From Myxococcota bacterium (GTDB lineage: Bacteria; Myxococcota_C; UBA6777): DNA of 64,000 nt. The position numbers were made by a program, and so were the translations under genes. The notes beneath the pieces are model-generated. The model did no database searches. It was not told where the DNA came from and saw nothing but the letters and a program-made list of their open reading frames with translations. This document shows positions 1 to 64,000 of this stretch, piece after piece (the stretch's first letter is position 1; each line of letters opens with the position of its first letter). The DNA is taken from positions 1 to 64,000 of the forward strand of contig JAKLKB010000010.1 in NCBI GenBank assembly GCA_023150835.1, in the 5' to 3' direction.

Positions 1-60
1 CGAAGTTGTTTCAACTGAGATGCAGAAAAGTGGAGGGGGGCAGAAAAGTGGAGGGGGAGG

Positions 61-474
61 TTAGCGTTTTCGATCGGAGACGGCGATGCGTTTGAGGACA
101 CTTTCGAGGCGTTCGCGCATGGTGGCGTCGTTGTGGACGGAGGTGGAGACGGCTTGTGCGATCTTGTCGAGTTCTTTTTCGGGGAGGTTTTTTTTGCCGA
201 AGTGTTCGCGGATGATGGCGGACACAACGGCGCGAGTGGCTTCTTCGAGAGAGGCTTCGTCGTTAAAGTCGAGACCCTTGGAGGCTTGAGAAACCGCGTC
301 AAAAACGGGGTCGTTGGCTTCGACAGGTCCGAGTGGTCCGACTTGGGAGACGGACTCGGTTTTTTCGGCTTGTGCAACGCCGCTGCTTTTTTTGGTTTTG
401 GCGCTTTTGCTGCTTTTGTCGGTTTGCTGAGTTTGTTGGATCGGATAACCAGCACCGCCGCCTCGGATCTTCAT
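61..474 (-). CDS. Small hypothetical protein
   Basis: A 137-residue protein of unknown function. The first 55 residues are polar and low in complexity (Q/T/S/K-rich), with no signal peptide or membrane segment. The rest is predicted helical, acidic and alanine-rich. It is the last of three small codirectional genes (with 579-992 and 1147-1512) separated by gaps of about 100-150 bp, so a shared transcript is plausible. Small genes of this sort next to a SycD-like TPR gene occur in type III secretion loci of myxobacteria, but no secretion component is visible here, so that link is only a guess. The ribosome-binding site is weak; the ATG was chosen because it is the first in frame. Confidence 0.6.
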   Translation of the reverse strand: MKIRGGGAGYPIQQTQQTDKSSKSAKTKKSSGVAQAEKTESVSQVGPLGPVEANDPVFDAVSQASKGLDFNDEASLEEATRAVVSAIIREHFGKKNLPEKELDKIAQAVSTSVHNDATMRERLESVLKRIAVSDRKR

Positions 475-578
475 CGTAGTTCTCGACTCACCTGTGTTTT
501 GGAGCGCGATCGGTGGGGTGTTGCGCGTTGGGCGCGAGTTTTCTCCCGATCACGATCGCGTCTTGGGTTGATGGCGCC

Positions 579-992
579 TTAGCCGAAGACGCCGTCTTGT
601 TGTCCTTGTTGAAGGGAACGCGCCAATTGTCCGGCGGGTCCGGCGGGTTCAAGGGCGATCGCCTTTTCAAGGGCGGGGGTAGCTTGGGATAACTTTTTTT
701 GAAAGAGTAGGCTTTCCGCAAGAAAAGCATACGCCGAGGCCGAATTTTCGTTGGCTTTGATGGCTTCGCGGTATTGGGCTTCGGCGAGATCAAAGCGTCC
801 TTGGGCGACAAAGAGGTTGCCGAGTCCGATGCGAGGGACATCGCTGCGAGGGAGGAGGGCGATGCACCCTTCAAAGACTTCTTGGGCTTCTTTGTATTTT
901 CCCATTTCGATATAAAAGTAGGCCGATTCGAGCAAGAGTTTGGCTTCGCGACGGGGGACTTCCACGATTCCAATCAGCGTATCTTCGGACAT
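579..992 (-). CDS. TPR-repeat protein (SycD/LcrH-chaperone-like)
   Basis: A 137-residue cytoplasmic protein made almost entirely of about three tetratricopeptide repeats (residues about 15-120), with the spaced A/Y/G/A pattern of TPR helices. The size and lone TPR array resemble SycD/LcrH-type secretion chaperones, but generic TPR adaptors look the same, so the function is open. The frame is open further upstream; the ATG at 992 was chosen because an AAGGAG lies 8 nt before it and the protein-like sequence begins there. Flanked by two other small leftward genes. Confidence 0.7.
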   Translation of the reverse strand: MSEDTLIGIVEVPRREAKLLLESAYFYIEMGKYKEAQEVFEGCIALLPRSDVPRIGLGNLFVAQGRFDLAEAQYREAIKANENSASAYAFLAESLLFQKKLSQATPALEKAIALEPAGPAGQLARSLQQGQQDGVFG

Positions 993-1146
993 CGTCAAGA
1001 CTCCTTGTGAGCATCCACAGCGCACGGTTGAGAGGGGGTTTGGGGGCGTGCGTTGGGTCCGCAAGGGAGCGCGCAAAGACGGGTGTTTTGCGTGCGTGGT
1101 TGCGGTGCTGTATGTTGTATCGGCTCCAACGCACAAAGAGTTGCGC

Positions 1147-1512
1147 TTAGCCTTCTTTGGGGGCGAGCATCTGCTCTTTGATTTGGATCAGGTGATCGAT
1201 CAGATCAAACACACGCTCGTAGGCTTGTCGGGCTTTGCGCGCTTCTTGTTGGATGCGGCCTGTGCGCTTGTTGATCAATTCATCGAGTTGTTCGCAAGTG
1301 GCCGCCATGCTTTGGCCGATCGATTCTAATTCGCCGCTTTCGATCAATTCTTCGAGGACGGGAAAGATCCGATCTTCGGGGTTGGTGGGTCCTGCGGTTG
1401 GGGTGGCGGATGATGCAGCGGTGGGAGCTGCGGGGCGCGGGGGAACGACGGGGCCTCGACCGGGCATCGCGCCGATCTGGAAAGACTTAAAATCTTCCTT
1501 TTTGTCAGACAT
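1147..1512 (-). CDS. Small hypothetical protein with Pro-rich N-terminus and helical C-terminus
   Basis: A 121-residue protein not recognised as a known family. Residues about 15-45 are a Pro/Ala/Thr linker. Residues 50-120 are predicted to be two or three amphipathic helices, possibly coiled coil, ending in a basic/glutamine-rich stretch. There is no signal peptide. The ATG has a strong GGAGGT Shine-Dalgarno 6-7 nt upstream. It is the first gene of the leftward trio at the window's left end; the region upstream of it carries a dispersed repeat and may hold the promoter. Confidence 0.6.
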   Translation of the reverse strand: MSDKKEDFKSFQIGAMPGRGPVVPPRPAAPTAASSATPTAGPTNPEDRIFPVLEELIESGELESIGQSMAATCEQLDELINKRTGRIQQEARKARQAYERVFDLIDHLIQIKEQMLAPKEG

Positions 1513-1651
1513 TGAGATCTACCTCCGCTGTTTCGAGGGTTTCGGTGCTTGGTGTGTGGGACCGTTGCAAAAGCTTCGTTGTGAACGCCGCGTGAAAAGT
1601 ACCACGAAGGGCCAACCCTTTCAACTGAAAACAGGAGCGGCGCGGTTGGAT

Positions 1652-1784
1652 GGTTTTTTTGGGGCGAGGTACCACGCCCCGCAAGGGAGCGCGGCTCTAT
1701 GGACCCCGTGAGGGGCGAAGTGATCATCATTTTTCAACCAGACGACTCTGTCGCTTCAAGCGGCACGAACGCGGGTTTTTGGCC
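1652..1784 (+). repeat. Dispersed repeat family A, copy 1
   Basis: About 135 bp in the gene-free stretch 1513-1910. It shares with five other copies a GC-rich head (an ACCACGCCCC inverted repeat, then CAAGGGAGC and GACCCCGT), a middle ending CTCTGTCGCTTCAAG, and a tail with CGAACGCGGGTTTTTGG. This copy has drifted most at its left end. The rest of 1513-1910 shows no other recognisable element apart from the leader of the next gene. Confidence 0.7.
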
Positions 1785-1910
1785 GATCACGTCTCTTCGA
1801 TGAAAACCCTCGACGGGATTTGGCTCGTTGGTGCGTTGTGTGAAAAGTGTTGGGGATGGTGGGGTGGGTGTGGTAGGAAGAACAGCAGCCCAAACAAAAG
1901 GAGGTGTTCG

Positions 1911-2792
1911 ATGATCAAACAGCGGATCGGTCGGTGGTGTGGGTGGTTGGTCTGGATGTGTGCGGTGGTGTGGGTGGTGGGCGGGTGCAAAAAGAAGCCA
2001 TTGCCTACCAAGATCCCGAAAGCTGCGGCCAAAACCGAAGCTGAAGCGCAGGCAGAACAAGAGGCGATCCGCCGTGTCAAGGAGGCCAAGACCTCCAAAG
2101 GCTTCACGGTGGGGGCTTTTTTGGAGCAATTTCTGGAAGCGACGGATAAAAAAGTTCGAGAAGCCAAGGGATATCCGTTTGATGTGCAAGAGTGGTCTGC
2201 GCGTTGTGAACTTCCGCTCCCACAAGAGATCCGAACGCAGCGCCCGCTGACCGAAGAAGAACGCAAGCGGCTGTTGGCGGGATTGCCTGTAGAAGGCGTG
2301 CTTTTGGAGGAGGCTTCGCCTGTCGATGGCGGTGAGCGTGTGCCAAAGAGCCGTGTGACGGGCATTTCGGTGGATGGTGGTGTTGCTTCAAACGTCGATG
2401 GTGGAAGTGGTTTGGTAAGCGATCACAAAAAAGATCGAGAAGGGCATCTCGAAAGCGCGGCAGATCGGGAAGGACACCATGAAGGAGCGTTGGTGGATGG
2501 TGGGCAGCCTGCGCAAGAGGAACCCAAACCGCGTTTTACACGGTGCGAAGTGTCGGTGATCTTGGGAGCGAGCAAGGAGAAAGCGACGGATCATCTCAAA
2601 GGGGTGTGGGTGGTGGGAGCGAAGAATATCGTCCCGCAAGACGGCGTAGCGCGGATGTTGATGCAAGAAGCGACTCCTGAGGATCTTTCGCAACAAGCGG
2701 GCGAAGCAGGGAAAGCAGAAGCTCCCCACGAAAAAAGCCAAGCAGAGCGCATCATCGAAACGACCGATGCAGGGGCGATATCTGACAAGTGA
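1911..2792 (+). CDS. Hypothetical lipoprotein
   Basis: A 293-residue predicted lipoprotein. A twin-Trp-rich hydrophobic segment ends in a lipobox (VVGGC, Cys at about residue 25) followed by lysines. A charged A/E/K/Q helical region (about 30-75) follows, then a domain with two short Cys-containing segments (RCELPLP and RCEVSVIL) that may be repeated beta structures. Between them is a long linker with repeated VDGG and H/D/E motifs. The C-terminus is acidic. The frame is open to 1650, but the ATG at 1911 is preceded by AAGGAGGTG and begins the signal peptide. Convergent with the kinase at 2835. Function unknown. Confidence 0.75.
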   Translation: MIKQRIGRWCGWLVWMCAVVWVVGGCKKKPLPTKIPKAAAKTEAEAQAEQEAIRRVKEAKTSKGFTVGAFLEQFLEATDKKVREAKGYPFDVQEWSARCELPLPQEIRTQRPLTEEERKRLLAGLPVEGVLLEEASPVDGGERVPKSRVTGISVDGGVASNVDGGSGLVSDHKKDREGHLESAADREGHHEGALVDGGQPAQEEPKPRFTRCEVSVILGASKEKATDHLKGVWVVGAKNIVPQDGVARMLMQEATPEDLSQQAGEAGKAEAPHEKSQAERIIETTDAGAISDK

Positions 2793-2834
2793 AGGCGTGT
2801 TTTTGTGGAGGGCCATAACGAGGTCAACGCGATA

Positions 2835-4670
2835 TCAAGCAGCTTCGGCCTGTTGGGCGGGAGAGAGTTGGGTGGGGCCTTTGAGGGGGAGGGTGACGCG
2901 AAAGGCGGTGCCTTTGTTGGGTTCGGAAGTGAAGCTGATGTGTCCTTGGTGTTCTTGGACGATCTTTTTGACGATGGCGAGTCCGAGTCCCGTACCTTGG
3001 TTGGGCCTTCCTGTGACAAAGGAATCGAAGATCTTGGGTTGAAGTTCGAGGGGGATACCGACGCCTGTGTCTTGGGCGACGATCACGAGTTGATCGGCGT
3101 TTTGGTCGATGTGTAGGGAAAATTGGCCACCGTCAGGCATGGCTTGGATCGCGTTGCGAGAGAGGTTGTGCAACAGGCGTTCGATCTTGCTTTCGTCGAA
3201 GTGAGCGTCGCCTGTGTAGGTGCATTGGAAGTCAAGTTGGATCGGGAGGTGAGCGAATTCTTGTTCGAGATGTTGTTTGAGTTCGCTGGCGAATTGGTTG
3301 AGATGGACTTTGCGTATCAGGAGGGTGGATTCGCCGCGTGCGAAGGCAAGGACTTCGCGGGTCATGTGGTTGAGGCGTTCGATCTGTTTTTGGATCATCT
3401 GGGCAAAGCTCTGGCGTTTTTCGGGATCTTCTTGGGTTGCGGTGAGTTGAGCGTAGCCAGAGATCAGAGTCATGGGGGTTTTAAAGTCGTGGACGATCCC
3501 CGAAAGTAGCTTTCCGATGGTGGCGAGGCGACTTTGGCGCATACGTTCGTTGCGTTCGATACCGATGCTGACAGCACGGCTGACACGGGCTGCGATCAGG
3601 CTCAAGATCCGCAGGTCGCTGTCTGTAAAGCCTTCGGTTGCGCTGCGTTTGTTGATCATCTCGATGGCACCGATGGATGTATCACCGTTGAGCAGAGGAA
3701 CGCACAACACGCCTCGGACGGCAAGGCCGAGTTGGTTTGCGAAGTCGTCCTTGAATCGGGCATCTTTGGTGGGTGCATTGGAAAGGATCGGTTGGCTGTA
3801 GCGGATGCTCCAGCCCATCAGACTATCATTGGCCTTGAGTGAGCGCCCTTTCCATTCGTTGGCTTTTTCGGCTTTTTCGGCTTTGATGTTGTGCAGGACG
3901 AGTTGTTTGTTTTTGTCGAGAAGTCCGATAAATCCGGCTTCGCAATGGAGCATCTCGGTGCTTCGTGAGAGGATATTGGCGAGCATCTCGTCTAATTCAA
4001 AGGCACCGCTCATTTGTTGTTCGATCGCGAACAAGATATCGAGTTCGTAGTTTCGTTGTTGGAGGGCGCGAGAGGTTTCGGAGAGTTCGTTGTTGGCTTG
4101 AACGACCTGCGCGTATAAGCTCGCATTTTCGAGGAAGATCGTAGCTTGAGCGGAGATCGCTTCGAGCAGTTGTTCGTCTTCTTCGCTGAAGGCGAGGCCG
4201 TTGCTTTTGTTGAGGACTTGGATGACGGCGATGATCTGCCCTTGGCTTGCGCGCAGTGGCATGGTCAGGATCGAACGGGTGGTGTAGCCGGTTTTTTGAT
4301 CGACGTTCACATGAAAGCGGGGATCTTTGTAGGCATCGATCAAGTTGACGGTTTCGCCCGTTTGAGCGACCCATCCAGCGACACCTTGACCGATGGGGAT
4401 ACGGATCTGGACCGATTCTTCGCCTTGCAAGATCTGCGAAACGAGTTCTTGGGTTTCTTCATCGATCAGGTACAACGTGGAGCGATCGGCTTCCATCACT
4501 TCGGTAGCGGTCTCGATGATCCGTTTGAGCAGTTGTTTTCTTTCGTGCGCAAGAGCCAACGCACGGCTGATCTTGATCACCGCTTGCAGTTGTTTTTCTG
4601 CACGCTCCGCACGTCGTCGAAGCAGCAGATTCGGGCTTTTTTGCCCTTTATGGGAAAGAAGATCAAACAT
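2835..4670 (-). CDS. GAF-GAF sensor histidine kinase
   Basis: A 611-residue soluble two-component sensor kinase. Two GAF domains in tandem occupy about 40-190 and 215-360, followed by a HisKA dimerisation domain with the H-box around VHDFKTP (His about 397) and a HATPase_c domain with an N-box (NLSRNAIQAMPDGG), DTGVGI (G1) and GTGLGLAIV (G2). There are no membrane segments, so it should sense an intracellular signal (GAF domains bind small ligands such as cyclic nucleotides). No response regulator lies next to it, so it is an orphan kinase here. The ATG at 4670 has GAGGTG 7 nt upstream; a TTG/ATG 15-18 nt earlier is possible. Confidence 0.9.
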   Translation of the reverse strand: MFDLLSHKGQKSPNLLLRRRAERAEKQLQAVIKISRALALAHERKQLLKRIIETATEVMEADRSTLYLIDEETQELVSQILQGEESVQIRIPIGQGVAGWVAQTGETVNLIDAYKDPRFHVNVDQKTGYTTRSILTMPLRASQGQIIAVIQVLNKSNGLAFSEEDEQLLEAISAQATIFLENASLYAQVVQANNELSETSRALQQRNYELDILFAIEQQMSGAFELDEMLANILSRSTEMLHCEAGFIGLLDKNKQLVLHNIKAEKAEKANEWKGRSLKANDSLMGWSIRYSQPILSNAPTKDARFKDDFANQLGLAVRGVLCVPLLNGDTSIGAIEMINKRSATEGFTDSDLRILSLIAARVSRAVSIGIERNERMRQSRLATIGKLLSGIVHDFKTPMTLISGYAQLTATQEDPEKRQSFAQMIQKQIERLNHMTREVLAFARGESTLLIRKVHLNQFASELKQHLEQEFAHLPIQLDFQCTYTGDAHFDESKIERLLHNLSRNAIQAMPDGGQFSLHIDQNADQLVIVAQDTGVGIPLELQPKIFDSFVTGRPNQGTGLGLAIVKKIVQEHQGHISFTSEPNKGTAFRVTLPLKGPTQLSPAQQAEAA

Positions 4671-4733
4671 CCGAATACACCTCATCAAGACCTGCGGAGT
4701 TTATCGCAAGAAGCCTTGCGCTGCAACTGCTTC

Positions 4734-5189
4734 CTACAAGATCGTTTCTGCTCGGCTGTTTGATTGTGTGTTTCCCCAAGCTACGGCCTCCCAAGAACGC
4801 GATGCTGTCGGGGTATACAGGCACCACGCATAAGCATCTTGAGTTGGCGACATCAACAAGATCTGCGTTTGAGGCCACCAAGCCCATCTCGAAGAGGCCC
4901 AATACATCGAGATATCAGCGTCCGAGAGAAAGGGCGGTGCATCGGGATGGCTGTGAAACCAACCGCAGATCTGGCCGTCTTCTCGGTCGATTTGTTTGAG
5001 GATGGGCAACAAGGTTTCGGAGGGGATCGCGTATCGTGTGGGTGTGGTGGTGAGTGTCGGTGTTGTGAAGGCGTGTATCCCCCATCCTTGGGAGGTTTTC
5101 CACCACACTCCGCAGGCTTCGTTGGGATGGGCTTGTTGGCAAGCAGCCACAGCTTTTCGTAAAAGCCATCCAGCGGGGAAGTTCGTCAT
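4734..5189 (-). CDS. JAMM/MPN-family metalloprotease (Mov34/PAD-1 type)
   Basis: A 151-residue single-domain protein with the full JAB1/MPN/Mov34 zinc site: the glutamate in NEACG (about residue 24), then HSHP and a downstream S-x-x-D (WFHSHPDAPPFLSDAD), i.e. H-x-H-x7-S-x-x-D. Bacterial members remove small ubiquitin-like/ThiS-MoaD-like tails or act in cysteine and siderophore metabolism; no such partner is nearby, so the substrate is unknown. The start is uncertain (5189 or 5222): the 5' end sits on a 52-bp-offset duplication. It lies 64 nt upstream of the histidine kinase and 76 nt downstream of the Ser/Thr kinase, all leftward. Confidence 0.8.
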   Translation of the reverse strand: MTNFPAGWLLRKAVAACQQAHPNEACGVWWKTSQGWGIHAFTTPTLTTTPTRYAIPSETLLPILKQIDREDGQICGWFHSHPDAPPFLSDADISMYWASSRWAWWPQTQILLMSPTQDAYAWCLYTPTASRSWEAVAWGNTQSNSRAETIL

Positions 5190-5265
5190 CGGCAAGCAGC
5201 CACGGCTTTTTGTAAAAGCCATTTGTCGGAGAATTCCGCCATCAGAACACTTGAAAAAGGCCGAC

Positions 5266-6705
5266 TTAGCGGGGTTTCGGAGGTTTGGGCGGAGGGCGTT
5301 TGGCACGAGAGAAAGCATCTTCGGTGTCTTTTTTGAGGCTGTTGTTGTCTTGGAACACTTGGTCTGTTTTGGTTGTGTTGAAGGCGTCTTTGGTGTCTTT
5401 GGCCACGGAGTTTTGGGGGTCTTGATAGGGGTCAGGCTTGGAAGGTCGAGGCGCGGCGGCGGGGGTTTGGAAGGCAGGAAAAGAAAGACGGCGAGGCGGT
5501 GGGCGTCGGACTGTTCGGCGTTTTCGAGGGCGATGCGACGGCGTCGGAAGGGCGACGGTATTCGAGGGGGTTGCGGCGTCTGCGGAGGGTCGGCTGGGGA
5601 GGGGTTCGAGTTGGATCGGGGAGGGCATCGCAGCGGTGGGAGCGGGTTGGGGTGAGGAAGGAAGGGGAGAAGAGGTGGTTGAGCGCGGAGCGTTCGGGAC
5701 AAGCGAAGGGAACAAAAACCACATCAGCAAAAAAGAACAGAGCAGGCCCACAAATCCGCCAAGCATCGCGGTTTGGAGATTGGCGATCCGTGTATCGGTG
5801 GGGGGAGCAGGCGGCGAAGAAAACGCACGCAACACCTCTGCGCAAGAGCCGAAGCGATGGGCAGGATCGCGTTGGAGGCAGCCTCGGATCACGGGGTGGT
5901 AACGCAGCGGGATGTTGTCGACAGAAATTGTGTAGCGGCAGACCGCGTTGTTGTCTTCGAGGGCTGTGCGGGAAAAGTCCGGTGCATCGAAGGGATTGAT
6001 GCAAGCGATCATCTCGTAGAGGATCGCACCGAGCGAAAAGATATCGCTGCGTTGGTTGGCTTCGTTGGCGTATCCGAGCAGTTCGGGGGCGAGATAGCCA
6101 AAGGTTCCGAGCGAGGTTCCGTCGAGTGTGCGTCCACCGTCGATCTGCGTGAATTCGCGTTGGTGGGTCATGTCGGTAGGAAGGCGCTTTGCGATGCCAA
6201 AGTCTGATATCTTGGGCAACAGCCCTTGCTCGGTTTTGGTCAACAAGATGTTGGCGGGTTTGAGATCGCGGTGGACGATGCCCTGTTGATGAAGGGCTTC
6301 GACACCACGCACGATCGGAGGGAAAAGTTGAGCGATCATCCCCATGCTGAGGCCGCCGTGTTGCTGATTCATCAAGGCCATCAAGGAGTCTTCGGTGCAG
6401 TACTCCATCACGCAATAAGGGATATCTTCGTTGGAGCGGTCTTCGATCAGGCGTACGATGTTGGGATGATCGATCTGTTGAAGGATGCGAAGTTCTTTTT
6501 TGAAACGAGCCAACGTATCGCGGCTGTAAGGAGCGCGTAATACCTTGATCGCCACCCACTCCCGCGACTTGTTGTCTTTGGCGCGGTAAACATCCGCAAA
6601 AGTTCCTACCCCGATCCGATCTTCGAGCGTGTAGTTCTCGGCGGCATCGGCTCCCAAGATGTCGTACGTGTTTTGCGATCCATAGGGGCTGATCGTTGTC
6701 TGCAT
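5266..6705 (-). CDS. Membrane-anchored Hanks-type Ser/Thr protein kinase
   Basis: A 479-residue protein. The N-terminal kinase domain (about 25-290) has a Gly-rich loop (GVGTFADVY), the VAIK lysine, HRDLKPANI, SDFGIAK and GYLAPE, so all catalytic residues are present. A single membrane segment follows at about 305-330, then a long Pro/Ser/Arg-rich tail without a recognisable sensor domain; such tails are usually periplasmic linkers. Such kinases are abundant in Myxococcota. The ATG at 6705 was chosen; a GTG 18 nt upstream is an alternative. It heads a possible leftward unit with the JAMM protease and histidine kinase. Confidence 0.9.
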   Translation of the reverse strand: MQTTISPYGSQNTYDILGADAAENYTLEDRIGVGTFADVYRAKDNKSREWVAIKVLRAPYSRDTLARFKKELRILQQIDHPNIVRLIEDRSNEDIPYCVMEYCTEDSLMALMNQQHGGLSMGMIAQLFPPIVRGVEALHQQGIVHRDLKPANILLTKTEQGLLPKISDFGIAKRLPTDMTHQREFTQIDGGRTLDGTSLGTFGYLAPELLGYANEANQRSDIFSLGAILYEMIACINPFDAPDFSRTALEDNNAVCRYTISVDNIPLRYHPVIRGCLQRDPAHRFGSCAEVLRAFSSPPAPPTDTRIANLQTAMLGGFVGLLCSFLLMWFLFPSLVPNAPRSTTSSPLPSSPQPAPTAAMPSPIQLEPLPSRPSADAATPSNTVALPTPSHRPRKRRTVRRPPPRRLSFPAFQTPAAAPRPSKPDPYQDPQNSVAKDTKDAFNTTKTDQVFQDNNSLKKDTEDAFSRAKRPPPKPPKPR

Positions 6706-6846
6706 TGAAAGATTCCCATCCACAAAAGAGCCGCTTTTTGCAGCGCTGGCGTGCGCTGCTTGGGCCTGTGTCTTAACAGAAGCGACCCTTTGATGTCTAG
6801 ATTCTGCGTGGTTGAGAAGTGGGGAGGGAGTTTGGGGAGAGGGCGG

Positions 6847-8133
6847 TTATTCTTCGGTCGAGAAACGGATATTGCGTTCGAGTCCCATCGAGAAGCCGAA
6901 GACAAAGCCGCTGTTGGCAAAGACAAACAGACGCTGTCCAAACACAACGGGTGGTGCGGAGATACCACGAGAAAGGCGGAGTGCTTGGACGAGATGGCCC
7001 CCATCTCGGCGCAGCACATAAAGCCCGTTGCGGTTGCCGCTTAAAAACAGATAGGTGGGGGTGGCGATGATCGAGCTGAAGGCACCGGCTTTTTTGTAAC
7101 GCTGTTCCCAGATCTTGTTGCCGCTGAGTGCGTAGAGGCAGACGACGCGGCCTTCGGAGTTGCTGAGATAGAGCTTGTCTTCGTGGAAGGTGGGAGGGCC
7201 TGCGCCTTGGATGGCGTAGGTCCACAGCTTTTGGCCGTCTTGGAGGCGGAGGGCGTGGAGTCCTGTGTTGTAGGAGACTGCGTACAGATAGGCCCCTCGG
7301 ATCACGACAGGCGCATCGATATCCATAAAGCGCTCTTGTTGGCGCAAAGACTTTTGCCAAACCACGCTGCCATCGCCGACTTGGAAGGCTCCCAAGGTTC
7401 CGTCCGAAAAGCCCGTATAGACCTTGTCTTTGTGAACGGTGGGGGGGCTTTGACCGCGTACAGAGAGGGTGGTTTCGGTGCTGCTTTCGTGTTTGTGACG
7501 CCAGAGGAGTTTGCCGTTTTCTGCGTGGAGGGCGTAGAGTTGGTCATTTCCGGTGGTGGCCAGCAGCGTCGGGGAGGTTTCTTTGTCGCCCTCGACATAG
7601 GCCATCTCGGAAAGGATCTCGCCTTCGGCTTGGTATTTCCACTTGGTTTTGCCGGTCTTTCGGTGGATAGCGTAGATCATGCCGCTGGTTGTGCCTACAA
7701 ACACCACTTCTTTGTGCGTATAAGGCGGGGCAGCGAGGCGGCCTTGGATCGTGCGCGTCCAACAATGCTTTCCTGTGCGGGTGGCCATGCAGCTTAGGCG
7801 TTGGCTCGATCCTCCGACATAAAGCTGTTGACCGTCTTGGGAGATCGCGGGGGCAGCGTGTTCTTCGGTTTGGATCTCCCATCGATTCCACACAAAGCGG
7901 CTGTCGGGATCGGGAGAACCCGTCCATAACAAAGACAGGATCTCCGTTTGTGCGCCCGTGTGACTGTTGGGGCCAAAGAGCACAGGGTACGCAAGGCGGC
8001 GTTTGGCTTTGCTTGCCCCGCGCACAAAAGCGGAGAACGTCACTTGTTGTTGGCTGCTACTGCAAGCCCACCACGGAAGACCAACGAAAAAGACCAAGCA
8101 TCCGAAAACAAAACGCCTTGGTGGTTTGTGCAT
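6847..8133 (-). CDS. bamB: BamB-like PQQ-repeat beta-propeller lipoprotein
   Basis: A 428-residue lipoprotein. The signal peptide ends in the lipobox WWAC (Cys about residue 24), followed by a beta-propeller of PQQ-like repeats, each with W and G-x-x-x-A motifs (e.g. GTTSGMIYAIHRKTGKTKW). In Proteobacteria BamB is an outer-membrane lipoprotein of the BAM complex that supports barrel assembly. Assignment as BamB rather than another PQQ-repeat protein rests on the gene order: it directly follows a YfgM-like TPR protein, as in the yfgM-bamB pair. GGAG lies 9 nt before the ATG. Confidence 0.7.
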   Translation of the reverse strand: MHKPPRRFVFGCLVFFVGLPWWACSSSQQQVTFSAFVRGASKAKRRLAYPVLFGPNSHTGAQTEILSLLWTGSPDPDSRFVWNRWEIQTEEHAAPAISQDGQQLYVGGSSQRLSCMATRTGKHCWTRTIQGRLAAPPYTHKEVVFVGTTSGMIYAIHRKTGKTKWKYQAEGEILSEMAYVEGDKETSPTLLATTGNDQLYALHAENGKLLWRHKHESSTETTLSVRGQSPPTVHKDKVYTGFSDGTLGAFQVGDGSVVWQKSLRQQERFMDIDAPVVIRGAYLYAVSYNTGLHALRLQDGQKLWTYAIQGAGPPTFHEDKLYLSNSEGRVVCLYALSGNKIWEQRYKKAGAFSSIIATPTYLFLSGNRNGLYVLRRDGGHLVQALRLSRGISAPPVVFGQRLFVFANSGFVFGFSMGLERNIRFSTEE

Positions 8134-8193
8134 GACGAATTTCTCCGTGTGTGTAGACGCAAGTGAGGGGTCGAGGGCAGGAGTGCAGGAGGA

Positions 8194-9021
8194 CTATTTG
8201 CGCGGAGCAACGGGCTGTTTGGGGGTGGGTTGCGCGGGAGCGGGCTGTTTGGGGGCGGGTTGTGCAGGAGCTTGGAGGGCCAAGACCGCTGCGCGTTTTT
8301 TGGCTTCTTTTTGGTATTCGCTGTTGAGCTTGTCTTGGCCGACAAGACCGTAGAAGTGCAACGCTTTGGTCAGATCTTTTTTGGTTTCGTAATGACTCGC
8401 GAGGCGCATGAGCGCAAAGGAGCGATAGATCGGCGCGCCTTCTTCGCCGAATCGCTTGAGTTGTTCGAGGCTTTCGGCTTCTTTTTTGGTTTGCGCGAGA
8501 ACGTATGCGAGTGCGTCGATGCCGAGGAATCGGACAGGATCGTTTGGTGGGAAGGATCGCAAAAATTGTTCGTAGGCTTGTTGCGCTTTGGCGAATTCTT
8601 TTTGTTTGGCGTAGATGTGTCCGAGATAAAGGTGCGCAAATGCCCCTGCGCTAGAGCTTGCGTAGTTTTGGGAGACTTTTTCAAAATCGGTGGTGGCGGC
8701 TTTCTCGCGTTCAGCTTCGGTCTTGAAGGTTTTCTCGGTGTTCTCGGTGCTGGCGTCGTTGCTGATCTTGGCCTCGTAGGTCTTGAGGGCTTCGCCGAGC
8801 GCTTGGGTCGCGGCTTTGTTGTTGCGTTCTTGCATATAGAAGAACAAGAACACTCCGAGCGATATCAAGAGGACGGCGATGAAACCCGCGAGGATTTGAT
8901 GGCGGTGGTTGTGAACCCAGTCGAGACTTTGGGTGCCGACCTCGACAAATTGATCAGGTTGTTTGAGTTCTTTGCGGCTCGGTTTGCTGCCACTTTTGGA
9001 CTTGTTTGCTGTCTTGACCAC
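8194..9021 (-). CDS. YfgM-like membrane-anchored TPR protein
   Basis: A 275-residue protein: a short basic cytoplasmic N-terminus, one transmembrane helix (about 40-62) and a periplasmic TPR array (about 70-250), ending in a Pro/Ala/Gln tail with repeated QPAPKQPAP motifs. This is the layout of YfgM, which works near the Sec translocon as a periplasmic chaperone helper. The neighbour downstream is bamB-like (60 nt gap), matching the E. coli order. It starts at a GTG with GGGAGG 5-6 nt upstream and has a good promoter at 9138-9166. Confidence 0.75.
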   Translation of the reverse strand: MVKTANKSKSGSKPSRKELKQPDQFVEVGTQSLDWVHNHRHQILAGFIAVLLISLGVFLFFYMQERNNKAATQALGEALKTYEAKISNDASTENTEKTFKTEAEREKAATTDFEKVSQNYASSSAGAFAHLYLGHIYAKQKEFAKAQQAYEQFLRSFPPNDPVRFLGIDALAYVLAQTKKEAESLEQLKRFGEEGAPIYRSFALMRLASHYETKKDLTKALHFYGLVGQDKLNSEYQKEAKKRAAVLALQAPAQPAPKQPAPAQPTPKQPVAPRK

Positions 9022-9137
9022 GAGGGCCTCCCTTGTCTTTTTCCAATGCCTGCTTGCAGATACAAAAACGCCAACGCGAGATCAGCATCGCACATGAACG
9101 AGGAGGCGATGTCTTTGTGTTGGCTCAAAGGCTTGTC

Positions 9138-9166
9138 TTTATATGCAAGCCAAGCCCCCGCGTCAA
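9138..9166 (-). promoter_or_regulatory. Sigma-70-like promoter for the yfgM-bamB pair
   Basis: On the minus strand, TTGACG (9166-9161), a 17-nt spacer and TATAAA (9143-9138). Transcription would begin near 9131, giving a leader of about 110 nt before the GTG at 9021. Spacing and both hexamers are close to consensus. The remainder of the divergent gap 9022-9365 holds a degenerate piece of repeat family A (about 9215-9257, minus orientation) and nothing else recognised. Confidence 0.6.
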
Positions 9167-9365
9167 TGCCGAAATCATCTTTTGCCCTTTTTCCCGTGTG
9201 TTTGCGTCGAACCAACCAGTTCAAAGGCGGGGCGCAGGGTGACACTCCACAAAAGAAGCCGACCGTGCGAGTTGGATGCTGATTTCTTGCTTGTTGGTGG
9301 GAGGCTTTCTAAGATCAGCGCAACCGAAGGACCGTGTCATCGGTGACCGAAGCAAGGAGAGAGCC

Positions 9366-11363
9366 TTGGAAAAGCGTCGTTATTTGTTGACAGGTGGTGG
9401 AACAGGCGGCCACGTCTATCCAGCGATCGCTGTAGCGGATGAGTTGCGTCGTCGTGAACCCGAAGCTGGGTTTTTGTATGTGGGTGTCAAAGGCAAATCG
9501 GAAGAAAAGATCGTACCGAAGAGGGGTTATGAGATCCGCTTTGTGTCGAGCGAAGGATGGCCGGGAGCGCGTCCGAGCGTGGCGTTGTTGCGCTTTGCGT
9601 GGCGGTTAAGCGTCGGGATCTTGCAATCGATCCTGATCTTACGGCGTTATCAGCCTCATGCGATCATCGCGACGGGTGGGTATGTTTCGGCTCCGATCCT
9701 GTTGGCGTGGGTGTTGTTGCGACGATTGAAACTGACGCAGGCAAGGGCGTTTGTACACGAATCTAACTTGATGCCGGGGCGGCTCAATCTCTTGATCGGT
9801 AAGTTGGCGGATCGGACGGGGGTGAGCTTTGAAGAGAGCCGCCGTTATCTGCCTCAAGCAGAGTTTGTGGGATATCCCGTTCGCAAGGAGATGGTGGGGA
9901 TCACACAAGCAGAAGCGCGGGAGCGTTTGAAGATCCCGCTGGATGCGCGTGTTGTGTTGGCCTTTGGGGGGAGCCAAGGAGCGCGGACGATCAACCGTGC
10001 GCTAATCGACGCATTACCGCGCTTGCTCCAAGATCCGAAGGTTTGGGTCATTCATGGCGTGGGCCGTTTGGATAGCCCGTCGTATCGGGCAGAACACGAC
10101 ACCTTGTCTCGTTTTTCTGCGCTATCGCTTTCCGAAGAACAACGCAAACGTTATTCGATGCACACCTACCTCGATCCGATCGAAGAGTACTATGCTGCGG
10201 CGGATCTGGTCGTCGGTCGGGGCGGGGCGGGGACGTTGACGGAGATGGCGGTGTGTGGGCTTGCGGCGTTGATTATCCCCAAGGCCAACTTGCCGGGAGA
10301 TCATCAAGTGCGCAATGCACGAGCGCTCCAAGACGACGGTGCGGCGGATGTGGTGTATGAGCATGCCCAACGCACCGAAGAAGGCTTGATCGACGTGGTC
10401 AGTGGGGAAGATCTGGCTGTCGCGGTCGAGCGTTTGTTGCAAGATCCCGAACGGCTGGCCAAGATGCGCGAAGCGATCCGTCCGTTTGGAGATGTAAGCG
10501 CGCTCGGTCGGATCGCTGATCGCGTGCAAGAGTTGGCCGCAGGTCGGTTGCTGTCTCTTCCAGAACGCCCGATCCCGCGCAGTGATGGACCTGTGTTTGC
10601 GGAGATGAGCGGTGCGGGCTTGGTGGCGCATCTGAGCCGCAGCGGCTTAAAAGATATCCCACCACGAGAGATCGAATATCTGACGTATCGAGCCGATGGT
10701 TACTTGTCTTCAGAAGCATGGCAGATCCGCAACAACGGTGTCAAACTGGTCGGATTGCTCCAGCTTTCCGAGCATCTTGATTTGATCTTGTATATTCTTC
10801 AAGACAAGACACCCGCACCCCGATGGCAACGTTTGTTGGGGGGAGATCTTCGGCAGGTCGGCTTTATTCGGCGCAATGCCTTCCAAGTCTTGCGCCAACT
10901 CAATGTGTGGAATCTGCAAGTGCGGGAAGTGCTGTTGGCGGGTTTTCGCGATCCGTACTTTGAAGTGCGATCGAGCGCGGCCCAATCCGCGATCTTTTTC
11001 TCCGAACAGATCGGAGAAGATCCCGAGATCTTGGCAGCCTTGAAGGGACTGATGGTGGATCGCGATCTCGAAGTGGCTCGTGAAGGCATCTTGGCGATGG
11101 GTCATTTCGCCAAAGATCCTGCGATCTATCATGCTTTTCGTGCGCTTTACACACATCCCAACTGGCGTTTGCGCGAGGCTGTCGTGATCGCCTTGACGCG
11201 GCTTGTTGAGCGCGCAGTGATCGCGCCCGACGTGATCACTGCGGATCTTGATCAGTTTTTGTTGACGAGTATTGGTTTTGCGCCGCGCTTCCATCTGCGC
11301 GAGAAAATGCTTCATCTCTCCCAAACGCTACAGAAGGCCAAGCATGCTCTACCACCTCAGTGA
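9366..11363 (+). CDS. murG: MurG glycosyltransferase with C-terminal HEAT-like extension
   Basis: A 665-residue protein. Residues about 1-375 are a complete MurG: LLTGGGTGGHVYPA near the N-terminus, HESN, FGGSQGA, and the GGAGTLTEM motif of the sugar-nucleotide site. MurG adds GlcNAc to lipid I to make lipid II on the inner face of the membrane. Residues about 400-665 are extra: helical repeats of HEAT type (e.g. REVLLAGFRDPYFEVRSSA), absent from ordinary MurG (about 360 residues). The TTG at 9366 was chosen because AAGGAG lies 6 nt upstream and family homology begins right after it; the frame is open to 9276. It overlaps mraY by 20 nt. Confidence 0.9.
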   Translation: MEKRRYLLTGGGTGGHVYPAIAVADELRRREPEAGFLYVGVKGKSEEKIVPKRGYEIRFVSSEGWPGARPSVALLRFAWRLSVGILQSILILRRYQPHAIIATGGYVSAPILLAWVLLRRLKLTQARAFVHESNLMPGRLNLLIGKLADRTGVSFEESRRYLPQAEFVGYPVRKEMVGITQAEARERLKIPLDARVVLAFGGSQGARTINRALIDALPRLLQDPKVWVIHGVGRLDSPSYRAEHDTLSRFSALSLSEEQRKRYSMHTYLDPIEEYYAAADLVVGRGGAGTLTEMAVCGLAALIIPKANLPGDHQVRNARALQDDGAADVVYEHAQRTEEGLIDVVSGEDLAVAVERLLQDPERLAKMREAIRPFGDVSALGRIADRVQELAAGRLLSLPERPIPRSDGPVFAEMSGAGLVAHLSRSGLKDIPPREIEYLTYRADGYLSSEAWQIRNNGVKLVGLLQLSEHLDLILYILQDKTPAPRWQRLLGGDLRQVGFIRRNAFQVLRQLNVWNLQVREVLLAGFRDPYFEVRSSAAQSAIFFSEQIGEDPEILAALKGLMVDRDLEVAREGILAMGHFAKDPAIYHAFRALYTHPNWRLREAVVIALTRLVERAVIAPDVITADLDQFLLTSIGFAPRFHLREKMLHLSQTLQKAKHALPPQ

Positions 11364-12726
11364 ATACCTCGTCCAAGCATTTACGGAGGCGGCAGGCCCC
11401 CTGCGCCTCGTGCGCTACAACTCGTTTCGTACCATCGTTGCGATGATTACGTCTTTTTTGATCACGATCCTGATCGGGCGCATGGTGATCAACTTCCTCT
11501 ACCGCCGAAAGATCCGCGATGTGGTGCGGGATTACAGCGTAATGTCGGTGGAAAGCAAAAAAGGCACCCCCACCATGGGCGGGGTCTTGATGATCCTCGC
11601 GATCTCCCTGTCCATCGCGTTGTGGGGCAACTTTCGCAGTCCTTTTTTGTACTACCTGTTGTTTGCGATGATCTGGTTCGCAGCGGTCGGTGGGATCGAT
11701 GATTACTTGAAGATCCGCAACCAAGACAGCGACGCAGGGCTTTCGCGCAAAGCCAAATACCTCGCACAGATCGGCTACGGCGTGATCTTTGGGATCTTGT
11801 TCTTGTACAACGGAACCACACCGCTTCCACATCCCGCCAAAAGCGCCTCTTGTCGCGTCAAGTCGTGGAAAACCAAAGAGTGCGATCGTCCCTGCAAAAC
11901 CAACGCAGAGTGCAAACAAAATACTTGTGGGATCAACGGTGCGATGTGCTTGGAAGGGCGTTGCTCGCCGCCGCCCGTGTGTTCGGGTGAACCCGACGCG
12001 ACGTCTTGTCGCAGCGATGATGCTTGTGTGGCGGCCTGTGGGGTGGGGGCCTATTGTCCGAAGAATTGGGAGTATCCCGTCCCGGGAAACAAAGTGATCG
12101 CCTTTCGTCCTTCCCAGCTTTACGTTCCGTTTTACAAGTACCCTGTGATGGATCTTTCTTGGCTCTACATCTTTGTGATCATCTTTATGATCGTCTATGC
12201 AGCCAACGCCGTCAATTTTGCCGATGGATTGGATGGTTTGGCGACTGGACCCACGATCTTTTCGTTTTTGGTGTTCGGGATCTATGCCTATTTTCTGGGG
12301 AACCTGTTGATTGCACGCTATCTTTGGTATCCCTTTTTGCCGGGTGCAGGTGAGGCCGCGGTGTTTTGTGGGGCGGTCGTGGGGGCGTTGGTGGGATTTT
12401 TGTGGTTCAACACCTACCCTGCGGAGATCTTCATGGGAGACACAGGCTCGATCACCTTGGGCGGTATCTTGGGGACGGTGATGGTGTTGTTAAAACAAGA
12501 GTTCTTGTTTTTTCTGTTGGGTGGTGTTTTCTTGGCCGAGTTGGTTTCGGTGGCGATCCAAGATTGGTTGGGGATACAAGTGTTGGGTCGTCGGATCTTT
12601 TACCGTGCGCCGATCCATCACACGTTCCAACATCGCGGACTCTCCGAACCCAAGATCGTGGTGCGTTTTTGGATCGTCTCGGGGATGTTGGCGTTGTTGG
12701 CACTCGCGGCTCTAAAACTCCGCTAA
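11344..12726 (+). CDS. mraY: MraY phospho-MurNAc-pentapeptide transferase with Cys-rich periplasmic insert
   Basis: A 460-residue polytopic membrane enzyme that makes lipid I from UDP-MurNAc-pentapeptide and undecaprenyl phosphate. Hallmarks: KKGTPTMGG, the DDYLK aspartates, NFADGLDGLA, FMGDTGS and PIHHTFQHRG. Usual MraY is about 360 residues; the surplus is a block at about residues 162-252 with 12 cysteines, placed where the periplasmic loop between helices 4 and 5 lies, just before the conserved LYVPF segment. The spacing of C-x-x-x-C and N-A-E-C motifs resembles the Cys-rich modules of this lineage's lipoproteins. The start overlaps the end of murG, implying coupled translation. Confidence 0.93.
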   Translation: MLYHLSEYLVQAFTEAAGPLRLVRYNSFRTIVAMITSFLITILIGRMVINFLYRRKIRDVVRDYSVMSVESKKGTPTMGGVLMILAISLSIALWGNFRSPFLYYLLFAMIWFAAVGGIDDYLKIRNQDSDAGLSRKAKYLAQIGYGVIFGILFLYNGTTPLPHPAKSASCRVKSWKTKECDRPCKTNAECKQNTCGINGAMCLEGRCSPPPVCSGEPDATSCRSDDACVAACGVGAYCPKNWEYPVPGNKVIAFRPSQLYVPFYKYPVMDLSWLYIFVIIFMIVYAANAVNFADGLDGLATGPTIFSFLVFGIYAYFLGNLLIARYLWYPFLPGAGEAAVFCGAVVGALVGFLWFNTYPAEIFMGDTGSITLGGILGTVMVLLKQEFLFFLLGGVFLAELVSVAIQDWLGIQVLGRRIFYRAPIHHTFQHRGLSEPKIVVRFWIVSGMLALLALAALKLR

Positions 12727-12907
12727 CTCGGCCAAAAGCAGCGGCATCCTACGAAGCGTCTTGCTTTTCTTTCTGGTTTCGCCACATAACGCGGGCAGCG
12801 CTCCGTTTGGTTCTGCTCTTTTGGTTTCAGCTTGGAGTGCCTGTTGGGTTGGTGTGGTCTCTTGCTCGTCGACACTCGACTTCGCCGCACGATACGAAAG
12901 GAACGCG

Positions 12908-13795
12908 ATGCGTTTGCAACCTCCGCAAGTTTATATGGGTGGTCTTGGCATCTTGGTGGGTGGTACTGCCTTTGTGATGGTTGCGTTGCCACGCCTCGCA
13001 CAACTTTGGCAATCGTGGGCTCCCGCAACCTGTATGCCGCACGACTGCTTTTGTGAAGCCCTTCGCTTCGGGCAGATCATGCAGCCTGCCAATACATGGT
13101 CGAGTTTTGGATTTGTTTTTGTGGGGATGTGGATCTTTCACCGTCTTGATATCGAAGCCCAGCTACAATACCATCGTATCAAAAACACCTATCTTCGGGA
13201 GGATGTGGGGGATTGGGGACAATGGTCCTTGCCTCTAGGTAGTCCTCGTGTTGTGCAAAAAACCTTGCTCTCCTCCTCGTGGTTCGGGTTGATCTTGGGC
13301 CTCGCGGTGGGATGGGTGGGCTGGTTTAGTGCGGTGTATCACGCCACCATGCGTTTTGTCGGGCAATGGCTGGATATCGCGGCGATGTATCTGCTCGTGA
13401 CGTTTGTCTTGCTTTATGCCCTTGCGCGGGGGGGATGGCTGACGGGCAAAGGCTTTGCGATGGCCTATTTTTCGCTCAACGCAGGACTCGGCATCCTCCA
13501 AGCGCAATTCCCTCATGCTCGGCGTTCGATCTTTGGTCTACTGATCGTCTCTGCCTTGCTCGCCGAGATCTGGCAACGCCGCCAAAGCGTCTCTCGCATC
13601 GATCATTCGTGGATGATCGCTGCTTTGCTTTGCTTGCTCACAGCCTTTGGTGTGTGGTACGTCGATCTCCATAAGCTGCATTGTTCTCCATACTCTATCG
13701 TTCAGGGCCACGCGATCTGGCACTTGCTTTGTGCCGCCGCTGCCGCCTGCCTCGCTCGTTATTATCTCTCCGAAGATCACCCCCCTCATTCCTGA
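12908..13795 (+). CDS. Ceramidase-like (CREST superfamily) membrane hydrolase
   Basis: A 295-residue protein with about seven predicted membrane helices. It carries the alkaline ceramidase/CREST signature: CFCEAL near residue 43, QPANTWSSFGFV, YHATM in the middle, and GHAIWHLL near the C-terminus, which supply the zinc histidines, aspartate and serine of the family. Eukaryotic members hydrolyse ceramides; the bacterial substrate is not known, but sphingolipids do occur in Myxococcota. The ATG at 12908 has AAGGA 7 nt upstream. Convergent with the CAP gene, with a 9-nt gap. Confidence 0.8.
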   Translation: MRLQPPQVYMGGLGILVGGTAFVMVALPRLAQLWQSWAPATCMPHDCFCEALRFGQIMQPANTWSSFGFVFVGMWIFHRLDIEAQLQYHRIKNTYLREDVGDWGQWSLPLGSPRVVQKTLLSSSWFGLILGLAVGWVGWFSAVYHATMRFVGQWLDIAAMYLLVTFVLLYALARGGWLTGKGFAMAYFSLNAGLGILQAQFPHARRSIFGLLIVSALLAEIWQRRQSVSRIDHSWMIAALLCLLTAFGVWYVDLHKLHCSPYSIVQGHAIWHLLCAAAAACLARYYLSEDHPPHS

Positions 13796-13804
13796 TCTGT
13801 TCCT

Positions 13805-14614
13805 TCAAAAATCGTAAACGATGCGGGTGCGGGTGGTTTTTTTGCGTTGAGAGCGGGTGCTGTAGGGAGTTTGTGTGTGGGTGTGGATGATGATCTTGGT
13901 TTGGATCTTTCGGGAGCCGGGGCGCGGGCCGGGGGAGACGGTGGTGATGCGTGTGGTGGTGGTGGTGAGGGTGGTGGGTACACCGTTTTGGGTTGTGCGT
14001 GTGATCTGGCGGGTGGTACGGCGTTGTTGGGTGCCGACTCGAAGCAGGAGCAAGGCTCTGTCTTCGTCGACAGAGAGTGCGCTTGGGGGGATTTTTGTTC
14101 CGAAATGACGGGTTGGTGGGCTTTTTTGGAGTTGCATAAAGATCTGCGTCCAGAGGTGGCGTCCTCGGCAGGGGATGTAGCCTGTGCCGAGATGGGTCAT
14201 GGAGGGGGTGAGGATATTTTGGCGATGGCCGGGGCTGTTCATCCACGAGTTCATCGCGTCGGTAGCGCTTGGGGAACCTGCGAAGATATTTTCGGCGCTT
14301 CCGAAGGATTCGAGACCTTGTTGAGCGATCCGTAGACTGATGCGGGCCATGCGAGGGGAAAATTTGTCTTGGCCTGCGGGGTCGTCATGAGAGAAAAAGC
14401 GGTGTCTGCACATCTTCTGGCTCCACTGCCGGGCATAACGCAGCAATATCGGGTGGCAGCGCAGGAGGGGGAGTTTGAAGCGTTTGCGGATCGTGTTGAC
14501 TTGTGCGAGGACATCGGCCTCTCCAGCGCGCATGACGCAAGGCGCAGCAGCGGCGGAAGTGGCGAGGGTGGAAAGGCATGACAGGAAAAACGTGAAAAAA
14601 AGAAGACGGTGCAT
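13805..14614 (-). CDS. Secreted CAP/SCP-domain protein
   Basis: A 269-residue secreted protein. A signal peptide is cleaved around ATSAAAA (residue about 23), followed by a CAP domain (about 35-165) with paired histidines (RHRFFSHDD), SAENIFAG, and the SPGHRQNIL signature. Four or more cysteines suggest disulfides. The last 100 residues are Thr/Arg-rich, of low complexity and probably disordered. CAP proteins are exported and bind lipids or act on other cells; the specific role is unknown. GGAA lies before the ATG. Confidence 0.8.
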   Translation of the reverse strand: MHRLLFFTFFLSCLSTLATSAAAAPCVMRAGEADVLAQVNTIRKRFKLPLLRCHPILLRYARQWSQKMCRHRFFSHDDPAGQDKFSPRMARISLRIAQQGLESFGSAENIFAGSPSATDAMNSWMNSPGHRQNILTPSMTHLGTGYIPCRGRHLWTQIFMQLQKSPPTRHFGTKIPPSALSVDEDRALLLLRVGTQQRRTTRQITRTTQNGVPTTLTTTTTRITTVSPGPRPGSRKIQTKIIIHTHTQTPYSTRSQRKKTTRTRIVYDF

Positions 14615-15242
14615 GCTGGATTCCTTTTCGGGTGATCGCCATCTCGGTTTTTCTGTGGGGTGTCATCCCATACGCGCCTTGTTAAGGCGGAAACACCGGA
14701 GAGTCAAGGAGGATCGCTCTTTCTTTTTGTCGGCCCCCCTTATTCCCCCCCGGTCAACGCTTACAGGGGTACAAAACGCGGGCATCATGCAGAGGATGCC
14801 GCAAAGAAGAGTCCACGGACAACGACCCACGGGAGTTGCGCTCTTCGCAAAGCACGGAAAGCACGGAAATGGCTGAAAGTATCGCGACGAGGTTTCTCTG
14901 TTCGCTCGGACTTTCTGCTGTCCTCCCCCTCGCGGCAGCAGCGAGGCATTGCGAGCGTCGCAGGGAGAGGGGAGGCCCTAAGGGCTAACACTCGGATACC
15001 TCGTCTGTAAAGCCCATAAGGGCGGGGGGTTTCTGGCACGGGCAGTTGTCGTCTCACCCCACAAGCATCGGGTGAAGAAAACAGACGGAAAGGTCATACC
15101 GACACGAAAAAGTCCGATGTTTAGGCGCGGGCGGTTCGCGAACCGCCCCTACAACGTGTTGATTCTTCACGCTTTGCCTTTTCCACTGCGTCATACCAAA
15201 TCCACATATCGCCTGCTCGTACAAAGCGATGAACATCCCCTC
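14615..15242. other. Gene-free stretch
   Basis: No convincing gene. Short ORFs here lack ribosome-binding sites and protein-like composition. There is a GC-rich palindrome around 15127-15152 (GGGCGGTTCGCGAACCGCCC) and a nearby CATACCAAATCC that resembles an end of the MITE family described at 15243, so this may be the remains of another element. A palindromic stretch around 14925-14970 is purine/pyrimidine-biased. Confidence 0.5.
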
Positions 15243-15439
15243 ATACGAAATCCGCCTGTAGTGTGATCGTAAAAATGTAGGGGCAGCCCCCTGTGGCTGC
15301 CCAAGAATCGGGCGGTTTGCGAACCGCCCCTACGTCTTATCGTAAAAATGTAGGGGCAGCCCCCTGTGGCTGCCCAAGAATCGGGCGGTTTGCGAACCGT
15401 CCCTACGTCTTATGATCACACCATGAGCAGATTTCGTAT
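15243..15439. mobile_element. MITE-like element, copy 1 (with internal 73-bp duplication)
   Basis: Bounded by imperfect terminal inverted repeats of about 40 bp that begin ATACGAAATC and contain GTGTGATC followed by GTAGGG. Inside are two palindromes, GGGGCAGCC/GGCTGCCC and GGGCGGTTTGCGAACCGCCC. A 73-bp unit is present twice in tandem (15266-15338 and 15339-15411) with one substitution near its end; without the extra unit the element would be 124 bp, like copy 4 (122 bp). It has no coding capacity. Confidence 0.7.
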
Positions 15440-15489
15440 AAGTCCTATCAGAGAAAAAGTCTTTTAGTCGATCAACGCTCGGCTCGTCT

Positions 15490-15741
15490 GAGCAGAAAGG
15501 CGATGAGCAGGATCGATGATCGGGGTGGGGCGAGCAGAAAGGCGATGAGCAGGATCGATGATCGGGGTGGGGCGAGCAGAAAGGCGATGTGCAGGATCGA
15601 TGATCGGGGTGGGGCGAGCAGAAAGGCGATGAGCAGGATCGATGATCGAGGTGGGGCGAGCAGAAAGGCGATGAGCAGGATCGATGATCGAGGTGGGGCG
15701 AGCAGAAAGGCGATGTGCAGGATCGATGATCGAGGTGGGGC
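15490..15741. repeat. Six tandem 42-bp repeats
   Basis: Six exact-length 42-bp units begin at 15490, 15532, 15574, 15616, 15658 and 15700, with a truncated seventh from 15742. Units differ at only two positions (GAGC or GTGC; CGGGG or CGAGG), and the pattern shows that a trimer of 126 bp was itself duplicated. Because 42 is a multiple of three, frames are open on both strands, but no start signal or homology supports a protein. There are no spacers, so it is not a CRISPR. Confidence 0.9.
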
Positions 15742-15749
15742 GAGCAGGA

Positions 15750-15895
15750 TAGGAGTGACGCGGTTGCCAAAAAAAGCCGTGTTCGCAAAACCTCAAGCGA
15801 GAGGGTTGCTGATTTGAAAAACAGGGATCGTTTCGCCCGTACAGGGTCAAGGGAGCGGTGCTCCCTTGTGGGGTGTGGGGCAACGCCCCACAAAA
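15750..15895 (-). repeat. Dispersed repeat family A, copy 2
   Basis: Minus-orientation copy of the family A repeat, adjoining the 42-bp tandem array. It runs from AGGAGTGACGCGGTTGCC through the TCAAGCGAGAGG and GGGTCAAGGGAGC blocks to the terminal TGTGGGGCAACGCCCCACA hairpin. The gene-free gap continues to 15934. Confidence 0.75.
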
Positions 15896-15934
15896 GCGAC
15901 GAAACGAGCGATGAAGACGAAAAGAGGGGTTGTT

Positions 15935-18268
15935 TTATTTTTTGAGGAGGGAAGAAAAAGGATTGTTGGAGAACTTGCCGCTTTGGAAGTTTTTGGGATC
16001 GTTGGATCGTTGATCGGGGCGGGAGTTGCGGTCGTTTCGTTGTTTGGGTCGGTGTTGTTGTGGGTGTTTGTTGTCGGGGAGTTCGTCGGAGACGCTTTTG
16101 GCGCGGGGTGCGGAGTCGCCGGAGCGTGCGGAGAGGGCGATGCGTCGGCGAGGGATATCAACTTCGAGGACACGGACGGCGAGTTTTTGTCCGACTTGGA
16201 CGACATCATTGGGGTCTTTGACGAAGTGGTCGGAGAGTTCGGAGATATGGATCAGGCCGTCTTGGTGGACGCCGATGTCAACGAAGGCACCGAAGGCGGT
16301 GACGTTGGTGACGATGCCTTCGAGTTGCATGTTGGGGGTGAGGTCTTGGATATCGTTGACATCATCGCGGAAGTGTGGGGCTTCGAAGGTGGTGCGCGGG
16401 TCGCGACCGGGTTTTTTGAGTTCGTCGATGATATCGCGGAGGGTGGGTTCGCCGATATCGTCGCGGAGATAGCGTTTGATCTCGATTTTTTGGATGAGTG
16501 CGGTGTTGCCGATGAGAGTACGGACATCGACGCCAAGATCAGCGGCCATTTGTTCAACGAGGGGGTATCGTTCGGGGTGAACAGCGGAAGCATCGAGGGG
16601 ATGTTTGCTGCCACGAACGCGAAGGAAGCCAGCGGCTTGTTCAAAGGTTTTTGCGCCAAGGCCGGAGACTTTGAGGAGTGCCTTGCGCTCGGCAAAAGGG
16701 CCGTTTTGTTCGCGGTGTTTGACGATTTTTTTGGAGAGGGAGGGTCCGATGCCTGCGACATAAGCGAGCAGAGGGGCGCTGGCGGTATTGACTTCGACGC
16801 CGACTTGGTTGACGCAGCTTTCGACGACTTCATCGAGCTTTTTTTGGAGGAGGGGTTGGTAGACGTCGTGTTGGTATTGACCGACGCCGATGGACTTGGG
16901 ATCGACTTTGACGAGTTCTGCGAGGGGATCTTGGAGTCGTCGAGCGATGGAGATCGCGCCGCGAACGGTGAGATCGAGGTCAGGGAATTCTTCGCGTGCG
17001 ATATCGGAGGCGCTGTAGACGCTGGCTCCGGCTTCGTTGATCTGGACGAGGATGATATCGCGTAGTCCTTGGGCTTTGAGGAGTTTTTTGAGGAAGGCTT
17101 CGGTTTCGCGTCCACCCGTCCCGTTGCCGACGGCGATGGCATAGGGCGGATACTTGGTGAGGAAGGAAAGGAAGTCTCGGGCAGCGCGAGTTTCGTCGCC
17201 AGTAGCGAGATAAAATGTGGTGTTGTCGAGGAATTTGCCGGTTTGATCGACGGCAACGCATTTACAGCCTGTGCGTTGACCGGGGTCGATGCCGATGACG
17301 TTTTTTTCGCCGAGGGGAGAGGCGAGCAAGAGGTTGCGGAGGTTGTTGGCAAAGATATCGACGGCGTCGCGATCGGAGCGCATCTTGAGTTCGACGCGGA
17401 CGTCGGTTTCGACGCTTGGGGCGAGTAGGCGCTTGTAGGCGTCTTTGATGGCGAGGGCGAGTTGTTCGGCGAAGGGGGAGGAGGGGTTGTATTGGGCCTT
17501 GTATTGGAGATCGTGGAGCAGGGTTTCGGTGTCGAGTTCGAGGGAGGCGCGGAGAGCGCCTTCTTTTTCGCCGCGTTGGATGGCGAGGAAGCGGTGGGAG
17601 GGGATGGTTTTGAGGGGTTCTTTGAAGTCGTAGTATTGTTGGAACTTGCTGGTTTGTTCTTTGAATTCGGCGGTGGCTTCGGTGGCGAGGATGCCGTCGT
17701 TGAGGAAGCGTTCGCGGACAAGGGCGCGGATATCGGCGTCTTCGGAGAGGTTTTCGGCGACGATATCGCGAGCGCCGAGCAGGGCTTTGTCGGTGGAGGG
17801 GACCTCTTTGGCGGGATCGACAAAGGCGGCGGCTTCGGCTTCGGGGTCGCCTTGGTTGGGTTGTGCGAGGATGCGTTCGGCGAGGGGGGCGAGTCCGCGT
17901 TCGCGGGCGATGATCGCACGGGTGCGGCGTTTGGGTTTGAAGGGGAGGTAGAGATCTTCGAGTTCAGCTTTGTTGTGGACAGCGAGCAAACGGGCGCGGA
18001 GTTCGTCGGTGAGTTTGCCTTGTTCGGAGATGGAGGAGAGGATGGTTTGTCGGCGCTGTTCGAGTTCGACGAGATAGGCGTGGCGTTCTTGGATGGTGCG
18101 GATCTGGACTTCATCGAGGGATTGGGTGACTTCTTTGCGGTAGCGTGCGATGAAAGGGACGGTGTTTCCGTCTTCAAGGAGGCGGAGGGTGGCGAGGATG
18201 CTTGGGGCGGGGAGTTGAGTTTCGGCGACAAGAAGAGGAACGGGATCAAAAGCGTTGCGCTCAGTCAT
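15935..18268 (-). CDS. tex: Tex-family RNA-binding transcription accessory protein
   Basis: A 777-residue cytoplasmic protein matching Tex/YhgF over its length: an N-terminal helical domain with FIARYRKEVT, the YqgF-like fold around GIDPGQRTG (about 340), helix-hairpin-helix modules (VAGIGPSLSKKIVKHREQNG and VSGLGAKTFEQAAGFLRV) and a C-terminal S1 RNA-binding domain (about 645-715, GIVTNVTAFGAFVDIGVHQD). The last 50 residues are a basic, Asn/Arg-rich tail. Tex binds nucleic acid and affects transcription; it is a single-copy housekeeping gene. It is a stand-alone leftward gene. Confidence 0.95.
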   Translation of the reverse strand: MTERNAFDPVPLLVAETQLPAPSILATLRLLEDGNTVPFIARYRKEVTQSLDEVQIRTIQERHAYLVELEQRRQTILSSISEQGKLTDELRARLLAVHNKAELEDLYLPFKPKRRTRAIIARERGLAPLAERILAQPNQGDPEAEAAAFVDPAKEVPSTDKALLGARDIVAENLSEDADIRALVRERFLNDGILATEATAEFKEQTSKFQQYYDFKEPLKTIPSHRFLAIQRGEKEGALRASLELDTETLLHDLQYKAQYNPSSPFAEQLALAIKDAYKRLLAPSVETDVRVELKMRSDRDAVDIFANNLRNLLLASPLGEKNVIGIDPGQRTGCKCVAVDQTGKFLDNTTFYLATGDETRAARDFLSFLTKYPPYAIAVGNGTGGRETEAFLKKLLKAQGLRDIILVQINEAGASVYSASDIAREEFPDLDLTVRGAISIARRLQDPLAELVKVDPKSIGVGQYQHDVYQPLLQKKLDEVVESCVNQVGVEVNTASAPLLAYVAGIGPSLSKKIVKHREQNGPFAERKALLKVSGLGAKTFEQAAGFLRVRGSKHPLDASAVHPERYPLVEQMAADLGVDVRTLIGNTALIQKIEIKRYLRDDIGEPTLRDIIDELKKPGRDPRTTFEAPHFRDDVNDIQDLTPNMQLEGIVTNVTAFGAFVDIGVHQDGLIHISELSDHFVKDPNDVVQVGQKLAVRVLEVDIPRRRIALSARSGDSAPRAKSVSDELPDNKHPQQHRPKQRNDRNSRPDQRSNDPKNFQSGKFSNNPFSSLLKK

Positions 18269-18447
18269 GCTCTTTGCTCTTTGTGTTGTGCTTGTTTCGA
18301 TGCTTGTCCGCCCCGAAGGACGGACGCTACAGTAGGGTATGCGGAAATTTCCATGCTCTTTCAGCCAGAAGGGAAGACATGATAAGGATCGAGGTGGTTT
18401 GAGCCGATAATTCGGGGGGACGGAGGTGCAATTGGAGGCGTGGGGGA

Positions 18448-19575
18448 CTAACGTCGTTTTTTGCGGCGCGGTTTTTTCTTGGCTTCGAGTTCTTTAGCGA
18501 GTTCTTTTTCTTTGAGTTCGGTGAGGTTTCGGATCTTCATGCGGACGTCCATCTTCATGCCCTCGTCGCCGATCTTGCGTTGGATAAAGTCTTTGAAGGT
18601 GTCAAGGGCCTTTTCGCGTTTTTCGGCGGCGTCACGTTCAAGAGAGGCTTTTTGGGCCTTGTCTTTTTCGGTGATGGCCTGAACGCGGCTTTTTTCATAC
18701 CAAAGGTCGTAGGCGAGACCTTGGTGAAAGAGTGCGCCGGCATCGTTGGGTTTGTTGGCGAGGATCTTTTGGGTGGTGTTGACGGCTTGTTCGAACTGGT
18801 GCTGTTTGATGAAAAGAAGCGCGAGCAGGTTGTAACTTTGTTCGTTGGCGGCTTGATTTTGGATGGCGGAGAGGAGGGCGGCTTCGGCCTTTGAGTAAAA
18901 GGGTTTGGCGGCTTCGGCGACGGGGACAAGGATGGTGCGAGGGGGTTCGGGTTCGCCTTTTTTCTTTTTCTTTTTTTTCTTTTTGTCGTCGTCCTCGGGG
19001 GGAGGGGTGGGATCGGGTGGAGGGGGTTCGTGTTCAGCGGCTTGATCGAGGTGGACGGAAGCGAGGCCGTTGTAGGCTTCGGTGTATTTGGGGTTGAGTT
19101 GAATGGCCTTTTGCATGGCTTCGGCGGCTTTGGGGAATTGGCGTGCGGATTGGTAGGTGAGGGCGAGTTCGTAGGCGTAGTTGGCGTCTTTTGGATTGAG
19201 TTCAAAGGCTTTTTCGTAGTGGGGGATGGCTTTTTGAAACTCTTTGTTTTTGACGTAGATCTTGGCGAGGTTGAGGTGAGCGCTTTTGTTGTTGGCTTCG
19301 AGGGAGATGCACTTGAGGTAGGATTGGATGGCTTCGGGCCACTCTTCGCTGGCTTGCTGTGCGCGCCCGAGCAGGTAGTGAGTGTGGGGATCGTAGGCGT
19401 AGAGTCGGACGGCTTGTTGGAGGAGGGTTTTGGCGTTGGTGTATTGCCCAGCGTTAATGCTTTCGACGGCTTCGTTGGCGATCCGTCGGGCGCGCCGTTG
19501 GTCCACTTTTTCGCAGCCGAGGCTGAGCCAAACGCTGCAAAGTAAGAGGAAAAGGGTGAGGCTTTTCGCGTACAT
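18448..19575 (-). CDS. TPR lipoprotein at the end of the glt-like cluster
   Basis: A 375-residue lipoprotein: lipobox LSLGC (Cys about 21), then about six TPR units (25-185). A low-complexity hinge of prolines, aspartates and about 11 lysines (about 190-215) is followed by more TPRs and a basic C-terminus (KKPRRKKRR). It is the last gene of the leftward series that includes the GltD-H-like proteins and follows the GltH-like barrel after 85 nt. No direct Myxococcus counterpart is obvious. The ATG at 19575 has AAGGAAAG upstream and opens the signal peptide. Confidence 0.8.
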   Translation of the reverse strand: MYAKSLTLFLLLCSVWLSLGCEKVDQRRARRIANEAVESINAGQYTNAKTLLQQAVRLYAYDPHTHYLLGRAQQASEEWPEAIQSYLKCISLEANNKSAHLNLAKIYVKNKEFQKAIPHYEKAFELNPKDANYAYELALTYQSARQFPKAAEAMQKAIQLNPKYTEAYNGLASVHLDQAAEHEPPPPDPTPPPEDDDKKKKKKKKKGEPEPPRTILVPVAEAAKPFYSKAEAALLSAIQNQAANEQSYNLLALLFIKQHQFEQAVNTTQKILANKPNDAGALFHQGLAYDLWYEKSRVQAITEKDKAQKASLERDAAEKREKALDTFKDFIQRKIGDEGMKMDVRMKIRNLTELKEKELAKELEAKKKPRRKKRR

Positions 19576-19660
19576 GGTATCTTTCCTTTGGAATGGATAA
19601 AACAAGGACGCGGAGATATCCGCGAGATATCGGGTTATCGGTGTGGTTGATGGGGTGGAA

Positions 19661-20275
19661 TCAGAAGTTGTAGGTTAGTGTGGGCATGAGGCCGATCCCA
19701 AGGCTAAGAACGCTGTCCGTGCCGGAGCTTTGGCCGAAGGTGATGGGGCGTAAGAGGCCGATGGCTTCGATGCCGACGGAGAGATGGCGTGCGCGAGTGT
19801 AGTAGCGCAAGCCAAGGCCGAGGTGAACGATCAAGCCGAGGTTGTTTTTGGTGTCGGGGAGGGAGAGGGAGACGCCTGCGCCGAGTTTGGCGTAGATGTA
19901 AAGTTGATCGAGGCGAACGAAGTGGATGGTTGCGCCGAGTTGAAAGAGAGAATCGCCGTTACCACCGCCTGCTTGGGGCTCTCCCGAGACGGCGGGTGCA
20001 AGGAAAGAGAGTTGGAGAGAAAAGATATCAGCGATATCGAATCCGATCTCGATACCACCGAGGGTTCCGACGAGGTTGGCTTGGGCTCCATTTTCGCGAG
20101 CGAGAGCAGAGGGTCGGAGAGCGAAGATATAAAGGCCGTAAGAGGCCGACATGAAGAAACCTTTTCGGACGTATGATTTGGGATCTTCTTCGAGGAATTG
20201 CGCGTTGGCGCGAGGGGTGAAGAGAGCGAAAAAGACGGAAAAGGCAAAGAGACCGAAGAGTATGCGCCGCAACAT
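19661..20275 (-). CDS. Outer-membrane beta-barrel protein (GltH-like position)
   Basis: A 204-residue protein with a signal peptide cleaved after PRANA (about residue 22), then alternating polar/aromatic beta strands, including GLYIFALRPSA and YIYAKLGAGVSL, ending in the C-terminal Phe (LTYNF) typical of outer-membrane barrels. It follows the FHA/TonB-like gene, the place of gltH in the Myxococcus cluster; GltA, GltB and GltH are small outer-membrane barrels of that machine. The name is inferred from fold and order only. The ATG at 20275 was chosen because it begins the signal peptide, although the frame extends further. Confidence 0.75.
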   Translation of the reverse strand: MLRRILFGLFAFSVFFALFTPRANAQFLEEDPKSYVRKGFFMSASYGLYIFALRPSALARENGAQANLVGTLGGIEIGFDIADIFSLQLSFLAPAVSGEPQAGGGNGDSLFQLGATIHFVRLDQLYIYAKLGAGVSLSLPDTKNNLGLIVHLGLGLRYYTRARHLSVGIEAIGLLRPITFGQSSGTDSVLSLGIGLMPTLTYNF

Positions 20276-20427
20276 GATCTGTTCAGCTCCACGGATGTTC
20301 GGGGTCATCACAAAAGGCTGGTAGAAGCTAACACGAATCCTTGGTGTGTGCAATCTTCTTTTGCAGGTCGATGGGTCAGAGAGGAGAAAAGGTGAAGGCA
20401 AGAAAGAGGGCGCAAGATCGGGGGGGA

Positions 20428-23007
20428 TTAGGAGGGTTTAAAGAAGAAGGGATAGTTGACTTGGACGATACCGCCACCTTTGGGGGCAGGGAAGCGCATA
20501 TTTTTGACGCGCTGTGCGAGACATTCTTCGACGCGTTCGTTGTTCATGGTGGTTTCCTTGACGCTGGAGGTGGAGACCATCCCGTTGCCTTCGATTTGGA
20601 AGAAGACTTTGATCTTGCCTTGGAGTTTGGGGTATTTGTTGAGTTCTTTTTCGTAGCAGTATTTGATACGGCTGCGGTTGTTGTTGATTACGCGACGGAT
20701 GATCTCTTTGTCGAGCGAACCGAAGATAAGGGGCGGACCCGTCGAGACATCGACGCTTTGTTTACGCTTGCCTTTGAGGCGGCCTTGGCCCCAACCGCGT
20801 CCACCTTTACCGCCGCCACGTCCGTAGGTTCCGAGGTTTCCGACGCCTACGCCCAGTCCGCTTAAACCGCCACCGCCCATGCCACCGCCGCTTCGGACGC
20901 CGAGGCCGCCGTCACCCGAGGCATTACCGACTTTTCCACCGAGGAAGTTTCCGATCGCATCGGCATCATCGCCCCCAAAGCCTTTTGCGGAGAGGATCGC
21001 TCCATAAGAACTTTGGCCGCCGCCAAGAAGCCCGAGCATACCTTTTTGGCCGACTTTGTCGAGCAATTCTTTTTCGACTTGTTGCATATTGATCGGAGCT
21101 GTACCATCGGGGTTTTTCTCGATCTGGCCGGCTTTCTTTTGGATATTTTTGGGGATCTCGGTGGTTTTTTTGCCCATTTTGCCTTCGGTGTCTTTGGCAC
21201 GGGCGCCACCGCTTTCTTGTTTCTTTTTCTTTTCTTCTTCTTCTGGGGGTCGCACGATCAATTGGGCGAAGCGGTTGGGTTGTTTGAAGAAGCTGTCATC
21301 GAGGCCACGAGGAGCTTCGTCGGAAAGCAACATAAAGAGGACGGCAAGGCCGTGGAGCAAGAAGGATGCGCCCATCGCGCGGGCAAGAGCGAGATCGAGT
21401 TGGCTAAAGAGGCCGGGGACGATGCGTTTGGGGGCGGGAACAAAGCTGATCACGAAGTCAAGCTGCCCGAGGGTGAGGTTGACTTGGGATTGAGCAGGCA
21501 GGGCAAACTGGTGGCCGAAGTCGGTACGTTCGACTTTCGAGCTTTGTTTGATCTGCTCAAGCGTGAAGAGTTGATCCTTGATTTGGACCGTGCCTTCCAT
21601 TTGGGGGGTAAAGTTGACCATCAAGCGGTCACCTTTGGCCTCGATCAAGGTGAACGAGGTCATCTCGGCAGGAAGGGCGTCTGTGCTGAGCGAGAAGGTA
21701 TTTTTGCGAGATTCGCCGATGGTGATCTTTTTGGGGCTGTAGAAGTGAGCATGATCAAGGATGCGATCACCCCACATCACGCGAACTTCGAGGGCTTCTT
21801 GGGTATCGGCGTATTGGGCGTCCATGACGACGGGTTGTTGGGGGGCAGGGGCCGCGATGGAGGGTTGTGCAGCGATCGGAGCAAAGCCGCCCGTCGATTG
21901 GGGAGGATAGGGCGATTGTTGTGGAAAACCGCTCATGGGTTGGGCTTGTTGTGCATAGCCGCCGTAGGCTTGTGCGTTGGGGTCGTAGCCTTGGGGAGCG
22001 CCGTAGCCTTGGGGAGCGCCGTAGCCTTGGGGAGCGCCGTAGCCTTGGGGAGCGCCGTAGCCTTGGGGGGCTGAAAAGGCCTGTGCGTTGGGGTCGTAGC
22101 CTTGGGGAGCCGCGACTTGTGGGATTTGGCCATAGCTGGGTTGTTGTGAGGCGTAGGCTTGTGCGTTGGGATCGTAGCCTTGAGGAGCGCCGTAGCCTTG
22201 GGGAGCGCCGTAGCCTTGAGGTTCTTGGGTGTAGGCGACTTGGGGCTGTGCAGGTTCTTGGTACTGCATCGGGGCAGGGGCTTGGTAAGCGTGCGCTTGT
22301 TGTTCGGAAACTGCGGGAGATTGGGCCGTTGCTTCTTGGTATGCAGCTTCGCGCACCGCATAAGCAGCCGCAGCGTTGTGTTGGGATGTATCGGGTTCAG
22401 CGGTCTCTTGGGAGAGATCGGCCTCAAGGAGGGGATTGCGTGTGACGGAAGTGGACTCGAAGTTGGGTTCACCGCCAAGTCCAGCGAGAGGATTGTGGTG
22501 GTGTCCGAAATCGATGCCAGATGCCCCGACGTCTACACCAACGCTGCCGGTCATACCTGATGCGTCAGGTGTAAAGCCAACGTCTGCACCGAGGCTTGCG
22601 GGAGAGAACGCGGCTTCTGCGATAGGAGCGGGGGCTTCTGCTGCGGGGGCCGCACCTTTGACGTTGTAATTGCCGAGACGTGCTTGGCCGACGGCTTCTT
22701 CGCCGATGAAGATCTTGATGTTGGTATCGCCAAGGATCATCTCGTCGCCCGAGACGACTTTGGTTTTGTGGATGCGCTTGCCATTGACGCGGGTTCCTTT
22801 GGACGAACCCATGTCGATGACTTGGGCTTCGTCGTTGTCGAGGATCTCGATCACGGCGTGGATACGGTTGATGTGGGGGTCATCAAGGCGGAGGTTGACA
22901 GAGGCCAGCTTGCCGATCTTCACGATGCTTTCGTTGAATTCCTCGGTTCGCGGAGCTTGTCCTTCGCGTTCGATCAGGAGGAAAATTGGGGTTATGGGCT
23001 TTGCCAT
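20428..23007 (-). CDS. gltG: GltG/PglI-like FHA and TonB-like envelope protein
   Basis: An 859-residue inner-membrane protein. An FHA phosphothreonine-binding domain (about 25-95; SSKGTRVNGKRI) is followed by a linker with QGYGAPQGYGAP repeats (about 264-349), a second FHA-like beta region (about 400-520), one membrane helix (about 539-561), a Gly-rich periplasmic linker, and the AgmX/PglI C-terminal TonB-like domain (about 760-859; NNNRSRIKYCYE and RVEECLAQRVKNMRFP). This is the layout of Myxococcus GltG (PglI), which spans the envelope from the motor to outer-membrane partners. The 18-bp coding repeats at 21960-22070 are near identical. AAGGGAG precedes the ATG. Flanked by GltF-like and GltH-like genes as in Myxococcus. 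Confidence 0.85.
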   Translation of the reverse strand: MAKPITPIFLLIEREGQAPRTEEFNESIVKIGKLASVNLRLDDPHINRIHAVIEILDNDEAQVIDMGSSKGTRVNGKRIHKTKVVSGDEMILGDTNIKIFIGEEAVGQARLGNYNVKGAAPAAEAPAPIAEAAFSPASLGADVGFTPDASGMTGSVGVDVGASGIDFGHHHNPLAGLGGEPNFESTSVTRNPLLEADLSQETAEPDTSQHNAAAAYAVREAAYQEATAQSPAVSEQQAHAYQAPAPMQYQEPAQPQVAYTQEPQGYGAPQGYGAPQGYDPNAQAYASQQPSYGQIPQVAAPQGYDPNAQAFSAPQGYGAPQGYGAPQGYGAPQGYGAPQGYDPNAQAYGGYAQQAQPMSGFPQQSPYPPQSTGGFAPIAAQPSIAAPAPQQPVVMDAQYADTQEALEVRVMWGDRILDHAHFYSPKKITIGESRKNTFSLSTDALPAEMTSFTLIEAKGDRLMVNFTPQMEGTVQIKDQLFTLEQIKQSSKVERTDFGHQFALPAQSQVNLTLGQLDFVISFVPAPKRIVPGLFSQLDLALARAMGASFLLHGLAVLFMLLSDEAPRGLDDSFFKQPNRFAQLIVRPPEEEEKKKKQESGGARAKDTEGKMGKKTTEIPKNIQKKAGQIEKNPDGTAPINMQQVEKELLDKVGQKGMLGLLGGGQSSYGAILSAKGFGGDDADAIGNFLGGKVGNASGDGGLGVRSGGGMGGGGLSGLGVGVGNLGTYGRGGGKGGRGWGQGRLKGKRKQSVDVSTGPPLIFGSLDKEIIRRVINNNRSRIKYCYEKELNKYPKLQGKIKVFFQIEGNGMVSTSSVKETTMNNERVEECLAQRVKNMRFPAPKGGGIVQVNYPFFFKPS

Positions 23008-23082
23008 CTGGGATCTCCCTTGGCTGTGTAGGAGAGGAGCGGAGGCGCTCGCAAGTGCGTTTGTGTTGTATTGCGTTTGTGT

Positions 23083-23125
23083 CGCGTTGTATCGCGTTGT
23101 ATCGCGTTGTATCGCGTTGTATCGG
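23083..23125. repeat. Tandem 10-bp repeats between gltF-like and gltG-like genes
   Basis: About four copies of GTATCGCGTT in the 120-bp gap between the small periplasmic protein gene and the FHA-protein gene, with degenerate copies continuing to about 23066. No role is evident; copy number could vary and change the distance between the coupled genes. Confidence 0.75.
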
Positions 23126-23127
23126 GG

Positions 23128-23403
23128 TTATAGGTCGTTCACGGATTGGATGATCCGTTCACGAAAGTTTTGTCGGAGTTGGATCAAACGTTGAAACTTC
23201 ACGTTTTTTCGGGCTTCGATGTATTCGCCGTCAGGTTTGGTCAAGTCGCCCGAGATGGTGTCGCTGCTGAAGTCGTACACGGTCTTCTTTTGGTAGAAGC
23301 GACCGCCGACTTTGACAGAACTGTCTTGGGCTTGTGGAGAGGTGGGGAGCGTCAAAGTGCTGAGTGCTGCGCAGGAAAGCCCAATCAAAAGCCAACGTTT
23401 CAT
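23128..23403 (-). CDS. Small periplasmic protein (GltF-like position)
   Basis: A 91-residue protein with a signal peptide (cleaved near PQAQ, about residue 26) and a short mature part. The first half is predicted to be beta (GGRFYQKKTVYDF) and the second a basic amphipathic helix (RLIQLRQNFRERIIQS). There are no cysteines after the signal. It lies between the GltE-like TPR lipoprotein and the GltG-like protein, the position of the small gltF in Myxococcus; the link is by order and size only. TAGGAG lies 6 nt before the ATG. Confidence 0.65.
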   Translation of the reverse strand: MKRWLLIGLSCAALSTLTLPTSPQAQDSSVKVGGRFYQKKTVYDFSSDTISGDLTKPDGEYIEARKNVKFQRLIQLRQNFRERIIQSVNDL

Positions 23404-23412
23404 CGAAAACTC

Positions 23413-23879
23413 CTACTCCATCGGATGCCTCGAAGGAGGCCCTGTTGTCTGCATCTTCAAACTATCGTTGAGGATGGTTTGTGTGCGCGGGCTGGCGAAA
23501 AGATCCAAGGCGGTGCGCGGGGTGCGCGAGTAGAGAGAAGAGATTCGCACGGTCGCTGTTGGATCAAAGAATCCCTGACGCCAGCAAGGCGTACCTGCGC
23601 GATAGTAAACGATCTGATCGTCGATGTGGAGACTTTTTTTGTGGGGAAGCAGGGAAGTGGTTGAGAAGATCGCTCGATCTCCTCGATACAAGGGGCGATC
23701 GCGGTGGTTTGTTCGTCTGTGTTTGAGTCGGTCGTGGGGGTTGTCCACCAAGGCAAGGCACGAAAAACAAAGGCACGGGCAGTTTGGAGCTTTGAATGAA
23801 CAAAAGCACGCCATTGCACGCCGTCGAGCGAAAAGCTCCAAAGCCACCAAAGGGGCGAGATGTGCAAGGTGGTGTTCAT
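23413..23879 (-). pseudogene. Unknown protein split by a -1 frameshift at an A7 run
   Basis: Two protein-like reading frames abut here. The 5' part begins at an ATG (23879) with AGGAA upstream and stays protein-like (HISPLWWLWSFSLDGVQW) up to CFPTKK. At that point the coding strand has seven adenines (plus-strand T7 at 23634-23640), and the continuation (SLHIDDQIVYYRAGTP through PTATVRISSLYSRTP) lies in the -1 frame and ends 10 nt before the gltF-like gene. Joined, they give about 154 residues. The frame upstream of 23879 is open to 24554, with a Pro/Ser-rich repeated stretch at about 24030-24190. Family not recognised. It may be a real mutation, a homopolymer error or programmed slippage. 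Confidence 0.5.
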
Positions 23880-24228
23880 GTTGCGCGTTCCTGTGCGTTT
23901 GAAGATGGCCTGTGTGTCTAAGGTATTGAGATGGAGAAGCCCGCCGCGAAGCGTGCCAAATCGTTGAACTGGTGGGCTTAGACAAAGGGGGATCAGGGAA
24001 GTTCCCAAGCAAATCGTTTTTTGTTCGGCGAGGGCAAATGCAAGAGGTTCGGTTGGATGGATGGGAGATTCAGCTCGGTAGACAGGATGTTGGTTTGGAT
24101 GGACAGGAGATCCGAGCGAATTGACGCGAGGTTCAGTCGGATAGACAGAGGATTCGGTCGAATGGATGGGCAGATCTGAGGGGATATCGGGGCGAGAATC
24201 GTGTGGCGGGATCGGGAGTGGGTGGGGG

Positions 24229-25584
24229 TTAGCTTCTTGGGGCAGGCTTTGCGCCTTCGGGGTTTTTATCTTCGGGCTTGTCGTCTGATTTTTTATCGTC
24301 GGGCTTATCGGGATCGCCTTTGTCAGGTTCCAGCTTGTCGGTCGAAAGATCTTTGGGAACGTTTTTGTCGATGTTGTCTTTTGCGTCGGTTTTTCGTGGC
24401 GCTGGTTTTTGTTGTTTGGCGAGTTTTTCTTTTTCTTCGGCTTCTTGCATTTTGAGGCGATCTTGCGACTCTTTGAGGAGTTGATACGCAGCGTGTTTCT
24501 CGCCGATACGCGAGCCTTGTTCGCCGATGTAGCGTCGAAGGCTGGTCTCTGCAAGCTTTGGTTTGTTCATGAAGCGGAGGTGAAGAACGGCGAGGTTGAA
24601 AACGCTGGAGGCATGGCCGGGATAGTATTTGAGCAGTTGTTCTTGGTAGACTTTTTCGGCTTCTTCAAACTTGCGATTGGCGCGTAGCGCGAGGGCATAG
24701 CCAAGGAGTGCTTCTTGGCTTCTTGGGCGGAGTTTCACGGCTTGTTGGAGGGTTGTGAGGGCGCGGGAGTAGTCGTGATAACGCAGCGCGAGCAAGCCGA
24801 GGTTCATTTGTGCGGAAAACAGGTTGGGATCTTCTTTGGCGGCTTCTCCAAAGAAGTACATTGCTTCGGGCATTTTTTGCTCGTTCATAAACGCGAGCCC
24901 TCGGATATTAAAGAGGCGCGCATCTTTTTTCTTGGTTTTCTCGGCCAGTTGGTACACCAAATGAACGATCTTGTACTTCTTTTGCTTGAGGTAGACGCCA
25001 GCGATTACGCGGTAGGCTTCGACGTTTTCGGGGTCAAGAGCAAGAATGCCTTGCGCCGTTTTGAGGGCATCTTCGTATTGGTTGTTGGCGACTTGCAGCG
25101 AAGCGAGGTTGATCTGCATCTCTGCTTTTTTGGCGTTTTGTGGATCGAGCCGAAGGTAGCGGTAATAGGTGCGCAGGGCGTTGTCGTGTTGCTTTTGTCG
25201 GACATAGAGTTGGACAAGCCGATAGGTTGCTTCGGGGTTTTTCTCGTCATTTTGTAAGGCTTGGCCAAGTTGACGTGTGGCGCGGTTATATTGTCCTGTC
25301 TCTTCGTAGAGAGCGGCCAGATTGAAGTGCGCCGCAGCGAGAGAAGGTTTTTTCTCGATGGCTTGGCGGTAGAGTTTTTCGACTTGTGCGTGGTCAATAC
25401 TTCCTGAGCGTTTGCCTTCTTTGTGGATACCGACAGCTTCTTGGTAGATCTCTTCTGCTGTCTTTTCGACCACGACATCACGTTGAGGAGGCGGGTCATT
25501 TTTGACGACTTTGGTGGTGCAGCCGATCGATAGAAGCCATGCACAACCCAAGGGAAGCAAGAGGTGCTTTCGCATCGCGTTCAC
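24229..25584 (-). CDS. TPR lipoprotein (GltE/AglT-like)
   Basis: A 451-residue lipoprotein with lipobox LSIGC (Cys about 22), then eight or more TPR units (about 45-370; e.g. AAAHFNLAALYEETGQYNRA), ending in a highly charged low-complexity tail of D/K/P (about 395-451). In Myxococcus, GltE (AglT) is a TPR lipoprotein encoded just after gltD, and here too it directly follows the large TPR gene. The GTG start overlaps the stop of that gene in a GTGA, so translation is coupled; GGAAGG lies 6 nt upstream of the GTG. Confidence 0.8.
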   Translation of the reverse strand: MNAMRKHLLLPLGCAWLLSIGCTTKVVKNDPPPQRDVVVEKTAEEIYQEAVGIHKEGKRSGSIDHAQVEKLYRQAIEKKPSLAAAHFNLAALYEETGQYNRATRQLGQALQNDEKNPEATYRLVQLYVRQKQHDNALRTYYRYLRLDPQNAKKAEMQINLASLQVANNQYEDALKTAQGILALDPENVEAYRVIAGVYLKQKKYKIVHLVYQLAEKTKKKDARLFNIRGLAFMNEQKMPEAMYFFGEAAKEDPNLFSAQMNLGLLALRYHDYSRALTTLQQAVKLRPRSQEALLGYALALRANRKFEEAEKVYQEQLLKYYPGHASSVFNLAVLHLRFMNKPKLAETSLRRYIGEQGSRIGEKHAAYQLLKESQDRLKMQEAEEKEKLAKQQKPAPRKTDAKDNIDKNVPKDLSTDKLEPDKGDPDKPDDKKSDDKPEDKNPEGAKPAPRS

Positions 25585-28500
25585 GGTCCACCTTCCTTCG
25601 TGCGCAAAGCAGCGTCATCCGCGACTTTTTTTCCTTTGGAGGGGGGCTCGCTCGGCGTTGGCGCTTGTTCCATCAGGGTGGAACTATAACGGAAGCCGCT
25701 GTCGGCCACCCCCGCAGAGGGGCGCTCTTCGATAAACTTGTGGTAGTCTTTGGGGCGGAGTTCTTGGAGGCGTCCGAGGGACTTAAAGGTCCATTCGTTG
25801 TAGACACTGGCATTGTGGGAGACCCGCAAGCTGCGCTGGTAGAATGTGACGGCTTGGGCTTCGTAAGGCGCGGATTGTTTGAGAAGTCCTTCTTCGTACT
25901 GCATCTTCAGTTTTTCAAGAAGGTTGGACATCAACTGTTTGCCTTGTGGGCCCCGAAGGAATCGTTTGGCAAGGGGGCGTCGGAACTTCCACGGAACTCC
26001 CCGAGATTTAAGGACTTCGATCAGTTTTTCCATGACGTTCTTTTCGGCTTCTTTGCGAAAATCGGGCGCGGCAGCACTGCCGATGAAGCGAGAATAGTCA
26101 AGGAAAAGCTCGCCGACCCGAAAGTAAGAGGCGATCCGCCAAGCGGGGTGCTTGTATTTTGCGACGACCTCGAACTTTTTGCTGGTTTTTTCCAAGGCTT
26201 TGAGTTTTTGTTGGAGAGTTTTCTTCATGGCATCTTGCGAGATGCCCGCTTTGAGTTGGATCTTGCGGTACTCAGCGAAGTCTTTTTCGGCATCCATAAA
26301 GCGGACATTGGCGGCAGCATCGATGGCATCGATGTTTTCTTTGTCTTTGTCAGGCAGGTTGTTGAAACGTCGAGGGATCAGCTCAAACTCTTTTTTGGCT
26401 TTGCTGACCAAGCGCTGGCGGTCATACACACGAGCGACTTCCATTTTGGCGTGAAGTCGTTGCCCAGCAGAGCCGTAGCCTTGTTTGGCGAATTCTTCCA
26501 TCATGTTGCGATAGCGGGAAAACTCGCCGTTGTCTTTGTGGTGTTGTGCGATCTTGAGGTAGATGGCGACAAAGGTCTTATCGTCTTTGCTTTTTTTGCG
26601 CTTTTTGATCAAAGTGATGCCAGTACGCATCAAGCGTGTGTAATGTGCCATCGCAGCGGCGTTATCACCCATGGCCTCGCGAAAGATTGCGGCTTGGATG
26701 ATGATGTCGTCGATCTTGGGATCTTTGGAATATTTGTTGGCGTATCGTTCGTAAAATGCGGCTGCACGGCTAAAATCTGCGCGACTCGCGTAGAGATCCG
26801 CAAGGCCAAGTACGGTATCTTTTTCAAATCGAGAACCCGGATATTTCTCCAACATCTCAAGGCGAAGGTTCAGCGCTCTTTCGGGTTCTTTGGCGTTGCC
26901 GTAGTGGATCGATGCGTTGAAGAGAGCCGTGGGACCGAGATTTTTGTTGTCAGGAAATTCACGAGCGATCTTCAAGAAACATTCTGCTGCGGGTGTGTAC
27001 TGTTTTTGCCGCACGATACTTTCGCAGATCTTCATCCCCGATCCGATGATCAAGTTACGCATCTCACCTTTGAATTTCCGATCGCCAAGATCGGGGACTT
27101 TGTAGAACTTCCATGCGGACTTGTTCAGTTTGTCCCATTCTTGTTGAAGCTGGTAGGTGTCGAGGATGAAGTGCGCGGAGAAGATCGCGTACTCGTGTTT
27201 GGGGTGTTTTTCGACAAGGAAGTAGAATTGGGGGAGGGCTTTGTCGAAGTGGTTGAAGTAGTAGTAAAGCAGCGCAGCTTTGTAGGAAACTTCGAGCGCA
27301 CGGTCGCCTTTGGCGTAGTATTTGATGTGATCTTCACAAGCATCAAGGAAGCTTTTGGCGATATCGGGCAGAGGTTTTTTCTCTTGAGCGCCTTTTTTCT
27401 CGGTGAGGTTTTCAGGATTGATCCGCTCTCGTTTCATCAATAAGTCGTACGCAAGGATGGTGTTGTATGAAGCATCAAAAGAGTATTTACCTTTTGGATT
27501 GCTTCGGTATACGAGGATGTAATTGTCTGCGGCTTCTTTGAATTGACGGGATTTGTACTGGATCTCGGCCAACCAAAAGCGCATCTCGTAGGCGTTGTCG
27601 TCTGTTGGGAAGACATCGAGGTAGATCTTGTAAAACTCACGGGCTTCGTCGAAAAAGTCCTGACGAAGGGTCTTTTGGGCTTCGTAGTGGCGATAACGAG
27701 CGTATTCGTTGAGTTGGGTTTTGACTTCGGAAACCGCTTCTTTGTATTGCTCGTCGTTGGCTTTGGTTTGGCTGAAAGACTTGACAAGACCGCCGAGTTT
27801 GGTGGCTTCGCGGATCGTGTCTGTTTTGGAGCGATCGGCGTCGACGGCGCGTGTGATGTAGAGCTGGTATTTGACGGTGATTGGATCGTCAGGTTGAAGG
27901 CGCATGAGTGTGTTGTAGATCGTGAGGATGGCGGCTGTTTTTCCTTGCGATCGATAGATACCACCAAGGTTTTGAAGCATACGAAGATAACTATCTTCGC
28001 CGCCGATCTCGCGGAATCGGCGCTCGGCGTCGGCAGCTTCGCCGACTTGGCTGTAGGCCAGTACCATGTCGCGGAGGGCTTCTTTGAGCAGGGCGAGGCG
28101 GCGACTGTTGCTACCTTTAAAGTTCTCGGCATCACGGGCATAGTTGATGACGGCGACGAACTTGTTGAGGGCGTCTTGGTAGCGGATCATGTTGTAATCG
28201 CACCACGCCACTTTATAGAGCGCAAAGCCGTAAATGCTGGTGTCGCGGAAGCGCAAGACCATCTCGTACTGTTGTTTGGCGTTTTTCACCTGCCCTTTTT
28301 CAAAGTAGTACTCTGCAAACGCGAGGTAGGCATTTGGAATAAAGGGACATTTGGGATAAGTTCGCGCAAATTTTTGGAGGAAGGGGCGGTAGACTCCCAA
28401 ACCTTTTTGGGTTTCGTTCATCTCGATCAGGTTTTTACCGAGGAAGAAGTAGGCCTCGCAAAGGCGTGGATAATCGGGATAATTGTTGATAATCTTGAAG

Positions 28501-28988
28501 TATTCGGTGGCGGCTTTTTTACGCGCCTCGTTGGCGCGAGCCCACGCTTGTGTTTGGAGGCGCTTTTTTTCGGGCCAATCCGGGCGGCCTTGAAAGTCAT
28601 CATAACGATGGCCGATAAAGTCGTAGTACTTGCTGCTTTCCCAGTAGTGTTCGGCGAGACGGAAGTAGAGGTCGGCGCGTTGGTCTTTGGGGGTGGTTTC
28701 GATGATCTCGATCAGGGACTTGATCTGTTCGTCTGTGATCTGGCGCTGGCGCTCTTGGTTAAAGCGCTCAAAGGCTTGGAGCTTCATCGGGCCGCGTTTT
28801 TTGGTGTCCTCGACGGGAGCGACCTTCATTTTTTTGATTTCTTGGATCTCGTATGAGCGCTTCTTACTTTTGAGGCTCATGCCCTTTTTTTTGCGCAGTT
28901 CGCGATAAGACTTTGCGTCCACCGACTGCGGTACAAAAAGGGCCGTCCCCAAGAGAAGCGTAAAGATAGCACGGGAATACGCTCTCAT
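25581..28988 (-). CDS. Large periplasmic TPR protein (GltD/AgmU-like)
   Basis: An 1135-residue exported protein. A signal peptide (cleaved near SVDAK, about residue 25) and a basic segment rich in K/R/M (30-70) precede roughly 900 residues of helical TPR-type repeats with many Y-F-x-x-A-x-x-Y motifs. The size, export and position fit GltD (AgmU), the large periplasmic TPR protein of the Myxococcus gliding machine (about 1200 residues), and the following genes match gltE-F-G-H. GAGGAG lies 9 nt before the ATG; a GTG one codon earlier is possible. The C-terminus is a Pro/Ser/Lys tail. Confidence 0.8.
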   Translation of the reverse strand: MRAYSRAIFTLLLGTALFVPQSVDAKSYRELRKKKGMSLKSKKRSYEIQEIKKMKVAPVEDTKKRGPMKLQAFERFNQERQRQITDEQIKSLIEIIETTPKDQRADLYFRLAEHYWESSKYYDFIGHRYDDFQGRPDWPEKKRLQTQAWARANEARKKAATEYFKIINNYPDYPRLCEAYFFLGKNLIEMNETQKGLGVYRPFLQKFARTYPKCPFIPNAYLAFAEYYFEKGQVKNAKQQYEMVLRFRDTSIYGFALYKVAWCDYNMIRYQDALNKFVAVINYARDAENFKGSNSRRLALLKEALRDMVLAYSQVGEAADAERRFREIGGEDSYLRMLQNLGGIYRSQGKTAAILTIYNTLMRLQPDDPITVKYQLYITRAVDADRSKTDTIREATKLGGLVKSFSQTKANDEQYKEAVSEVKTQLNEYARYRHYEAQKTLRQDFFDEAREFYKIYLDVFPTDDNAYEMRFWLAEIQYKSRQFKEAADNYILVYRSNPKGKYSFDASYNTILAYDLLMKRERINPENLTEKKGAQEKKPLPDIAKSFLDACEDHIKYYAKGDRALEVSYKAALLYYYFNHFDKALPQFYFLVEKHPKHEYAIFSAHFILDTYQLQQEWDKLNKSAWKFYKVPDLGDRKFKGEMRNLIIGSGMKICESIVRQKQYTPAAECFLKIAREFPDNKNLGPTALFNASIHYGNAKEPERALNLRLEMLEKYPGSRFEKDTVLGLADLYASRADFSRAAAFYERYANKYSKDPKIDDIIIQAAIFREAMGDNAAAMAHYTRLMRTGITLIKKRKKSKDDKTFVAIYLKIAQHHKDNGEFSRYRNMMEEFAKQGYGSAGQRLHAKMEVARVYDRQRLVSKAKKEFELIPRRFNNLPDKDKENIDAIDAAANVRFMDAEKDFAEYRKIQLKAGISQDAMKKTLQQKLKALEKTSKKFEVVAKYKHPAWRIASYFRVGELFLDYSRFIGSAAAPDFRKEAEKNVMEKLIEVLKSRGVPWKFRRPLAKRFLRGPQGKQLMSNLLEKLKMQYEEGLLKQSAPYEAQAVTFYQRSLRVSHNASVYNEWTFKSLGRLQELRPKDYHKFIEERPSAGVADSGFRYSSTLMEQAPTPSEPPSKGKKVADDAALRTKEGGP

Positions 28989-29012
28989 CACATATTTCTC
29001 CTCTGGTGAGTT

Positions 29013-30710
29013 TTAGCGGTGACACTCACCTTTGATGCGATAACGGTAATAGCCGAGTTCATCGATCCAATATTCGTTTTGGAAAGGCCAGAAGGTGTAA
29101 TCGTCAGCGACAGAGACGGAGATCAGCTTGCGGTCTTCGTTTTTTTTGCCTTTGACGCGCATGGTGAAGCCGCCCGATTCGTTGGCGGCTTTGTTGATAC
29201 GTTCTTTTTGGGCGCTGAGGGTTTCGTATTGGATCTTGAGGGCCTGTCCGATGAGTCCTTGGAGTTCGGTTTGGGCTTTGAGGATGCGTTCGCGAGCGCG
29301 AGCGCCGGCTTCTTTGATCTTCTTTATACGTTCTTCACGGAGGCGTTTTGCCATCTCAAGGCCGATGGCGGATTGTTGCCATGCTTGGCTGCTTTGTTGG
29401 ATGATGGCGAGTTCGCTTTCAAGTTCTTTGATATAAGAGAACAAGACTTGTAGCGGTTTGTCTTGGAAGGTGAGGTTGAGGATGCGCTGGAACATCTGCT
29501 CGCTTGGATCGTCCTCGAGTCCTGCGACTTTGGTCTTTTCTTCTTGTTGATTGCGCAGTTCACTGAGGGCCTTGTACATCGCTTCGTCGTTGGGGTTGCG
29601 TTGAAGGAAGCTGTTGAGCGAAGCAACCAGCGGGCGGTACTGGGAAAGATAATCTTGAACGATCTTTTTGACTTCTGTATAGCGGCAACGCTCGAAAAAG
29701 CTGACGGCTTGGAGGATGCCGACTTCGGGGTAGTATTCGTTTTTGAAGTAGGGGGAACGAAGAGTATGGATGATCCCAAGGGTTTCTTCGTACTTGCCGC
29801 GTCGCAAAAAGGCCCAAGACATCTCAAAGAGTGCATCCAGCCAACGGGGGCTATTGCGGGGGATGGCTTGGTACCAGTAGGTGGCCCCGCCGAAGTGTTT
29901 TGCGCTGTAGTGGATGCGTGCGATGCCCATGATCCCGAGTTCAAAGACGCGTTGGCGCATCTCTTTGTCTTGGATGCGCATGGCGGCGCGTGCAGCGCGT
30001 TTGAAGGCTTGAGCCGATTTTCCCGCGAGTTCTTTTCGGTCGGAGGTGTCATAGATCGCGCCGAGGATGTATTGTGCGCGGGCGTAGAATTCGGGTTTTT
30101 GAGAACGAACGCGATTTAGCAAGCGTTGCGCGAGGGGGAGGCGTTTTTCGAGCGAGAGGTCTTCGCGCAAGTAGTAGTATTTACCGAGAAGATAAAGCAA
30201 TTCGTCGCGGTATTGATTGGGGAAGTCACTTACGTTAAAGCTGCGCAGTTTTCCGAGGAACATCGACTCGTTTTGAAGTTTTCGACTGACCGTGATGGAG
30301 TAGGTGAGGGCGCGTTTGAAGTAGCGGTGGCTGGCCCCTGCGCGGATGATATCGGTGAAGTAGTCGAGTGCGGCGTGAAACAAGCCCATCCGATAGAGAG
30401 AGAGGGCCAGTTGGAACTGTGCGGCTTGGAAATAACGGGAACCAGCGGCGTCTTTAACGACACGGTAAAACATGAGGCTTGCTGCGGCGTAGTTTTTGTC
30501 TGCGTAGAAGGTGTTTCCACGTGCCATCTCGCGGCTACCGGCTTGTTTGTTGAGTTTGATCGGGCCGAACGTGAATCCCCTCCGCCCGGGGGGTTCTTGG
30601 TTGTTGTTTTCAAAGATATCAAGTTGGGCTTGGGCAGGGAAAGTGAAGCCCAAGCCCATGAGCGCGCCACAAAACAGCGCCAATCGTTTCCAAAGCGGAC
30701 GTGCCATCAT
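29013..30710 (-). CDS. Periplasmic TPR protein (GltC-like)
   Basis: A 565-residue exported protein. A signal peptide (cleaved after PAQAQ, about residue 28) is followed by TPR-like helical repeats (about 55-390), a conserved-looking helical region rich in E/K/R that should form coiled coil (about 440-520; EERIKKIKEAGARARERI), and a C-terminal short beta segment (YWIDELGYYRYRIKGE). It lies 24 nt before the GltD-like gene and 104 nt after an outer-membrane barrel gene; in Myxococcus GltC is a periplasmic partner of the GltA/GltB barrels, so a GltC-like role is inferred. AAGGA lies 8 nt before the first of two ATGs. Confidence 0.75.
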   Translation of the reverse strand: MMARPLWKRLALFCGALMGLGFTFPAQAQLDIFENNNQEPPGRRGFTFGPIKLNKQAGSREMARGNTFYADKNYAAASLMFYRVVKDAAGSRYFQAAQFQLALSLYRMGLFHAALDYFTDIIRAGASHRYFKRALTYSITVSRKLQNESMFLGKLRSFNVSDFPNQYRDELLYLLGKYYYLREDLSLEKRLPLAQRLLNRVRSQKPEFYARAQYILGAIYDTSDRKELAGKSAQAFKRAARAAMRIQDKEMRQRVFELGIMGIARIHYSAKHFGGATYWYQAIPRNSPRWLDALFEMSWAFLRRGKYEETLGIIHTLRSPYFKNEYYPEVGILQAVSFFERCRYTEVKKIVQDYLSQYRPLVASLNSFLQRNPNDEAMYKALSELRNQQEEKTKVAGLEDDPSEQMFQRILNLTFQDKPLQVLFSYIKELESELAIIQQSSQAWQQSAIGLEMAKRLREERIKKIKEAGARARERILKAQTELQGLIGQALKIQYETLSAQKERINKAANESGGFTMRVKGKKNEDRKLISVSVADDYTFWPFQNEYWIDELGYYRYRIKGECHR

Positions 30711-30814
30711 GTTTTTTTCCTTACATAGGCAAGAAGGACTCGGGGACAAGGCCGACGCCACGGACGGGGTTGAGTAGGCAGGCGAGCGTGTTTTTGGTGC
30801 ATGGTGTGTGTGGA

Positions 30815-31510
30815 TTAGCTGGTATAGAGCGACGTGACGGGAAGCACAAAGCCAACACCAAAGGTTGCGACGAGGTTGTGGTTGAGCACACTCACGCTGC
30901 CGCCAAGTAGGTTCTGACTAAAGATGTAGTCACGGATGTCCATGCGCACAAAAAACCAGCTTGCGAGCATCCATCGCATACCGAGGCCAAAACTTACACC
31001 AAAGAGATCACTTCGGTTGGTGCGGATATACCCAGCACCCGCCGTAATGTAGGCGTCGATATCAACGATGGCGTTGCCGGCCTGAAACTTTCCGGGAAAA
31101 GGCGTCCAAACAAAGCTGCCAAATGCCATGATCTGAGGCCGCGCAAAGTCAGGGTTGATCTTGAGTGTCGTTCCATCGGGAGCAGGGGTGGTTCCTTCGC
31201 CTGCGCGCAAGCGATCAACGATGGTGGTATTGAAGCCTGTGCCAAACAGGCCCATCAGTTCGAATCCAAAGGATTCGGTTGCGTGGAAGGTGTAGCTTCC
31301 GCCGCCCATGATCACCTGCATAAAGCCGTCGTTGATGGAACCTGCGAAGATCCCACTGATCTCGTGGCGTCGCTTCTTTGTGATGGACTTGAGTTGAAAG
31401 ACGTCCACGCGATCTTCGGTGAGTGGGGCTGCGACGGCAGATGTCGGCAGTCCGAACCACAACAGGCATAGCGAGAGGAGTACGGAAGAGATCAAGCGTT
31501 CTGTGCGCAA
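30815..31510 (-). CDS. Outer-membrane beta-barrel protein (myxobacterial type, GltA/B-like)
   Basis: A 231-residue protein with a signal peptide (cleaved near AVAAP, about residue 28), then a predicted eight-stranded barrel with the pattern of the myxobacterial outer-membrane barrel family (VMGGGSYTFHATESFGFELMG region, FGVSFGLGMRWML, and FVRMDIRDYIFSQ near the end). The C-terminal residues are not aromatic, unlike the other barrel in this cluster. It precedes the GltC-like gene, as GltA/GltB genes neighbour gltC in Myxococcus. It starts at a TTG with GAGG about 9 nt upstream. Confidence 0.75.
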   Translation of the reverse strand: MRTERLISSVLLSLCLLWFGLPTSAVAAPLTEDRVDVFQLKSITKKRRHEISGIFAGSINDGFMQVIMGGGSYTFHATESFGFELMGLFGTGFNTTIVDRLRAGEGTTPAPDGTTLKINPDFARPQIMAFGSFVWTPFPGKFQAGNAIVDIDAYITAGAGYIRTNRSDLFGVSFGLGMRWMLASWFFVRMDIRDYIFSQNLLGGSVSVLNHNLVATFGVGFVLPVTSLYTS

Positions 31511-31639
31511 TGCAATACCTCACTCGAACAAGATTCGGAGGAGCCAACCAGCGCGATCGGGGGTTTGTTGCTCTCTCGGGGTCTATGACAACGTATCATG
31601 GCGAACGATCGGGTTTATTCGTAGAAGATCCAATGTGTT

Positions 31640-33064
31640 TCAATTGCCGGGTTTTGCGAGGTATACGACTTTGATCTTGGCCCCGGGCTGGGGTTGTTGT
31701 TTGGCGGCACCGCTGAGTTTGATGATGTGTTGGTTGCTGCCCGCTGCGGGGGGGATGTACAACCAACCATCTCCATAACATTTGTTGGCGGGTCCGCATT
31801 CTTGGGAACCGACGCAAGCTCCGTTGGCATTGCAATCGCCGACAATTGGGGCTTTTGCGATCTCTTCGACGCTACCGTTGGGTTGTGTCACGCGAACGAT
31901 CAACCCGTTCGGATTTTCTGGTTTTTTCGAGAGTACGATGTTTTTGAGGCGATCAATGATGGCTCCTGCGAAACGCAAAAGAGCTTCACGGAATCCGTTG
32001 TCATCCCCGCAGATCGGGAACCAGCGTTCGTTGGGATCGCCTGTACTTGTCTGCGATATGAAGTCAAACAGACGGAAACCTCCTGCAGCATCGGCATCTG
32101 GGGATTTACAGCCGCCGCATTTTCTTGACACAGGAACAGGAGTTAAATATTCGCATTTTCCGCCACCTGTGCCACATTCGCTATTTTGTGTGCAACCACC
32201 TTGCGGATCGATCGGGGTTTGTGTTCCGGGCTTGTTGACAAAGGGATTGCCAATCAAGCCAGACACGATCACTTCGCGTTTGAGGCTTTTGATGAAGTCG
32301 ATGTATTTGCTCACGCTGACGAGCTTGTCCATCTGCCCTTTTTCGGGTTGGCCGTCAGGGCCGATCAAAGGGTTGCCTTTGTCGTCCGTCAACGTCACGC
32401 TTGGGGGGATAAAGCAGGTGTCAGGTGTGCGCTTTTCGTCGAGCTTGCCTTCGTGCGAGCAATCGTCTTCGTCGGAGATGATAATGATGGCAAGCAAGGA
32501 ACCTTCGCGTAAAAAGCCCTTGTTGTCGATATCCGCGAAACCTCCGTTGGCGCTGTTGCTGAGCGCGGCTTTGATGGCTTCAAGGTGGCGTTCAAAGTTG
32601 GAGCCTTTGGTGCCGACGGCTGCGTTTTTGGTGAAGGCTTCGACGATTTGTTTGGTGGTAAAGCTGGAGGTGATGATCTTGGGGGTGCCGGGATCGGCTT
32701 GAACGAGACGTCCCCAGCCCTTGGGGTTAAAGACTGTGTCCATGTCTGTGGTCAAGATGCCGATTTGGAAGTCTTTGACATCTTTGTTGAGCAATTCTTG
32801 GATGAAGCGCTCGAAGTTGTTGCGAAGTTTGGTTTGTTCTTCGGCCATCGATCCCGAACTATCGATAAGAAAGAGGATGTCAACGCCTTTGTCGGCACCT
32901 TGGCTGCCGACGTCTTCGGGGACGATGTAAGTGTTGTTGGGGAGAGATTGTAGCGGATAAGAGTTGCAGCCCACCACAACAGGAGCGAAAAGCAGGCCAA
33001 TCAGCCCGACAATCCGAAAGAACGAGGGCCATTTTTGAGAGCGACGAGCGGCTTGGAGTCTCAT
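31640..33064 (-). CDS. von Willebrand factor A-domain lipoprotein
   Basis: A 474-residue lipoprotein with lipobox VVVGC (Cys about 33) and a VWA domain (about 60-290) with an intact metal-ion-dependent adhesion site (FLIDSSGSMAEEQ, i.e. D-x-S-x-S) and a conserved ISDEDDCSH segment. A Cys-rich stretch (about 300-340; GGCTQNSECGTGGGKCEYL) and a beta-rich C-terminal region with four more Cys follow. Such proteins bind ligands or surfaces through Mg2+. It is the first gene of the leftward glt-like series, 129 nt ahead of the barrel. The ATG at 33064 was chosen over an in-frame start at 33118 because it fits the signal peptide. Confidence 0.85.
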   Translation of the reverse strand: MRLQAARRSQKWPSFFRIVGLIGLLFAPVVVGCNSYPLQSLPNNTYIVPEDVGSQGADKGVDILFLIDSSGSMAEEQTKLRNNFERFIQELLNKDVKDFQIGILTTDMDTVFNPKGWGRLVQADPGTPKIITSSFTTKQIVEAFTKNAAVGTKGSNFERHLEAIKAALSNSANGGFADIDNKGFLREGSLLAIIIISDEDDCSHEGKLDEKRTPDTCFIPPSVTLTDDKGNPLIGPDGQPEKGQMDKLVSVSKYIDFIKSLKREVIVSGLIGNPFVNKPGTQTPIDPQGGCTQNSECGTGGGKCEYLTPVPVSRKCGGCKSPDADAAGGFRLFDFISQTSTGDPNERWFPICGDDNGFREALLRFAGAIIDRLKNIVLSKKPENPNGLIVRVTQPNGSVEEIAKAPIVGDCNANGACVGSQECGPANKCYGDGWLYIPPAAGSNQHIIKLSGAAKQQPQPGAKIKVVYLAKPGN

Positions 33065-33388
33065 GGTTTCTTGGCTCCATCCCAATGAAGGACAGTCAAA
33101 CGTAAAGCGCCGAAACACAAAGCGAATGAAATCGTCGATACAAAAACAAGTGTTGATTCAAGCAGATACGACGAAGGCGCAAAAAGCATCCACATCATAA
33201 ACCATTCAAACCACCTTGGCAAGAGCGTTGATATTTCGCTTTCTGGGTGTCTCTTGTGGAGGGGCGTGTGTGGAGGGGCGTGTGCGGTTGGGGTGGTTCG
33301 AGAAGGGGGGACAGGCTGTCGTTGTGAATATCTACTTTGAAAACAGCCGTTTAAGTGAATAGAGAAGGGGGGGTGATGTATTTCGTGC

Positions 33389-33417
33389 TTGGATTGCAAT
33401 CGCTGTTTGTGTTATCT
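33389..33417 (+). promoter_or_regulatory. Possible sigma-70-like promoter
   Basis: TTGGAT (33389-33394), 17 nt, TTATCT (33412-33417), in the divergent gap 33065-33553, upstream of the small lipoprotein gene at 33554. The match is moderate and the leader would be about 130 nt. The rest of the gap shows two short GGAGGGGCGTGTG direct repeats (about 33257-33285) and nothing else. Confidence 0.35.
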
Positions 33418-33553
33418 TCTGGCGGTATGTGGTTAGACCTTCCTTTAGGCAGGCCAAATCAACTCGTGGGCGTAGATCGTTTTGCTCGGGTCTGCGTATG
33501 GATGTTCCAAACGCCCCAAAGCAGGGTTGATTGGGCAAGGAGAAGAAAAAAGG

Positions 33554-33958
33554 ATGCAGGGCTTTCGGTGGTTTCTTCTGGTGATGCTGATGGGCGTTGG
33601 TGTGTATGGAGCGGGTTGTGGTGGTTCAGAAGTCGGAAAGCGTTGTAGTCTCAACGAAGAAAACATCAAAGAGCTTCAGAGATTAAGTGCTTCGCCGAAC
33701 AACGCTGCGGTGTTGTTGGAACCGTCTTTTGAGTGTGAGACCGGACTTAATTTTTGCATTGGTTCTGGTTACGACGAACAAAAGAAAGCCAACCTCGGCT
33801 ATTGTTCCAAAGTGTGCGCAGTGACAGAGGACTGTCCAAAAGACTTTTCGTGCTCAGACTTTTTCCCCGTTCCTTCGCAAAGTTTGCCTGCATCCGTTCC
33901 GCAATCGATCAAGGATCTTTCAGGAAAAAAGCTCTGTGTGCGCAATAGCATTCCGTAA
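33554..33958 (+). CDS. Small Cys-containing lipoprotein
   Basis: A 134-residue lipoprotein with lipobox GAGC (Cys about 23). The mature part carries seven further cysteines (KRCSL, FECE, NFCIG, GYCSKVC, EDCPKDFSC, KLCV), in the C-P-x-x-F-x-C style common in secreted proteins of Myxococcota. Function unknown. AAGGAG lies about 12 nt upstream of the ATG with an A-rich spacer; the frame is open further upstream. It is divergent from the VWA lipoprotein and upstream of the GltJ-like gene, separated from it by a hairpin. Confidence 0.75.
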   Translation: MQGFRWFLLVMLMGVGVYGAGCGGSEVGKRCSLNEENIKELQRLSASPNNAAVLLEPSFECETGLNFCIGSGYDEQKKANLGYCSKVCAVTEDCPKDFSCSDFFPVPSQSLPASVPQSIKDLSGKKLCVRNSIP

Positions 33959-33959
33959 A

Positions 33960-33990
33960 CTCAACCCCAAAGCCATCAATGGGGTTTGAG
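33960..33990 (+). terminator. Hairpin after the small lipoprotein gene
   Basis: CTCAACCCCA pairs with TGGGGTTTGAG across a 10-nt loop (one bulged T) directly after the stop codon. No long U-tract follows, so it may be a weak terminator or an mRNA stabiliser. A second hairpin, TGGCCTT/AAGGCCA, follows at about 34020-34036. Confidence 0.45.
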
Positions 33991-34091
33991 ACTTGTGTGG
34001 CTCGATCTTTGTGGAATGCTGGCCTTTTTGAAGGCCACACCGATCCAAGGCAGGACGATCACAGAGACTCGAACGAAGGAGAGGCGCGAGA

Positions 34092-36527
34092 ATGAAGATT
34101 CGCTGTGAAAGTTGTGGGGCGAAGTATTCCATCGCTGACAACTTGCTCAAAAAAACGGTCACCAAATTTCGCTGTAAAAAGTGTGGCCATGTGATGTCTG
34201 TGCAGACTCCCGATGGGGAGGGTGGAGATCACGATGACCTCGCAAACCTTCCCGATGCTCCGAGTTCGGCGATTGACTTTCCTGAGGAAAGCACACAAAT
34301 CGGCCAAGTGTCGTCGCAGGGTTGGGCTCCCGCAGGCGCGCATGATCATGCGCACGCTTATCACGGCGGTTATGATGAAAATATGACCGCCGCGCAAGCC
34401 TACGAAGAGGCCGCAGATGCGGCGTATGGCGATCCTGCTGCGCAAGACTACTACGCACAGCAAGCCAACCAAGCGGCTGGCTACCAAGACTACGAAAGCG
34501 CGGCAGGGGCGTATCCTCAAGACGATATGTACGGTGCCACCGGTCTTTTCTCTGCGGACAATGCCGACTGGCAAAATGTGATCAACGAAGCACAAGCCGC
34601 ACAAGAAGAGGATATCTACGCAGGCATGGACACCAACGTGTCGCGGGCTGCTCACGAAGAAAGTTACAGCGAAAGCGACGAAGCGGTCGATGATGAGTTT
34701 GATCGCGCCTTGCAAGAGCGCGAAGAAGAGTTGATGCCACGTAAGCCGATCCGTCAGGATTATAGCGACATCGCTCCAAACCATCAGGAACAAGGTATCG
34801 TGCCGCTGAGCATGGCACGCCAAGAAGTCCAAGAAGCCGGCAAAGAAGAAGTCAGCACCAAGGTCTTCAACATCAACGCCCTTGAAACCTTGCGATCGGA
34901 ACGCGAAGCTGCACGCAAAGAACGCGAACAGCGCACCAAAGGCAAACAACCTGATCGCAAAAAAGCTCCTGCTCCCGCTTCTGTCGGGATCGCCGAAACC
35001 AAAGAACCCCCCGAATGGTATGTGATCGAAAATGAAGAACAGGTGGGGCCTTTGAGCAAAGCCGAGATCCGTGATCGCCTCAAACGCGGTGCTCTTGACG
35101 CCGAACATTACATCTGGAAAGAGGGCCTCCCCGAGTGGAAGCCCATCCAAGAAGTCGCTGCCCTTGCTGAAGTTCTCAAACAAGTCGAAGACGAAAAAGT
35201 CGGCAAGCCCAACGGTTTGTCTGTTGCTTCAAGCATCCCTGCCCCGTCCAGCGGTAATCTTGGGGCCATCTCTTTTGCTCCACCCGGAGCCAAGCCTGCT
35301 GCCTCGATCGCGGAACCACCCAAAAACAACGATCTTCGGGCATTGGCCGGTGGAATCGCCGAAAACAAGCCTTCTACGCCCAAGCGTCCGACCTCGATGG
35401 CGGCTGCTTTGCTGCAAGAAGAGCCTCCTCCTCCGCTTGCTCCCTCGGGTGGGTTTGGCGTTCTTGGTCCTGCTGTTCCTGATATCGCTGCCCCTGCTGG
35501 AACGATGACAGGCGGATTTCAAGGCTTCGGATCTCCCCAACCTACGGGGGCTTTTGCTTCTTCTCCTGTTGGATTTGCTAGTCCTGCTCCTGCGCCTTTT
35601 ACAGGTTCGCCATTCGACAAAGAAAAAAAGAGCAATCTTGGTCTGATTGTTGGTTTGTCGATCGGTGGAACTTTGCTGCTTGGTGTGGCGATCTTTCTCG
35701 GGATCTATTTTGTGATGAGCGGACCCAAAAATGATCCCACCGTCGCCCAGCTACAGCCCGGCATGAACCAAAATATCCCATCCCAACAAGTTCCCTCGCT
35801 TCCTGTTCAACAGCCGCCTCCTCCCCCTGTTCCCGGACCTTCCGCCCCTCTTGCACAAAATACTCCCGCACCTTCCGCGACTCGCACCCAACCCGAAAAG
35901 CGCAGCGAGCCCGAAGAACGCAGCGAGCCCGAAGAACGCAGCGAACCGACCGCTCGCCGCAAAACCCGTCGTGCTGTTCGGCGTAGAACCCGCGCTCCAC
36001 GACGACGCACAGCCTCCGAACCCCGCGAACGCGAAGCGACCGAACCTCGTGAAGAACCCGCAGCACGGCGTCCCAGCGGCGATGATCCACCCCCTCCACC
36101 CCCCCCGCCCTCGGGGGATGATCCACCCCCCCCTCCACCCCCCGCTGCGACGGGGAATAGCAAAACAGGACTCGATAGCGGTCTTGGAAACTTGCTTGGT
36201 GGCGGAGGAACTGATCCCGCACCTCGTCGTGCAGAGCCGCCTCCCCGTCGTGCGAGCGTCCCCGAACAACTCACGAAGTCTCAAGTTGCCCGTGTAATTC
36301 AAAACAACGCAGAGCAGATCAGCGGTTGCCAAGATCGCTACGGAAAAAGTGTTCGCAGTATCCGCGTAAGCTGGACCATTAAACCCAGCGGTATGCCCAC
36401 AGGGATCTCGGTCGACGGAGCCTCTGGATCGTTTGAGAACTGCGTCAAAGGCAAGATCCGAAACTGGCGTTTCCCCCGCTTCTCTGGATCTCCGATGGAG
36501 ATCGGTGGCGTCCCCTTCCAATTCTAA
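34092..36527 (+). CDS. gltJ: GltJ/AgmX-like protein (zinc ribbon, GYF, TonB-like)
   Basis: An 811-residue inner-membrane protein. A zinc ribbon (residues 5-37, C-x-x-C ... C-x-x-C) is followed by a long acidic/Ala-rich linker, a GYF_2 domain (about 307-356; WYVIENEEQVGPLSKAEI), a single membrane helix (about 513-545), a periplasmic Pro/Arg/Glu-rich stalk, and the AgmX/PglI TonB-like domain (about 715-811, with a Cys pair at ISGCQ and ENCVK). This is the GltJ (AgmX) architecture; in Myxococcus the cytoplasmic zinc ribbon and GYF parts govern MglA-dependent assembly of the gliding complex. It is encoded apart from, but near, the gltD-H-like genes and convergent with ftsY. GGAGAGG lies upstream of the ATG. 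Confidence 0.85.
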   Translation: MKIRCESCGAKYSIADNLLKKTVTKFRCKKCGHVMSVQTPDGEGGDHDDLANLPDAPSSAIDFPEESTQIGQVSSQGWAPAGAHDHAHAYHGGYDENMTAAQAYEEAADAAYGDPAAQDYYAQQANQAAGYQDYESAAGAYPQDDMYGATGLFSADNADWQNVINEAQAAQEEDIYAGMDTNVSRAAHEESYSESDEAVDDEFDRALQEREEELMPRKPIRQDYSDIAPNHQEQGIVPLSMARQEVQEAGKEEVSTKVFNINALETLRSEREAARKEREQRTKGKQPDRKKAPAPASVGIAETKEPPEWYVIENEEQVGPLSKAEIRDRLKRGALDAEHYIWKEGLPEWKPIQEVAALAEVLKQVEDEKVGKPNGLSVASSIPAPSSGNLGAISFAPPGAKPAASIAEPPKNNDLRALAGGIAENKPSTPKRPTSMAAALLQEEPPPPLAPSGGFGVLGPAVPDIAAPAGTMTGGFQGFGSPQPTGAFASSPVGFASPAPAPFTGSPFDKEKKSNLGLIVGLSIGGTLLLGVAIFLGIYFVMSGPKNDPTVAQLQPGMNQNIPSQQVPSLPVQQPPPPPVPGPSAPLAQNTPAPSATRTQPEKRSEPEERSEPEERSEPTARRKTRRAVRRRTRAPRRRTASEPREREATEPREEPAARRPSGDDPPPPPPPPSGDDPPPPPPPAATGNSKTGLDSGLGNLLGGGGTDPAPRRAEPPPRRASVPEQLTKSQVARVIQNNAEQISGCQDRYGKSVRSIRVSWTIKPSGMPTGISVDGASGSFENCVKGKIRNWRFPRFSGSPMEIGGVPFQF

Positions 36528-36575
36528 ATCCCCTCCTCTCTCAGAAAAACGGGGGTGGGTGATATCTCGGAAGGA

Positions 36576-38144
36576 TCAGGAGAATAAGGCTTCGACGAAT
36601 TCGCTTGGATCAAAGATCTTCAATTCGTCGATGTGTTCGCCTACACCGACATAACGGACAGGGATCTTGAGTTCGTTGGTGATCGCGATGATGATCCCGC
36701 CCTTTGCGGTCCCGTCCAACTTGGTCAACGCGATCCCTGTTAAGCCCAAAGCATCGTTGAATTCTTTGGCTTGGTTTACCGCGTTTTGTCCGATGGTTGC
36801 GTCGAGTACCAAAAGGATCTCGTGGGGGGTTCCTTCGTGGGCTTTTTCCATGGTGCGACGTACTTTTTTGAGCTCTTCCATCAAGTTTTGTTGCGTGTGC
36901 AATCGTCCCGCTGTATCCGCAAGGATCACATCAACATCACGCGCCACACCTGATTTGACTGCATCAAAGATCACCGAGGAAGGATCTTGCCCGGGTTGGC
37001 CGCGTACCAACATCGCGTCCGATCGCTTGGACCAGACCTCGAGTTGTTCGTCTGCTGCAGCTCGGAAAGTGTCGCCCGCAGCAAGCATCACTTTTTTGCC
37101 TTTTTGGTTCAGTCGTGCCGCGATCTTGCCGATGGTTGTAGTCTTTCCAACGCCGTTCACTCCGACGATCATGATCACGCAAGGCTTGTGTTTTTCATAT
37201 TTGTACTCCGATTCCCCAAGATTGATCATCTTGTAGATCTCATCTTTTAACGCTTCTCTCACCGTATCGTTGTCTTTCAACTCCGAACGTCCGAGCTTTT
37301 CTTCGATCACACGAAGCAATGCTTGCGTCGTTTTCGTCCCAACATCCGCACTAAACAAGATCGTCTCAAGCTCTTCCAAGATATCTTTGCTCAAGGTTTT
37401 TTTGCCCAACAATAGGTTGTTGAGTTTGCTCAACCAACCTTGGCGCGTCTTTTCCAAACCTTCTCGCAACGTTCGTGGTTTGTGTATTTCGTCAGGCTTG
37501 ACTTCCATCTCCGACACATGCACCTCGCGTTTGCTGCGCATACGATCGGTGCGTTCTCTTCGTCTACGGCGCTTCTCGTCTTCTTCGTCTTCCGTTTCGC
37601 TTGGCGGTTCGACCTTGGATTCGGGCTTTTCGACCTTGGATTCGGGCTTTTCGACCTTGGATTCGGGTTTTTCGACCTTGGATTCGGGCTTTTCGACCTT
37701 GGATTCGGGCTTTTCGACCTTGGATTCGGGTTTTTTTTCCTTGGATTCGGGCTTTTCGACCTTGGATTCGGGCTTTTCGACCTTGGATTCGGGCTTTTCG
37801 ACCTTGGATTCGGGCTTTTCGACCTTGGATTCGGGCTTTTTGACCTTGGATTCGGGCTTTTCGGCCTTGGCTTCGGGCTTTTCGACCTTGGGTTCGGGCT
37901 TTTCGACCTTGAATTCGGGCTTTTGATGTTTGGGGGTAGGTTTTTCGACCTTGGCTTCGGGCTTTTCTTTTTGGGGGGTAGGCTCGGTGGGGGTGGGCGG
38001 GGCAAGCCATCGCTCGACGCTTGGGCGGAAAAGGTTGGTGAGCAAAAAGAGGACTGCGACGATCACGAACAAAACAAGGACGGGATAATCCTTGAGCGCA
38101 TCGACAAGCAGGGCGTTTTTGCTTGCGAGAAAAAAGATCGGCAT
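36576..38144 (-). CDS. ftsY: FtsY, SRP receptor GTPase, with membrane helix and repeat linker
   Basis: A 522-residue protein. An N-terminal membrane helix (about 19-40) and a long highly charged linker (about 50-190) of near-perfect 7-residue KVEKPES units precede the NG domain (about 220-522), with GVNGVGKTTT (G1), DTAGRLHTQ (G3) and TKLDGTAKGG (G4/closing loop). FtsY receives ribosome-SRP complexes at the membrane. The N-terminal helix is an obvious anchor. It lies downstream of smc, a common pairing. AAGGAG lies 6 nt before the ATG. Confidence 0.95.
   Translation of the reverse strand: MPIFFLASKNALLVDALKDYPVLVLFVIVAVLFLLTNLFRPSVERWLAPPTPTEPTPQKEKPEAKVEKPTPKHQKPEFKVEKPEPKVEKPEAKAEKPESKVKKPESKVEKPESKVEKPESKVEKPESKVEKPESKEKKPESKVEKPESKVEKPESKVEKPESKVEKPESKVEKPESKVEPPSETEDEEDEKRRRRRERTDRMRSKREVHVSEMEVKPDEIHKPRTLREGLEKTRQGWLSKLNNLLLGKKTLSKDILEELETILFSADVGTKTTQALLRVIEEKLGRSELKDNDTVREALKDEIYKMINLGESEYKYEKHKPCVIMIVGVNGVGKTTTIGKIAARLNQKGKKVMLAAGDTFRAAADEQLEVWSKRSDAMLVRGQPGQDPSSVIFDAVKSGVARDVDVILADTAGRLHTQQNLMEELKKVRRTMEKAHEGTPHEILLVLDATIGQNAVNQAKEFNDALGLTGIALTKLDGTAKGGIIIAITNELKIPVRYVGVGEHIDELKIFDPSEFVEALFS
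37611..37950. repeat. 21-bp tandem coding repeats within ftsY
   Basis: About 14 units of 21 bp encoding K-V-E-K-P-E-S, with a few variants (KEKKPES, KAEKPES, KVEKPEP). Most neighbouring units are identical at the DNA level, so the array is young or kept uniform by slippage. Confidence 0.9.
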
Positions 38145-38273
38145 AAGCGACTCCTTGTGGTCGGTTAAAAGGGCAAGTTGGTACGATTGGGGATGAAGAA
38201 ACGCACAGAAGAGGCGTTTTATGGGTGAGAAGAGATAGCGACAAAGCGGCGGCTTGTCAATTCGCGGCGAATG

Positions 38274-38385
38274 GGGTCGAGATCAGCGAACGCGGGGACG
38301 AAGAGTTGCTGTTCTCTTTGGACTCCGGCAGCCCCCCAGAGGCTTTGGGTCGAGATCAGCGAACGCGGGGACGAAGAGTTGCTGT
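38274..38385. repeat. Direct repeats of about 39 bp between ftsY and smc
   Basis: A block beginning GGGTCGAGATCAGCGAACG and running through GGGGACGAAGAGTTGCTGT occurs at about 38274 and 38347 (73-bp period), in the 262-bp non-coding gap between smc and ftsY. A third truncated GAGATCAGC occurs near 38401 at the smc stop. Confidence 0.8.
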
Positions 38386-38406
38386 GAGGAGGCTGCCGAG
38401 GCGAGA

Positions 38407-41400
38407 TCAGCCGACATAGGCGCGGGGAAAGGATTCGGCTTGGCTGCGTGCTTCGAGGCGAACGGCGACGACGGTGGATACGCCGGGTTCTTGCATGGTG
38501 ACGCCATACAGATGGTCGGTCATTTCCATCGTGCGCTTGTTGTGGGTAATGACGATGAATTGGGTGAGTTGAGAGAGTTCGCGTAGGACATGGTTGTAGC
38601 GATCGATGTTGACGTCATCAAGGGGCGCATCCACTTCGTCGAGGACGCAGAAAGGAGAGGGCTTGTAGAGGAAAAAGGCGAACAATAGGGCGATGGTGGT
38701 CATCGCTTTTTCACCGCCCGAAAGCAAGGCGACGGTTTGGCGGCGTTTTCCCGGGGGTCGAACCATGATCTCGACGCCCGTTTCGAGAAGATTTTTGGGA
38801 TCTGTGAGCAAAAGCTCGGCACTTCCGCCCTCAAAGATCTTGGGGAAGAGGGTTGCAAAGTGTCCTCGTATGGCTTCGTAAGTTGCGAAGAATTCTTCGC
38901 GGATCTGTTGATCTAATTTGCGCAGGGTGTTTTTGATTGAGGAAGCGGCTTTTTCGAGATCTGCGACTTGTTCTTTCAAGAAGTTATAGCGTTCGTCGAT
39001 CTCATCGTACTCTTTTTCTGCGAGGGGGTTGACGTCGCCAAGTCGTGCGAGTTCTTGTTGAAGCTCTTTGAGGCGCTTGGGTTCTTGTTCGGTGGGACGG
39101 GGAGAACAGTGGTGTTTGGGCAGGGTTTCCCCGATGGAAAGCCTGTAGCGTTGGCGGATATCATCGTTGAGAGCTTTGAGATTGACGTCGACTTCGCGCA
39201 GCGTAAGCAGGTGCTGTGTGCGTTGTTCGCGGTTTTTCTCGATCTGGATGCGGAGGCTCTCGGTGTCTTTTCGGGTTTTTTGATGTTGTGCTTCGAGTGC
39301 AAGAAAGCCCTTGTGTTGGGTTTGAATGCGCGCCTCGTCGGTTTGGATCGTTTGGCGTAGAGCGGTGATCTCGGCCTTGAGTTCTTCGTGACCTTGGCGT
39401 TTTTCGTTGAGTTTTTCGTGGATGAGTTCTCGTTCGGCGTCGATCTCGATGCTGCGGCGCTTGAGGTAGTCTTGGCGACTTGCGAGGCTTTTGTGTTGTT
39501 GTTGGAGGGCTTCGAGGCGTTCGCGTTGGGCTGCGATGCGTACTTTGAGATCGGTGCATTGGCGCGACAAGATCGCTTGACGTTGGCGGTCGGCTTCGAT
39601 CTGCATCCTTGCGTCTTGTAGGCGCTTTTCGTGTTGCTTGCGCAGGTCTTCATAGATCGAAAGGCTTTTTTGGGCCTCAGCTTGGGCTTCTTGGAGGTTG
39701 GTCTGTTCTTGTTGAAGCTGGCGCATCTCGATTTGGAGCCGATGGACACGATCTTTGTGTCGAGCGACTTCTTGTTCGAGGCGCTCTTGATCGGCCAACA
39801 GCTTGGTTTGTCGCAGAGCAATTTGTTGCAATTGCTCGCGGTACTGGGCCAATTGAAGGGTTAGTTGTTCGTGTTCGTATTCTTGATCTGCAAGAAGATC
39901 TTCAAAGCGAAGGGCTTGTTCATCGAGTTGTTCGACTTCTTCGGTTAGTTCGCGGATCTGGCGTTTTCGCTGGATCATCCCGAGTCCTGCGCTGCGCTGG
40001 ACCCCGCCAACGATCGCACCGTCTGCGTGGACGAGTTCTCCTTTTTCTGTGACGAGCGTCAGGTGCAGCGGAAGCTGCGGACGCAGGCGCAAAGCGTCGT
40101 CTAGATCACCCACCAACACAAAGGGACGCAGCAGATGTGTCAAAAAGGCGGTGGGAGCGTCGTCTCGCACAAGATGTAACAGGCTTCCTCGGATCGAAGG
40201 GTCACGCGGCAGGCTTTCATCAAACGTTGCAGGCTGTTTGGGATTGGCGAAAAAGCCCGTGCGTCCGAGTTGTTTCTGTTCGAGATAGTCGATGGCGATC
40301 CGCGCATCTTCGGGGCGATCGATCACCAAGTATTGCAGACGATCGCCTAGGGCGGAAGCGATGGGGCCTTCGTAGGACTGAGGCACATCGATCAAGTCGG
40401 CCACAAGTCCGAGTAGTTGGGCGTTATCGAGTGGCCCGTCGGTGTCTCGTGATAGTAAAAGTGCGCGTGCAGCTTCGTTGAGATCTTGGTATTGGGATTG
40501 GATCTCTTCGAGGGATTCCAGTTTTGCCCGTCGTTCGGCAAGGATCTGTCGGCTTTGTTGGAGGCGTGTGCGTGATTGTTCGACTTGTTCTTTGAGGGCT
40601 TCTTTGCGGGCGCTGACGTCTTCTTGGGCGTGGAGGATGGTTTCTTGATCTTCGCGGTTGCGCTCGATCTCTTCGATGTTTTTGTGCTGTTGGGCACGAG
40701 CCATCGCTTCTTGGGCGGTGGCTTCGTCGAGCTCGGTGCGTTGGCGCTCTTGGCGTTGTTGAAGTTCTTGTTGGCGGCGACCGAGTTCTTGCGTGTGGTT
40801 GCGGGCCGTTGTTTCTTTGGTAACGGCTTCGATCACGTCGCCTTTGATCGCCTCGATGAGTCGGTCGGCTTCGGTGAGTCGTTCGTTGAGTTCCTCTAGT
40901 TCACCGCTGATCTGTTCGAGCGATTCGTGAGCATCGCCGCCTTCTTGCTGGAGTTGTTCGATCTGGCCCGTGATGACTTGCCCTTGGTGGGCGGCTTGTT
41001 TTTGTTGTTCGGTGGTGCGCTGCTGTTCTTCTGATAGCTGATCTTGCCGTGTTTTGAGGCCGCCCGCATCGCTTTGGAGGTGTTCTGCGGATTGTTCCAA
41101 GAGGGCGACACGCGCTTGGGTTTTTTGGAGTTTTTCGCGTTCTTCTTGGATGTGTCCTGCTTCTTGTTTGAGCTTTTGCTCGTTTTCTTCGAGGGCTTGT
41201 TCTTGTTGTTGGATGGCTTCGCGCAACGCTTGTTCTGCGCTGCTGAGATCCTCAAGGATCAGCTTGAGTTGGCGTTCTTTTGCCCAATTTTCGAGAAAGC
41301 GGTGGGCCGCGAGATACAGATCAAGATGTTCGATCTCTTCGCGTAAAAGGCGATGGCGTCGGGCTTTGCTGGCTTGTCTTTGAAGATTTTTTCGCTGTTG

Positions 41401-42012
41401 TCCGAGTTCTCGCAAGATATCGTTGAGGCGTTCAAGGTTGCCTTCGGTGCTGGTGAGGTTGCTTTCGGTTTGTTTGCGGTGTTCTTTGTAGCGCGTAATA
41501 CCTGCGGCTTCTTCGATCCAAAGCCGCCGCTGTTCGGGCGTTGACTGAATGAACGCACTCACGCGGCCTTGTTCGAGAAGTGCGTAGCTGTTTTTGTTGC
41601 CAAGTCCCGTCCCAAGGAAAAGCATTCGGATATCGCGCAGGCGACAAGGTTCACCGTTGGCGAGATATTCGGTGTTTCCGTTGCGTTTGAGGACCCGCGA
41701 GATCGCGATCTCGGAGTGATCTTGGAGTCCTTCTGGGCGGTATTCTGGCGCGACGTCTGAAAGGGTCAGCGTCACACGCGCTTGGGGGGCTGGATTGCGC
41801 TTTTCACTGCCCGCAAAGATCACGTCTAACCGCTCTTTTCCTCGCAAGTTTTTGACGCTGCGTTCGCCCATCACCCAACGGATCGCGTCAAGGACGTTGC
41901 TTTTCCCACATCCATTGGGGCCAACGACGCCCACGATGCTGTGATCAAATGCGATCGTCACAGGGTCACAGAATGATTTGAAGCCTTCGAGGTCGATGCG
42001 CTTGAGTCTCAC
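38407..42012 (-). CDS. smc: SMC chromosome segregation ATPase
   Basis: A 1201-residue protein of standard SMC length. The N-terminal head has the Walker A motif GPNGCGKSN (about 32-40); a coiled-coil arm, the hinge (about 510-650, with AIVGGVQRSAG near its end) and a return coiled coil follow; the C-terminal head has the LLSGGEKAM signature and Walker B FCVLDEVDAPLDD. With ScpAB it condenses and organises chromosomes. It starts at a GTG with AAAGGA 8 nt upstream. ftsY follows in the same direction after 262 nt. Confidence 0.97.
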   Translation of the reverse strand: MRLKRIDLEGFKSFCDPVTIAFDHSIVGVVGPNGCGKSNVLDAIRWVMGERSVKNLRGKERLDVIFAGSEKRNPAPQARVTLTLSDVAPEYRPEGLQDHSEIAISRVLKRNGNTEYLANGEPCRLRDIRMLFLGTGLGNKNSYALLEQGRVSAFIQSTPEQRRLWIEEAAGITRYKEHRKQTESNLTSTEGNLERLNDILRELGQQRKNLQRQASKARRHRLLREEIEHLDLYLAAHRFLENWAKERQLKLILEDLSSAEQALREAIQQQEQALEENEQKLKQEAGHIQEEREKLQKTQARVALLEQSAEHLQSDAGGLKTRQDQLSEEQQRTTEQQKQAAHQGQVITGQIEQLQQEGGDAHESLEQISGELEELNERLTEADRLIEAIKGDVIEAVTKETTARNHTQELGRRQQELQQRQERQRTELDEATAQEAMARAQQHKNIEEIERNREDQETILHAQEDVSARKEALKEQVEQSRTRLQQSRQILAERRAKLESLEEIQSQYQDLNEAARALLLSRDTDGPLDNAQLLGLVADLIDVPQSYEGPIASALGDRLQYLVIDRPEDARIAIDYLEQKQLGRTGFFANPKQPATFDESLPRDPSIRGSLLHLVRDDAPTAFLTHLLRPFVLVGDLDDALRLRPQLPLHLTLVTEKGELVHADGAIVGGVQRSAGLGMIQRKRQIRELTEEVEQLDEQALRFEDLLADQEYEHEQLTLQLAQYREQLQQIALRQTKLLADQERLEQEVARHKDRVHRLQIEMRQLQQEQTNLQEAQAEAQKSLSIYEDLRKQHEKRLQDARMQIEADRQRQAILSRQCTDLKVRIAAQRERLEALQQQHKSLASRQDYLKRRSIEIDAERELIHEKLNEKRQGHEELKAEITALRQTIQTDEARIQTQHKGFLALEAQHQKTRKDTESLRIQIEKNREQRTQHLLTLREVDVNLKALNDDIRQRYRLSIGETLPKHHCSPRPTEQEPKRLKELQQELARLGDVNPLAEKEYDEIDERYNFLKEQVADLEKAASSIKNTLRKLDQQIREEFFATYEAIRGHFATLFPKIFEGGSAELLLTDPKNLLETGVEIMVRPPGKRRQTVALLSGGEKAMTTIALLFAFFLYKPSPFCVLDEVDAPLDDVNIDRYNHVLRELSQLTQFIVITHNKRTMEMTDHLYGVTMQEPGVSTVVAVRLEARSQAESFPRAYVG

Positions 42013-42083
42013 GATCTTCGTCCTTTGTTTGTCTTCGGAGGTTCGCCGTTTTTACTTGAATAGGACTTACGCATTTGGGCTTA

Positions 42084-42227
42084 TTTTGTGGGGTGTCACC
42101 CCACGCCCCACAAGGGAGCTTTGCCCCCTTGACCCCGTATTGGCGAACAGAGCATCGTTGTTTACACCAACGGCTTTGTCGCTTGAAAGTCCACGAACAC
42201 AGGGGGTTTGCCAACCGCGTCACTCCT
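42084..42227 (+). repeat. Dispersed repeat family A, copy 3
   Basis: Plus-orientation copy with an intact head hairpin (TGTGGGGTGTCACCCCACG), CAAGGGAGC, TTGACCCCGTATTGGCGA, CTTTGTCGCTTGA, and the tail GGTTTGCCAACCGCGTCACT. It lies upstream of smc, 35 bp before a MITE-like copy. Confidence 0.8.
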
Positions 42228-42262
42228 CTCTACGCTTGGATGGAGGACAAATACACAGCTTT

Positions 42263-42376
42263 ATACGATATCCGTGTGATGTGTGATCGAAGGGTCGTGC
42301 GTAGACACCCGATTGTTGGGCAGCCACACCTGTCTGCCCCTACGTTTTGCGATCACACGCCCTGCGGATATCGTAT
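42263..42376. mobile_element. MITE-like element, copy 2
   Basis: 114 bp bounded by inverted repeats starting ATACGATATCCG with internal GTGTGATCG, and a central palindrome GGGCAGCCAC/GTCTGCCCC followed by CTACG. It has no coding capacity. An ATACACAG sequence occurs just before it and ATCAAATACACA occurs twice shortly after. Confidence 0.7.
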
Positions 42377-42437
42377 TACAAATCAAATACACAACGTTAC
42401 GTATCAAATACACAGTTTTTGGACGAAGAATGCCTAT

Positions 42438-42461
42438 ACATTTGTACCATAGTACAAATGT
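42438..42461. promoter_or_regulatory. Perfect 10-bp palindrome in an AT-rich patch
   Basis: ACATTTGTAC and its exact inverse GTACAAATGT are separated by CATA. A smaller palindrome CTACC-ATA-GGTAG follows at about 42466. Both lie in an AT-rich patch (42372-42545) beyond the 3' end of the Cys-rich lipoprotein gene. It could be an operator or a relic of an element end; there is no U-tract, so it is not a clear terminator. Confidence 0.4.
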
Positions 42462-42577
42462 TGGGCTACCATAGGTAGCGAAGGCTGTCAATTTTTTCTC
42501 AAAAAAACAGTTATCTATTTAAAAAGGAAATGTTTTTTATGAAGTAGGAGTTGCGAGAGAAGGTGGGTGGCAGACCG

Positions 42578-44155
42578 CTAAGGGGTTTGGTAGTCTTGGG
42601 GGGTACAAAATCCGGCTTCGGGTGTGACGGGATGGCATTTGAAAGGAGCGGGGCAGGGGGTCCCATCGCCGCAAGGCTGCGAACAAAAGGTGCGGCTTTG
42701 GAGAGCGTCGGTGATGCAGACGTTGCTCGAACAATCGCCTGCACCGTTTGGACAGGGATCACCGACGTTGCCTTGTTGTGTGGTTTGAGGCATACAAAAC
42801 CGACCATGCCCGTAAGATTGGCAAGTATAGTCGGTGGGGCATTGGGCGTCTTGCTGGCAACTTTGAGTGCAAAAGCGCTTGCCAGCGGCATTTGTGACAC
42901 AGTTCCCAAGGAAACAATCTTCGGTTTGTTGGCAAGGATCGCCGATCTGCCCGTTGCCTGTATCGGGGAGGCAAAGCTGACGGTCCGTTGCGCACTTCCA
43001 GCCCGTTGGGCAGGGCTTTTGTGCATCGCAGACTTGGCTACAGATGCGATTGATCGCGCCTTGCTGGGGGGAGATACAAAGGCCGCTTGCACAAGCCGCA
43101 TCGCCATTTTTGTTGCAGATCGTACCGAGTCCACCGACTTGAGCGCGTTCGCAAAGATACCGATACAGGTTCCCGAACAACCGACACGAAAAGCCACTCG
43201 GGCAATCGTCTTGGCTTGGGTTGCAGCGTTGAGAGCAAAAAGCCTCGGAGCTGTTGCGATCAGGGCGCGCACAATAACCGGAACGACAAGAGCGGTAGCC
43301 TTCTTTCGAGCAGTCCTCGCCGATATCTTTCGTTCCTCGCGGGATGCAAAGGAAAGGGTCGTCGATGCGCGGGGATTCGCAGACAAAACGTGCAGGGCAG
43401 CTATCGCTTTGATAAGGATTGCAGCGTTGCGAGCAGTAGGCGTCGGGATCGCTGTCGTATTGGCTGTAGCAAAAGAGATCTTGTTTGCACTCTGCTTTTC
43501 CGTAGTTTGTGCAGTTTCCTCCGAGGTCTTGCCGAGAAAACGCCTCTTTTACACAAAGAAAACGACCCGTCACATCTGGCGAACAGAAGAAGCCCGTTTT
43601 GCAGGCTTGCGGATCTTTGGGATCGCAGGACTTGACGCAGATCGCCTGTGGATCTTTGGGGCCGCTCGATAGGCAGAAATAACCGTCCTCAAGGGCGCAA
43701 TCGGTATGTCCATTTTCGCTGCAAGAGCCGCCGTCTTTTTTGCATCGGCATCCTTCGGTTGTGCTGGTGGAACCTCGCAAGCAGGCTTTGCTGTTTCCGA
43801 AGGTCTCGCAAAGATAGCCTTTGAGGCAATCGGATCGGAGGGCGCATTCTCGTGTGCAATAACTCTCTGCGGTCCGTCCTTCGGGGGTGTAGCAAAAGAG
43901 GTCGGACTGACAACGATCCGAACGTCCCTCGCATACGCCCCCGACATTCGAGCCTTCGCGGATCTGCACACACACGAAGTTTGCTTTGCTGCTGCCGCTC
44001 AGTTTGACTTGCCTACATTGTGCGCCGTCAGGACAGACACCCAAGGCGTCACCGCCACAAACGCCCGTGGGAGTAGGCGTCTTTCCTCCACACGCCACCG
44101 TGCCAAACCACAACAAGCCAACACATCCCAACCAGCCACACAAACGAAACCACAT
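42578..44155 (-). CDS. Large cysteine-rich lipoprotein
   Basis: A 525-residue lipoprotein with lipobox TVAC (Cys about 22), then about ten repeats of 45-50 residues, each with six or so cysteines in the pattern C-x5-C ... F/Y-C-x-x-x-G ... C-x-x-x-C (e.g. FCSQRCNPSQDDCPSGFSC). This Cys-rich module is common in outer-membrane and secreted proteins of Myxococcota and should be held by disulfides. Function unknown; adhesion or surface coat is plausible. GGAGG lies 6-7 nt before the ATG; the frame is open upstream to 44254. 56 nt downstream of the copper monooxygenase-like gene, same strand. Confidence 0.8.
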   Translation of the reverse strand: MWFRLCGWLGCVGLLWFGTVACGGKTPTPTGVCGGDALGVCPDGAQCRQVKLSGSSKANFVCVQIREGSNVGGVCEGRSDRCQSDLFCYTPEGRTAESYCTRECALRSDCLKGYLCETFGNSKACLRGSTSTTEGCRCKKDGGSCSENGHTDCALEDGYFCLSSGPKDPQAICVKSCDPKDPQACKTGFFCSPDVTGRFLCVKEAFSRQDLGGNCTNYGKAECKQDLFCYSQYDSDPDAYCSQRCNPYQSDSCPARFVCESPRIDDPFLCIPRGTKDIGEDCSKEGYRSCRSGYCARPDRNSSEAFCSQRCNPSQDDCPSGFSCRLFGNLYRYLCERAQVGGLGTICNKNGDAACASGLCISPQQGAINRICSQVCDAQKPCPTGWKCATDRQLCLPDTGNGQIGDPCQQTEDCFLGNCVTNAAGKRFCTQSCQQDAQCPTDYTCQSYGHGRFCMPQTTQQGNVGDPCPNGAGDCSSNVCITDALQSRTFCSQPCGDGTPCPAPFKCHPVTPEAGFCTPQDYQTP

Positions 44156-44211
44156 CACAAACCTCCAATACTTCCGATCCACCGAGGCAAACGCCTTTTG
44201 CGCGTTTGAGG

Positions 44212-45537
44212 CTAAGGCGTCGTGTTGTACGTAAGGTAGACAACACCAAGGCACATCTCATCTCGGGTTCCATCGCCCCAGTATACGTTTTGGGGGATGG
44301 CGCGTTTTCCGTCGATGATCGGCTGATTTTCGGGGGAGTTATCCCAGCGACACACGATCCCCAATTCGTCCCCAACTTTGAGAGTTATCGGCGTTTTGAG
44401 ATCGTACATATACTGCCAATTGAAGTCCCACTTGGGGATATCGAGCACACAATCTTCTTTGGCGTTCGAGCGTTTGACGTATAATTGGGCCGATTTACCG
44501 AGCAGATGGAGATGCAGTGTGACGCTGTGGATGGTGATCGATTCGAGTTTTGGGGCAGAGCGGGCTTTCAACAAAGAAACGATATCCGCCTTGAACTCGT
44601 GTTTGACATCGGATTGGCCTGCGGGGATCTCCATCCCTTTTCCGTTCCAACCGCCGAGTATGTTGGAATAAGGAACGAGCAGCCCTTCTTTTTCTACTTT
44701 GTCTGCAAGCTGAAACTCGATCTTGCTTTGATCGGGTTCAGGATTGCTTTGAAGGACGTTGTAGTGCATCTGCAAGACGATCTTGGAACCCGGTTCGATC
44801 TTGATCCCTGTTCCTTTGGGGTACAATTGCGCCCCGCCACCCGGAGCCCAAGCGCCCACCCATCCTGCGTTGACTTTGGGGCCACCAAAGCAAGTGTAGC
44901 CCGGGCCTTCTTCTTTGCTGTCGAGGTCAAGCAGTTTGGGAACCTCCTTGGGAGCGACCACATAAGCGATCAGATGGTGCGCGATCTTTCGGTTGCCTGC
45001 TTTGACGTGGTAGCCCGTGATGTAGGTGGTGCTTGTTTGCGGCCAATCCACCACAAAGCAGCGATAGTCGTCGGGGGTTTTGGTCGGGACATACGCAACA
45101 GGAAGCGTCAGCGTCAGATCGGCTTTTTCGAGTCCGCTGCTTTTGGTTTGGGTCGGTGGTGTGTCCTTGGGGTCGCCTTGTGGGGAGCCGATCTCTATCC
45201 AACGAAGGAGCTTTTGGCGTTCTTCTGCCGTGAGTGCGATGTTGTTGGTGTACTCGTTACACTGATCGTTGCCTTTCCACGGAGGCATCTTGTTTTGCTC
45301 GATCTGAAGTTTCGAGAAGTCGCGGAACTTGTGCGCCATCTCGTAGTTGTTGAGTGGCATCGGGCCGATGTTGTCTTGTGTGTGGCAATTGGCGCACTTC
45401 GCATCCATGATCGGCTTAATATCCCGATAATAGGTCAGCTCAGCGGTTTGTTGTTTTGGGGGGTCTGTTGCAGGGCCGCAGCCCAGCCACGAACCCACCC
45501 ACACGAGCGTCAAAAACGTCCATGCAGTAGCTCTCAT
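44212..45537 (-). CDS. Lipoprotein with haem-binding motif and copper monooxygenase (PHM/DBM-like) fold
   Basis: A 441-residue lipoprotein with lipobox SWLGC (Cys about 20). Residues about 35-110 contain one c-type haem motif, CANCH, in a cytochrome-c-like segment. Residues about 140-430 resemble copper type II ascorbate-dependent monooxygenases: an HH pair (KIAHHLIAYV), MHYN, HLHLLG and a C-terminal DEMCLG that could supply the methionine ligand. The family hydroxylates C-H bonds using two copper ions; bacterial substrates are unknown. The fused haem motif suggests an alternative electron donor. Confidence 0.75.
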   Translation of the reverse strand: MRATAWTFLTLVWVGSWLGCGPATDPPKQQTAELTYYRDIKPIMDAKCANCHTQDNIGPMPLNNYEMAHKFRDFSKLQIEQNKMPPWKGNDQCNEYTNNIALTAEERQKLLRWIEIGSPQGDPKDTPPTQTKSSGLEKADLTLTLPVAYVPTKTPDDYRCFVVDWPQTSTTYITGYHVKAGNRKIAHHLIAYVVAPKEVPKLLDLDSKEEGPGYTCFGGPKVNAGWVGAWAPGGGAQLYPKGTGIKIEPGSKIVLQMHYNVLQSNPEPDQSKIEFQLADKVEKEGLLVPYSNILGGWNGKGMEIPAGQSDVKHEFKADIVSLLKARSAPKLESITIHSVTLHLHLLGKSAQLYVKRSNAKEDCVLDIPKWDFNWQYMYDLKTPITLKVGDELGIVCRWDNSPENQPIIDGKRAIPQNVYWGDGTRDEMCLGVVYLTYNTTP

Positions 45538-45713
45538 CTTCTTTAGGACTCCTTGGTGCGGGGCGATCCATCTTTTGGATCGCGTGGGGTGAAAACCGAT
45601 TCGTCCGATCTTCTGGGTGCGTTGAATATCGGCGTCTCGGTGCGTTCAAAAAGTCTCGAACATCGGTGCTTTCGGATTGAATCGCTTTGTGTATAGGGCC
45701 TATGCCGTTGGAT

Positions 45714-45858
45714 GTTTTGGGCGGGGTTTCACCCCACGCCCCACAAGGGAGCGCGGCTCTATGGACCCCGTATCAGCGAAGAGATCGATTGCTTTTCAAA
45801 CCAACGCTCAGTCGCTTGGAGGGGGGCGAACACGGGTTTTTTATCGGGGAACTCCTGT
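45714..45858 (+). repeat. Dispersed repeat family A, copy 4
   Basis: Plus-orientation copy in the 345-bp gap between the TatT-like and copper monooxygenase-like genes. It has the head hairpin GGGGTTTCACCCCACGCCCC, CAAGGGAGCGCGGCTCTATGG (identical to copy 1 over this stretch) and the tail CGAACACGGGTTTTTTATC. No MITE copy adjoins. Confidence 0.8.
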
Positions 45859-45882
45859 GTCGATTCGACGCTGTTTTGGGGG

Positions 45883-46638
45883 TCAGCGGCGTTCTTGGAG
45901 GCGTTTTTGACAAGTGCGCGGTGTGGCTTGGGGCTCCATATCGTTTTGCCAGAGGGCAGCACAGCCTTGGTAAAGGCTGCGTGCTTCGGTTTTTTTTCCA
46001 AGATCCCACAGCGTGTCGGCAAGGAAAAGTAGGGCTGCTGGGTTCTTGGGTGCAAGGCGATACGAAGTTTGAAGATATCCGAGCGATTTTTGAAGATTGC
46101 GCATCGGCCACGGGAGTTTGTAGTAAAAACGGCCAAGGATGCGTTGTGCGCCGCCGTGATAGAGCGAAGGACTGCGTTTGATCGACTCTTGCGCCATCTT
46201 CTCGATCTTTCCGGCCAATCCTTGTGTCATCGCCACCCAGACGCCACCACCGCGTGCATACTGGCCGATATTGATCGCCGACCAAAAGTAGCCTTCGGCG
46301 CGATCGGGCCATCGGCTGATCAGCATCTTGGCGTGTTCCCAACCTTTTTTGGCCCAACGTTGGATCTCTTTGTTGTCGCTTGCTTCAAAGGCCAGCTGGT
46401 TGGTTGCACGACACACGCCCACCAAGGTCTCAAAGCGGATCGGTGCGCTTTCGTACGCTTTGAGAAGCATATACGCCCCGCGTATCCGCGTCATCTTCTG
46501 GTTGGCTTGTGTCAGGCGATGGCCCTCTTTGAGCATCTTCTGTATGGCCGAAGGCAAGGGCGCTTCTGCCTGTACGCGAGAACCGCTTCCGACAAACAGC
46601 GCCGCTCCACATACCCAATACAGCACATACCAACGCAT
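45883..46638 (-). CDS. Periplasmic TatT-like TPR protein
   Basis: A 251-residue exported protein. A signal peptide (cleaved after RVQAE, about residue 24) is followed by helical TPR-like repeats including EGYFWSAINIGQYARGGG and a C-terminal TPR pair (NPAALLFLADTLWDLGKK). The Y-F-W-x-A-x-N-x-G segment is characteristic of the TatT component family, periplasmic partners of some TRAP transporters; no transporter gene is nearby, so the role is unclear. The ATG at 46638 was chosen because GAGGAAG precedes it and the signal peptide begins there. Confidence 0.7.
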   Translation of the reverse strand: MRWYVLYWVCGAALFVGSGSRVQAEAPLPSAIQKMLKEGHRLTQANQKMTRIRGAYMLLKAYESAPIRFETLVGVCRATNQLAFEASDNKEIQRWAKKGWEHAKMLISRWPDRAEGYFWSAINIGQYARGGGVWVAMTQGLAGKIEKMAQESIKRSPSLYHGGAQRILGRFYYKLPWPMRNLQKSLGYLQTSYRLAPKNPAALLFLADTLWDLGKKTEARSLYQGCAALWQNDMEPQATPRTCQKRLQERR

Positions 46639-46786
46639 CGATCTCTTCCTCTCTTGGTCGTTGCCGCTCGGCTTGAGCCGCTCGGCTTGTTTCTTCGCCC
46701 TCGCGTCTTTTCTTGTACGCACTTGTGGGCAAAAAGACAACCGACCGATTTTTTGCCGCGACCTTACGTTGGCTGCGAGATTTTGC

Positions 46787-46815
46787 TTGACAGGCCAGAA
46801 CAGATCGAGTATTCA
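46787..46815 (+). promoter_or_regulatory. Sigma-70-like promoter of the tRNA gene
   Basis: TTGACA (46787-46792), a 17-nt spacer, TATTCA (46810-46815), with transcription expected to begin around 46822, seven bases before the tRNA. The -35 is a perfect match to consensus. Confidence 0.75.
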
Positions 46816-46828
46816 ACTCCTCACTTTT

Positions 46829-46902
46829 GGCGGTATAGCTCAGCTGGTGAGAGCATACGGCTCATAACCGTAGGGTCCGGGGTTCAAATCCCTGTACCGC
46901 CA
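46829..46902 (+). tRNA. tRNA-Met (anticodon CAT)
   Basis: A 74-nt cloverleaf: acceptor stem GGCGGTA/TACCGCC with discriminator A, D-arm AGCTCAGCTGGTGAGAGC, anticodon stem TACGG/CCGTA with loop CTCATAA (anticodon CAT), and T-arm CCGGGGTTCAAATCCCTG. The paired first base and the absence of the three G-C pairs in the anticodon stem rule out the initiator; it is an elongator Met or a lysidine-modified Ile tRNA. CCA is not encoded. Confidence 0.95.
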
Positions 46903-46962
46903 CTTTGTCTCCTTACTTGTTCCTTTCGTCCTCACAGCCTTCAAGCCAGATCACGGCAAACC

Positions 46963-48927
46963 TTGAATCTCTCCCTACAATCTGCGCAAAATCAAACGCC
47001 AGCCGCTTTTCACCTCAAAGAGCTCTGGCTTTCTGCGTCTTCGCGTATCCCGCCCATTCTTGCCCATCCCTGTTTTGCCGAGCGCTTCTCCTTTTTGCGT
47101 GCCCTCGGCGAAACCCTGACAGCCGCTTGTCAACAAGCAGCCAAAGAGTCTTCCGCTGCTGTTGTTTCTGCCGTTGCATCCGCCCCTGCGAAGCCTCTCC
47201 AACCACCGAAGCCAAAGAAACCACCCACCGAACGCGGTTGGCTGTGGCGCTTTTTGATCGGTTCTCCTGATGACGCGCCATCGCCCAAACCAAGCGCGAA
47301 AAGTCCCGTCCTCTCGTTTGCACCGTTGTCTCTTGCGCCTTTGTGGGAAGCATCCGTTGCTGTCGATGCGGCGGAGCTTTTGGAGCATTTGACTTCTTTT
47401 GCTCGCGCCCTTGCTACGGAGACCTTGCCACCGCGCTATGCGTTTGCGCCGATGGTTCGGGCGGGAACACCGATGCCGACTTTTTCCAGAAAGCGCCTCA
47501 AGACGGGGATGTTGGAAGCTGCGTTTGATCGTTGTTTGATCAATCGAAACTGGGATGGGATCGATCGTTTTGAAGATCTGACGGCACGTTCGGAGATCGA
47601 AGATTTGACGGGGGTGTATCGCGTTCTCGCGCAGCCGTTGCGTGTGCTGCTGGAGCCTGAGATCTTGGCGTGGATGGGATTTTTGCGACGGCATCAACAC
47701 GAAAAGATCGTACAAATGACAGTGACGCGCTACGATGGAGAGGCGGATACTTTGGCTGTACAAGTCTTGGAACGTGCGGAACGATGGAGGGCTTTGTTTC
47801 AGCTTTCTGATTATCTGCCAGAACGTTTGGAAAAGGCCGAATCACGATTTCTTACGCTGCTGTCCAAAGCCGAACCGCACGACGAGATCCCCAAAGAGAT
47901 CACCCAAGAATGGACGGATATCGGAGCCTACTTGGGCGAGGTGTTGCGTGCAAATCTCGGCGGGGAATATGCCCGACTATCGGCTTCTTGTGGTGCGCTT
48001 GGAGAGCCTGCGGTGGGATTGTTGCTCCCTTTTCGTGCCGAAGCGTTCCCGATCGAAAAACTGATGCGTGCTGCCAAACAAAAGCGAAAGATATCTTTGC
48101 GGCTCCAAGCGGATGTTCAGATGGCGCATCGCCGTCAGGCCGGATTGTTGGAGCGTTTGGGAGCCTTTTTGGACGATGACGAGCGGCTGCGAAGGCGGGG
48201 CGCAGTACGTATCCTATCGGATATCGCGGATACTCGGGTGGATCATGCTTTTGTCGAGCGGCTGTTTGTCGAAAAAGACGCAGACTTGTTGGTGCGGTTG
48301 TTGGAGCGTTTGCGTTGTGCGCCTTTTCCTGTTGAAGCGGGGGCTTTGCGGCCCTTGGTTTCGCACGCCGAGGATGGCGTTTCATCCCGAGCCATCGCGA
48401 TCTTGGGCCAACAGCAAGATCCTGCGCTTCCCGAACAATTGCAGTTTTTGCTTGCGGGGGGAGAGCGTATCCCGTTGCGCCCATTGGTTCGGCAGATCCT
48501 CGAAGCGTACACAGGACCACACGCCAAGCGTATCCTCAAAAGTCTCGGTCCGATCCCTTCTCTCCAAGCGGGAGCCTTGTTGTTTTTGCCCGTCCCTCCG
48601 CCTTCTTTGGGATGCCCGCTTTTGGCAGAGATCCTTGAAAACTCTGACAACCCCGCACAACAAGAATCCGCGTTGCAGATCCTTTGCGCGTTTCCAGACG
48701 ATGAGGAAGAAGAAGCCTTGCGACGAGCGATCGCTGATCCCCAACGCTCCCTTCGGATCGGAGCGATCACGTTGTTGGCGACTTCGGATCGACCGTTTCC
48801 CCGCCAACTGCTCAAAGGTCGGCGGATGTTTGAAGATGATCCCTTGGTGCGTTCTGTCTTGCTCGAAGCGATCGCCGCTTTTCCTGACGACGGCGCTCGG
48901 GTGGTGATCGCGCCCCATCTACGGTGA
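46963..48927 (+). CDS. HEAT-like repeat protein
   Basis: About 654 residues with no signal peptide. The N-terminal part (1-120) is helical with a Pro/Lys linker; the middle is helical; from about residue 380 on there are HEAT-like repeats (RRRGAVRILSDIADTRVDHA, SSRAIAILGQQQDP, LRIGAITLLATSD). These act as protein-binding scaffolds; the partner is unknown. The start is uncertain: there is no ATG near the 5' end, so the TTG at 46963 was chosen as the first start after the tRNA in a protein-like frame; the TTG at 47095 is an alternative. It lies 60 nt downstream of tRNA-Met. Confidence 0.65.
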   Translation: MNLSLQSAQNQTPAAFHLKELWLSASSRIPPILAHPCFAERFSFLRALGETLTAACQQAAKESSAAVVSAVASAPAKPLQPPKPKKPPTERGWLWRFLIGSPDDAPSPKPSAKSPVLSFAPLSLAPLWEASVAVDAAELLEHLTSFARALATETLPPRYAFAPMVRAGTPMPTFSRKRLKTGMLEAAFDRCLINRNWDGIDRFEDLTARSEIEDLTGVYRVLAQPLRVLLEPEILAWMGFLRRHQHEKIVQMTVTRYDGEADTLAVQVLERAERWRALFQLSDYLPERLEKAESRFLTLLSKAEPHDEIPKEITQEWTDIGAYLGEVLRANLGGEYARLSASCGALGEPAVGLLLPFRAEAFPIEKLMRAAKQKRKISLRLQADVQMAHRRQAGLLERLGAFLDDDERLRRRGAVRILSDIADTRVDHAFVERLFVEKDADLLVRLLERLRCAPFPVEAGALRPLVSHAEDGVSSRAIAILGQQQDPALPEQLQFLLAGGERIPLRPLVRQILEAYTGPHAKRILKSLGPIPSLQAGALLFLPVPPPSLGCPLLAEILENSDNPAQQESALQILCAFPDDEEEEALRRAIADPQRSLRIGAITLLATSDRPFPRQLLKGRRMFEDDPLVRSVLLEAIAAFPDDGARVVIAPHLR

Positions 48928-48940
48928 CACCGCTCGCCGA

Positions 48941-49080
48941 TTTTGTGGGGCATTGCCCCACGCCCCACAAGGGAGCGCGGCTCCCTTGACCCCGTATTGG
49001 CGGAGTGAACGCAGGTTTTTACACAAACAGCGCTGCCGCTTGAAATGTCGAGAACACGGGGGTTTTTGTCCGATGCGCCG
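48941..49080 (+). repeat. Dispersed repeat family A, copy 5
   Basis: Plus-orientation copy in the 303-bp gap between the two HEAT-protein genes. It has the head TTTTGTGGGGCATTGCCCCA, CAAGGGAGCGCGGCTCCCTTG, ACCCCGTATTGGCG, CGCTGCCGCTTGAAATG and the tail GAACACGGGGGTTTTTG. It is followed 38 bp later by a MITE-like copy. Confidence 0.8.
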
Positions 49081-49118
49081 ATCCGATGGTGGTTTGCGGG
49101 GCTGGGAGAGGGTTGTTG

Positions 49119-49231
49119 TACGGTATCCGAGAGATGTGTGGTTGAAGAGTTGTGCGTAGGCGCCCTGTTCTTGGGCAGCCACAGGGGGCTGCCCCTACGT
49201 TTTGCGATCACACAATGAGCGGATTTCGTAT
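49119..49231. mobile_element. MITE-like element, copy 3
   Basis: 113 bp with ends TACGGTATCCG and CGGATTTCGTAT, an inner GCGATCACAC, and a central palindrome GGGCAGCCAC-AGGGG-GCTGCCCC. Its right end coincides with the stop codon of the HEAT lipoprotein gene (complement TAA at 49233-49231), so it abuts or slightly trims that gene. Confidence 0.7.
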
Positions 49232-50358
49232 TATTCGGGGATCTGGGAGAGGGCTTGTTGTGCGGCGGTGCGGACTTGGGGGTGAGGGTCGTTATGGAGG
49301 GCTTGGAGGTCAGCACGAGCGAGGGAAGCACGAGGCCCCATCAGCGGGAGTATCCGAGCGGTGTGCATCCGCACTTGCCAGTGTGGATCGCGCAACAAGC
49401 CTTGCAGTAGCGGTACGTTGGAGGAGGCCAACATCCCGAGTTTTGCGAGGCTTGCGATCGTGGTTAAACGAGCGATCCAATGGGGATCTTTGAGTCCGCG
49501 CACAAGCTGATCATTGACCTCGTCCGTATAAGGTCGCAAAGACGCCATCGCGATCAGCCCGATCAGTCGGACTTGTAGGTGCTGGTCAGTGATCCCTTGC
49601 GCGATGATCGTACGGTTGTCGGCATCGGTGGGATCGATCTTCCATAATGCCCGTAGGATCGCGGCTCGTACTTCGTGGTGTGAGCTTCGGGCGAAGAGTG
49701 CGCGCAACAGGGGTTGAGTCGACGAGGCGGAGAGGCCCATGTGGCCGAATGTATCGGCGACAACGGCTTGGATGAGGGGCTGCTGGCTTTTTTGCATCTG
49801 CCGAAGCAACAAAGGTAGGGCGGGAGCCGCGTGGGCTTGCAGTTCACCCACCAGACGGATCGCAGCCCAACGCTCTTCCCACTTTGGGGCATCGCCGATC
49901 TGGCTCATCAACAACGGAAGTGCAGCTTTGGTGGGCCAACGGACGCGGATGCGTCCACGCAGTTCTTGCCCTTGTTCTCGGGCTTTTTGAACGCCTCGGG
50001 CCGCAAGATACCGCAGCACCACCATGCGCGTTGCTGCGTAATAGTGCGTCAACCGCTGATTGATATCAGGACTCGCGGAAGCCGATGTCTGCGATGTCTG
50101 CGATGCCTGCGATGTCTGCGATGTCTGCGATGTCTGCGATGTCTGCGATGTCTGCGATGTCTGCGATGAATCGGTTGATGGCGCTTTTTGATCCGTGGGC
50201 GGATGATCTGTGTGAGGCGCTTCCATTTTATTTGGGGTGGTCTGGGCGGGTGTATCGGAGCGCTGGGAAGACTGTTGCGTCACACACCCGAAACAGCCGT
50301 AGATCAACGCTCCAAAATATGCGGCGATGCGAAAAGATCGCAACCGTTGACGCGACAC
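49231..50358 (-). CDS. HEAT-repeat lipoprotein with SQT linker
   Basis: A 375-residue lipoprotein: a short basic N-terminus, hydrophobic segment and lipobox (CFGC, Cys about 24). A Thr/Pro/Gln linker follows, with about nine S-Q-T tripeptides (residues about 64-92), then six or seven HEAT repeats (about 110-375; e.g. SNVPLLQGLLRDPHWQVRMHTA). It is probably a surface or periplasmic scaffold. The start is uncertain: the GTG at 50358 gives a compact signal peptide, while a TTG at 50394 has a better Shine-Dalgarno. The gene end touches MITE copy 3. Confidence 0.75.
   Translation of the reverse strand: MSRQRLRSFRIAAYFGALIYGCFGCVTQQSSQRSDTPAQTTPNKMEAPHTDHPPTDQKAPSTDSSQTSQTSQTSQTSQTSQTSQASQTSQTSASASPDINQRLTHYYAATRMVVLRYLAARGVQKAREQGQELRGRIRVRWPTKAALPLLMSQIGDAPKWEERWAAIRLVGELQAHAAPALPLLLRQMQKSQQPLIQAVVADTFGHMGLSASSTQPLLRALFARSSHHEVRAAILRALWKIDPTDADNRTIIAQGITDQHLQVRLIGLIAMASLRPYTDEVNDQLVRGLKDPHWIARLTTIASLAKLGMLASSNVPLLQGLLRDPHWQVRMHTARILPLMGPRASLARADLQALHNDPHPQVRTAAQQALSQIPE
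50084..50166. repeat. 9-bp tandem coding repeats
   Basis: Nine units of GATGTCTGC (one variant, GATGCCTGC), which on the minus strand encode the S-Q-T/S-Q-A linker of the HEAT lipoprotein. The near-perfect array is prone to slippage, which would change linker length without shifting frame. Confidence 0.9.
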
Positions 50359-50435
50359 GTTATCTATTTCAAGGCCAAAAGTCGAAGCGCGCAAGTGTCG
50401 GATCCTTTCCTTGGTGTCTCTTGACTTAAGTGAAT

Positions 50436-50577
50436 TTGGGGCAAAAAACCCGTGTTCGCGTCCTCTCAAGCGACAGAGTCGTCCGTTTGAAAAACGATGC
50501 TGCTTTCGCCTGCGTGGGGTCAAGGGGGCGAAGCTCCCTTGTGGGGTGTGGGGTGACACCCCACAAATGCAAGTTTA
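50436..50577 (-). repeat. Dispersed repeat family A, copy 6
   Basis: Minus-orientation copy between the HEAT lipoprotein and the TspO-like gene. It runs from CAAAAAACCCGTGTTCGCG through TCAAGCGACAGAGTCG and GGGGTCAAGGGGG to the hairpin TGTGGGGTGACACCCCACA. No MITE copy is adjacent. Confidence 0.8.
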
Positions 50578-50634
50578 ACCATGCCGCTTTGATAACATTT
50601 CGAGGGCAAATCAACAGAGAGAAGGGTTTGAAAG

Positions 50635-51402
50635 ATGACAGGAGCTGCGTTTCGAGGAGTGTGGGTGTTTGTTGCGACGGTGGGGATGTTGGTGGCGAAT
50701 GGGTTTCCGGGTGCGTTGGGATTTCGCGGAGAGACGGTGGGATCGATCTCGGACAAGATCCCCAGTTTGATGACGCCCGCAGGATACGCCTTTTCGATCT
50801 GGTCGGTGATCTACACGGGGTTATTGGGATTTGCCATCTTTCAATGGCTACCCGCACAACGCGAAGATCAGACGATCAAGAAGATCGCAGGTTGGTATGT
50901 GTTGAGTTGTGTCTTCAACAGCGTGTGGATCTTCGTTTGGCTGAGCAAAGCGTTTTGGCTTTCGTGGGTTGTGATCGTGGCGTTGTTGGCAAGCTTGGTG
51001 CGGATTTATCTGATCTTGGATGCGGATCGTTCGCAAAGACGGGGCGGAGCGTATGGGTGGGTGGCGTGGCCGTTTAGTTTGTACACAGCGTGGGTGACGG
51101 TGGCGACCGTGATCAATACGGTGATTGCGTTGAAAGCATCGGGTTGGCAATGTGGTGGGATCTCGCCCGAAGTGTGGTCGATGCTGCTGATCGCGATCGC
51201 TGCGGGGATTTTTTCATGGATCGCGATCCCGCGTCGTGATGCGACGTATCTTGGTGTGCTTGTGTGGGCCTTAACCGCGATAGGCGTTGCGAATGCGCAG
51301 CGTGCGCCTTCGGTGGCGTATGTTGCTTGGGCGGTGGCGGCTGCGATGTTTTTGTTGGCGTTGTGGCTTGTTTTTCAGACAAAAAAAACGCCAGCGTTCT
51401 AG
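50635..51402 (+). CDS. TspO/MBR-like tryptophan-rich membrane protein
   Basis: A 255-residue protein with about eight predicted membrane segments and many tryptophans. The motif MTPAGYAFSIWSVIYTGL (about 47-64) is the core of the tryptophan-rich sensory protein family related to TspO, which binds porphyrins or other hydrophobic ligands. It is longer than classic TspO (about 160 residues), as is usual for this subgroup. GAAGGG lies 11 nt before the ATG. Stand-alone gene. Confidence 0.8.
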   Translation: MTGAAFRGVWVFVATVGMLVANGFPGALGFRGETVGSISDKIPSLMTPAGYAFSIWSVIYTGLLGFAIFQWLPAQREDQTIKKIAGWYVLSCVFNSVWIFVWLSKAFWLSWVVIVALLASLVRIYLILDADRSQRRGGAYGWVAWPFSLYTAWVTVATVINTVIALKASGWQCGGISPEVWSMLLIAIAAGIFSWIAIPRRDATYLGVLVWALTAIGVANAQRAPSVAYVAWAVAAAMFLLALWLVFQTKKTPAF

Positions 51403-51566
51403 GAGTTTTACTTCCCAACACATAGCCTTCTTCCCTAGACTTTTTGGAGGCACCCGTTGTAGCTTGGGGTATGTTGTTTTGGGTTTTGGCTTGGTGGATA
51501 AAGAAAGCCAAGCACTTTCACCTGCGGGGATAAAAGTGACGAATCCATCTACCGATTACGTACCTT

Positions 51567-52035
51567 ATGACTGCCGAAGAACAAATAGCGAAACAGAGGA
51601 CGATCGCAAGCCTCTTGCGAATTGCGGCAGAAGATCTTGAAGGTATTGCAAGGCAATCGGAACGCTCCTTCTCTCCTTTCTCAAGCCGCTGAAAAGATCA
51701 TCAAAGCAATTCTAACTTCCGAAGGCATCCATGGAGGCAGAGAACACCAACTGGATCTTTTGGTTGACAAAGTTCCCGAGGAAAACCCACTCAAACCCCA
51801 ACTCCAAGATATTGAAGATCTGGGTTATTTTTCAACAGCTTTTCGTTATCCGACTCCGAGCAGTAGAATTAAACCTAGTCTACCACGCGAAGAACTCGAC
51901 GATCTGGTAAACAAAGTTGAAGCAGCTTTGCTCTGCGCGTCGCAAGGGTTCGGCGTAGATCTCGCATCGGATGAGCCCGCGAGAAGCGGTGAACCACTTC
52001 GGGCAGGGCGAGAAAACGGGCAAGAGGGCGTCTAA
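51567..52035 (+). pseudogene. Frameshifted HEPN-domain gene
   Basis: The ATG at 51567 opens a frame with the N-terminus of a HEPN domain (TAEEQIAKQRTIASLLRIAA, then EDLEG) but stops at 51692. The remainder is in the +1 frame (GNRNAPSLLSQAAEKIIKAI, HQLDLLVDKVP, LGYFSTAFRYPTP), which holds the family's A-A-E-K-x-x-K-A helix and the Y-x-x-x-x-R-Y-P segment and runs to 52035. The distance between the DLE and AAEK landmarks is about three residues shorter than usual, fitting a small deletion. HEPN proteins often pair with MNT nucleotidyltransferases as toxin-antitoxins; no partner is visible. The final 30 residues do not look like HEPN. Confidence 0.5.
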
Positions 52036-52074
52036 AAAAATGTTTGTTATGGAGAGAAAAGACCGAGATATCGG

Positions 52075-55000
52075 TCACTTCGGTGTTTCGCTGTGGATAT
52101 GAAGGTGTTTGGATAGCGGTGCAAGCCCCCAAGCATCGGCGTCTTTGGGGATTCCGATGGGGAAGATAACGTCGATGGGGATGGTGTGGAAAGAAGCGAA
52201 AGCTTCGCGCCATGCCAAGATCGCTTGGCGGATGCGTTGTGACTTCTTTTGCGTGGGTTCGGGCATCTTGTAGTCATCGTAGGGAGGGGACCACGCGAGC
52301 GGTTTGAGTTTTTCGACACCCAACAAAACAAGGCACAATGGACCCAGATCTCCCACGCGCATCGCATCAAAGAGATCTTCGCGGATCTTGCGCGCTACAT
52401 GGCCTCTTGCGCCATAGTCGATCTCTTCCAAGACAAGGACGTGATGATATGTGCGCTCCGAAAACGTCGATGAATCGGACTTTTTGCTATTTTCTTCGAT
52501 GTCCCAACAAGCCGCAAACACTTCGATCGGTTGAGCCTGTGCTTCGATCGACAAAAGATGCTTGGGGTTGCGTTGGTTGGTGTCGATGGTTTGGATGGGG
52601 GTTTGTTGGAAAAAGGCGCGCAAGAAATCCCCGAATACATGGGGATCTCGACTGAGTAAAAGCAGCCGTTTGACTGGAGCGGTCGTGATCTTTGTGATGG
52701 GCGGAGTTTGGGGGACAGAAGGTTGTGTTGTCTTCTCGGATGATTTGGTTTCGAGAAGTGCAAGAGGCTCGGTCTTCTCGGATGATTTGGTTTCGAGAAG
52801 TGCAAGAGGCTCGGTCTTCTCGGATGATTTGGTTTCGAGAAGTGCAAGAGGCTCGATTTTCTCGGACGATTTGGTTTCGAGCTGTGCAAGAGGCTCGATT
52901 TTCTCGGATGATTTGGTTTCGAGAAGTGCAAGAGGCTCGGTAGATAGGGATTTTGTGGTGGATGTTTGCTCGGCGGTTGTGGAGTCTGATGAGGAAGAGC
53001 TTGTTGTGACGAGAGGTGCGGCATCGGACTCAGCGGGGTGATCCGATCGCGAGCCGATCGGAAGGGGGCGTTGATCCGCAGGAGAGAGAGAGGCGGTGTC
53101 AGGCTCAACGAGAGCCTCTACGACGGATTCTTCGTTGGCAGAAGCCATTTCGGTCGTCGTGCGGGGATGCGGTGTAGGAACGAAGGTCGAAGCAGGAAAG
53201 CGCGCCCCATAGATATCGACGAGTCGAACGACGAGATCATGGCGAAACATCCGCAACAGCCGCTCGTGGCCTTCTTTGATCGCGAGATCTTTGGCGACTC
53301 CACCGACCGCACGACCCGCTGTTTTGATCCCTTTCCACACACTGCCCCAAAAGGACGGGGATTGTGGGGCGCTTTCTTTGGTGGAAGGCAGGTCTGTTTG
53401 GCTCGATGGGATCGAGAGATCGGTGGGTGGGTTGTTTGTGGTTTCGCTGCTTGGGTCGGTGTGCGTTCCCTGTGTGGAAGTCGCGGCTGCCTCGGCTTTT
53501 TTCTGATTGCGTGCCTCGATGTATCGGTAAAGCAAGCCCAGATCCCAGCCGAAGTTTTCCATGAGACGCAAAGATTGCGTGACCAAAGTATCGCTTTTGT
53601 ACCAACGGCGGAGATCGTGAGCGAGGGCTTCGATACCTGCGAAGCCTTGGGGGAGATAGAAGGCGCGTGTTGCGCGCAGAGGCGAGGGATCGTTGGGATC
53701 GGCGTAGGCGGAGAAGCAGGCTTGCCAAAGATCCCACAGGATGCGCGCATAGTGTGCGGGGAGTTCGCGGGTATCTTCCATCTCTTTGACCGAAGGAATC
53801 GGGGCTTTTTTGAGTAAGACAAGATCGGCTTGATCAAACGCCCGATTGTCTTTGGCGGTGAGCGCGGGCGTTTCGTCGGGCCATCGGGGGCGAAGTGCAT
53901 CCCAAAATCTGCGCCAGCGTTTGGGGGAGCGCAGTTGCCATCCGCTGTAGCCCAACATCCCGAGCATCGGGAGGCTGAGCCATACAAATGGCAATCCAAA
54001 AAAGGCGGTTGCGCTCGCGAATTGGAGCAACAGATACAGGCCGCTACCAAACAAAGTGAGAAAGGCCAAGGTTCCGAGCTTTTGGTTGCGTGCTTCGCGC
54101 TCTTGTTCGGTTTCTGTTTTTTGGATTAAGGCTTCGAGATCCTCGATTGGCGGGGGTTTGCGTCCGCTGTAGATCAAGGTCATGTGATAGCCCAAGCGCT
54201 CGCTGTAGTTGGCATAAACCCACGCTTCAAGGTCGCGCAAGACGTGTTCCCAAGGCGACCGTGCTTTGAGCAAGAGCAACAAGACACGCAAGAGATTTCC
54301 CGGGTTGACGACCGACAGGATAAGCAAGAGAAAAAGGTAAAGGCGTTTTCCTTCTTTGGTGGCTTCTTGGATCTCTTTTTCAAACTCTGCGAGTGTGAGG
54401 CGATCGGCGAGCGGAAGGTGGTTGCAAAGGATCTTCATATCCGCAGCGGTGCGTTCGATGCCTTGGAGCAAGGCTTCCGTTCGGACCGAAAGGATATTGG
54501 GTTTTTTGTAGATCTTCGCCAGTTCTTCGGCTGTTTGAAGCACGATCAGGCCGAAGCGTTCGCCGCGAAAAGCAGGCGGATTGAGCTTCGTTTGGCGCAC
54601 ACGGTCTTGGACCCATACACGAGCAAGGCGATCTTGCTCGTTTTCGTAGTGGGGCCACTGGACGCCCGGCAGCGGTAGGAGATCAAAGAGGTTTCCAGAA
54701 GCTCCGCTCTTGGGCCAGAATTTCCACGCAAGCAAGGAGAACAGCGTGAGGGTTGCGATCGAAAGTGTGGCAAAAAGGATCATCGAGATCTGCGCGCCCG
54801 CGATCAGCCCTGCTGCGGTGATCCACGTCGCGCCAACACTTAGCAAGATCAGCGGGGTGCGAAATTGCAAAAAGGCTTCACGAAACAAGATGTAAAAAGG
54901 GTTGTTTCCTCGGATATTACGGCGTGACCAAAACAACCACACCGCGACCGCCCAAACCAAGAAAAAGACCAAAGCCACGGACCAAGCGGCGATCTGCCAG

Positions 55001-55092
55001 CCTCGGCCTTGGAGCCAGTGAGCGGACAACGCTTGCGTTGTCGGAGAGGTCGTTGGGGCCGCAAAGAAGAAAGGAGCCAACAGATCGAACAT
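52075..55092 (-). CDS. Large membrane protein with degenerate GTPase domain
   Basis: A 1005-residue protein. Two N-terminal membrane regions (about 25-55 and 75-120) are followed by a cytoplasmic region with the YSGRK segment typical of HSR1-related GTP-binding membrane proteins, a further hairpin (about 345-395), a linker including five 14-residue repeats (EPLALLETKSSEK-T/I, about 716-786), and a C-terminal domain (about 800-1005) resembling a G domain. There the P-loop is replaced (LLLLSRDPHVFGDF), the switch aspartate lies in CWDIEE, and NKxD is replaced by GVEKL. It is therefore probably a pseudo-GTPase. The ATG at 55092 has AAGGAAG upstream. Intact GTPase gene just upstream. Confidence 0.7.
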   Translation of the reverse strand: MFDLLAPFFFAAPTTSPTTQALSAHWLQGRGWQIAAWSVALVFFLVWAVAVWLFWSRRNIRGNNPFYILFREAFLQFRTPLILLSVGATWITAAGLIAGAQISMILFATLSIATLTLFSLLAWKFWPKSGASGNLFDLLPLPGVQWPHYENEQDRLARVWVQDRVRQTKLNPPAFRGERFGLIVLQTAEELAKIYKKPNILSVRTEALLQGIERTAADMKILCNHLPLADRLTLAEFEKEIQEATKEGKRLYLFLLLILSVVNPGNLLRVLLLLLKARSPWEHVLRDLEAWVYANYSERLGYHMTLIYSGRKPPPIEDLEALIQKTETEQEREARNQKLGTLAFLTLFGSGLYLLLQFASATAFFGLPFVWLSLPMLGMLGYSGWQLRSPKRWRRFWDALRPRWPDETPALTAKDNRAFDQADLVLLKKAPIPSVKEMEDTRELPAHYARILWDLWQACFSAYADPNDPSPLRATRAFYLPQGFAGIEALAHDLRRWYKSDTLVTQSLRLMENFGWDLGLLYRYIEARNQKKAEAAATSTQGTHTDPSSETTNNPPTDLSIPSSQTDLPSTKESAPQSPSFWGSVWKGIKTAGRAVGGVAKDLAIKEGHERLLRMFRHDLVVRLVDIYGARFPASTFVPTPHPRTTTEMASANEESVVEALVEPDTASLSPADQRPLPIGSRSDHPAESDAAPLVTTSSSSSDSTTAEQTSTTKSLSTEPLALLETKSSEKIEPLAQLETKSSEKIEPLALLETKSSEKTEPLALLETKSSEKTEPLALLETKSSEKTTQPSVPQTPPITKITTAPVKRLLLLSRDPHVFGDFLRAFFQQTPIQTIDTNQRNPKHLLSIEAQAQPIEVFAACWDIEENSKKSDSSTFSERTYHHVLVLEEIDYGARGHVARKIREDLFDAMRVGDLGPLCLVLLGVEKLKPLAWSPPYDDYKMPEPTQKKSQRIRQAILAWREAFASFHTIPIDVIFPIGIPKDADAWGLAPLSKHLHIHSETPK
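52735..52945. repeat. 42-bp tandem coding repeats
   Basis: Five 42-bp units within the pseudo-GTPase gene, encoding 14-residue repeats in the linker before the C-terminal domain. They differ by only a few substitutions. Confidence 0.9.
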
Positions 55093-55102
55093 ACACACTT
55101 CC

Positions 55103-55208
55103 TTCGCTTGGTTTGGTAGAAGAACACGAGAGTGTCTGTCGAACACTCGCGCTTTTTTCGCTTGGTTTGGACAGGGCCTTAATTTTTCGCTTGGTTTGGA
55201 CAGGGCCT
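55103..55208. repeat. Three direct repeats between GTPase and pseudo-GTPase genes
   Basis: TTCGCTTGGTTTGG occurs at 55103, 55157 and 55186. The last two copies extend with ACAGGGCCT to 23 bp, and the final copy runs up to the stop codon of the GTPase gene. The gap of about 115 bp has no other feature. Confidence 0.8.
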
Positions 55209-56503
55209 CAAGAAGCGCTGGCTGGGGGATCTTTGGGCTTGGAGAGCAGATCGGCAAGCCATTGACGGGCTTGTTCGGTGGCTTGGGCTTGGGCCTCTTG
55301 CCAATGGGTTCGGATCTCTTCGGTGTGTGGCTCGTGCCCTTCGTTGAGGCGGCTATAATACCAAGACATCAACTGCCCGATGCTGTAGGTCAAAGAGAAC
55401 GCACCTGCCGCACCGATAGGAGCCATCAACACAGGGATCGGCAGACGTCGCACAAGATAACGCAAGATCAACCACAACAGCGCCGAACTACCGAGGCTCC
55501 ACAAGAGATCCAAAAATCCACGCCAATCCCATGTTTGTTTGTGGTGCTTGGCAAGCTGCTGAAGCATGGTCAGCGTGATACCCAACGTTCCGATATCGCC
55601 GATGGGTGGGGGGAGTGCGCCTGTGGCGGCTGCGGCGATCGCGTAGTGGAGGATGATCGGAGAGGCTTCTTGGCGATAGGCGTCTGCGACGGCCTGTCGG
55701 TGGGCGCGCAGCAAGCGCACGGATATCTCGGGCAGTTTTTCCGCAACGGCTTCAAATAGAGCCATCGCGCCGTACGTCGGATCCCCGACTTCATCGTCTG
55801 GGTCGGTGAGGTCTACCGCCACAAAACGAGCTTGGGGGAGCATCTCTCGGATCTTGGCGCGTTGGCCTTCGATCGCTGCACGCGCATCCGAGGGCAGATC
55901 GGAGGGGAGAGCTTCGCCCTTTTCTCCAAAGGGATAAGGCATCGGATGAGGGTAAAGCACGCGGTGAAGGCAAGTTTGAACGATCAACACAGGCAAGGGA
56001 TCCTGTGCTCGACCCCACAGGGGTTGCAGGCGTTTTAGGCTGGAAAGGATCGCCATGTTGCGATCATCGACGCGCACACACACAAGGATCAGGTGGGGTT
56101 GCGGGATCGGCTCGCCTTCTTGAGGCGAAGCCTTGCCTGTGAGCGTCTGCAACAACAAGCGATCTTGTTCGATGCTATCGGCGTGATCGTGCGCGCCAAG
56201 CCCGGGGGTGTCGAGAAAAGACCACAGCGGCATCTCGCTGTGTGGGGGAAAGTGGTACAGCGCAAGAGCGTCGGTGACGGGACAACCGTCGCCTTGGCCG
56301 ATGCGCGCCTCGGGATCTTGTGTAAGGCTCCGAACGACGCTGCTTTTGCCGACCTGCGGTTCACCCAACAGCAGCAGGCAAGGCGTCGGCATCTCTTGGC
56401 GAACTTTTGCCATGATCTCGTCGATCTTGTCTTGTGGATGTTTCGGAACAAAAAGATCAAGGAGTTGCTTTCCTTTTTGAAGAAGCCAGTTCTCTTGGGT
56501 CAT
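55208..56503 (-). CDS. GTPase with C-terminal membrane domain (YcjF/DUF697-like)
   Basis: A 431-residue protein. An N-terminal helix precedes a G domain (about 35-235) with P-loop GEPQVGKSS, switch region DGCPVT, and DTPG in SFLDTPGLG; the usual NKxD is not obvious (VQTCLH may stand in for it). A C-terminal helical membrane domain (about 275-390) with a Gly/Ala-rich IGDIGTLGITLTML segment is as in DUF697/YcjF proteins. These GTPases act at the inner membrane and are poorly characterised. GGGAG precedes the ATG. The pseudo-GTPase gene lies downstream, suggesting they work as a pair. Confidence 0.8.
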   Translation of the reverse strand: MTQENWLLQKGKQLLDLFVPKHPQDKIDEIMAKVRQEMPTPCLLLLGEPQVGKSSVVRSLTQDPEARIGQGDGCPVTDALALYHFPPHSEMPLWSFLDTPGLGAHDHADSIEQDRLLLQTLTGKASPQEGEPIPQPHLILVCVRVDDRNMAILSSLKRLQPLWGRAQDPLPVLIVQTCLHRVLYPHPMPYPFGEKGEALPSDLPSDARAAIEGQRAKIREMLPQARFVAVDLTDPDDEVGDPTYGAMALFEAVAEKLPEISVRLLRAHRQAVADAYRQEASPIILHYAIAAAATGALPPPIGDIGTLGITLTMLQQLAKHHKQTWDWRGFLDLLWSLGSSALLWLILRYLVRRLPIPVLMAPIGAAGAFSLTYSIGQLMSWYYSRLNEGHEPHTEEIRTHWQEAQAQATEQARQWLADLLSKPKDPPASAS

Positions 56504-56554
56504 GAAAAATTCTCCCTTGATGGGGATGTGCAGAGATCAGTCGGCGGTGGAATG

Positions 56555-56676
56555 ATACGATATCCGAGACACGCGCACACGAAGGGTCGGTGCGATCCGC
56601 TGTAGACGCCCTGTTTTTGGGCAGCCACAGGGGACTGCCCCTACATCGTTCGATCACACTACGGCGGATTTCGTAT
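56555..56676. mobile_element. MITE-like element, copy 4
   Basis: 122 bp with ends ATACGATATCCG and CGGATTTCGTAT, an inner TCGATCACAC, and a central GGGCAGCCAC-AGGGGA-CTGCCCC palindrome. It lies between the GTPase gene and psd. Shortly after, at about 56745-56770, GGGGTTCCACCCCACGC resembles the head of repeat family A and forms the last codons of psd. Confidence 0.7.
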
Positions 56677-56742
56677 GACGATTCTATATGGTGGCTTTCG
56701 GAACGATAGCAAGAAAATTCTGTGTGGACTTGTGCGTCTCGG

Positions 56743-57654
56743 TCAGTCTGCGGGGTTCCACCCCACGCATCGCGTCTCGCTGTTGGTGGCATCGCGTGGA
56801 GCATCATAATTGAAGAGGGTTTGCCCCATCAACAAGGGCTGCCCTATGGGCAGAGGTTGCGTGATCTTCTCGGTGGGAAGGGCTTCTTGGAAAGCAGGAG
56901 GTAGCAATAAAACAACCGTCGATCCAAACGAAAAATGCGCGATCTCGTCGCCTTTTTTTCTGGTTTGTTGGGGGAGATAAGGTTTTGCGTGCCTCCATTG
57001 TGCGGTGTCGTGGTCGGTGAGATGGATGGAACCGATGAGACTGGCCCCGACAAGCGTCATCAAAAACGGGCTGCCTTGGGGAGTTCGGCAACACAGCGTG
57101 GCGCGTTCGTTTCGCTCGTATATCCGAGGGATATGGTGGATCGCGTCTGGATTTTGTGGAAAAAAACGCCCGGGCAACCACAAGACGCGTTCGAGGATCG
57201 CGTCGTATGGCAGGTGGATACGGTGGTATCCGTTGGGCGTAAGAAAGATCGTGTAGTAGACGCCGCCTGCGTACTCTTGCAAAGCTTCGTCGTATCGGGA
57301 GCCATTGACCATCTGCTTGATTGAGATCGGCGAGCCTTTGACTTGAAGTATCGTATCGGCTTCGATCTTGCCGTGTGCAAGGAGGATTCCATCGACGGGC
57401 GACAAAAAGCCTTCGCGAAAGGGCCTTGCTTCGGGCTTGATACGGCGCAAGAAAAAATCTTCGATAGAGGAGTACGTTGTCTCTTCAAATTCTTGCATGG
57501 GGATGGCGGCTCGTTTGATCCAGAGGCGGATCAGGCGTTGGATCAGCCATCGGGGGCGTCGGGCTTGCATCAAGTACCGCGCACAATGGTTGAGGAATGT
57601 GTGTGGAAAAAATCGATACGCTGAAAAGAAAAAAGGGCGGCGAAACAGGCTCAT
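56743..57654 (-). CDS. psd: Phosphatidylserine decarboxylase
   Basis: A 303-residue membrane-associated enzyme that converts phosphatidylserine to phosphatidylethanolamine. It has LSPVDG (catalytic Asp), GYHRIHLPYD (His), and the self-cleavage site FGSTVV near residue 240, where the serine becomes the pyruvoyl group. Its ATG overlaps the stop of the preceding desaturase gene (ATGA), indicating coupled translation. The C-terminal residues (CVGWNPAD) appear to be encoded by a fragment of repeat family A. Confidence 0.93.
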   Translation of the reverse strand: MSLFRRPFFFSAYRFFPHTFLNHCARYLMQARRPRWLIQRLIRLWIKRAAIPMQEFEETTYSSIEDFFLRRIKPEARPFREGFLSPVDGILLAHGKIEADTILQVKGSPISIKQMVNGSRYDEALQEYAGGVYYTIFLTPNGYHRIHLPYDAILERVLWLPGRFFPQNPDAIHHIPRIYERNERATLCCRTPQGSPFLMTLVGASLIGSIHLTDHDTAQWRHAKPYLPQQTRKKGDEIAHFSFGSTVVLLLPPAFQEALPTEKITQPLPIGQPLLMGQTLFNYDAPRDATNSETRCVGWNPAD

Positions 57655-58910
57655 GAAGAAGATGCCTCGACAAGGTTCAAGCGTTTGAGCAACCACCAAG
57701 AGATACTGGCGCTTTTGGGGGTTTTGCGTTGCCAGATCCAATCGTGGATGAAGGCGTAAGGGGTGGGGATTTGTTGGTAAAGAGCGGCGCGATCACCGAC
57801 AAAAGCCAGAGGCAAGATCAAGATGTCGGCGTGATGGGCATGTTCGAGCATGAAATCCGCTTGGACAAAAGACACACGGCCAAGGGCGTTGGAATGGGTT
57901 TGTAATATGCTCTGGGCTTGTTGGATGTGAGTGGTTTCTTTTTCGATGATCGTAAAGGCCGTCTGTGGAAGAAGATCGAGCAAGGCCAACAAGGTACGCG
58001 GAAACAGTCCGCCGCCAACGATCACGACGTGTTGTCGGCGAGTTTCGGGGATCTCCAGTAAAAGTGCGGAAAAAGCCCGTTGATGGACAGATACCAACCA
58101 GCGCTGGAGGCGGCGGGAGCGCAAGGCGATCCGTTCAAAGTGGCCGAGGCCACGACTTTGCAAGCGATTCAACAAGAGAGGGAGGTCAGCAAGCCACCGC
58201 AAGAGGGGCGGAAAAGCGCTGATGGACTGTTGTTCTTTGGAGAGCGGCTGGCGGGAGATCTCGCTCCAATGGCAACGCGGGAACAAGTGATGTTCGGTGT
58301 GATAGCCGTCATTGAACCAGAAGAAGTTGTAGCATTGATTGTAGTAGCTAACGCCCATCCCGCGTGTTGTTTCGCGGATGTGTTCATAACGCCCTTGGAG
58401 AGAGCAAAGCCCCAAGCCGAGCAGATACCCCGGTAGATAGAGCCAAAAGAAAAACGCAGGGAGCCACCACGCCATGCCAGCCCACCACGCCAAGATCGCG
58501 AGACCTTGTAAGCCTTTTTGAGACCACCATCGGCGATAGCGCCATTGTGCGGGTTCACCTGCGTGATGCCAGAGATGGCGTTCTTTCCAAAGGACTTGAG
58601 GGATGCCAAGCAAAAGGGAGAGGTAGAGATCGAAGGCGCGGTTGAGTGCGCGGGTGCGCCAGAGAGGGTTGTGCAGGTGGTTATGCGCGATGGTGTTGGC
58701 ATTCCAACAAAGACCAAGCGCGAAGCCGAAGATCACCAAAATCGCTGGAAAGGCCGAGTGGTAGGCGATCAGCAGCGCGAAGACCGCGCCATGCAACGCT
58801 GCGGCAAAAAGCAGCCAAGCGTCCCAAGGAGAGTGACGCAGCCAAGAACTCCGATGCAGCGGGGGTTGTGGGGGAGGCTGCTCGGTTCCAAGAGAAGAGG
58901 TCGGTTCCAT
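57651..58910 (-). CDS. Fatty acid desaturase fused to Rossmann-type (SAM-binding-like) domain
   Basis: A 419-residue protein. The first 250 residues are a membrane di-iron desaturase with His boxes HNHLH (about 74), WHHAGE (about 113) and HTEHHLF (about 208). From about 295 a Rossmann fold begins with VVIVGGGLFPRTLLALL and continues with a charged Asp/Glu position (FTIIEKE), the arrangement of a SAM-dependent methyltransferase or a nicotianamine-synthase-like enzyme. The C-terminal part is shorter than a full methyltransferase. It is coupled to psd by a 4-nt overlap. The ATG at 58910 has AGAGG upstream. Confidence 0.78.
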   Translation of the reverse strand: MEPTSSLGTEQPPPQPPLHRSSWLRHSPWDAWLLFAAALHGAVFALLIAYHSAFPAILVIFGFALGLCWNANTIAHNHLHNPLWRTRALNRAFDLYLSLLLGIPQVLWKERHLWHHAGEPAQWRYRRWWSQKGLQGLAILAWWAGMAWWLPAFFFWLYLPGYLLGLGLCSLQGRYEHIRETTRGMGVSYYNQCYNFFWFNDGYHTEHHLFPRCHWSEISRQPLSKEQQSISAFPPLLRWLADLPLLLNRLQSRGLGHFERIALRSRRLQRWLVSVHQRAFSALLLEIPETRRQHVVIVGGGLFPRTLLALLDLLPQTAFTIIEKETTHIQQAQSILQTHSNALGRVSFVQADFMLEHAHHADILILPLAFVGDRAALYQQIPTPYAFIHDWIWQRKTPKSASISWWLLKRLNLVEASSS

Positions 58911-58962
58911 GAAAACCTCTGAGGGTGGGGTGAGCAAAGGCTGCTTGCGTGGCAAAAGATGT

Positions 58963-61821
58963 TTAGCGCACGATCTTTCGGGTGAGTACAAGCAAGCGAC
59001 CTTTGGCGTCTTGTTTTACGCTGTCTTGTGGACCCGTCAAGGAAGGGAACGGTTGCCCATTTTTCCAGATCCCCGTGTAAAGGCGAAGCGTTGCACCCGC
59101 GAGTAGGGTGGGAGGGAGCGTATAACGCAGGCGCAGCGGGATGTATTGGCCCGTCTTCCATGCGGAAAGAGGCGGTGTGTCGGGGGAATAAGCGCGATCT
59201 GCGTTGAGGAAGATATGGGGATGCTGTTGTTCGAGGTGGAAGAAGAGTTGCCATCCTTGAGGGATGGAGCGATGGACGTAGTAGATCAGTGTGATGTCGA
59301 AGGTCTCGTTGCGCGAGGGGGCGGTGCTGTGGAGGTTATAGCCGACAAGATGAAGCCAGTCTCCAAAACGTGCGTCGAGTAAGAGTTGGACAGGGGGCCG
59401 CCCTGCACGCCAAGGAGCAGGTTTGGGGGTGATCGTGAGCATCGGAAAGCGGCGTTCTTTTTGGTCTTTGGGGGAGAGATGGAGGGCTTTGACGACGGCG
59501 CGCTGGTTGGTTTGTGCGGACCATAGGCCCACATAGAGCGTCAGAGGGGTGTGGGGGGGGATCTCGGCGGCAAGATAAAAGCGATAACGATCGAGGATAT
59601 ATTCGCCTTTTCTCCAAGAAGAAAGAGGATAACGGCCCGCCACAGGAGGGTGATCGAGATTAAAGAAGCGCTTGGGTTGTTGCCCTTCGAGATGAAAGAA
59701 GAGTTGCCATTCTGGAGGGATCGTTTGTTTGGCTTGGAAGACAAAGGTGATCTCAACGGCCTCGCCCGGGGCTGGATGGGGCGTGTGCATCTGGTAGCCG
59801 ACGATCCGCACCCATTCTTCGAGGGTGGCTTCGGTGGAGCGATCCAACGAAGGGGCTTGTGGCAAGATCGCGTTGTGGAGTTGTGTGCGGGAAGGGTATT
59901 CAAAGGACCGATTGACCGAAGTTTTCCATGCGATGAGCTGGGCTTGGGCCTGTTGGAGCATCGGTTGAAGGGCGGGCTGCTTAGCGAGATCGCGTTTTTC
60001 GAGTGGGTCGTGTGCGAGATGGTAGGCCAAGAGTGGGCTTCGGTGGTAGTTGTAGATCACCTTGTGATCGCCTTGACGCAAGGCCATGCAGTGCTTTTCA
60101 AACCAACACGTCATCTTGATCGTGCGATCTTTTGGGACGGGTCGCAACAAGCTGTAGCCCGGCAGCCGTCCCCCATGCACCGAGACGCCGAGCAGATCGG
60201 CGACTGTAGGCAAGAGATCGATCTGTTGGCGGAGTCCTCGGATCTTGCGTGCTTTTGGAAAGAGCTTGCGGTTGTAGATCAGCGCGGGGATGTGGACGAT
60301 CTCTTCCCACATCCCGTTTCCGTGTTGATATAAGCCGTGTTCACCGAAGGCTTCGCCATGATCGGACACAAACACAAACACGGTGTTCTCGATCAGACCG
60401 CGTTTTTCAAAGCCTGCAAAGACTTCTTTGATAAATTCGTCCGTGTAGCGGAGGGATTGGAGATAATCGTCATACTCTGTGCCGCGCTTGGCTCCGAGAG
60501 GGCGTCGAGGATAGGTGGGCGGCGTGGTGTAGCCGTGATGAGAAGTCAGCGTATGATAGGCCAAAAAGAAAGGTTGTTTGTCTTTTTGGATCTGATCGAG
60601 CCACGCAAAGCTCGGTTTGAGCAAGATGCGATCTTCATAGCCAAAATAATTGGTGCGGAAAAAGCCGTCAGTCGGGAGATCTTCGAGGATGCGTATCGTC
60701 GAAAAGCCGATATTGCGGGCGAGTTGGTCGTAATTTTCAAATCGTGCGGTGGCGGGGTGAAAGATCGCGGTCTTGTATCCGAGCGGTTCGAGAAGAGAGG
60801 GGAGGCAGCGAGCGGGGATCCCGCCGACTTCGGACTCGACGACGTGCATCGTGATCTTGGGATAGATCCCGCAAAAGATCGCGGCGACGGCTTTGGAAGT
60901 GTGCGGGACGACAGGGTACATTGATTCGACTTGCAAGCCTTGTTGGGCGAGAGAAGCGAGAAAGGGCATCGTTTGAAGGCGCGGATCGGCGAGCGGGGTA
61001 GAGCGTTGGCGAATGGACTCCAAGACCACGATCACGATGTTGGGGCGGCGGGTTTGAGCGGTGGGCAAAAACCGCAGGTGTTGGGCATCAAAGAGCGGCG
61101 GTTCTTTTTGTTGGAGACGCGCCTTTTCGAGTGCTGCAAGTTTGCGATCTTGCAAGCCTTCGCGCAGCCATCGCAGAAAATAATTTTCTTGGATGGCGGC
61201 GAGTTGGCTGTTGTGAGCACGCGGAGTCCACGCTTGAGAGGCCAGCAGAAAAACGGCCAAAAGCAGCAATCCTACAGGCGAAAACAGAGAAAAGCCGGCG
61301 GCTTTTTTTTCGAGACGATCGCGGAGTCTGGGGTGCTGTTGCAGCCAACGTGGAAACCACAACAACCCAAGCGGCAACCCCAAAAGGAGTCCATGCCAAG
61401 GGGTGATCTGGCCCCACAAAAGCGAAGACAGCATCCAGATCTGTTGCGCTCCGTAAAGCATGATCTCCGCGCTGACCAAGGTTCGGGTGGTTCGGAAAAA
61501 TTGGTGTTCGACAAGTGCGAGCAAGATCAGAGAAAGAACGAGCGTATCAAGGCAAAAGTAAGCAATACGCTTGACCCAAAGGTGATCGTTTTCCAGAACA
61601 AGCAGAAAAAAGATCGCCACCAAAAGCAAGAGCAAGAGATCGCGCAAAAAGGATATCCCCAAAATCAGAGGTTGTGCAAAGGCCGATGTATGGGTGAGGA
61701 TGGAGATCTTTTCATATTTGAGAAACAGCAGCAAAAGCGCAAAAGCGCCAAGCAAAAAGAACACACGAAAGCTTTCTTTGCGAGAGAAAGGCTGGAACCA
61801 AAGAGAGAGAGGCTTTGTCAA
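58963..61821 (-). CDS. Membrane alkaline-phosphatase-superfamily enzyme (LTA synthase/sulfatase-like) with two C-terminal beta modules
   Basis: A 952-residue protein. About five membrane helices in the first 220 residues are followed by an extracytoplasmic sulfatase/LTA-synthase-type domain (about 260-590) with a metal-binding VVLESIRQRS, a probable threonine nucleophile in VPHTSKA, and DHGEAFGEHG. Two related beta-sandwich domains (about 660-800 and 810-950) each have W-Q-L-F-F-H-L-E and a W-x-x-G-x-Y-I segment. The nucleophile is Thr/Ser, not the Cys of classical sulfatases, so a phosphoglycerol or phosphoethanolamine transferase is favoured. The TTG start overlaps the previous stop (TTGA). 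Confidence 0.8.
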   Translation of the reverse strand: MTKPLSLWFQPFSRKESFRVFFLLGAFALLLLFLKYEKISILTHTSAFAQPLILGISFLRDLLLLLLVAIFFLLVLENDHLWVKRIAYFCLDTLVLSLILLALVEHQFFRTTRTLVSAEIMLYGAQQIWMLSSLLWGQITPWHGLLLGLPLGLLWFPRWLQQHPRLRDRLEKKAAGFSLFSPVGLLLLAVFLLASQAWTPRAHNSQLAAIQENYFLRWLREGLQDRKLAALEKARLQQKEPPLFDAQHLRFLPTAQTRRPNIVIVVLESIRQRSTPLADPRLQTMPFLASLAQQGLQVESMYPVVPHTSKAVAAIFCGIYPKITMHVVESEVGGIPARCLPSLLEPLGYKTAIFHPATARFENYDQLARNIGFSTIRILEDLPTDGFFRTNYFGYEDRILLKPSFAWLDQIQKDKQPFFLAYHTLTSHHGYTTPPTYPRRPLGAKRGTEYDDYLQSLRYTDEFIKEVFAGFEKRGLIENTVFVFVSDHGEAFGEHGLYQHGNGMWEEIVHIPALIYNRKLFPKARKIRGLRQQIDLLPTVADLLGVSVHGGRLPGYSLLRPVPKDRTIKMTCWFEKHCMALRQGDHKVIYNYHRSPLLAYHLAHDPLEKRDLAKQPALQPMLQQAQAQLIAWKTSVNRSFEYPSRTQLHNAILPQAPSLDRSTEATLEEWVRIVGYQMHTPHPAPGEAVEITFVFQAKQTIPPEWQLFFHLEGQQPKRFFNLDHPPVAGRYPLSSWRKGEYILDRYRFYLAAEIPPHTPLTLYVGLWSAQTNQRAVVKALHLSPKDQKERRFPMLTITPKPAPWRAGRPPVQLLLDARFGDWLHLVGYNLHSTAPSRNETFDITLIYYVHRSIPQGWQLFFHLEQQHPHIFLNADRAYSPDTPPLSAWKTGQYIPLRLRYTLPPTLLAGATLRLYTGIWKNGQPFPSLTGPQDSVKQDAKGRLLVLTRKIVR

Positions 61822-64000
61822 GGCTGCACCTTTTTGTGCGTAGGTTCGAGGGGGAGAGAAAACAGCAGAAAGCGCTGATCGGCGGTGATCTGCGTTTTGT
61901 CAGGACCGAGGACGGGTAAGCGGCCTTTTTGGGGCGACCACATCCCGATGTACATCTTGAGAGGCCGTCCGACGGGGAAATGCGCAGGGATCGAAAAGGT
62001 GTAGGTGTCGTGAAGATACATCCCGCGCTTCCATGCGTGAAGTGGCAAAAAGCCCTGCAAGGGCGGATGATCTGCGTTCCAAAAGGCTTTGGGGTGATCG
62101 GTTTCAAGGTGAAAAAACAGCCGCCATTCGGGAGGGATCGTTTGGAGGGTGTGGAAGTAGGTGGTAAGCGTGAGGCGAGTTTGTGGGCTGGGTCTTGTGG
62201 TGGAGAGCTGGTAGCCAAGGACGCGCAGATAAGGGCCGAACTGGGCTTGTTTGGGGAAAGCCACGATCGGAGGACGTTTGTGCATCATCTGGCCGATGCG
62301 TAAGAAACGGCGGGTTTCTTGGGTGAGCGTGTTGGAGATCTTCTGTGCGATGGGTGCAGAAAGAGGTGGCTTTTCGCGATCTTGTGGATCGGTGTGTTTG
62401 AATGGGCGAAAGTCTGTAAAAGCCCCGTGCATCCGCAGCCAGAGCTTTTTTTCTTGATCGATCCAAGCCATACGCCTGCGGTGTTGGGGAAAAGCGTACG
62501 AAGTGACAAGCAGATGCCGTTGGGGCGGAGGTGGGCGAAGAAGCGAGATGCCGTTGCTGTAGGTTTCGGGTGGAAGGGGTGTTTGTGGGGACAAAAGATC
62601 GATGACGGTGGGCCAGATATCGGGATGACCAGAGCGTTGTATCGGGCGTTGTATCGGGGTGGGAGCGCAAAGCAAAAAAGGAACTTGGGTGCGTGCGTTG
62701 ATGAAGTTGGGCGCGCCGTGTCCGAGCAGTCCGTGATCCCAGAATTCTTCGCCATGATCGCCCGTAAAGACGAGCAGGGTTTTTCGGCCTGTGCGTTGAA
62801 GCCTTGCGGCGATCTGTGCGACGAGATCATCGAGAAACAGCAGGCTGTTTTTGTAGCGGTTGAGGATCTTCTCTTTGAAGGGCAAGAGTTTGTGATCGAC
62901 GAGAAAGTGGTTGTAGTTTTCGGGCATCACGGGAAGATGGCGCGCAAAGCTCGGAGGGTACAAGTAGTTGTGGTGTGTTGCGTTGAGAAAAAGGAACAAG
63001 AAAAAGGGTTCTTTGGGCGGAGTTTTTAGAAAAGACTGGGCTTCTTGCAAGAGGCGCAGATCGTTTTGGTCGCTTCGTTGGTCGAAAAATTCTCTTTTTT
63101 GATCGAAGTGTCGAAGCAAGAGGCCCCCATGATCCCACCCTGTGAGCTTTGTAGAGACCATCGCAAGGGAGCGATAGCCATTTTTTTTGAGCAGTCGCAA
63201 CGGATATGGGGCGATATCGTGCTTGTGAAAAAAAGTGAGGTGGTAGGCGTGCAAGCCGTACAGGAGAGAGAACAGCCCCCACGTTGTGCTGTGCCCGCCC
63301 GAATGGTGTTGTGAAGAGACGAGACATCCACGTTGTTGGGCGATCTGTGTGATCTGTGGCATCCACGCGGGTTGAAGCATATCGCCACGCAGAGATTCCC
63401 CTGCAATAAAGACGATATCAGGACGTTGTGCGAGCGTTGGGGGCTGTTGTGCAGCGATATGAGGATAACGAACGGTGACAAGGGAGGTGGGGAGTGCAGA
63501 GGCTTGGGAAAGGCGTTGAAAGAAAGGCAAGGCTTCTGCAAAAGCAGTCGAAGATCGGGCTTCTTGGTGAAGTTTCCACAAAAAGAAGGGGGCGGTTGCT
63601 CCAAAGCTGCTGAACCACAGGGCAAAGGTGGAGATCCGTGTGTGGCTTGCGAGCGAGCGACACAGGCGCAAACAAAGGGCTTGAAGGCAGAGGAGCAAGA
63701 CAAAGCCGCCCAAGATCGAGGCATAGGTGATCGCGCTGATCTGGGTTTCTCGCTGAAAACTCGGATTCGTAAGGGCTTTAAGCACATAGTCGCTTTCGAG
63801 GTGAAGCCCCAACTCGCGGTAGGTTTTGGCATCGATCCACACATAAACCCAAACAGCGGAGAAAAACAGCGTCACCGCAGGCTCGAACAGCCATCGGGCC
63901 GAGCGAGTAGAACATCGAGCCGCAGCGGTACCCAACAAGCCCACGAAAAGCGCCACCAACGAACAGACCGAAAGACACGCCGCCGACGCAATACACGGAT
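61818..64000 (-). CDS. Membrane alkaline-phosphatase-superfamily enzyme, 5' end beyond the window
   Basis: At least 720 residues; the frame stays open to the window edge, so the true start may lie outside (the first in-frame start inside is a TTG at 63959). Three or more membrane helices are followed by an extracytoplasmic domain (FIAGESLRGDMLQP, then SGGHSTTWGLFSLLYG with a likely Thr nucleophile, and FTGDHGEEFWDHG) and one C-terminal beta module (EWRLFFHLETDHP and WKRGMYLHDTY) closely like those of its neighbour. It overlaps the next gene by 4 nt, so the two are co-translated paralogues. Confidence 0.8.
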   Translation of the reverse strand, partial: PCIASAACLSVCSLVALFVGLLGTAAARCSTRSARWLFEPAVTLFFSAVWVYVWIDAKTYRELGLHLESDYVLKALTNPSFQRETQISAITYASILGGFVLLLCLQALCLRLCRSLASHTRISTFALWFSSFGATAPFFLWKLHQEARSSTAFAEALPFFQRLSQASALPTSLVTVRYPHIAAQQPPTLAQRPDIVFIAGESLRGDMLQPAWMPQITQIAQQRGCLVSSQHHSGGHSTTWGLFSLLYGLHAYHLTFFHKHDIAPYPLRLLKKNGYRSLAMVSTKLTGWDHGGLLLRHFDQKREFFDQRSDQNDLRLLQEAQSFLKTPPKEPFFLFLFLNATHHNYLYPPSFARHLPVMPENYNHFLVDHKLLPFKEKILNRYKNSLLFLDDLVAQIAARLQRTGRKTLLVFTGDHGEEFWDHGLLGHGAPNFINARTQVPFLLCAPTPIQRPIQRSGHPDIWPTVIDLLSPQTPLPPETYSNGISLLRPPPPQRHLLVTSYAFPQHRRRMAWIDQEKKLWLRMHGAFTDFRPFKHTDPQDREKPPLSAPIAQKISNTLTQETRRFLRIGQMMHKRPPIVAFPKQAQFGPYLRVLGYQLSTTRPSPQTRLTLTTYFHTLQTIPPEWRLFFHLETDHPKAFWNADHPPLQGFLPLHAWKRGMYLHDTYTFSIPAHFPVGRPLKMYIGMWSPQKGRLPVLGPDKTQITADQRFLLFSLPLEPTHKKVQP

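Follow-up and report, generated by a model that had tools for sequence, protein, structure and literature searches.

The window, a 64,000-nucleotide stretch from the genome of an uncultured bacterium (Myxococcota_C; UBA6777), contains at positions 18448–36527 a single leftward run of genes encoding a VWA lipoprotein, an outer-membrane barrel (GltA/B), GltC, GltD, GltE, GltF, GltG, GltH, and a TPR lipoprotein. Beside this run, and oriented rightward, are a gltK/cglC homolog and gltJ. The features, with protein sizes taken after trimming of start codons, are as follows.

18448–19575, − strand: TPR lipoprotein, 375 amino acids (aa), lipobox LSLGC; kin to GltE-type TPR lipoproteins, a lineage-conserved extra component.
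19661–20275, − strand: GltH/CglE-like outer-membrane barrel, 204 aa (NF033755, 67.7 bits, E 1.1e-18; cut-off 70).
20428–23007, − strand: GltG-like inner-membrane transducer, 859 aa (NF033760, 442 bits, E 4e-132; cut-off 650).
23128–23403, − strand: GltF/CglF-like small exported protein, 91 aa (NF033764, 89.5 bits; cut-off 90).
About 23404–24228, − strand: non-coding spacer between gltE and gltF (codon-phase test against genome G001).
24229–25584, − strand: GltE-like TPR lipoprotein, 451 aa (NF033758, 105.9 bits, E 2.4e-30; cut-off 225).
25581–28991, − strand: GltD-like periplasmic TPR protein, 1136 aa (BLAST and position between gltC and gltE).
29013–30710, − strand: GltC-like periplasmic protein (TPR), 565 aa (NF033756, 374 bits, E 1.2e-111; cut-off 450).
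30815–31510, − strand: single GltA/GltB-type outer-membrane barrel, 231 aa (TIGR04565, 88.8 bits; cut-off 60).
31640–33064, − strand: VWA lipoprotein with MIDAS, 474 aa, candidate surface adhesin (alignments, predicted fold), occupying the first-barrel slot.
33554–33958, + strand: GltK/CglC-like Cys-rich lipoprotein, 134 aa (NF033754, 24 bits, E 3.1e-5; cut-off 60).
34092–36527, + strand: GltJ-like protein, 811 aa (NF033761, 139 bits, E 2.8e-40; cut-off 450; PF13717, PF14237).

All ORFs named in a first-pass annotation of this DNA were found at the place, in the order and, once start codons were trimmed, at the sizes given there. Its reading of the run as a Glt-type complex in conserved order is borne out: NCBIfam Glt/Cgl models are specific matches for gltC, F, G, H, J, and K (E 1e-132 to 3e-5), the neighbors are conserved in the lineage, and profile searches against Glt families did not place the FHA and TPR proteins in unrelated families. 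The GltG-like protein has an FHA domain (PF00498), a transmembrane segment, a Gly-rich stretch, and a TonB-like (AgmX/PglI) tail (NF033768, 110 bits on the tail), while the GltJ-like protein consists of a zinc ribbon, GYF_2, a transmembrane segment, and a TonB-like tail. GltD is 27.7% identical to Citreicoccus GltD over 980 columns (321 bits). Only the barrel passes its NCBIfam equivalog cut-off; GltC, E, F, G, H, J, and K miss theirs, and by sequence these proteins are relatives of the named equivalogs and not the equivalogs themselves. The gene list was less complete than first supposed, as the gltK/cglC homolog had been overlooked. NF033754 is its sole NCBIfam match, its homolog in genome G003 matches the same model (E 1.3e-4), and its position, divergent from the VWA-gltC operon, is conserved. 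A promoter scan gave fewer matches than in shuffles and did not enter the interpretation.

The first-pass annotation also listed a VWA lipoprotein, a terminal TPR lipoprotein, and a frameshifted ORF as possible marks of a lineage-specific version of the machine. Both lipoproteins are indeed lineage-conserved, and the VWA gene also lies beside gltC in Myxococcota. The third is non-coding spacer, since substitutions relative to the congeneric G001 show no codon-phase bias (17/17/10 on the three phases), unlike those in gltD (20/16/210). Indels of 7 and 52 bases separate the two spacers. We also considered a gene or the relic of a second GltG at this position, but the spacer lacks coding signal and does not match the truncated GltG copy found there in G003. 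There was no Rfam match in the spacer; a tRNA-Met was the only one in the window.

The gene order of the locus is more than chance, since three further genomes of the lineage carry the whole run (a fourth has part of it, up to a contig edge) and the order gltD-E-F-G-H is that of Myxococcaceae (PMC3169522). GltC is present in all five lineage genomes, and gltJ occupies the same divergent position in G003. Homologs of the terminal TPR lipoprotein adjoin gltH in G003 and G004; next to gltH in the scanned Myxococcaceae loci there was no comparable gene, and the matches there were GltE.

The outer-membrane part of the locus departs most clearly from the Myxococcus arrangement. The lone barrel matches both GltA and GltB of Citreicoccus, and the MIDAS-bearing, integrin-I-like VWA lipoprotein fills the gltB slot, an arrangement that is new here. 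As a separate observation, a single GltA/B barrel counts against a Glt complex of the Myxococcus xanthus type. The VWA protein carries a lipobox and a DxSxS...T...D MIDAS on a predicted integrin-I/VWA fold, and the residues of both motifs (Cys51, D86, S88, S90, T124, and D216, numbered on ORF 31640–33118) are invariant in eight homologs. In a structure comparison, integrin alpha-I domains head the list (Z 15.8 over 190 residues) for an AlphaFold model built from 8 sequences (pLDDT 66.1), which replaced a poor 4-sequence model (pLDDT 59.6). Because Pfam detects the domain at a sub-threshold level only (0.018), the assignment draws on alignment, fold, and context. When the PDB was searched by sequence with this profile of the VWA family, nothing matched.

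The best-scoring NCBIfam model for this protein is a Bdellovibrio MIDAS adhesin (E 4.5e-11), which raises the possibility that the locus encodes a predation machine, with the VWA protein presented as a prey-binding adhesin, much as Bdellovibrio employs Bd0875 at its point of invasion, and with movement as a secondary function. As described in excerpts of PMC11003981, Bd0875 likewise has a lipobox and the MIDAS fold needed for prey invasion, and the genomes are large with many VWA proteins. However, within the MIDAS core the match spans just 73 residues, its score lies far under the cut-off (42.5 versus 700), and those excerpts link Bd0875 to no Glt cluster. We regard predation as very unlikely to be the primary function.

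Among VWA proteins that work with the outer-membrane module of Glt, CglB is known best. It is an outer-membrane lipoprotein and a focal adhesin of M. xanthus (PMC13104615, PMC4488436). Searching the reference genome with the VWA profile for CglB retrieved VWA proteins, some of them CglD-like, but none could be identified as CglB, and we saw no NCBIfam CglB match. By analogy, we propose that the window protein may be the operon-encoded counterpart of this adhesin, in a CglB-like role.

How general is the linkage? Of 44 Glt/Nfs loci in Myxococcota, 11 carry a VWA gene directly upstream of the barrel(s) or of gltC; for comparison, the host's own genome has about one VWA match per megabase. Single-barrel Glt loci also occur in G065, G066, and G068, and the VWA/single-barrel/gltC arrangement is seen in three Myxococcota families. 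The VWA gene accompanies single-barrel Glt in all four lineages with such loci and adjoins none of 14 two-barrel Glt loci. Given its place in the first-barrel slot and the mutual stabilization of GltA and GltB in M. xanthus (PMC4488436), a single barrel may need another partner, and the VWA lipoprotein could be a periplasmic factor that assists the assembly or quality control of the barrel and GltC and stands in for the second barrel's stabilizing role. We consider this improbable, as the VWA gene adjoins two barrels in seven Nfs-type loci, the MIDAS is invariant, the predicted fold is that of an integrin I-type ligand-binding domain, and CglB itself is a surface adhesin (PMC13104615).

As the first-pass annotation had noted, the motor and MglA are absent from the window, and both are elsewhere in the genome (G000). 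An AglR homolog (43%) and AglQ and AglS homologs are on contig C134 together with a core Glt-like cluster; a solo AglR is on C21 and a solo AglQ-like ExbD on C137. That the only complete AglRQS set sits in another Glt-like cluster counts against a firm assignment of a motor to the window's complex. The switch genes mglBA are on C42 (MglA 85% identical to a Myxococcaceae MglA; MglB, 57%). A GltI-like TPR protein of 3739 aa, unlinked to the window, is encoded on C148 and is collinear over 1939 residues at 28.6%, C-terminal end included. Glt, Nfs-like, and core clusters coexist in one genome. Among these three Glt-like clusters, GltJ, GltK, GltH, and the VWA protein are found together only in that of the window, and neither GltH nor VWA was found beside the second cluster.

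In a tree of GltD, GltE, and GltG, the window groups with Myxococcaceae Glt (96/97), the host's second cluster groups with a separate Nfs clade, and the core clusters form a clade of their own (100/100). The GltC tree agrees in placing the window with Glt (support 92), although on its own it leaves the second cluster without a resolved position. GltC-model scores are 374 for the window, 179 for the second cluster, and about 140–255 for most Myxococcota Nfs-type loci. AU tests rejected the alternatives to window-in-Glt (p 0.003–0.018).

These results bear on whether the complex, although Glt-like by ancestry, serves, as Nfs does, for surface transport of an exported coat of polysaccharide or protein and not for gliding. 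Nfs and Glt have nearly all parts and one motor in common (PMC3858216), some bacteria that are not known to glide carry core Glt-like clusters (PMC3169522), and with three Glt-like clusters in the host, one or more may transport material. However, it is a different cluster of the host that falls with Nfs, and a single clade of window, Nfs, and cluster 2 was rejected (p 0.0175). Moreover, the window cluster is the one with GltH and the VWA protein and with GltJ and GltK, which belong to the gliding set and are both absent from Nfs (PMC3169522, PMC3858216), and the genome carries MglA/B and the GltI-like protein. A transporter is therefore an unlikely account of the window cluster. The existence of Nfs, a paralog that has nearly the same parts and does not glide, nevertheless counts against the gliding reading.

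The trees also bear on the history of the machine. Luciano et al. traced GltI/J to the Myxococcales ancestor and gave GltH/K a later origin (PMC3169522), and Wartel et al. called the Glt/Nfs duplication recent (PMC3858216). Since AU tests rejected both a recent duplication within the lineage (p 0.003) and one internal to Myxococcota, the Glt/Nfs split is old, or the genes were transferred. According to the genome set, the present lineage belongs to a phylum other than that of Myxococcaceae, and it has GltH–K; our tree revises the stated history. Soil myxobacteria use this machine to glide over surfaces, and its presence in a distant lineage, with a putative adhesin gene in the operon, suggests a greater age and a different course of assembly than has been supposed. 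A tentative scenario, which we put forward as somewhat less than an even bet, is that VWA/single-barrel/gltC is an old Glt outer-membrane module with a same-operon adhesin, that the Myxococcus arrangement of two barrels with CglB elsewhere is derived, and that the Glt/Nfs duplication, rather than being recent and myxobacterial, predates the split between this lineage and Myxococcota.

We think that the locus probably encodes an envelope-spanning, Glt-type force-transmission complex, with the motor and MglA/MglB supplied from elsewhere and the VWA protein displayed as an adhesin. On the model of the homologous M. xanthus machine, the TonB-like transducer GltG would be pulled by an inner-membrane proton motor of the AglRQS type, encoded outside the window. 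GltJ and the GltI-like TPR protein would lie on the side of the cytoplasm, and MglA/MglB would act as the switch. Once the parts had assembled, GltC, GltD, GltE, and GltF could relay force across the periplasm to a module in the outer membrane that consists of GltH, the lipoprotein GltK/CglC, and one barrel of the GltA/B type. This module would display the VWA lipoprotein at the cell surface, where it may grip the substrate by its MIDAS metal site, in the role that CglB has in M. xanthus. The moving complexes would then drag the cell forward or carry surface material; gliding by the host, as read from the genes of an uncultured MAG, would be the outcome we favor. An active question in research on bacterial gliding is the way in which the Glt complex retains its surface adhesin. 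A candidate adhesin that is encoded in the same operon and replaces the second barrel offers a genetic and structural handle on this attachment. The barrel, the VWA protein, and GltC are open to co-expression and to solving of their contacts.

The closest known system is the Agl-Glt gliding machinery of M. xanthus (gltA-K, aglRQS; PMC3169522, PMC4488436), with which the window has in common homologs of gltC, D, E, F, G, H, J, and K, the gltD-E-F-G-H order, and a gltK/cglC divergent from the barrel-gltC operon (gltBAC in M. xanthus), and the host genome the GltI-like protein, the AglRQS-type motor, and MglA/MglB. Because one TIGR04565 barrel lies beside gltC instead of two, the window complex is a variant, not the M. 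xanthus type itself. It further differs in that G1 and G2 form one locus, the operon encodes a VWA lipoprotein and an extra TPR lipoprotein, GltI is unlinked, and the proteins have diverged. Nfs (nfsA-H), which moves spore-coat polymer (PMC3858216), resembles the window in having GltA-H homologs in one cluster in the same order, and some Nfs-type loci of other Myxococcota also have a VWA gene upstream of the barrels; it differs in lacking GltI, J, and K and in its position in the trees. The core complex of Gammaproteobacteria and others (gltC-D-E-aglRQS-gltG; PMC3169522), represented in the host by the C134 cluster, has GltD, GltE, and GltG homologous to those of the window, but includes the motor and lacks GltF, H, J, K, and VWA. 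Of the individual adhesins, Bd0875 is alike in lipobox and MIDAS VWA fold but is a weak match in sequence. CglB and the window protein have in common a lipoprotein signal and a VWA domain, on which the likeness is drawn rather than on direct sequence homology; the gene for CglB lies apart from the glt clusters and that for the window protein within the operon, and joint action with the outer-membrane barrels of Glt is proposed for both.

All of the ORFs that the first-pass annotation assigned to a Glt-type envelope complex are there, with the order and sizes it gave. Specific NCBIfam models match GltG (442 bits), GltC (374 bits), GltJ (139 bits), CglF, which is GltF (89.5 bits), and CglE, which is GltH (67.7 bits); GltE scores 106 bits amid generic TPR models, and the barrel matches TIGR04565, a myxobacterial outer membrane barrel family (88.8 bits). 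Nearly all of these scores miss their equivalog cut-offs, in some cases by under 3 bits. Pfam domains are FHA in GltG and a zinc ribbon and GYF_2 in GltJ. As GltD matches no NCBIfam model of its own, its assignment relies on position and on a 321-bit blast match to the homologue in Citreicoccus, which served as the Myxococcaceae reference genome in place of M. xanthus.

The gene list needed two changes. One gene had been overlooked:

33554-33958, + strand, Cys-rich CglC/GltK-like lipoprotein (134 aa), between the VWA gene and gltJ

The sole NCBIfam match of this protein is CglC (E 3e-5), a model also matched by its homologue in a related genome, G003 (1e-4), and by a Citreicoccus protein encoded divergently from gltBAC (186 bits). 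Since cglC (gltK) and gltBAC also diverge in M. xanthus (PMC4488436), the locus unites the M. xanthus clusters G1 and G2, which are separate in that species. Conversely, the "frameshifted ORF" reported between gltE and gltF is not a gene: compared with the congeneric genome, substitutions show no codon-phase bias (17/17/10, versus 20/16/210 in gltD) and gaps break the frame. In G003, the site of this non-coding spacer holds a truncated second GltG of 469 aa without an FHA domain (L085:9501-10910).

The host phylum is represented in our genome set by five genomes of a single family; the host MAG is 7.56 Mb and 93% complete, and the window covers bases 1-64000 of an 81-kb contig. VWA-barrel-gltC-D-E-F-G, together with gltH and the gene for the TPR lipoprotein, is kept as a run in the congeneric genome, where it is spread over two contigs, and in G003 and G004; in G002, barrel-gltC-D-E is visible as far as its contig ends. 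Contig ends also cut short some of the other loci compared. In G003, the order of gltH and the TPR gene is reversed, cglC-gltJ and the VWA operon diverge, and gltJ neighbors a 1196-aa ORF. In the window, its neighbors are ftsY and smc. The FtsY homologue (36576-38144) carries about 14 near-identical KPESKVE repeats in its N-terminal part, a low-complexity charged linker preceding the SRP54 domains. Elsewhere in the window, a 1060-aa ORF (52075-55257) has no Pfam match at 1e-5, and two sulfatase-family proteins (952 and 713 aa; 58963-63959) lie side by side, adjoining fatty-acid desaturase and phosphatidylserine decarboxylase genes.

The VWA protein (31640-33064, - strand) has a lipobox, and its MIDAS residues D86, S88, S90, T124 and D216 (numbered on the untrimmed ORF, 31640-33118) are invariant among eight VWA homologues. 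Its predicted structure, of moderate confidence (pLDDT 66), best matches integrin alpha-I domains (Z 15.8, 190 residues, 3.4 A). The region after the lipobox begins alike in the VWA proteins of the window and two other Myxococcota genomes (G065, G066). In the 44 Myxococcota loci whose flanks were long enough, we typed the position upstream of gltC. Of the 18 Glt-type loci, 4 have a VWA gene directly upstream, as do 7 of the 26 Nfs-type loci; as the host genome has about one VWA-profile match per megabase, the chance expectation is well under one. Among Glt-type loci, VWA accompanies a single barrel in all four lineages (window, G065, G066 and G068) and adjoins none of the 14 two-barrel loci. 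With the two-barrel loci conservatively counted as 12, a Fisher test gave p 5e-4, although the loci are related and not independent. In G063, VWA adjoins gltC with no barrel detected. Because two Nfs-type loci (L304 and L305, from G063 and G065) have one barrel and no VWA neighbor, the association is limited to Glt-type loci. On the GltC tree, VWA falls on early Glt branches, with seven changes overall.

How old is the Glt/Nfs split? A tree built from GltD+E+G (29 rows, 2112 columns) groups Myxococcaceae Glt with the window and its relatives (bootstrap 96, SH-aLRT 97), and Nfs with a second host cluster on C176 (95/93). This second cluster contains a barrel and gltC, D, E, F and G; neither GltH nor VWA turned up beside it. 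AU tests, whose p values are optimistic since the groups were defined after the tree was seen, rejected as single clades the window with cluster 2 (p 0.003), these two with Nfs (p 0.018) and Myxococcota Glt with Nfs (p 0.006). The GltC tree (58 rows) places the window on the Glt side at 92 and does not settle cluster 2; the alignments behind the trees are short or divergent. From these placements and rejections, the split appears older than the divergence of the host lineage from Myxococcota, which departs from the "recent duplication" wording of PMC3858216. Alternatively, transfer between the host lineage and Myxococcota could have given these groupings. GltH, now found in 134 of 144 Myxococcota genomes, makes the restricted distribution of the 2011 survey outdated.

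Motor genes lie elsewhere in the host genome. An AglR-type ExbB with AglQ and AglS is encoded within a core cluster, gltC-D-E-aglRQS-gltG (C134), which joins the core clade of the GltD+E+G tree together with a Citreicoccus cluster that mglBA immediately precedes (G032:C49, L084:1517-2595), an arrangement that hints at an old link between MglA and core clusters. The host mglBA operon is on C42 (MglA 85% and MglB 57% identical to Citreicoccus). A solo AglR-type ExbB (C21, L077:2382-3116; 67% identical to the core-cluster copy) and, on another contig, a solo AglQ-like ExbD (C137, L186) may represent a second, split motor of the Glt complex. A 3739-aa TPR protein on C148 is collinear over its last 1939 residues with Myxococcaceae GltI (28.6% identity).

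In M. xanthus, the chain runs from motor through GltG, periplasmic TPR proteins and barrels to a surface adhesin (PMC3169522, PMC4488436, PMC13104615). If carried over to the host, force would pass along the same chain, with the VWA protein, the element particular to our proposal, as its putative surface-binding end. The VWA protein is clearly alike in kind to CglB.
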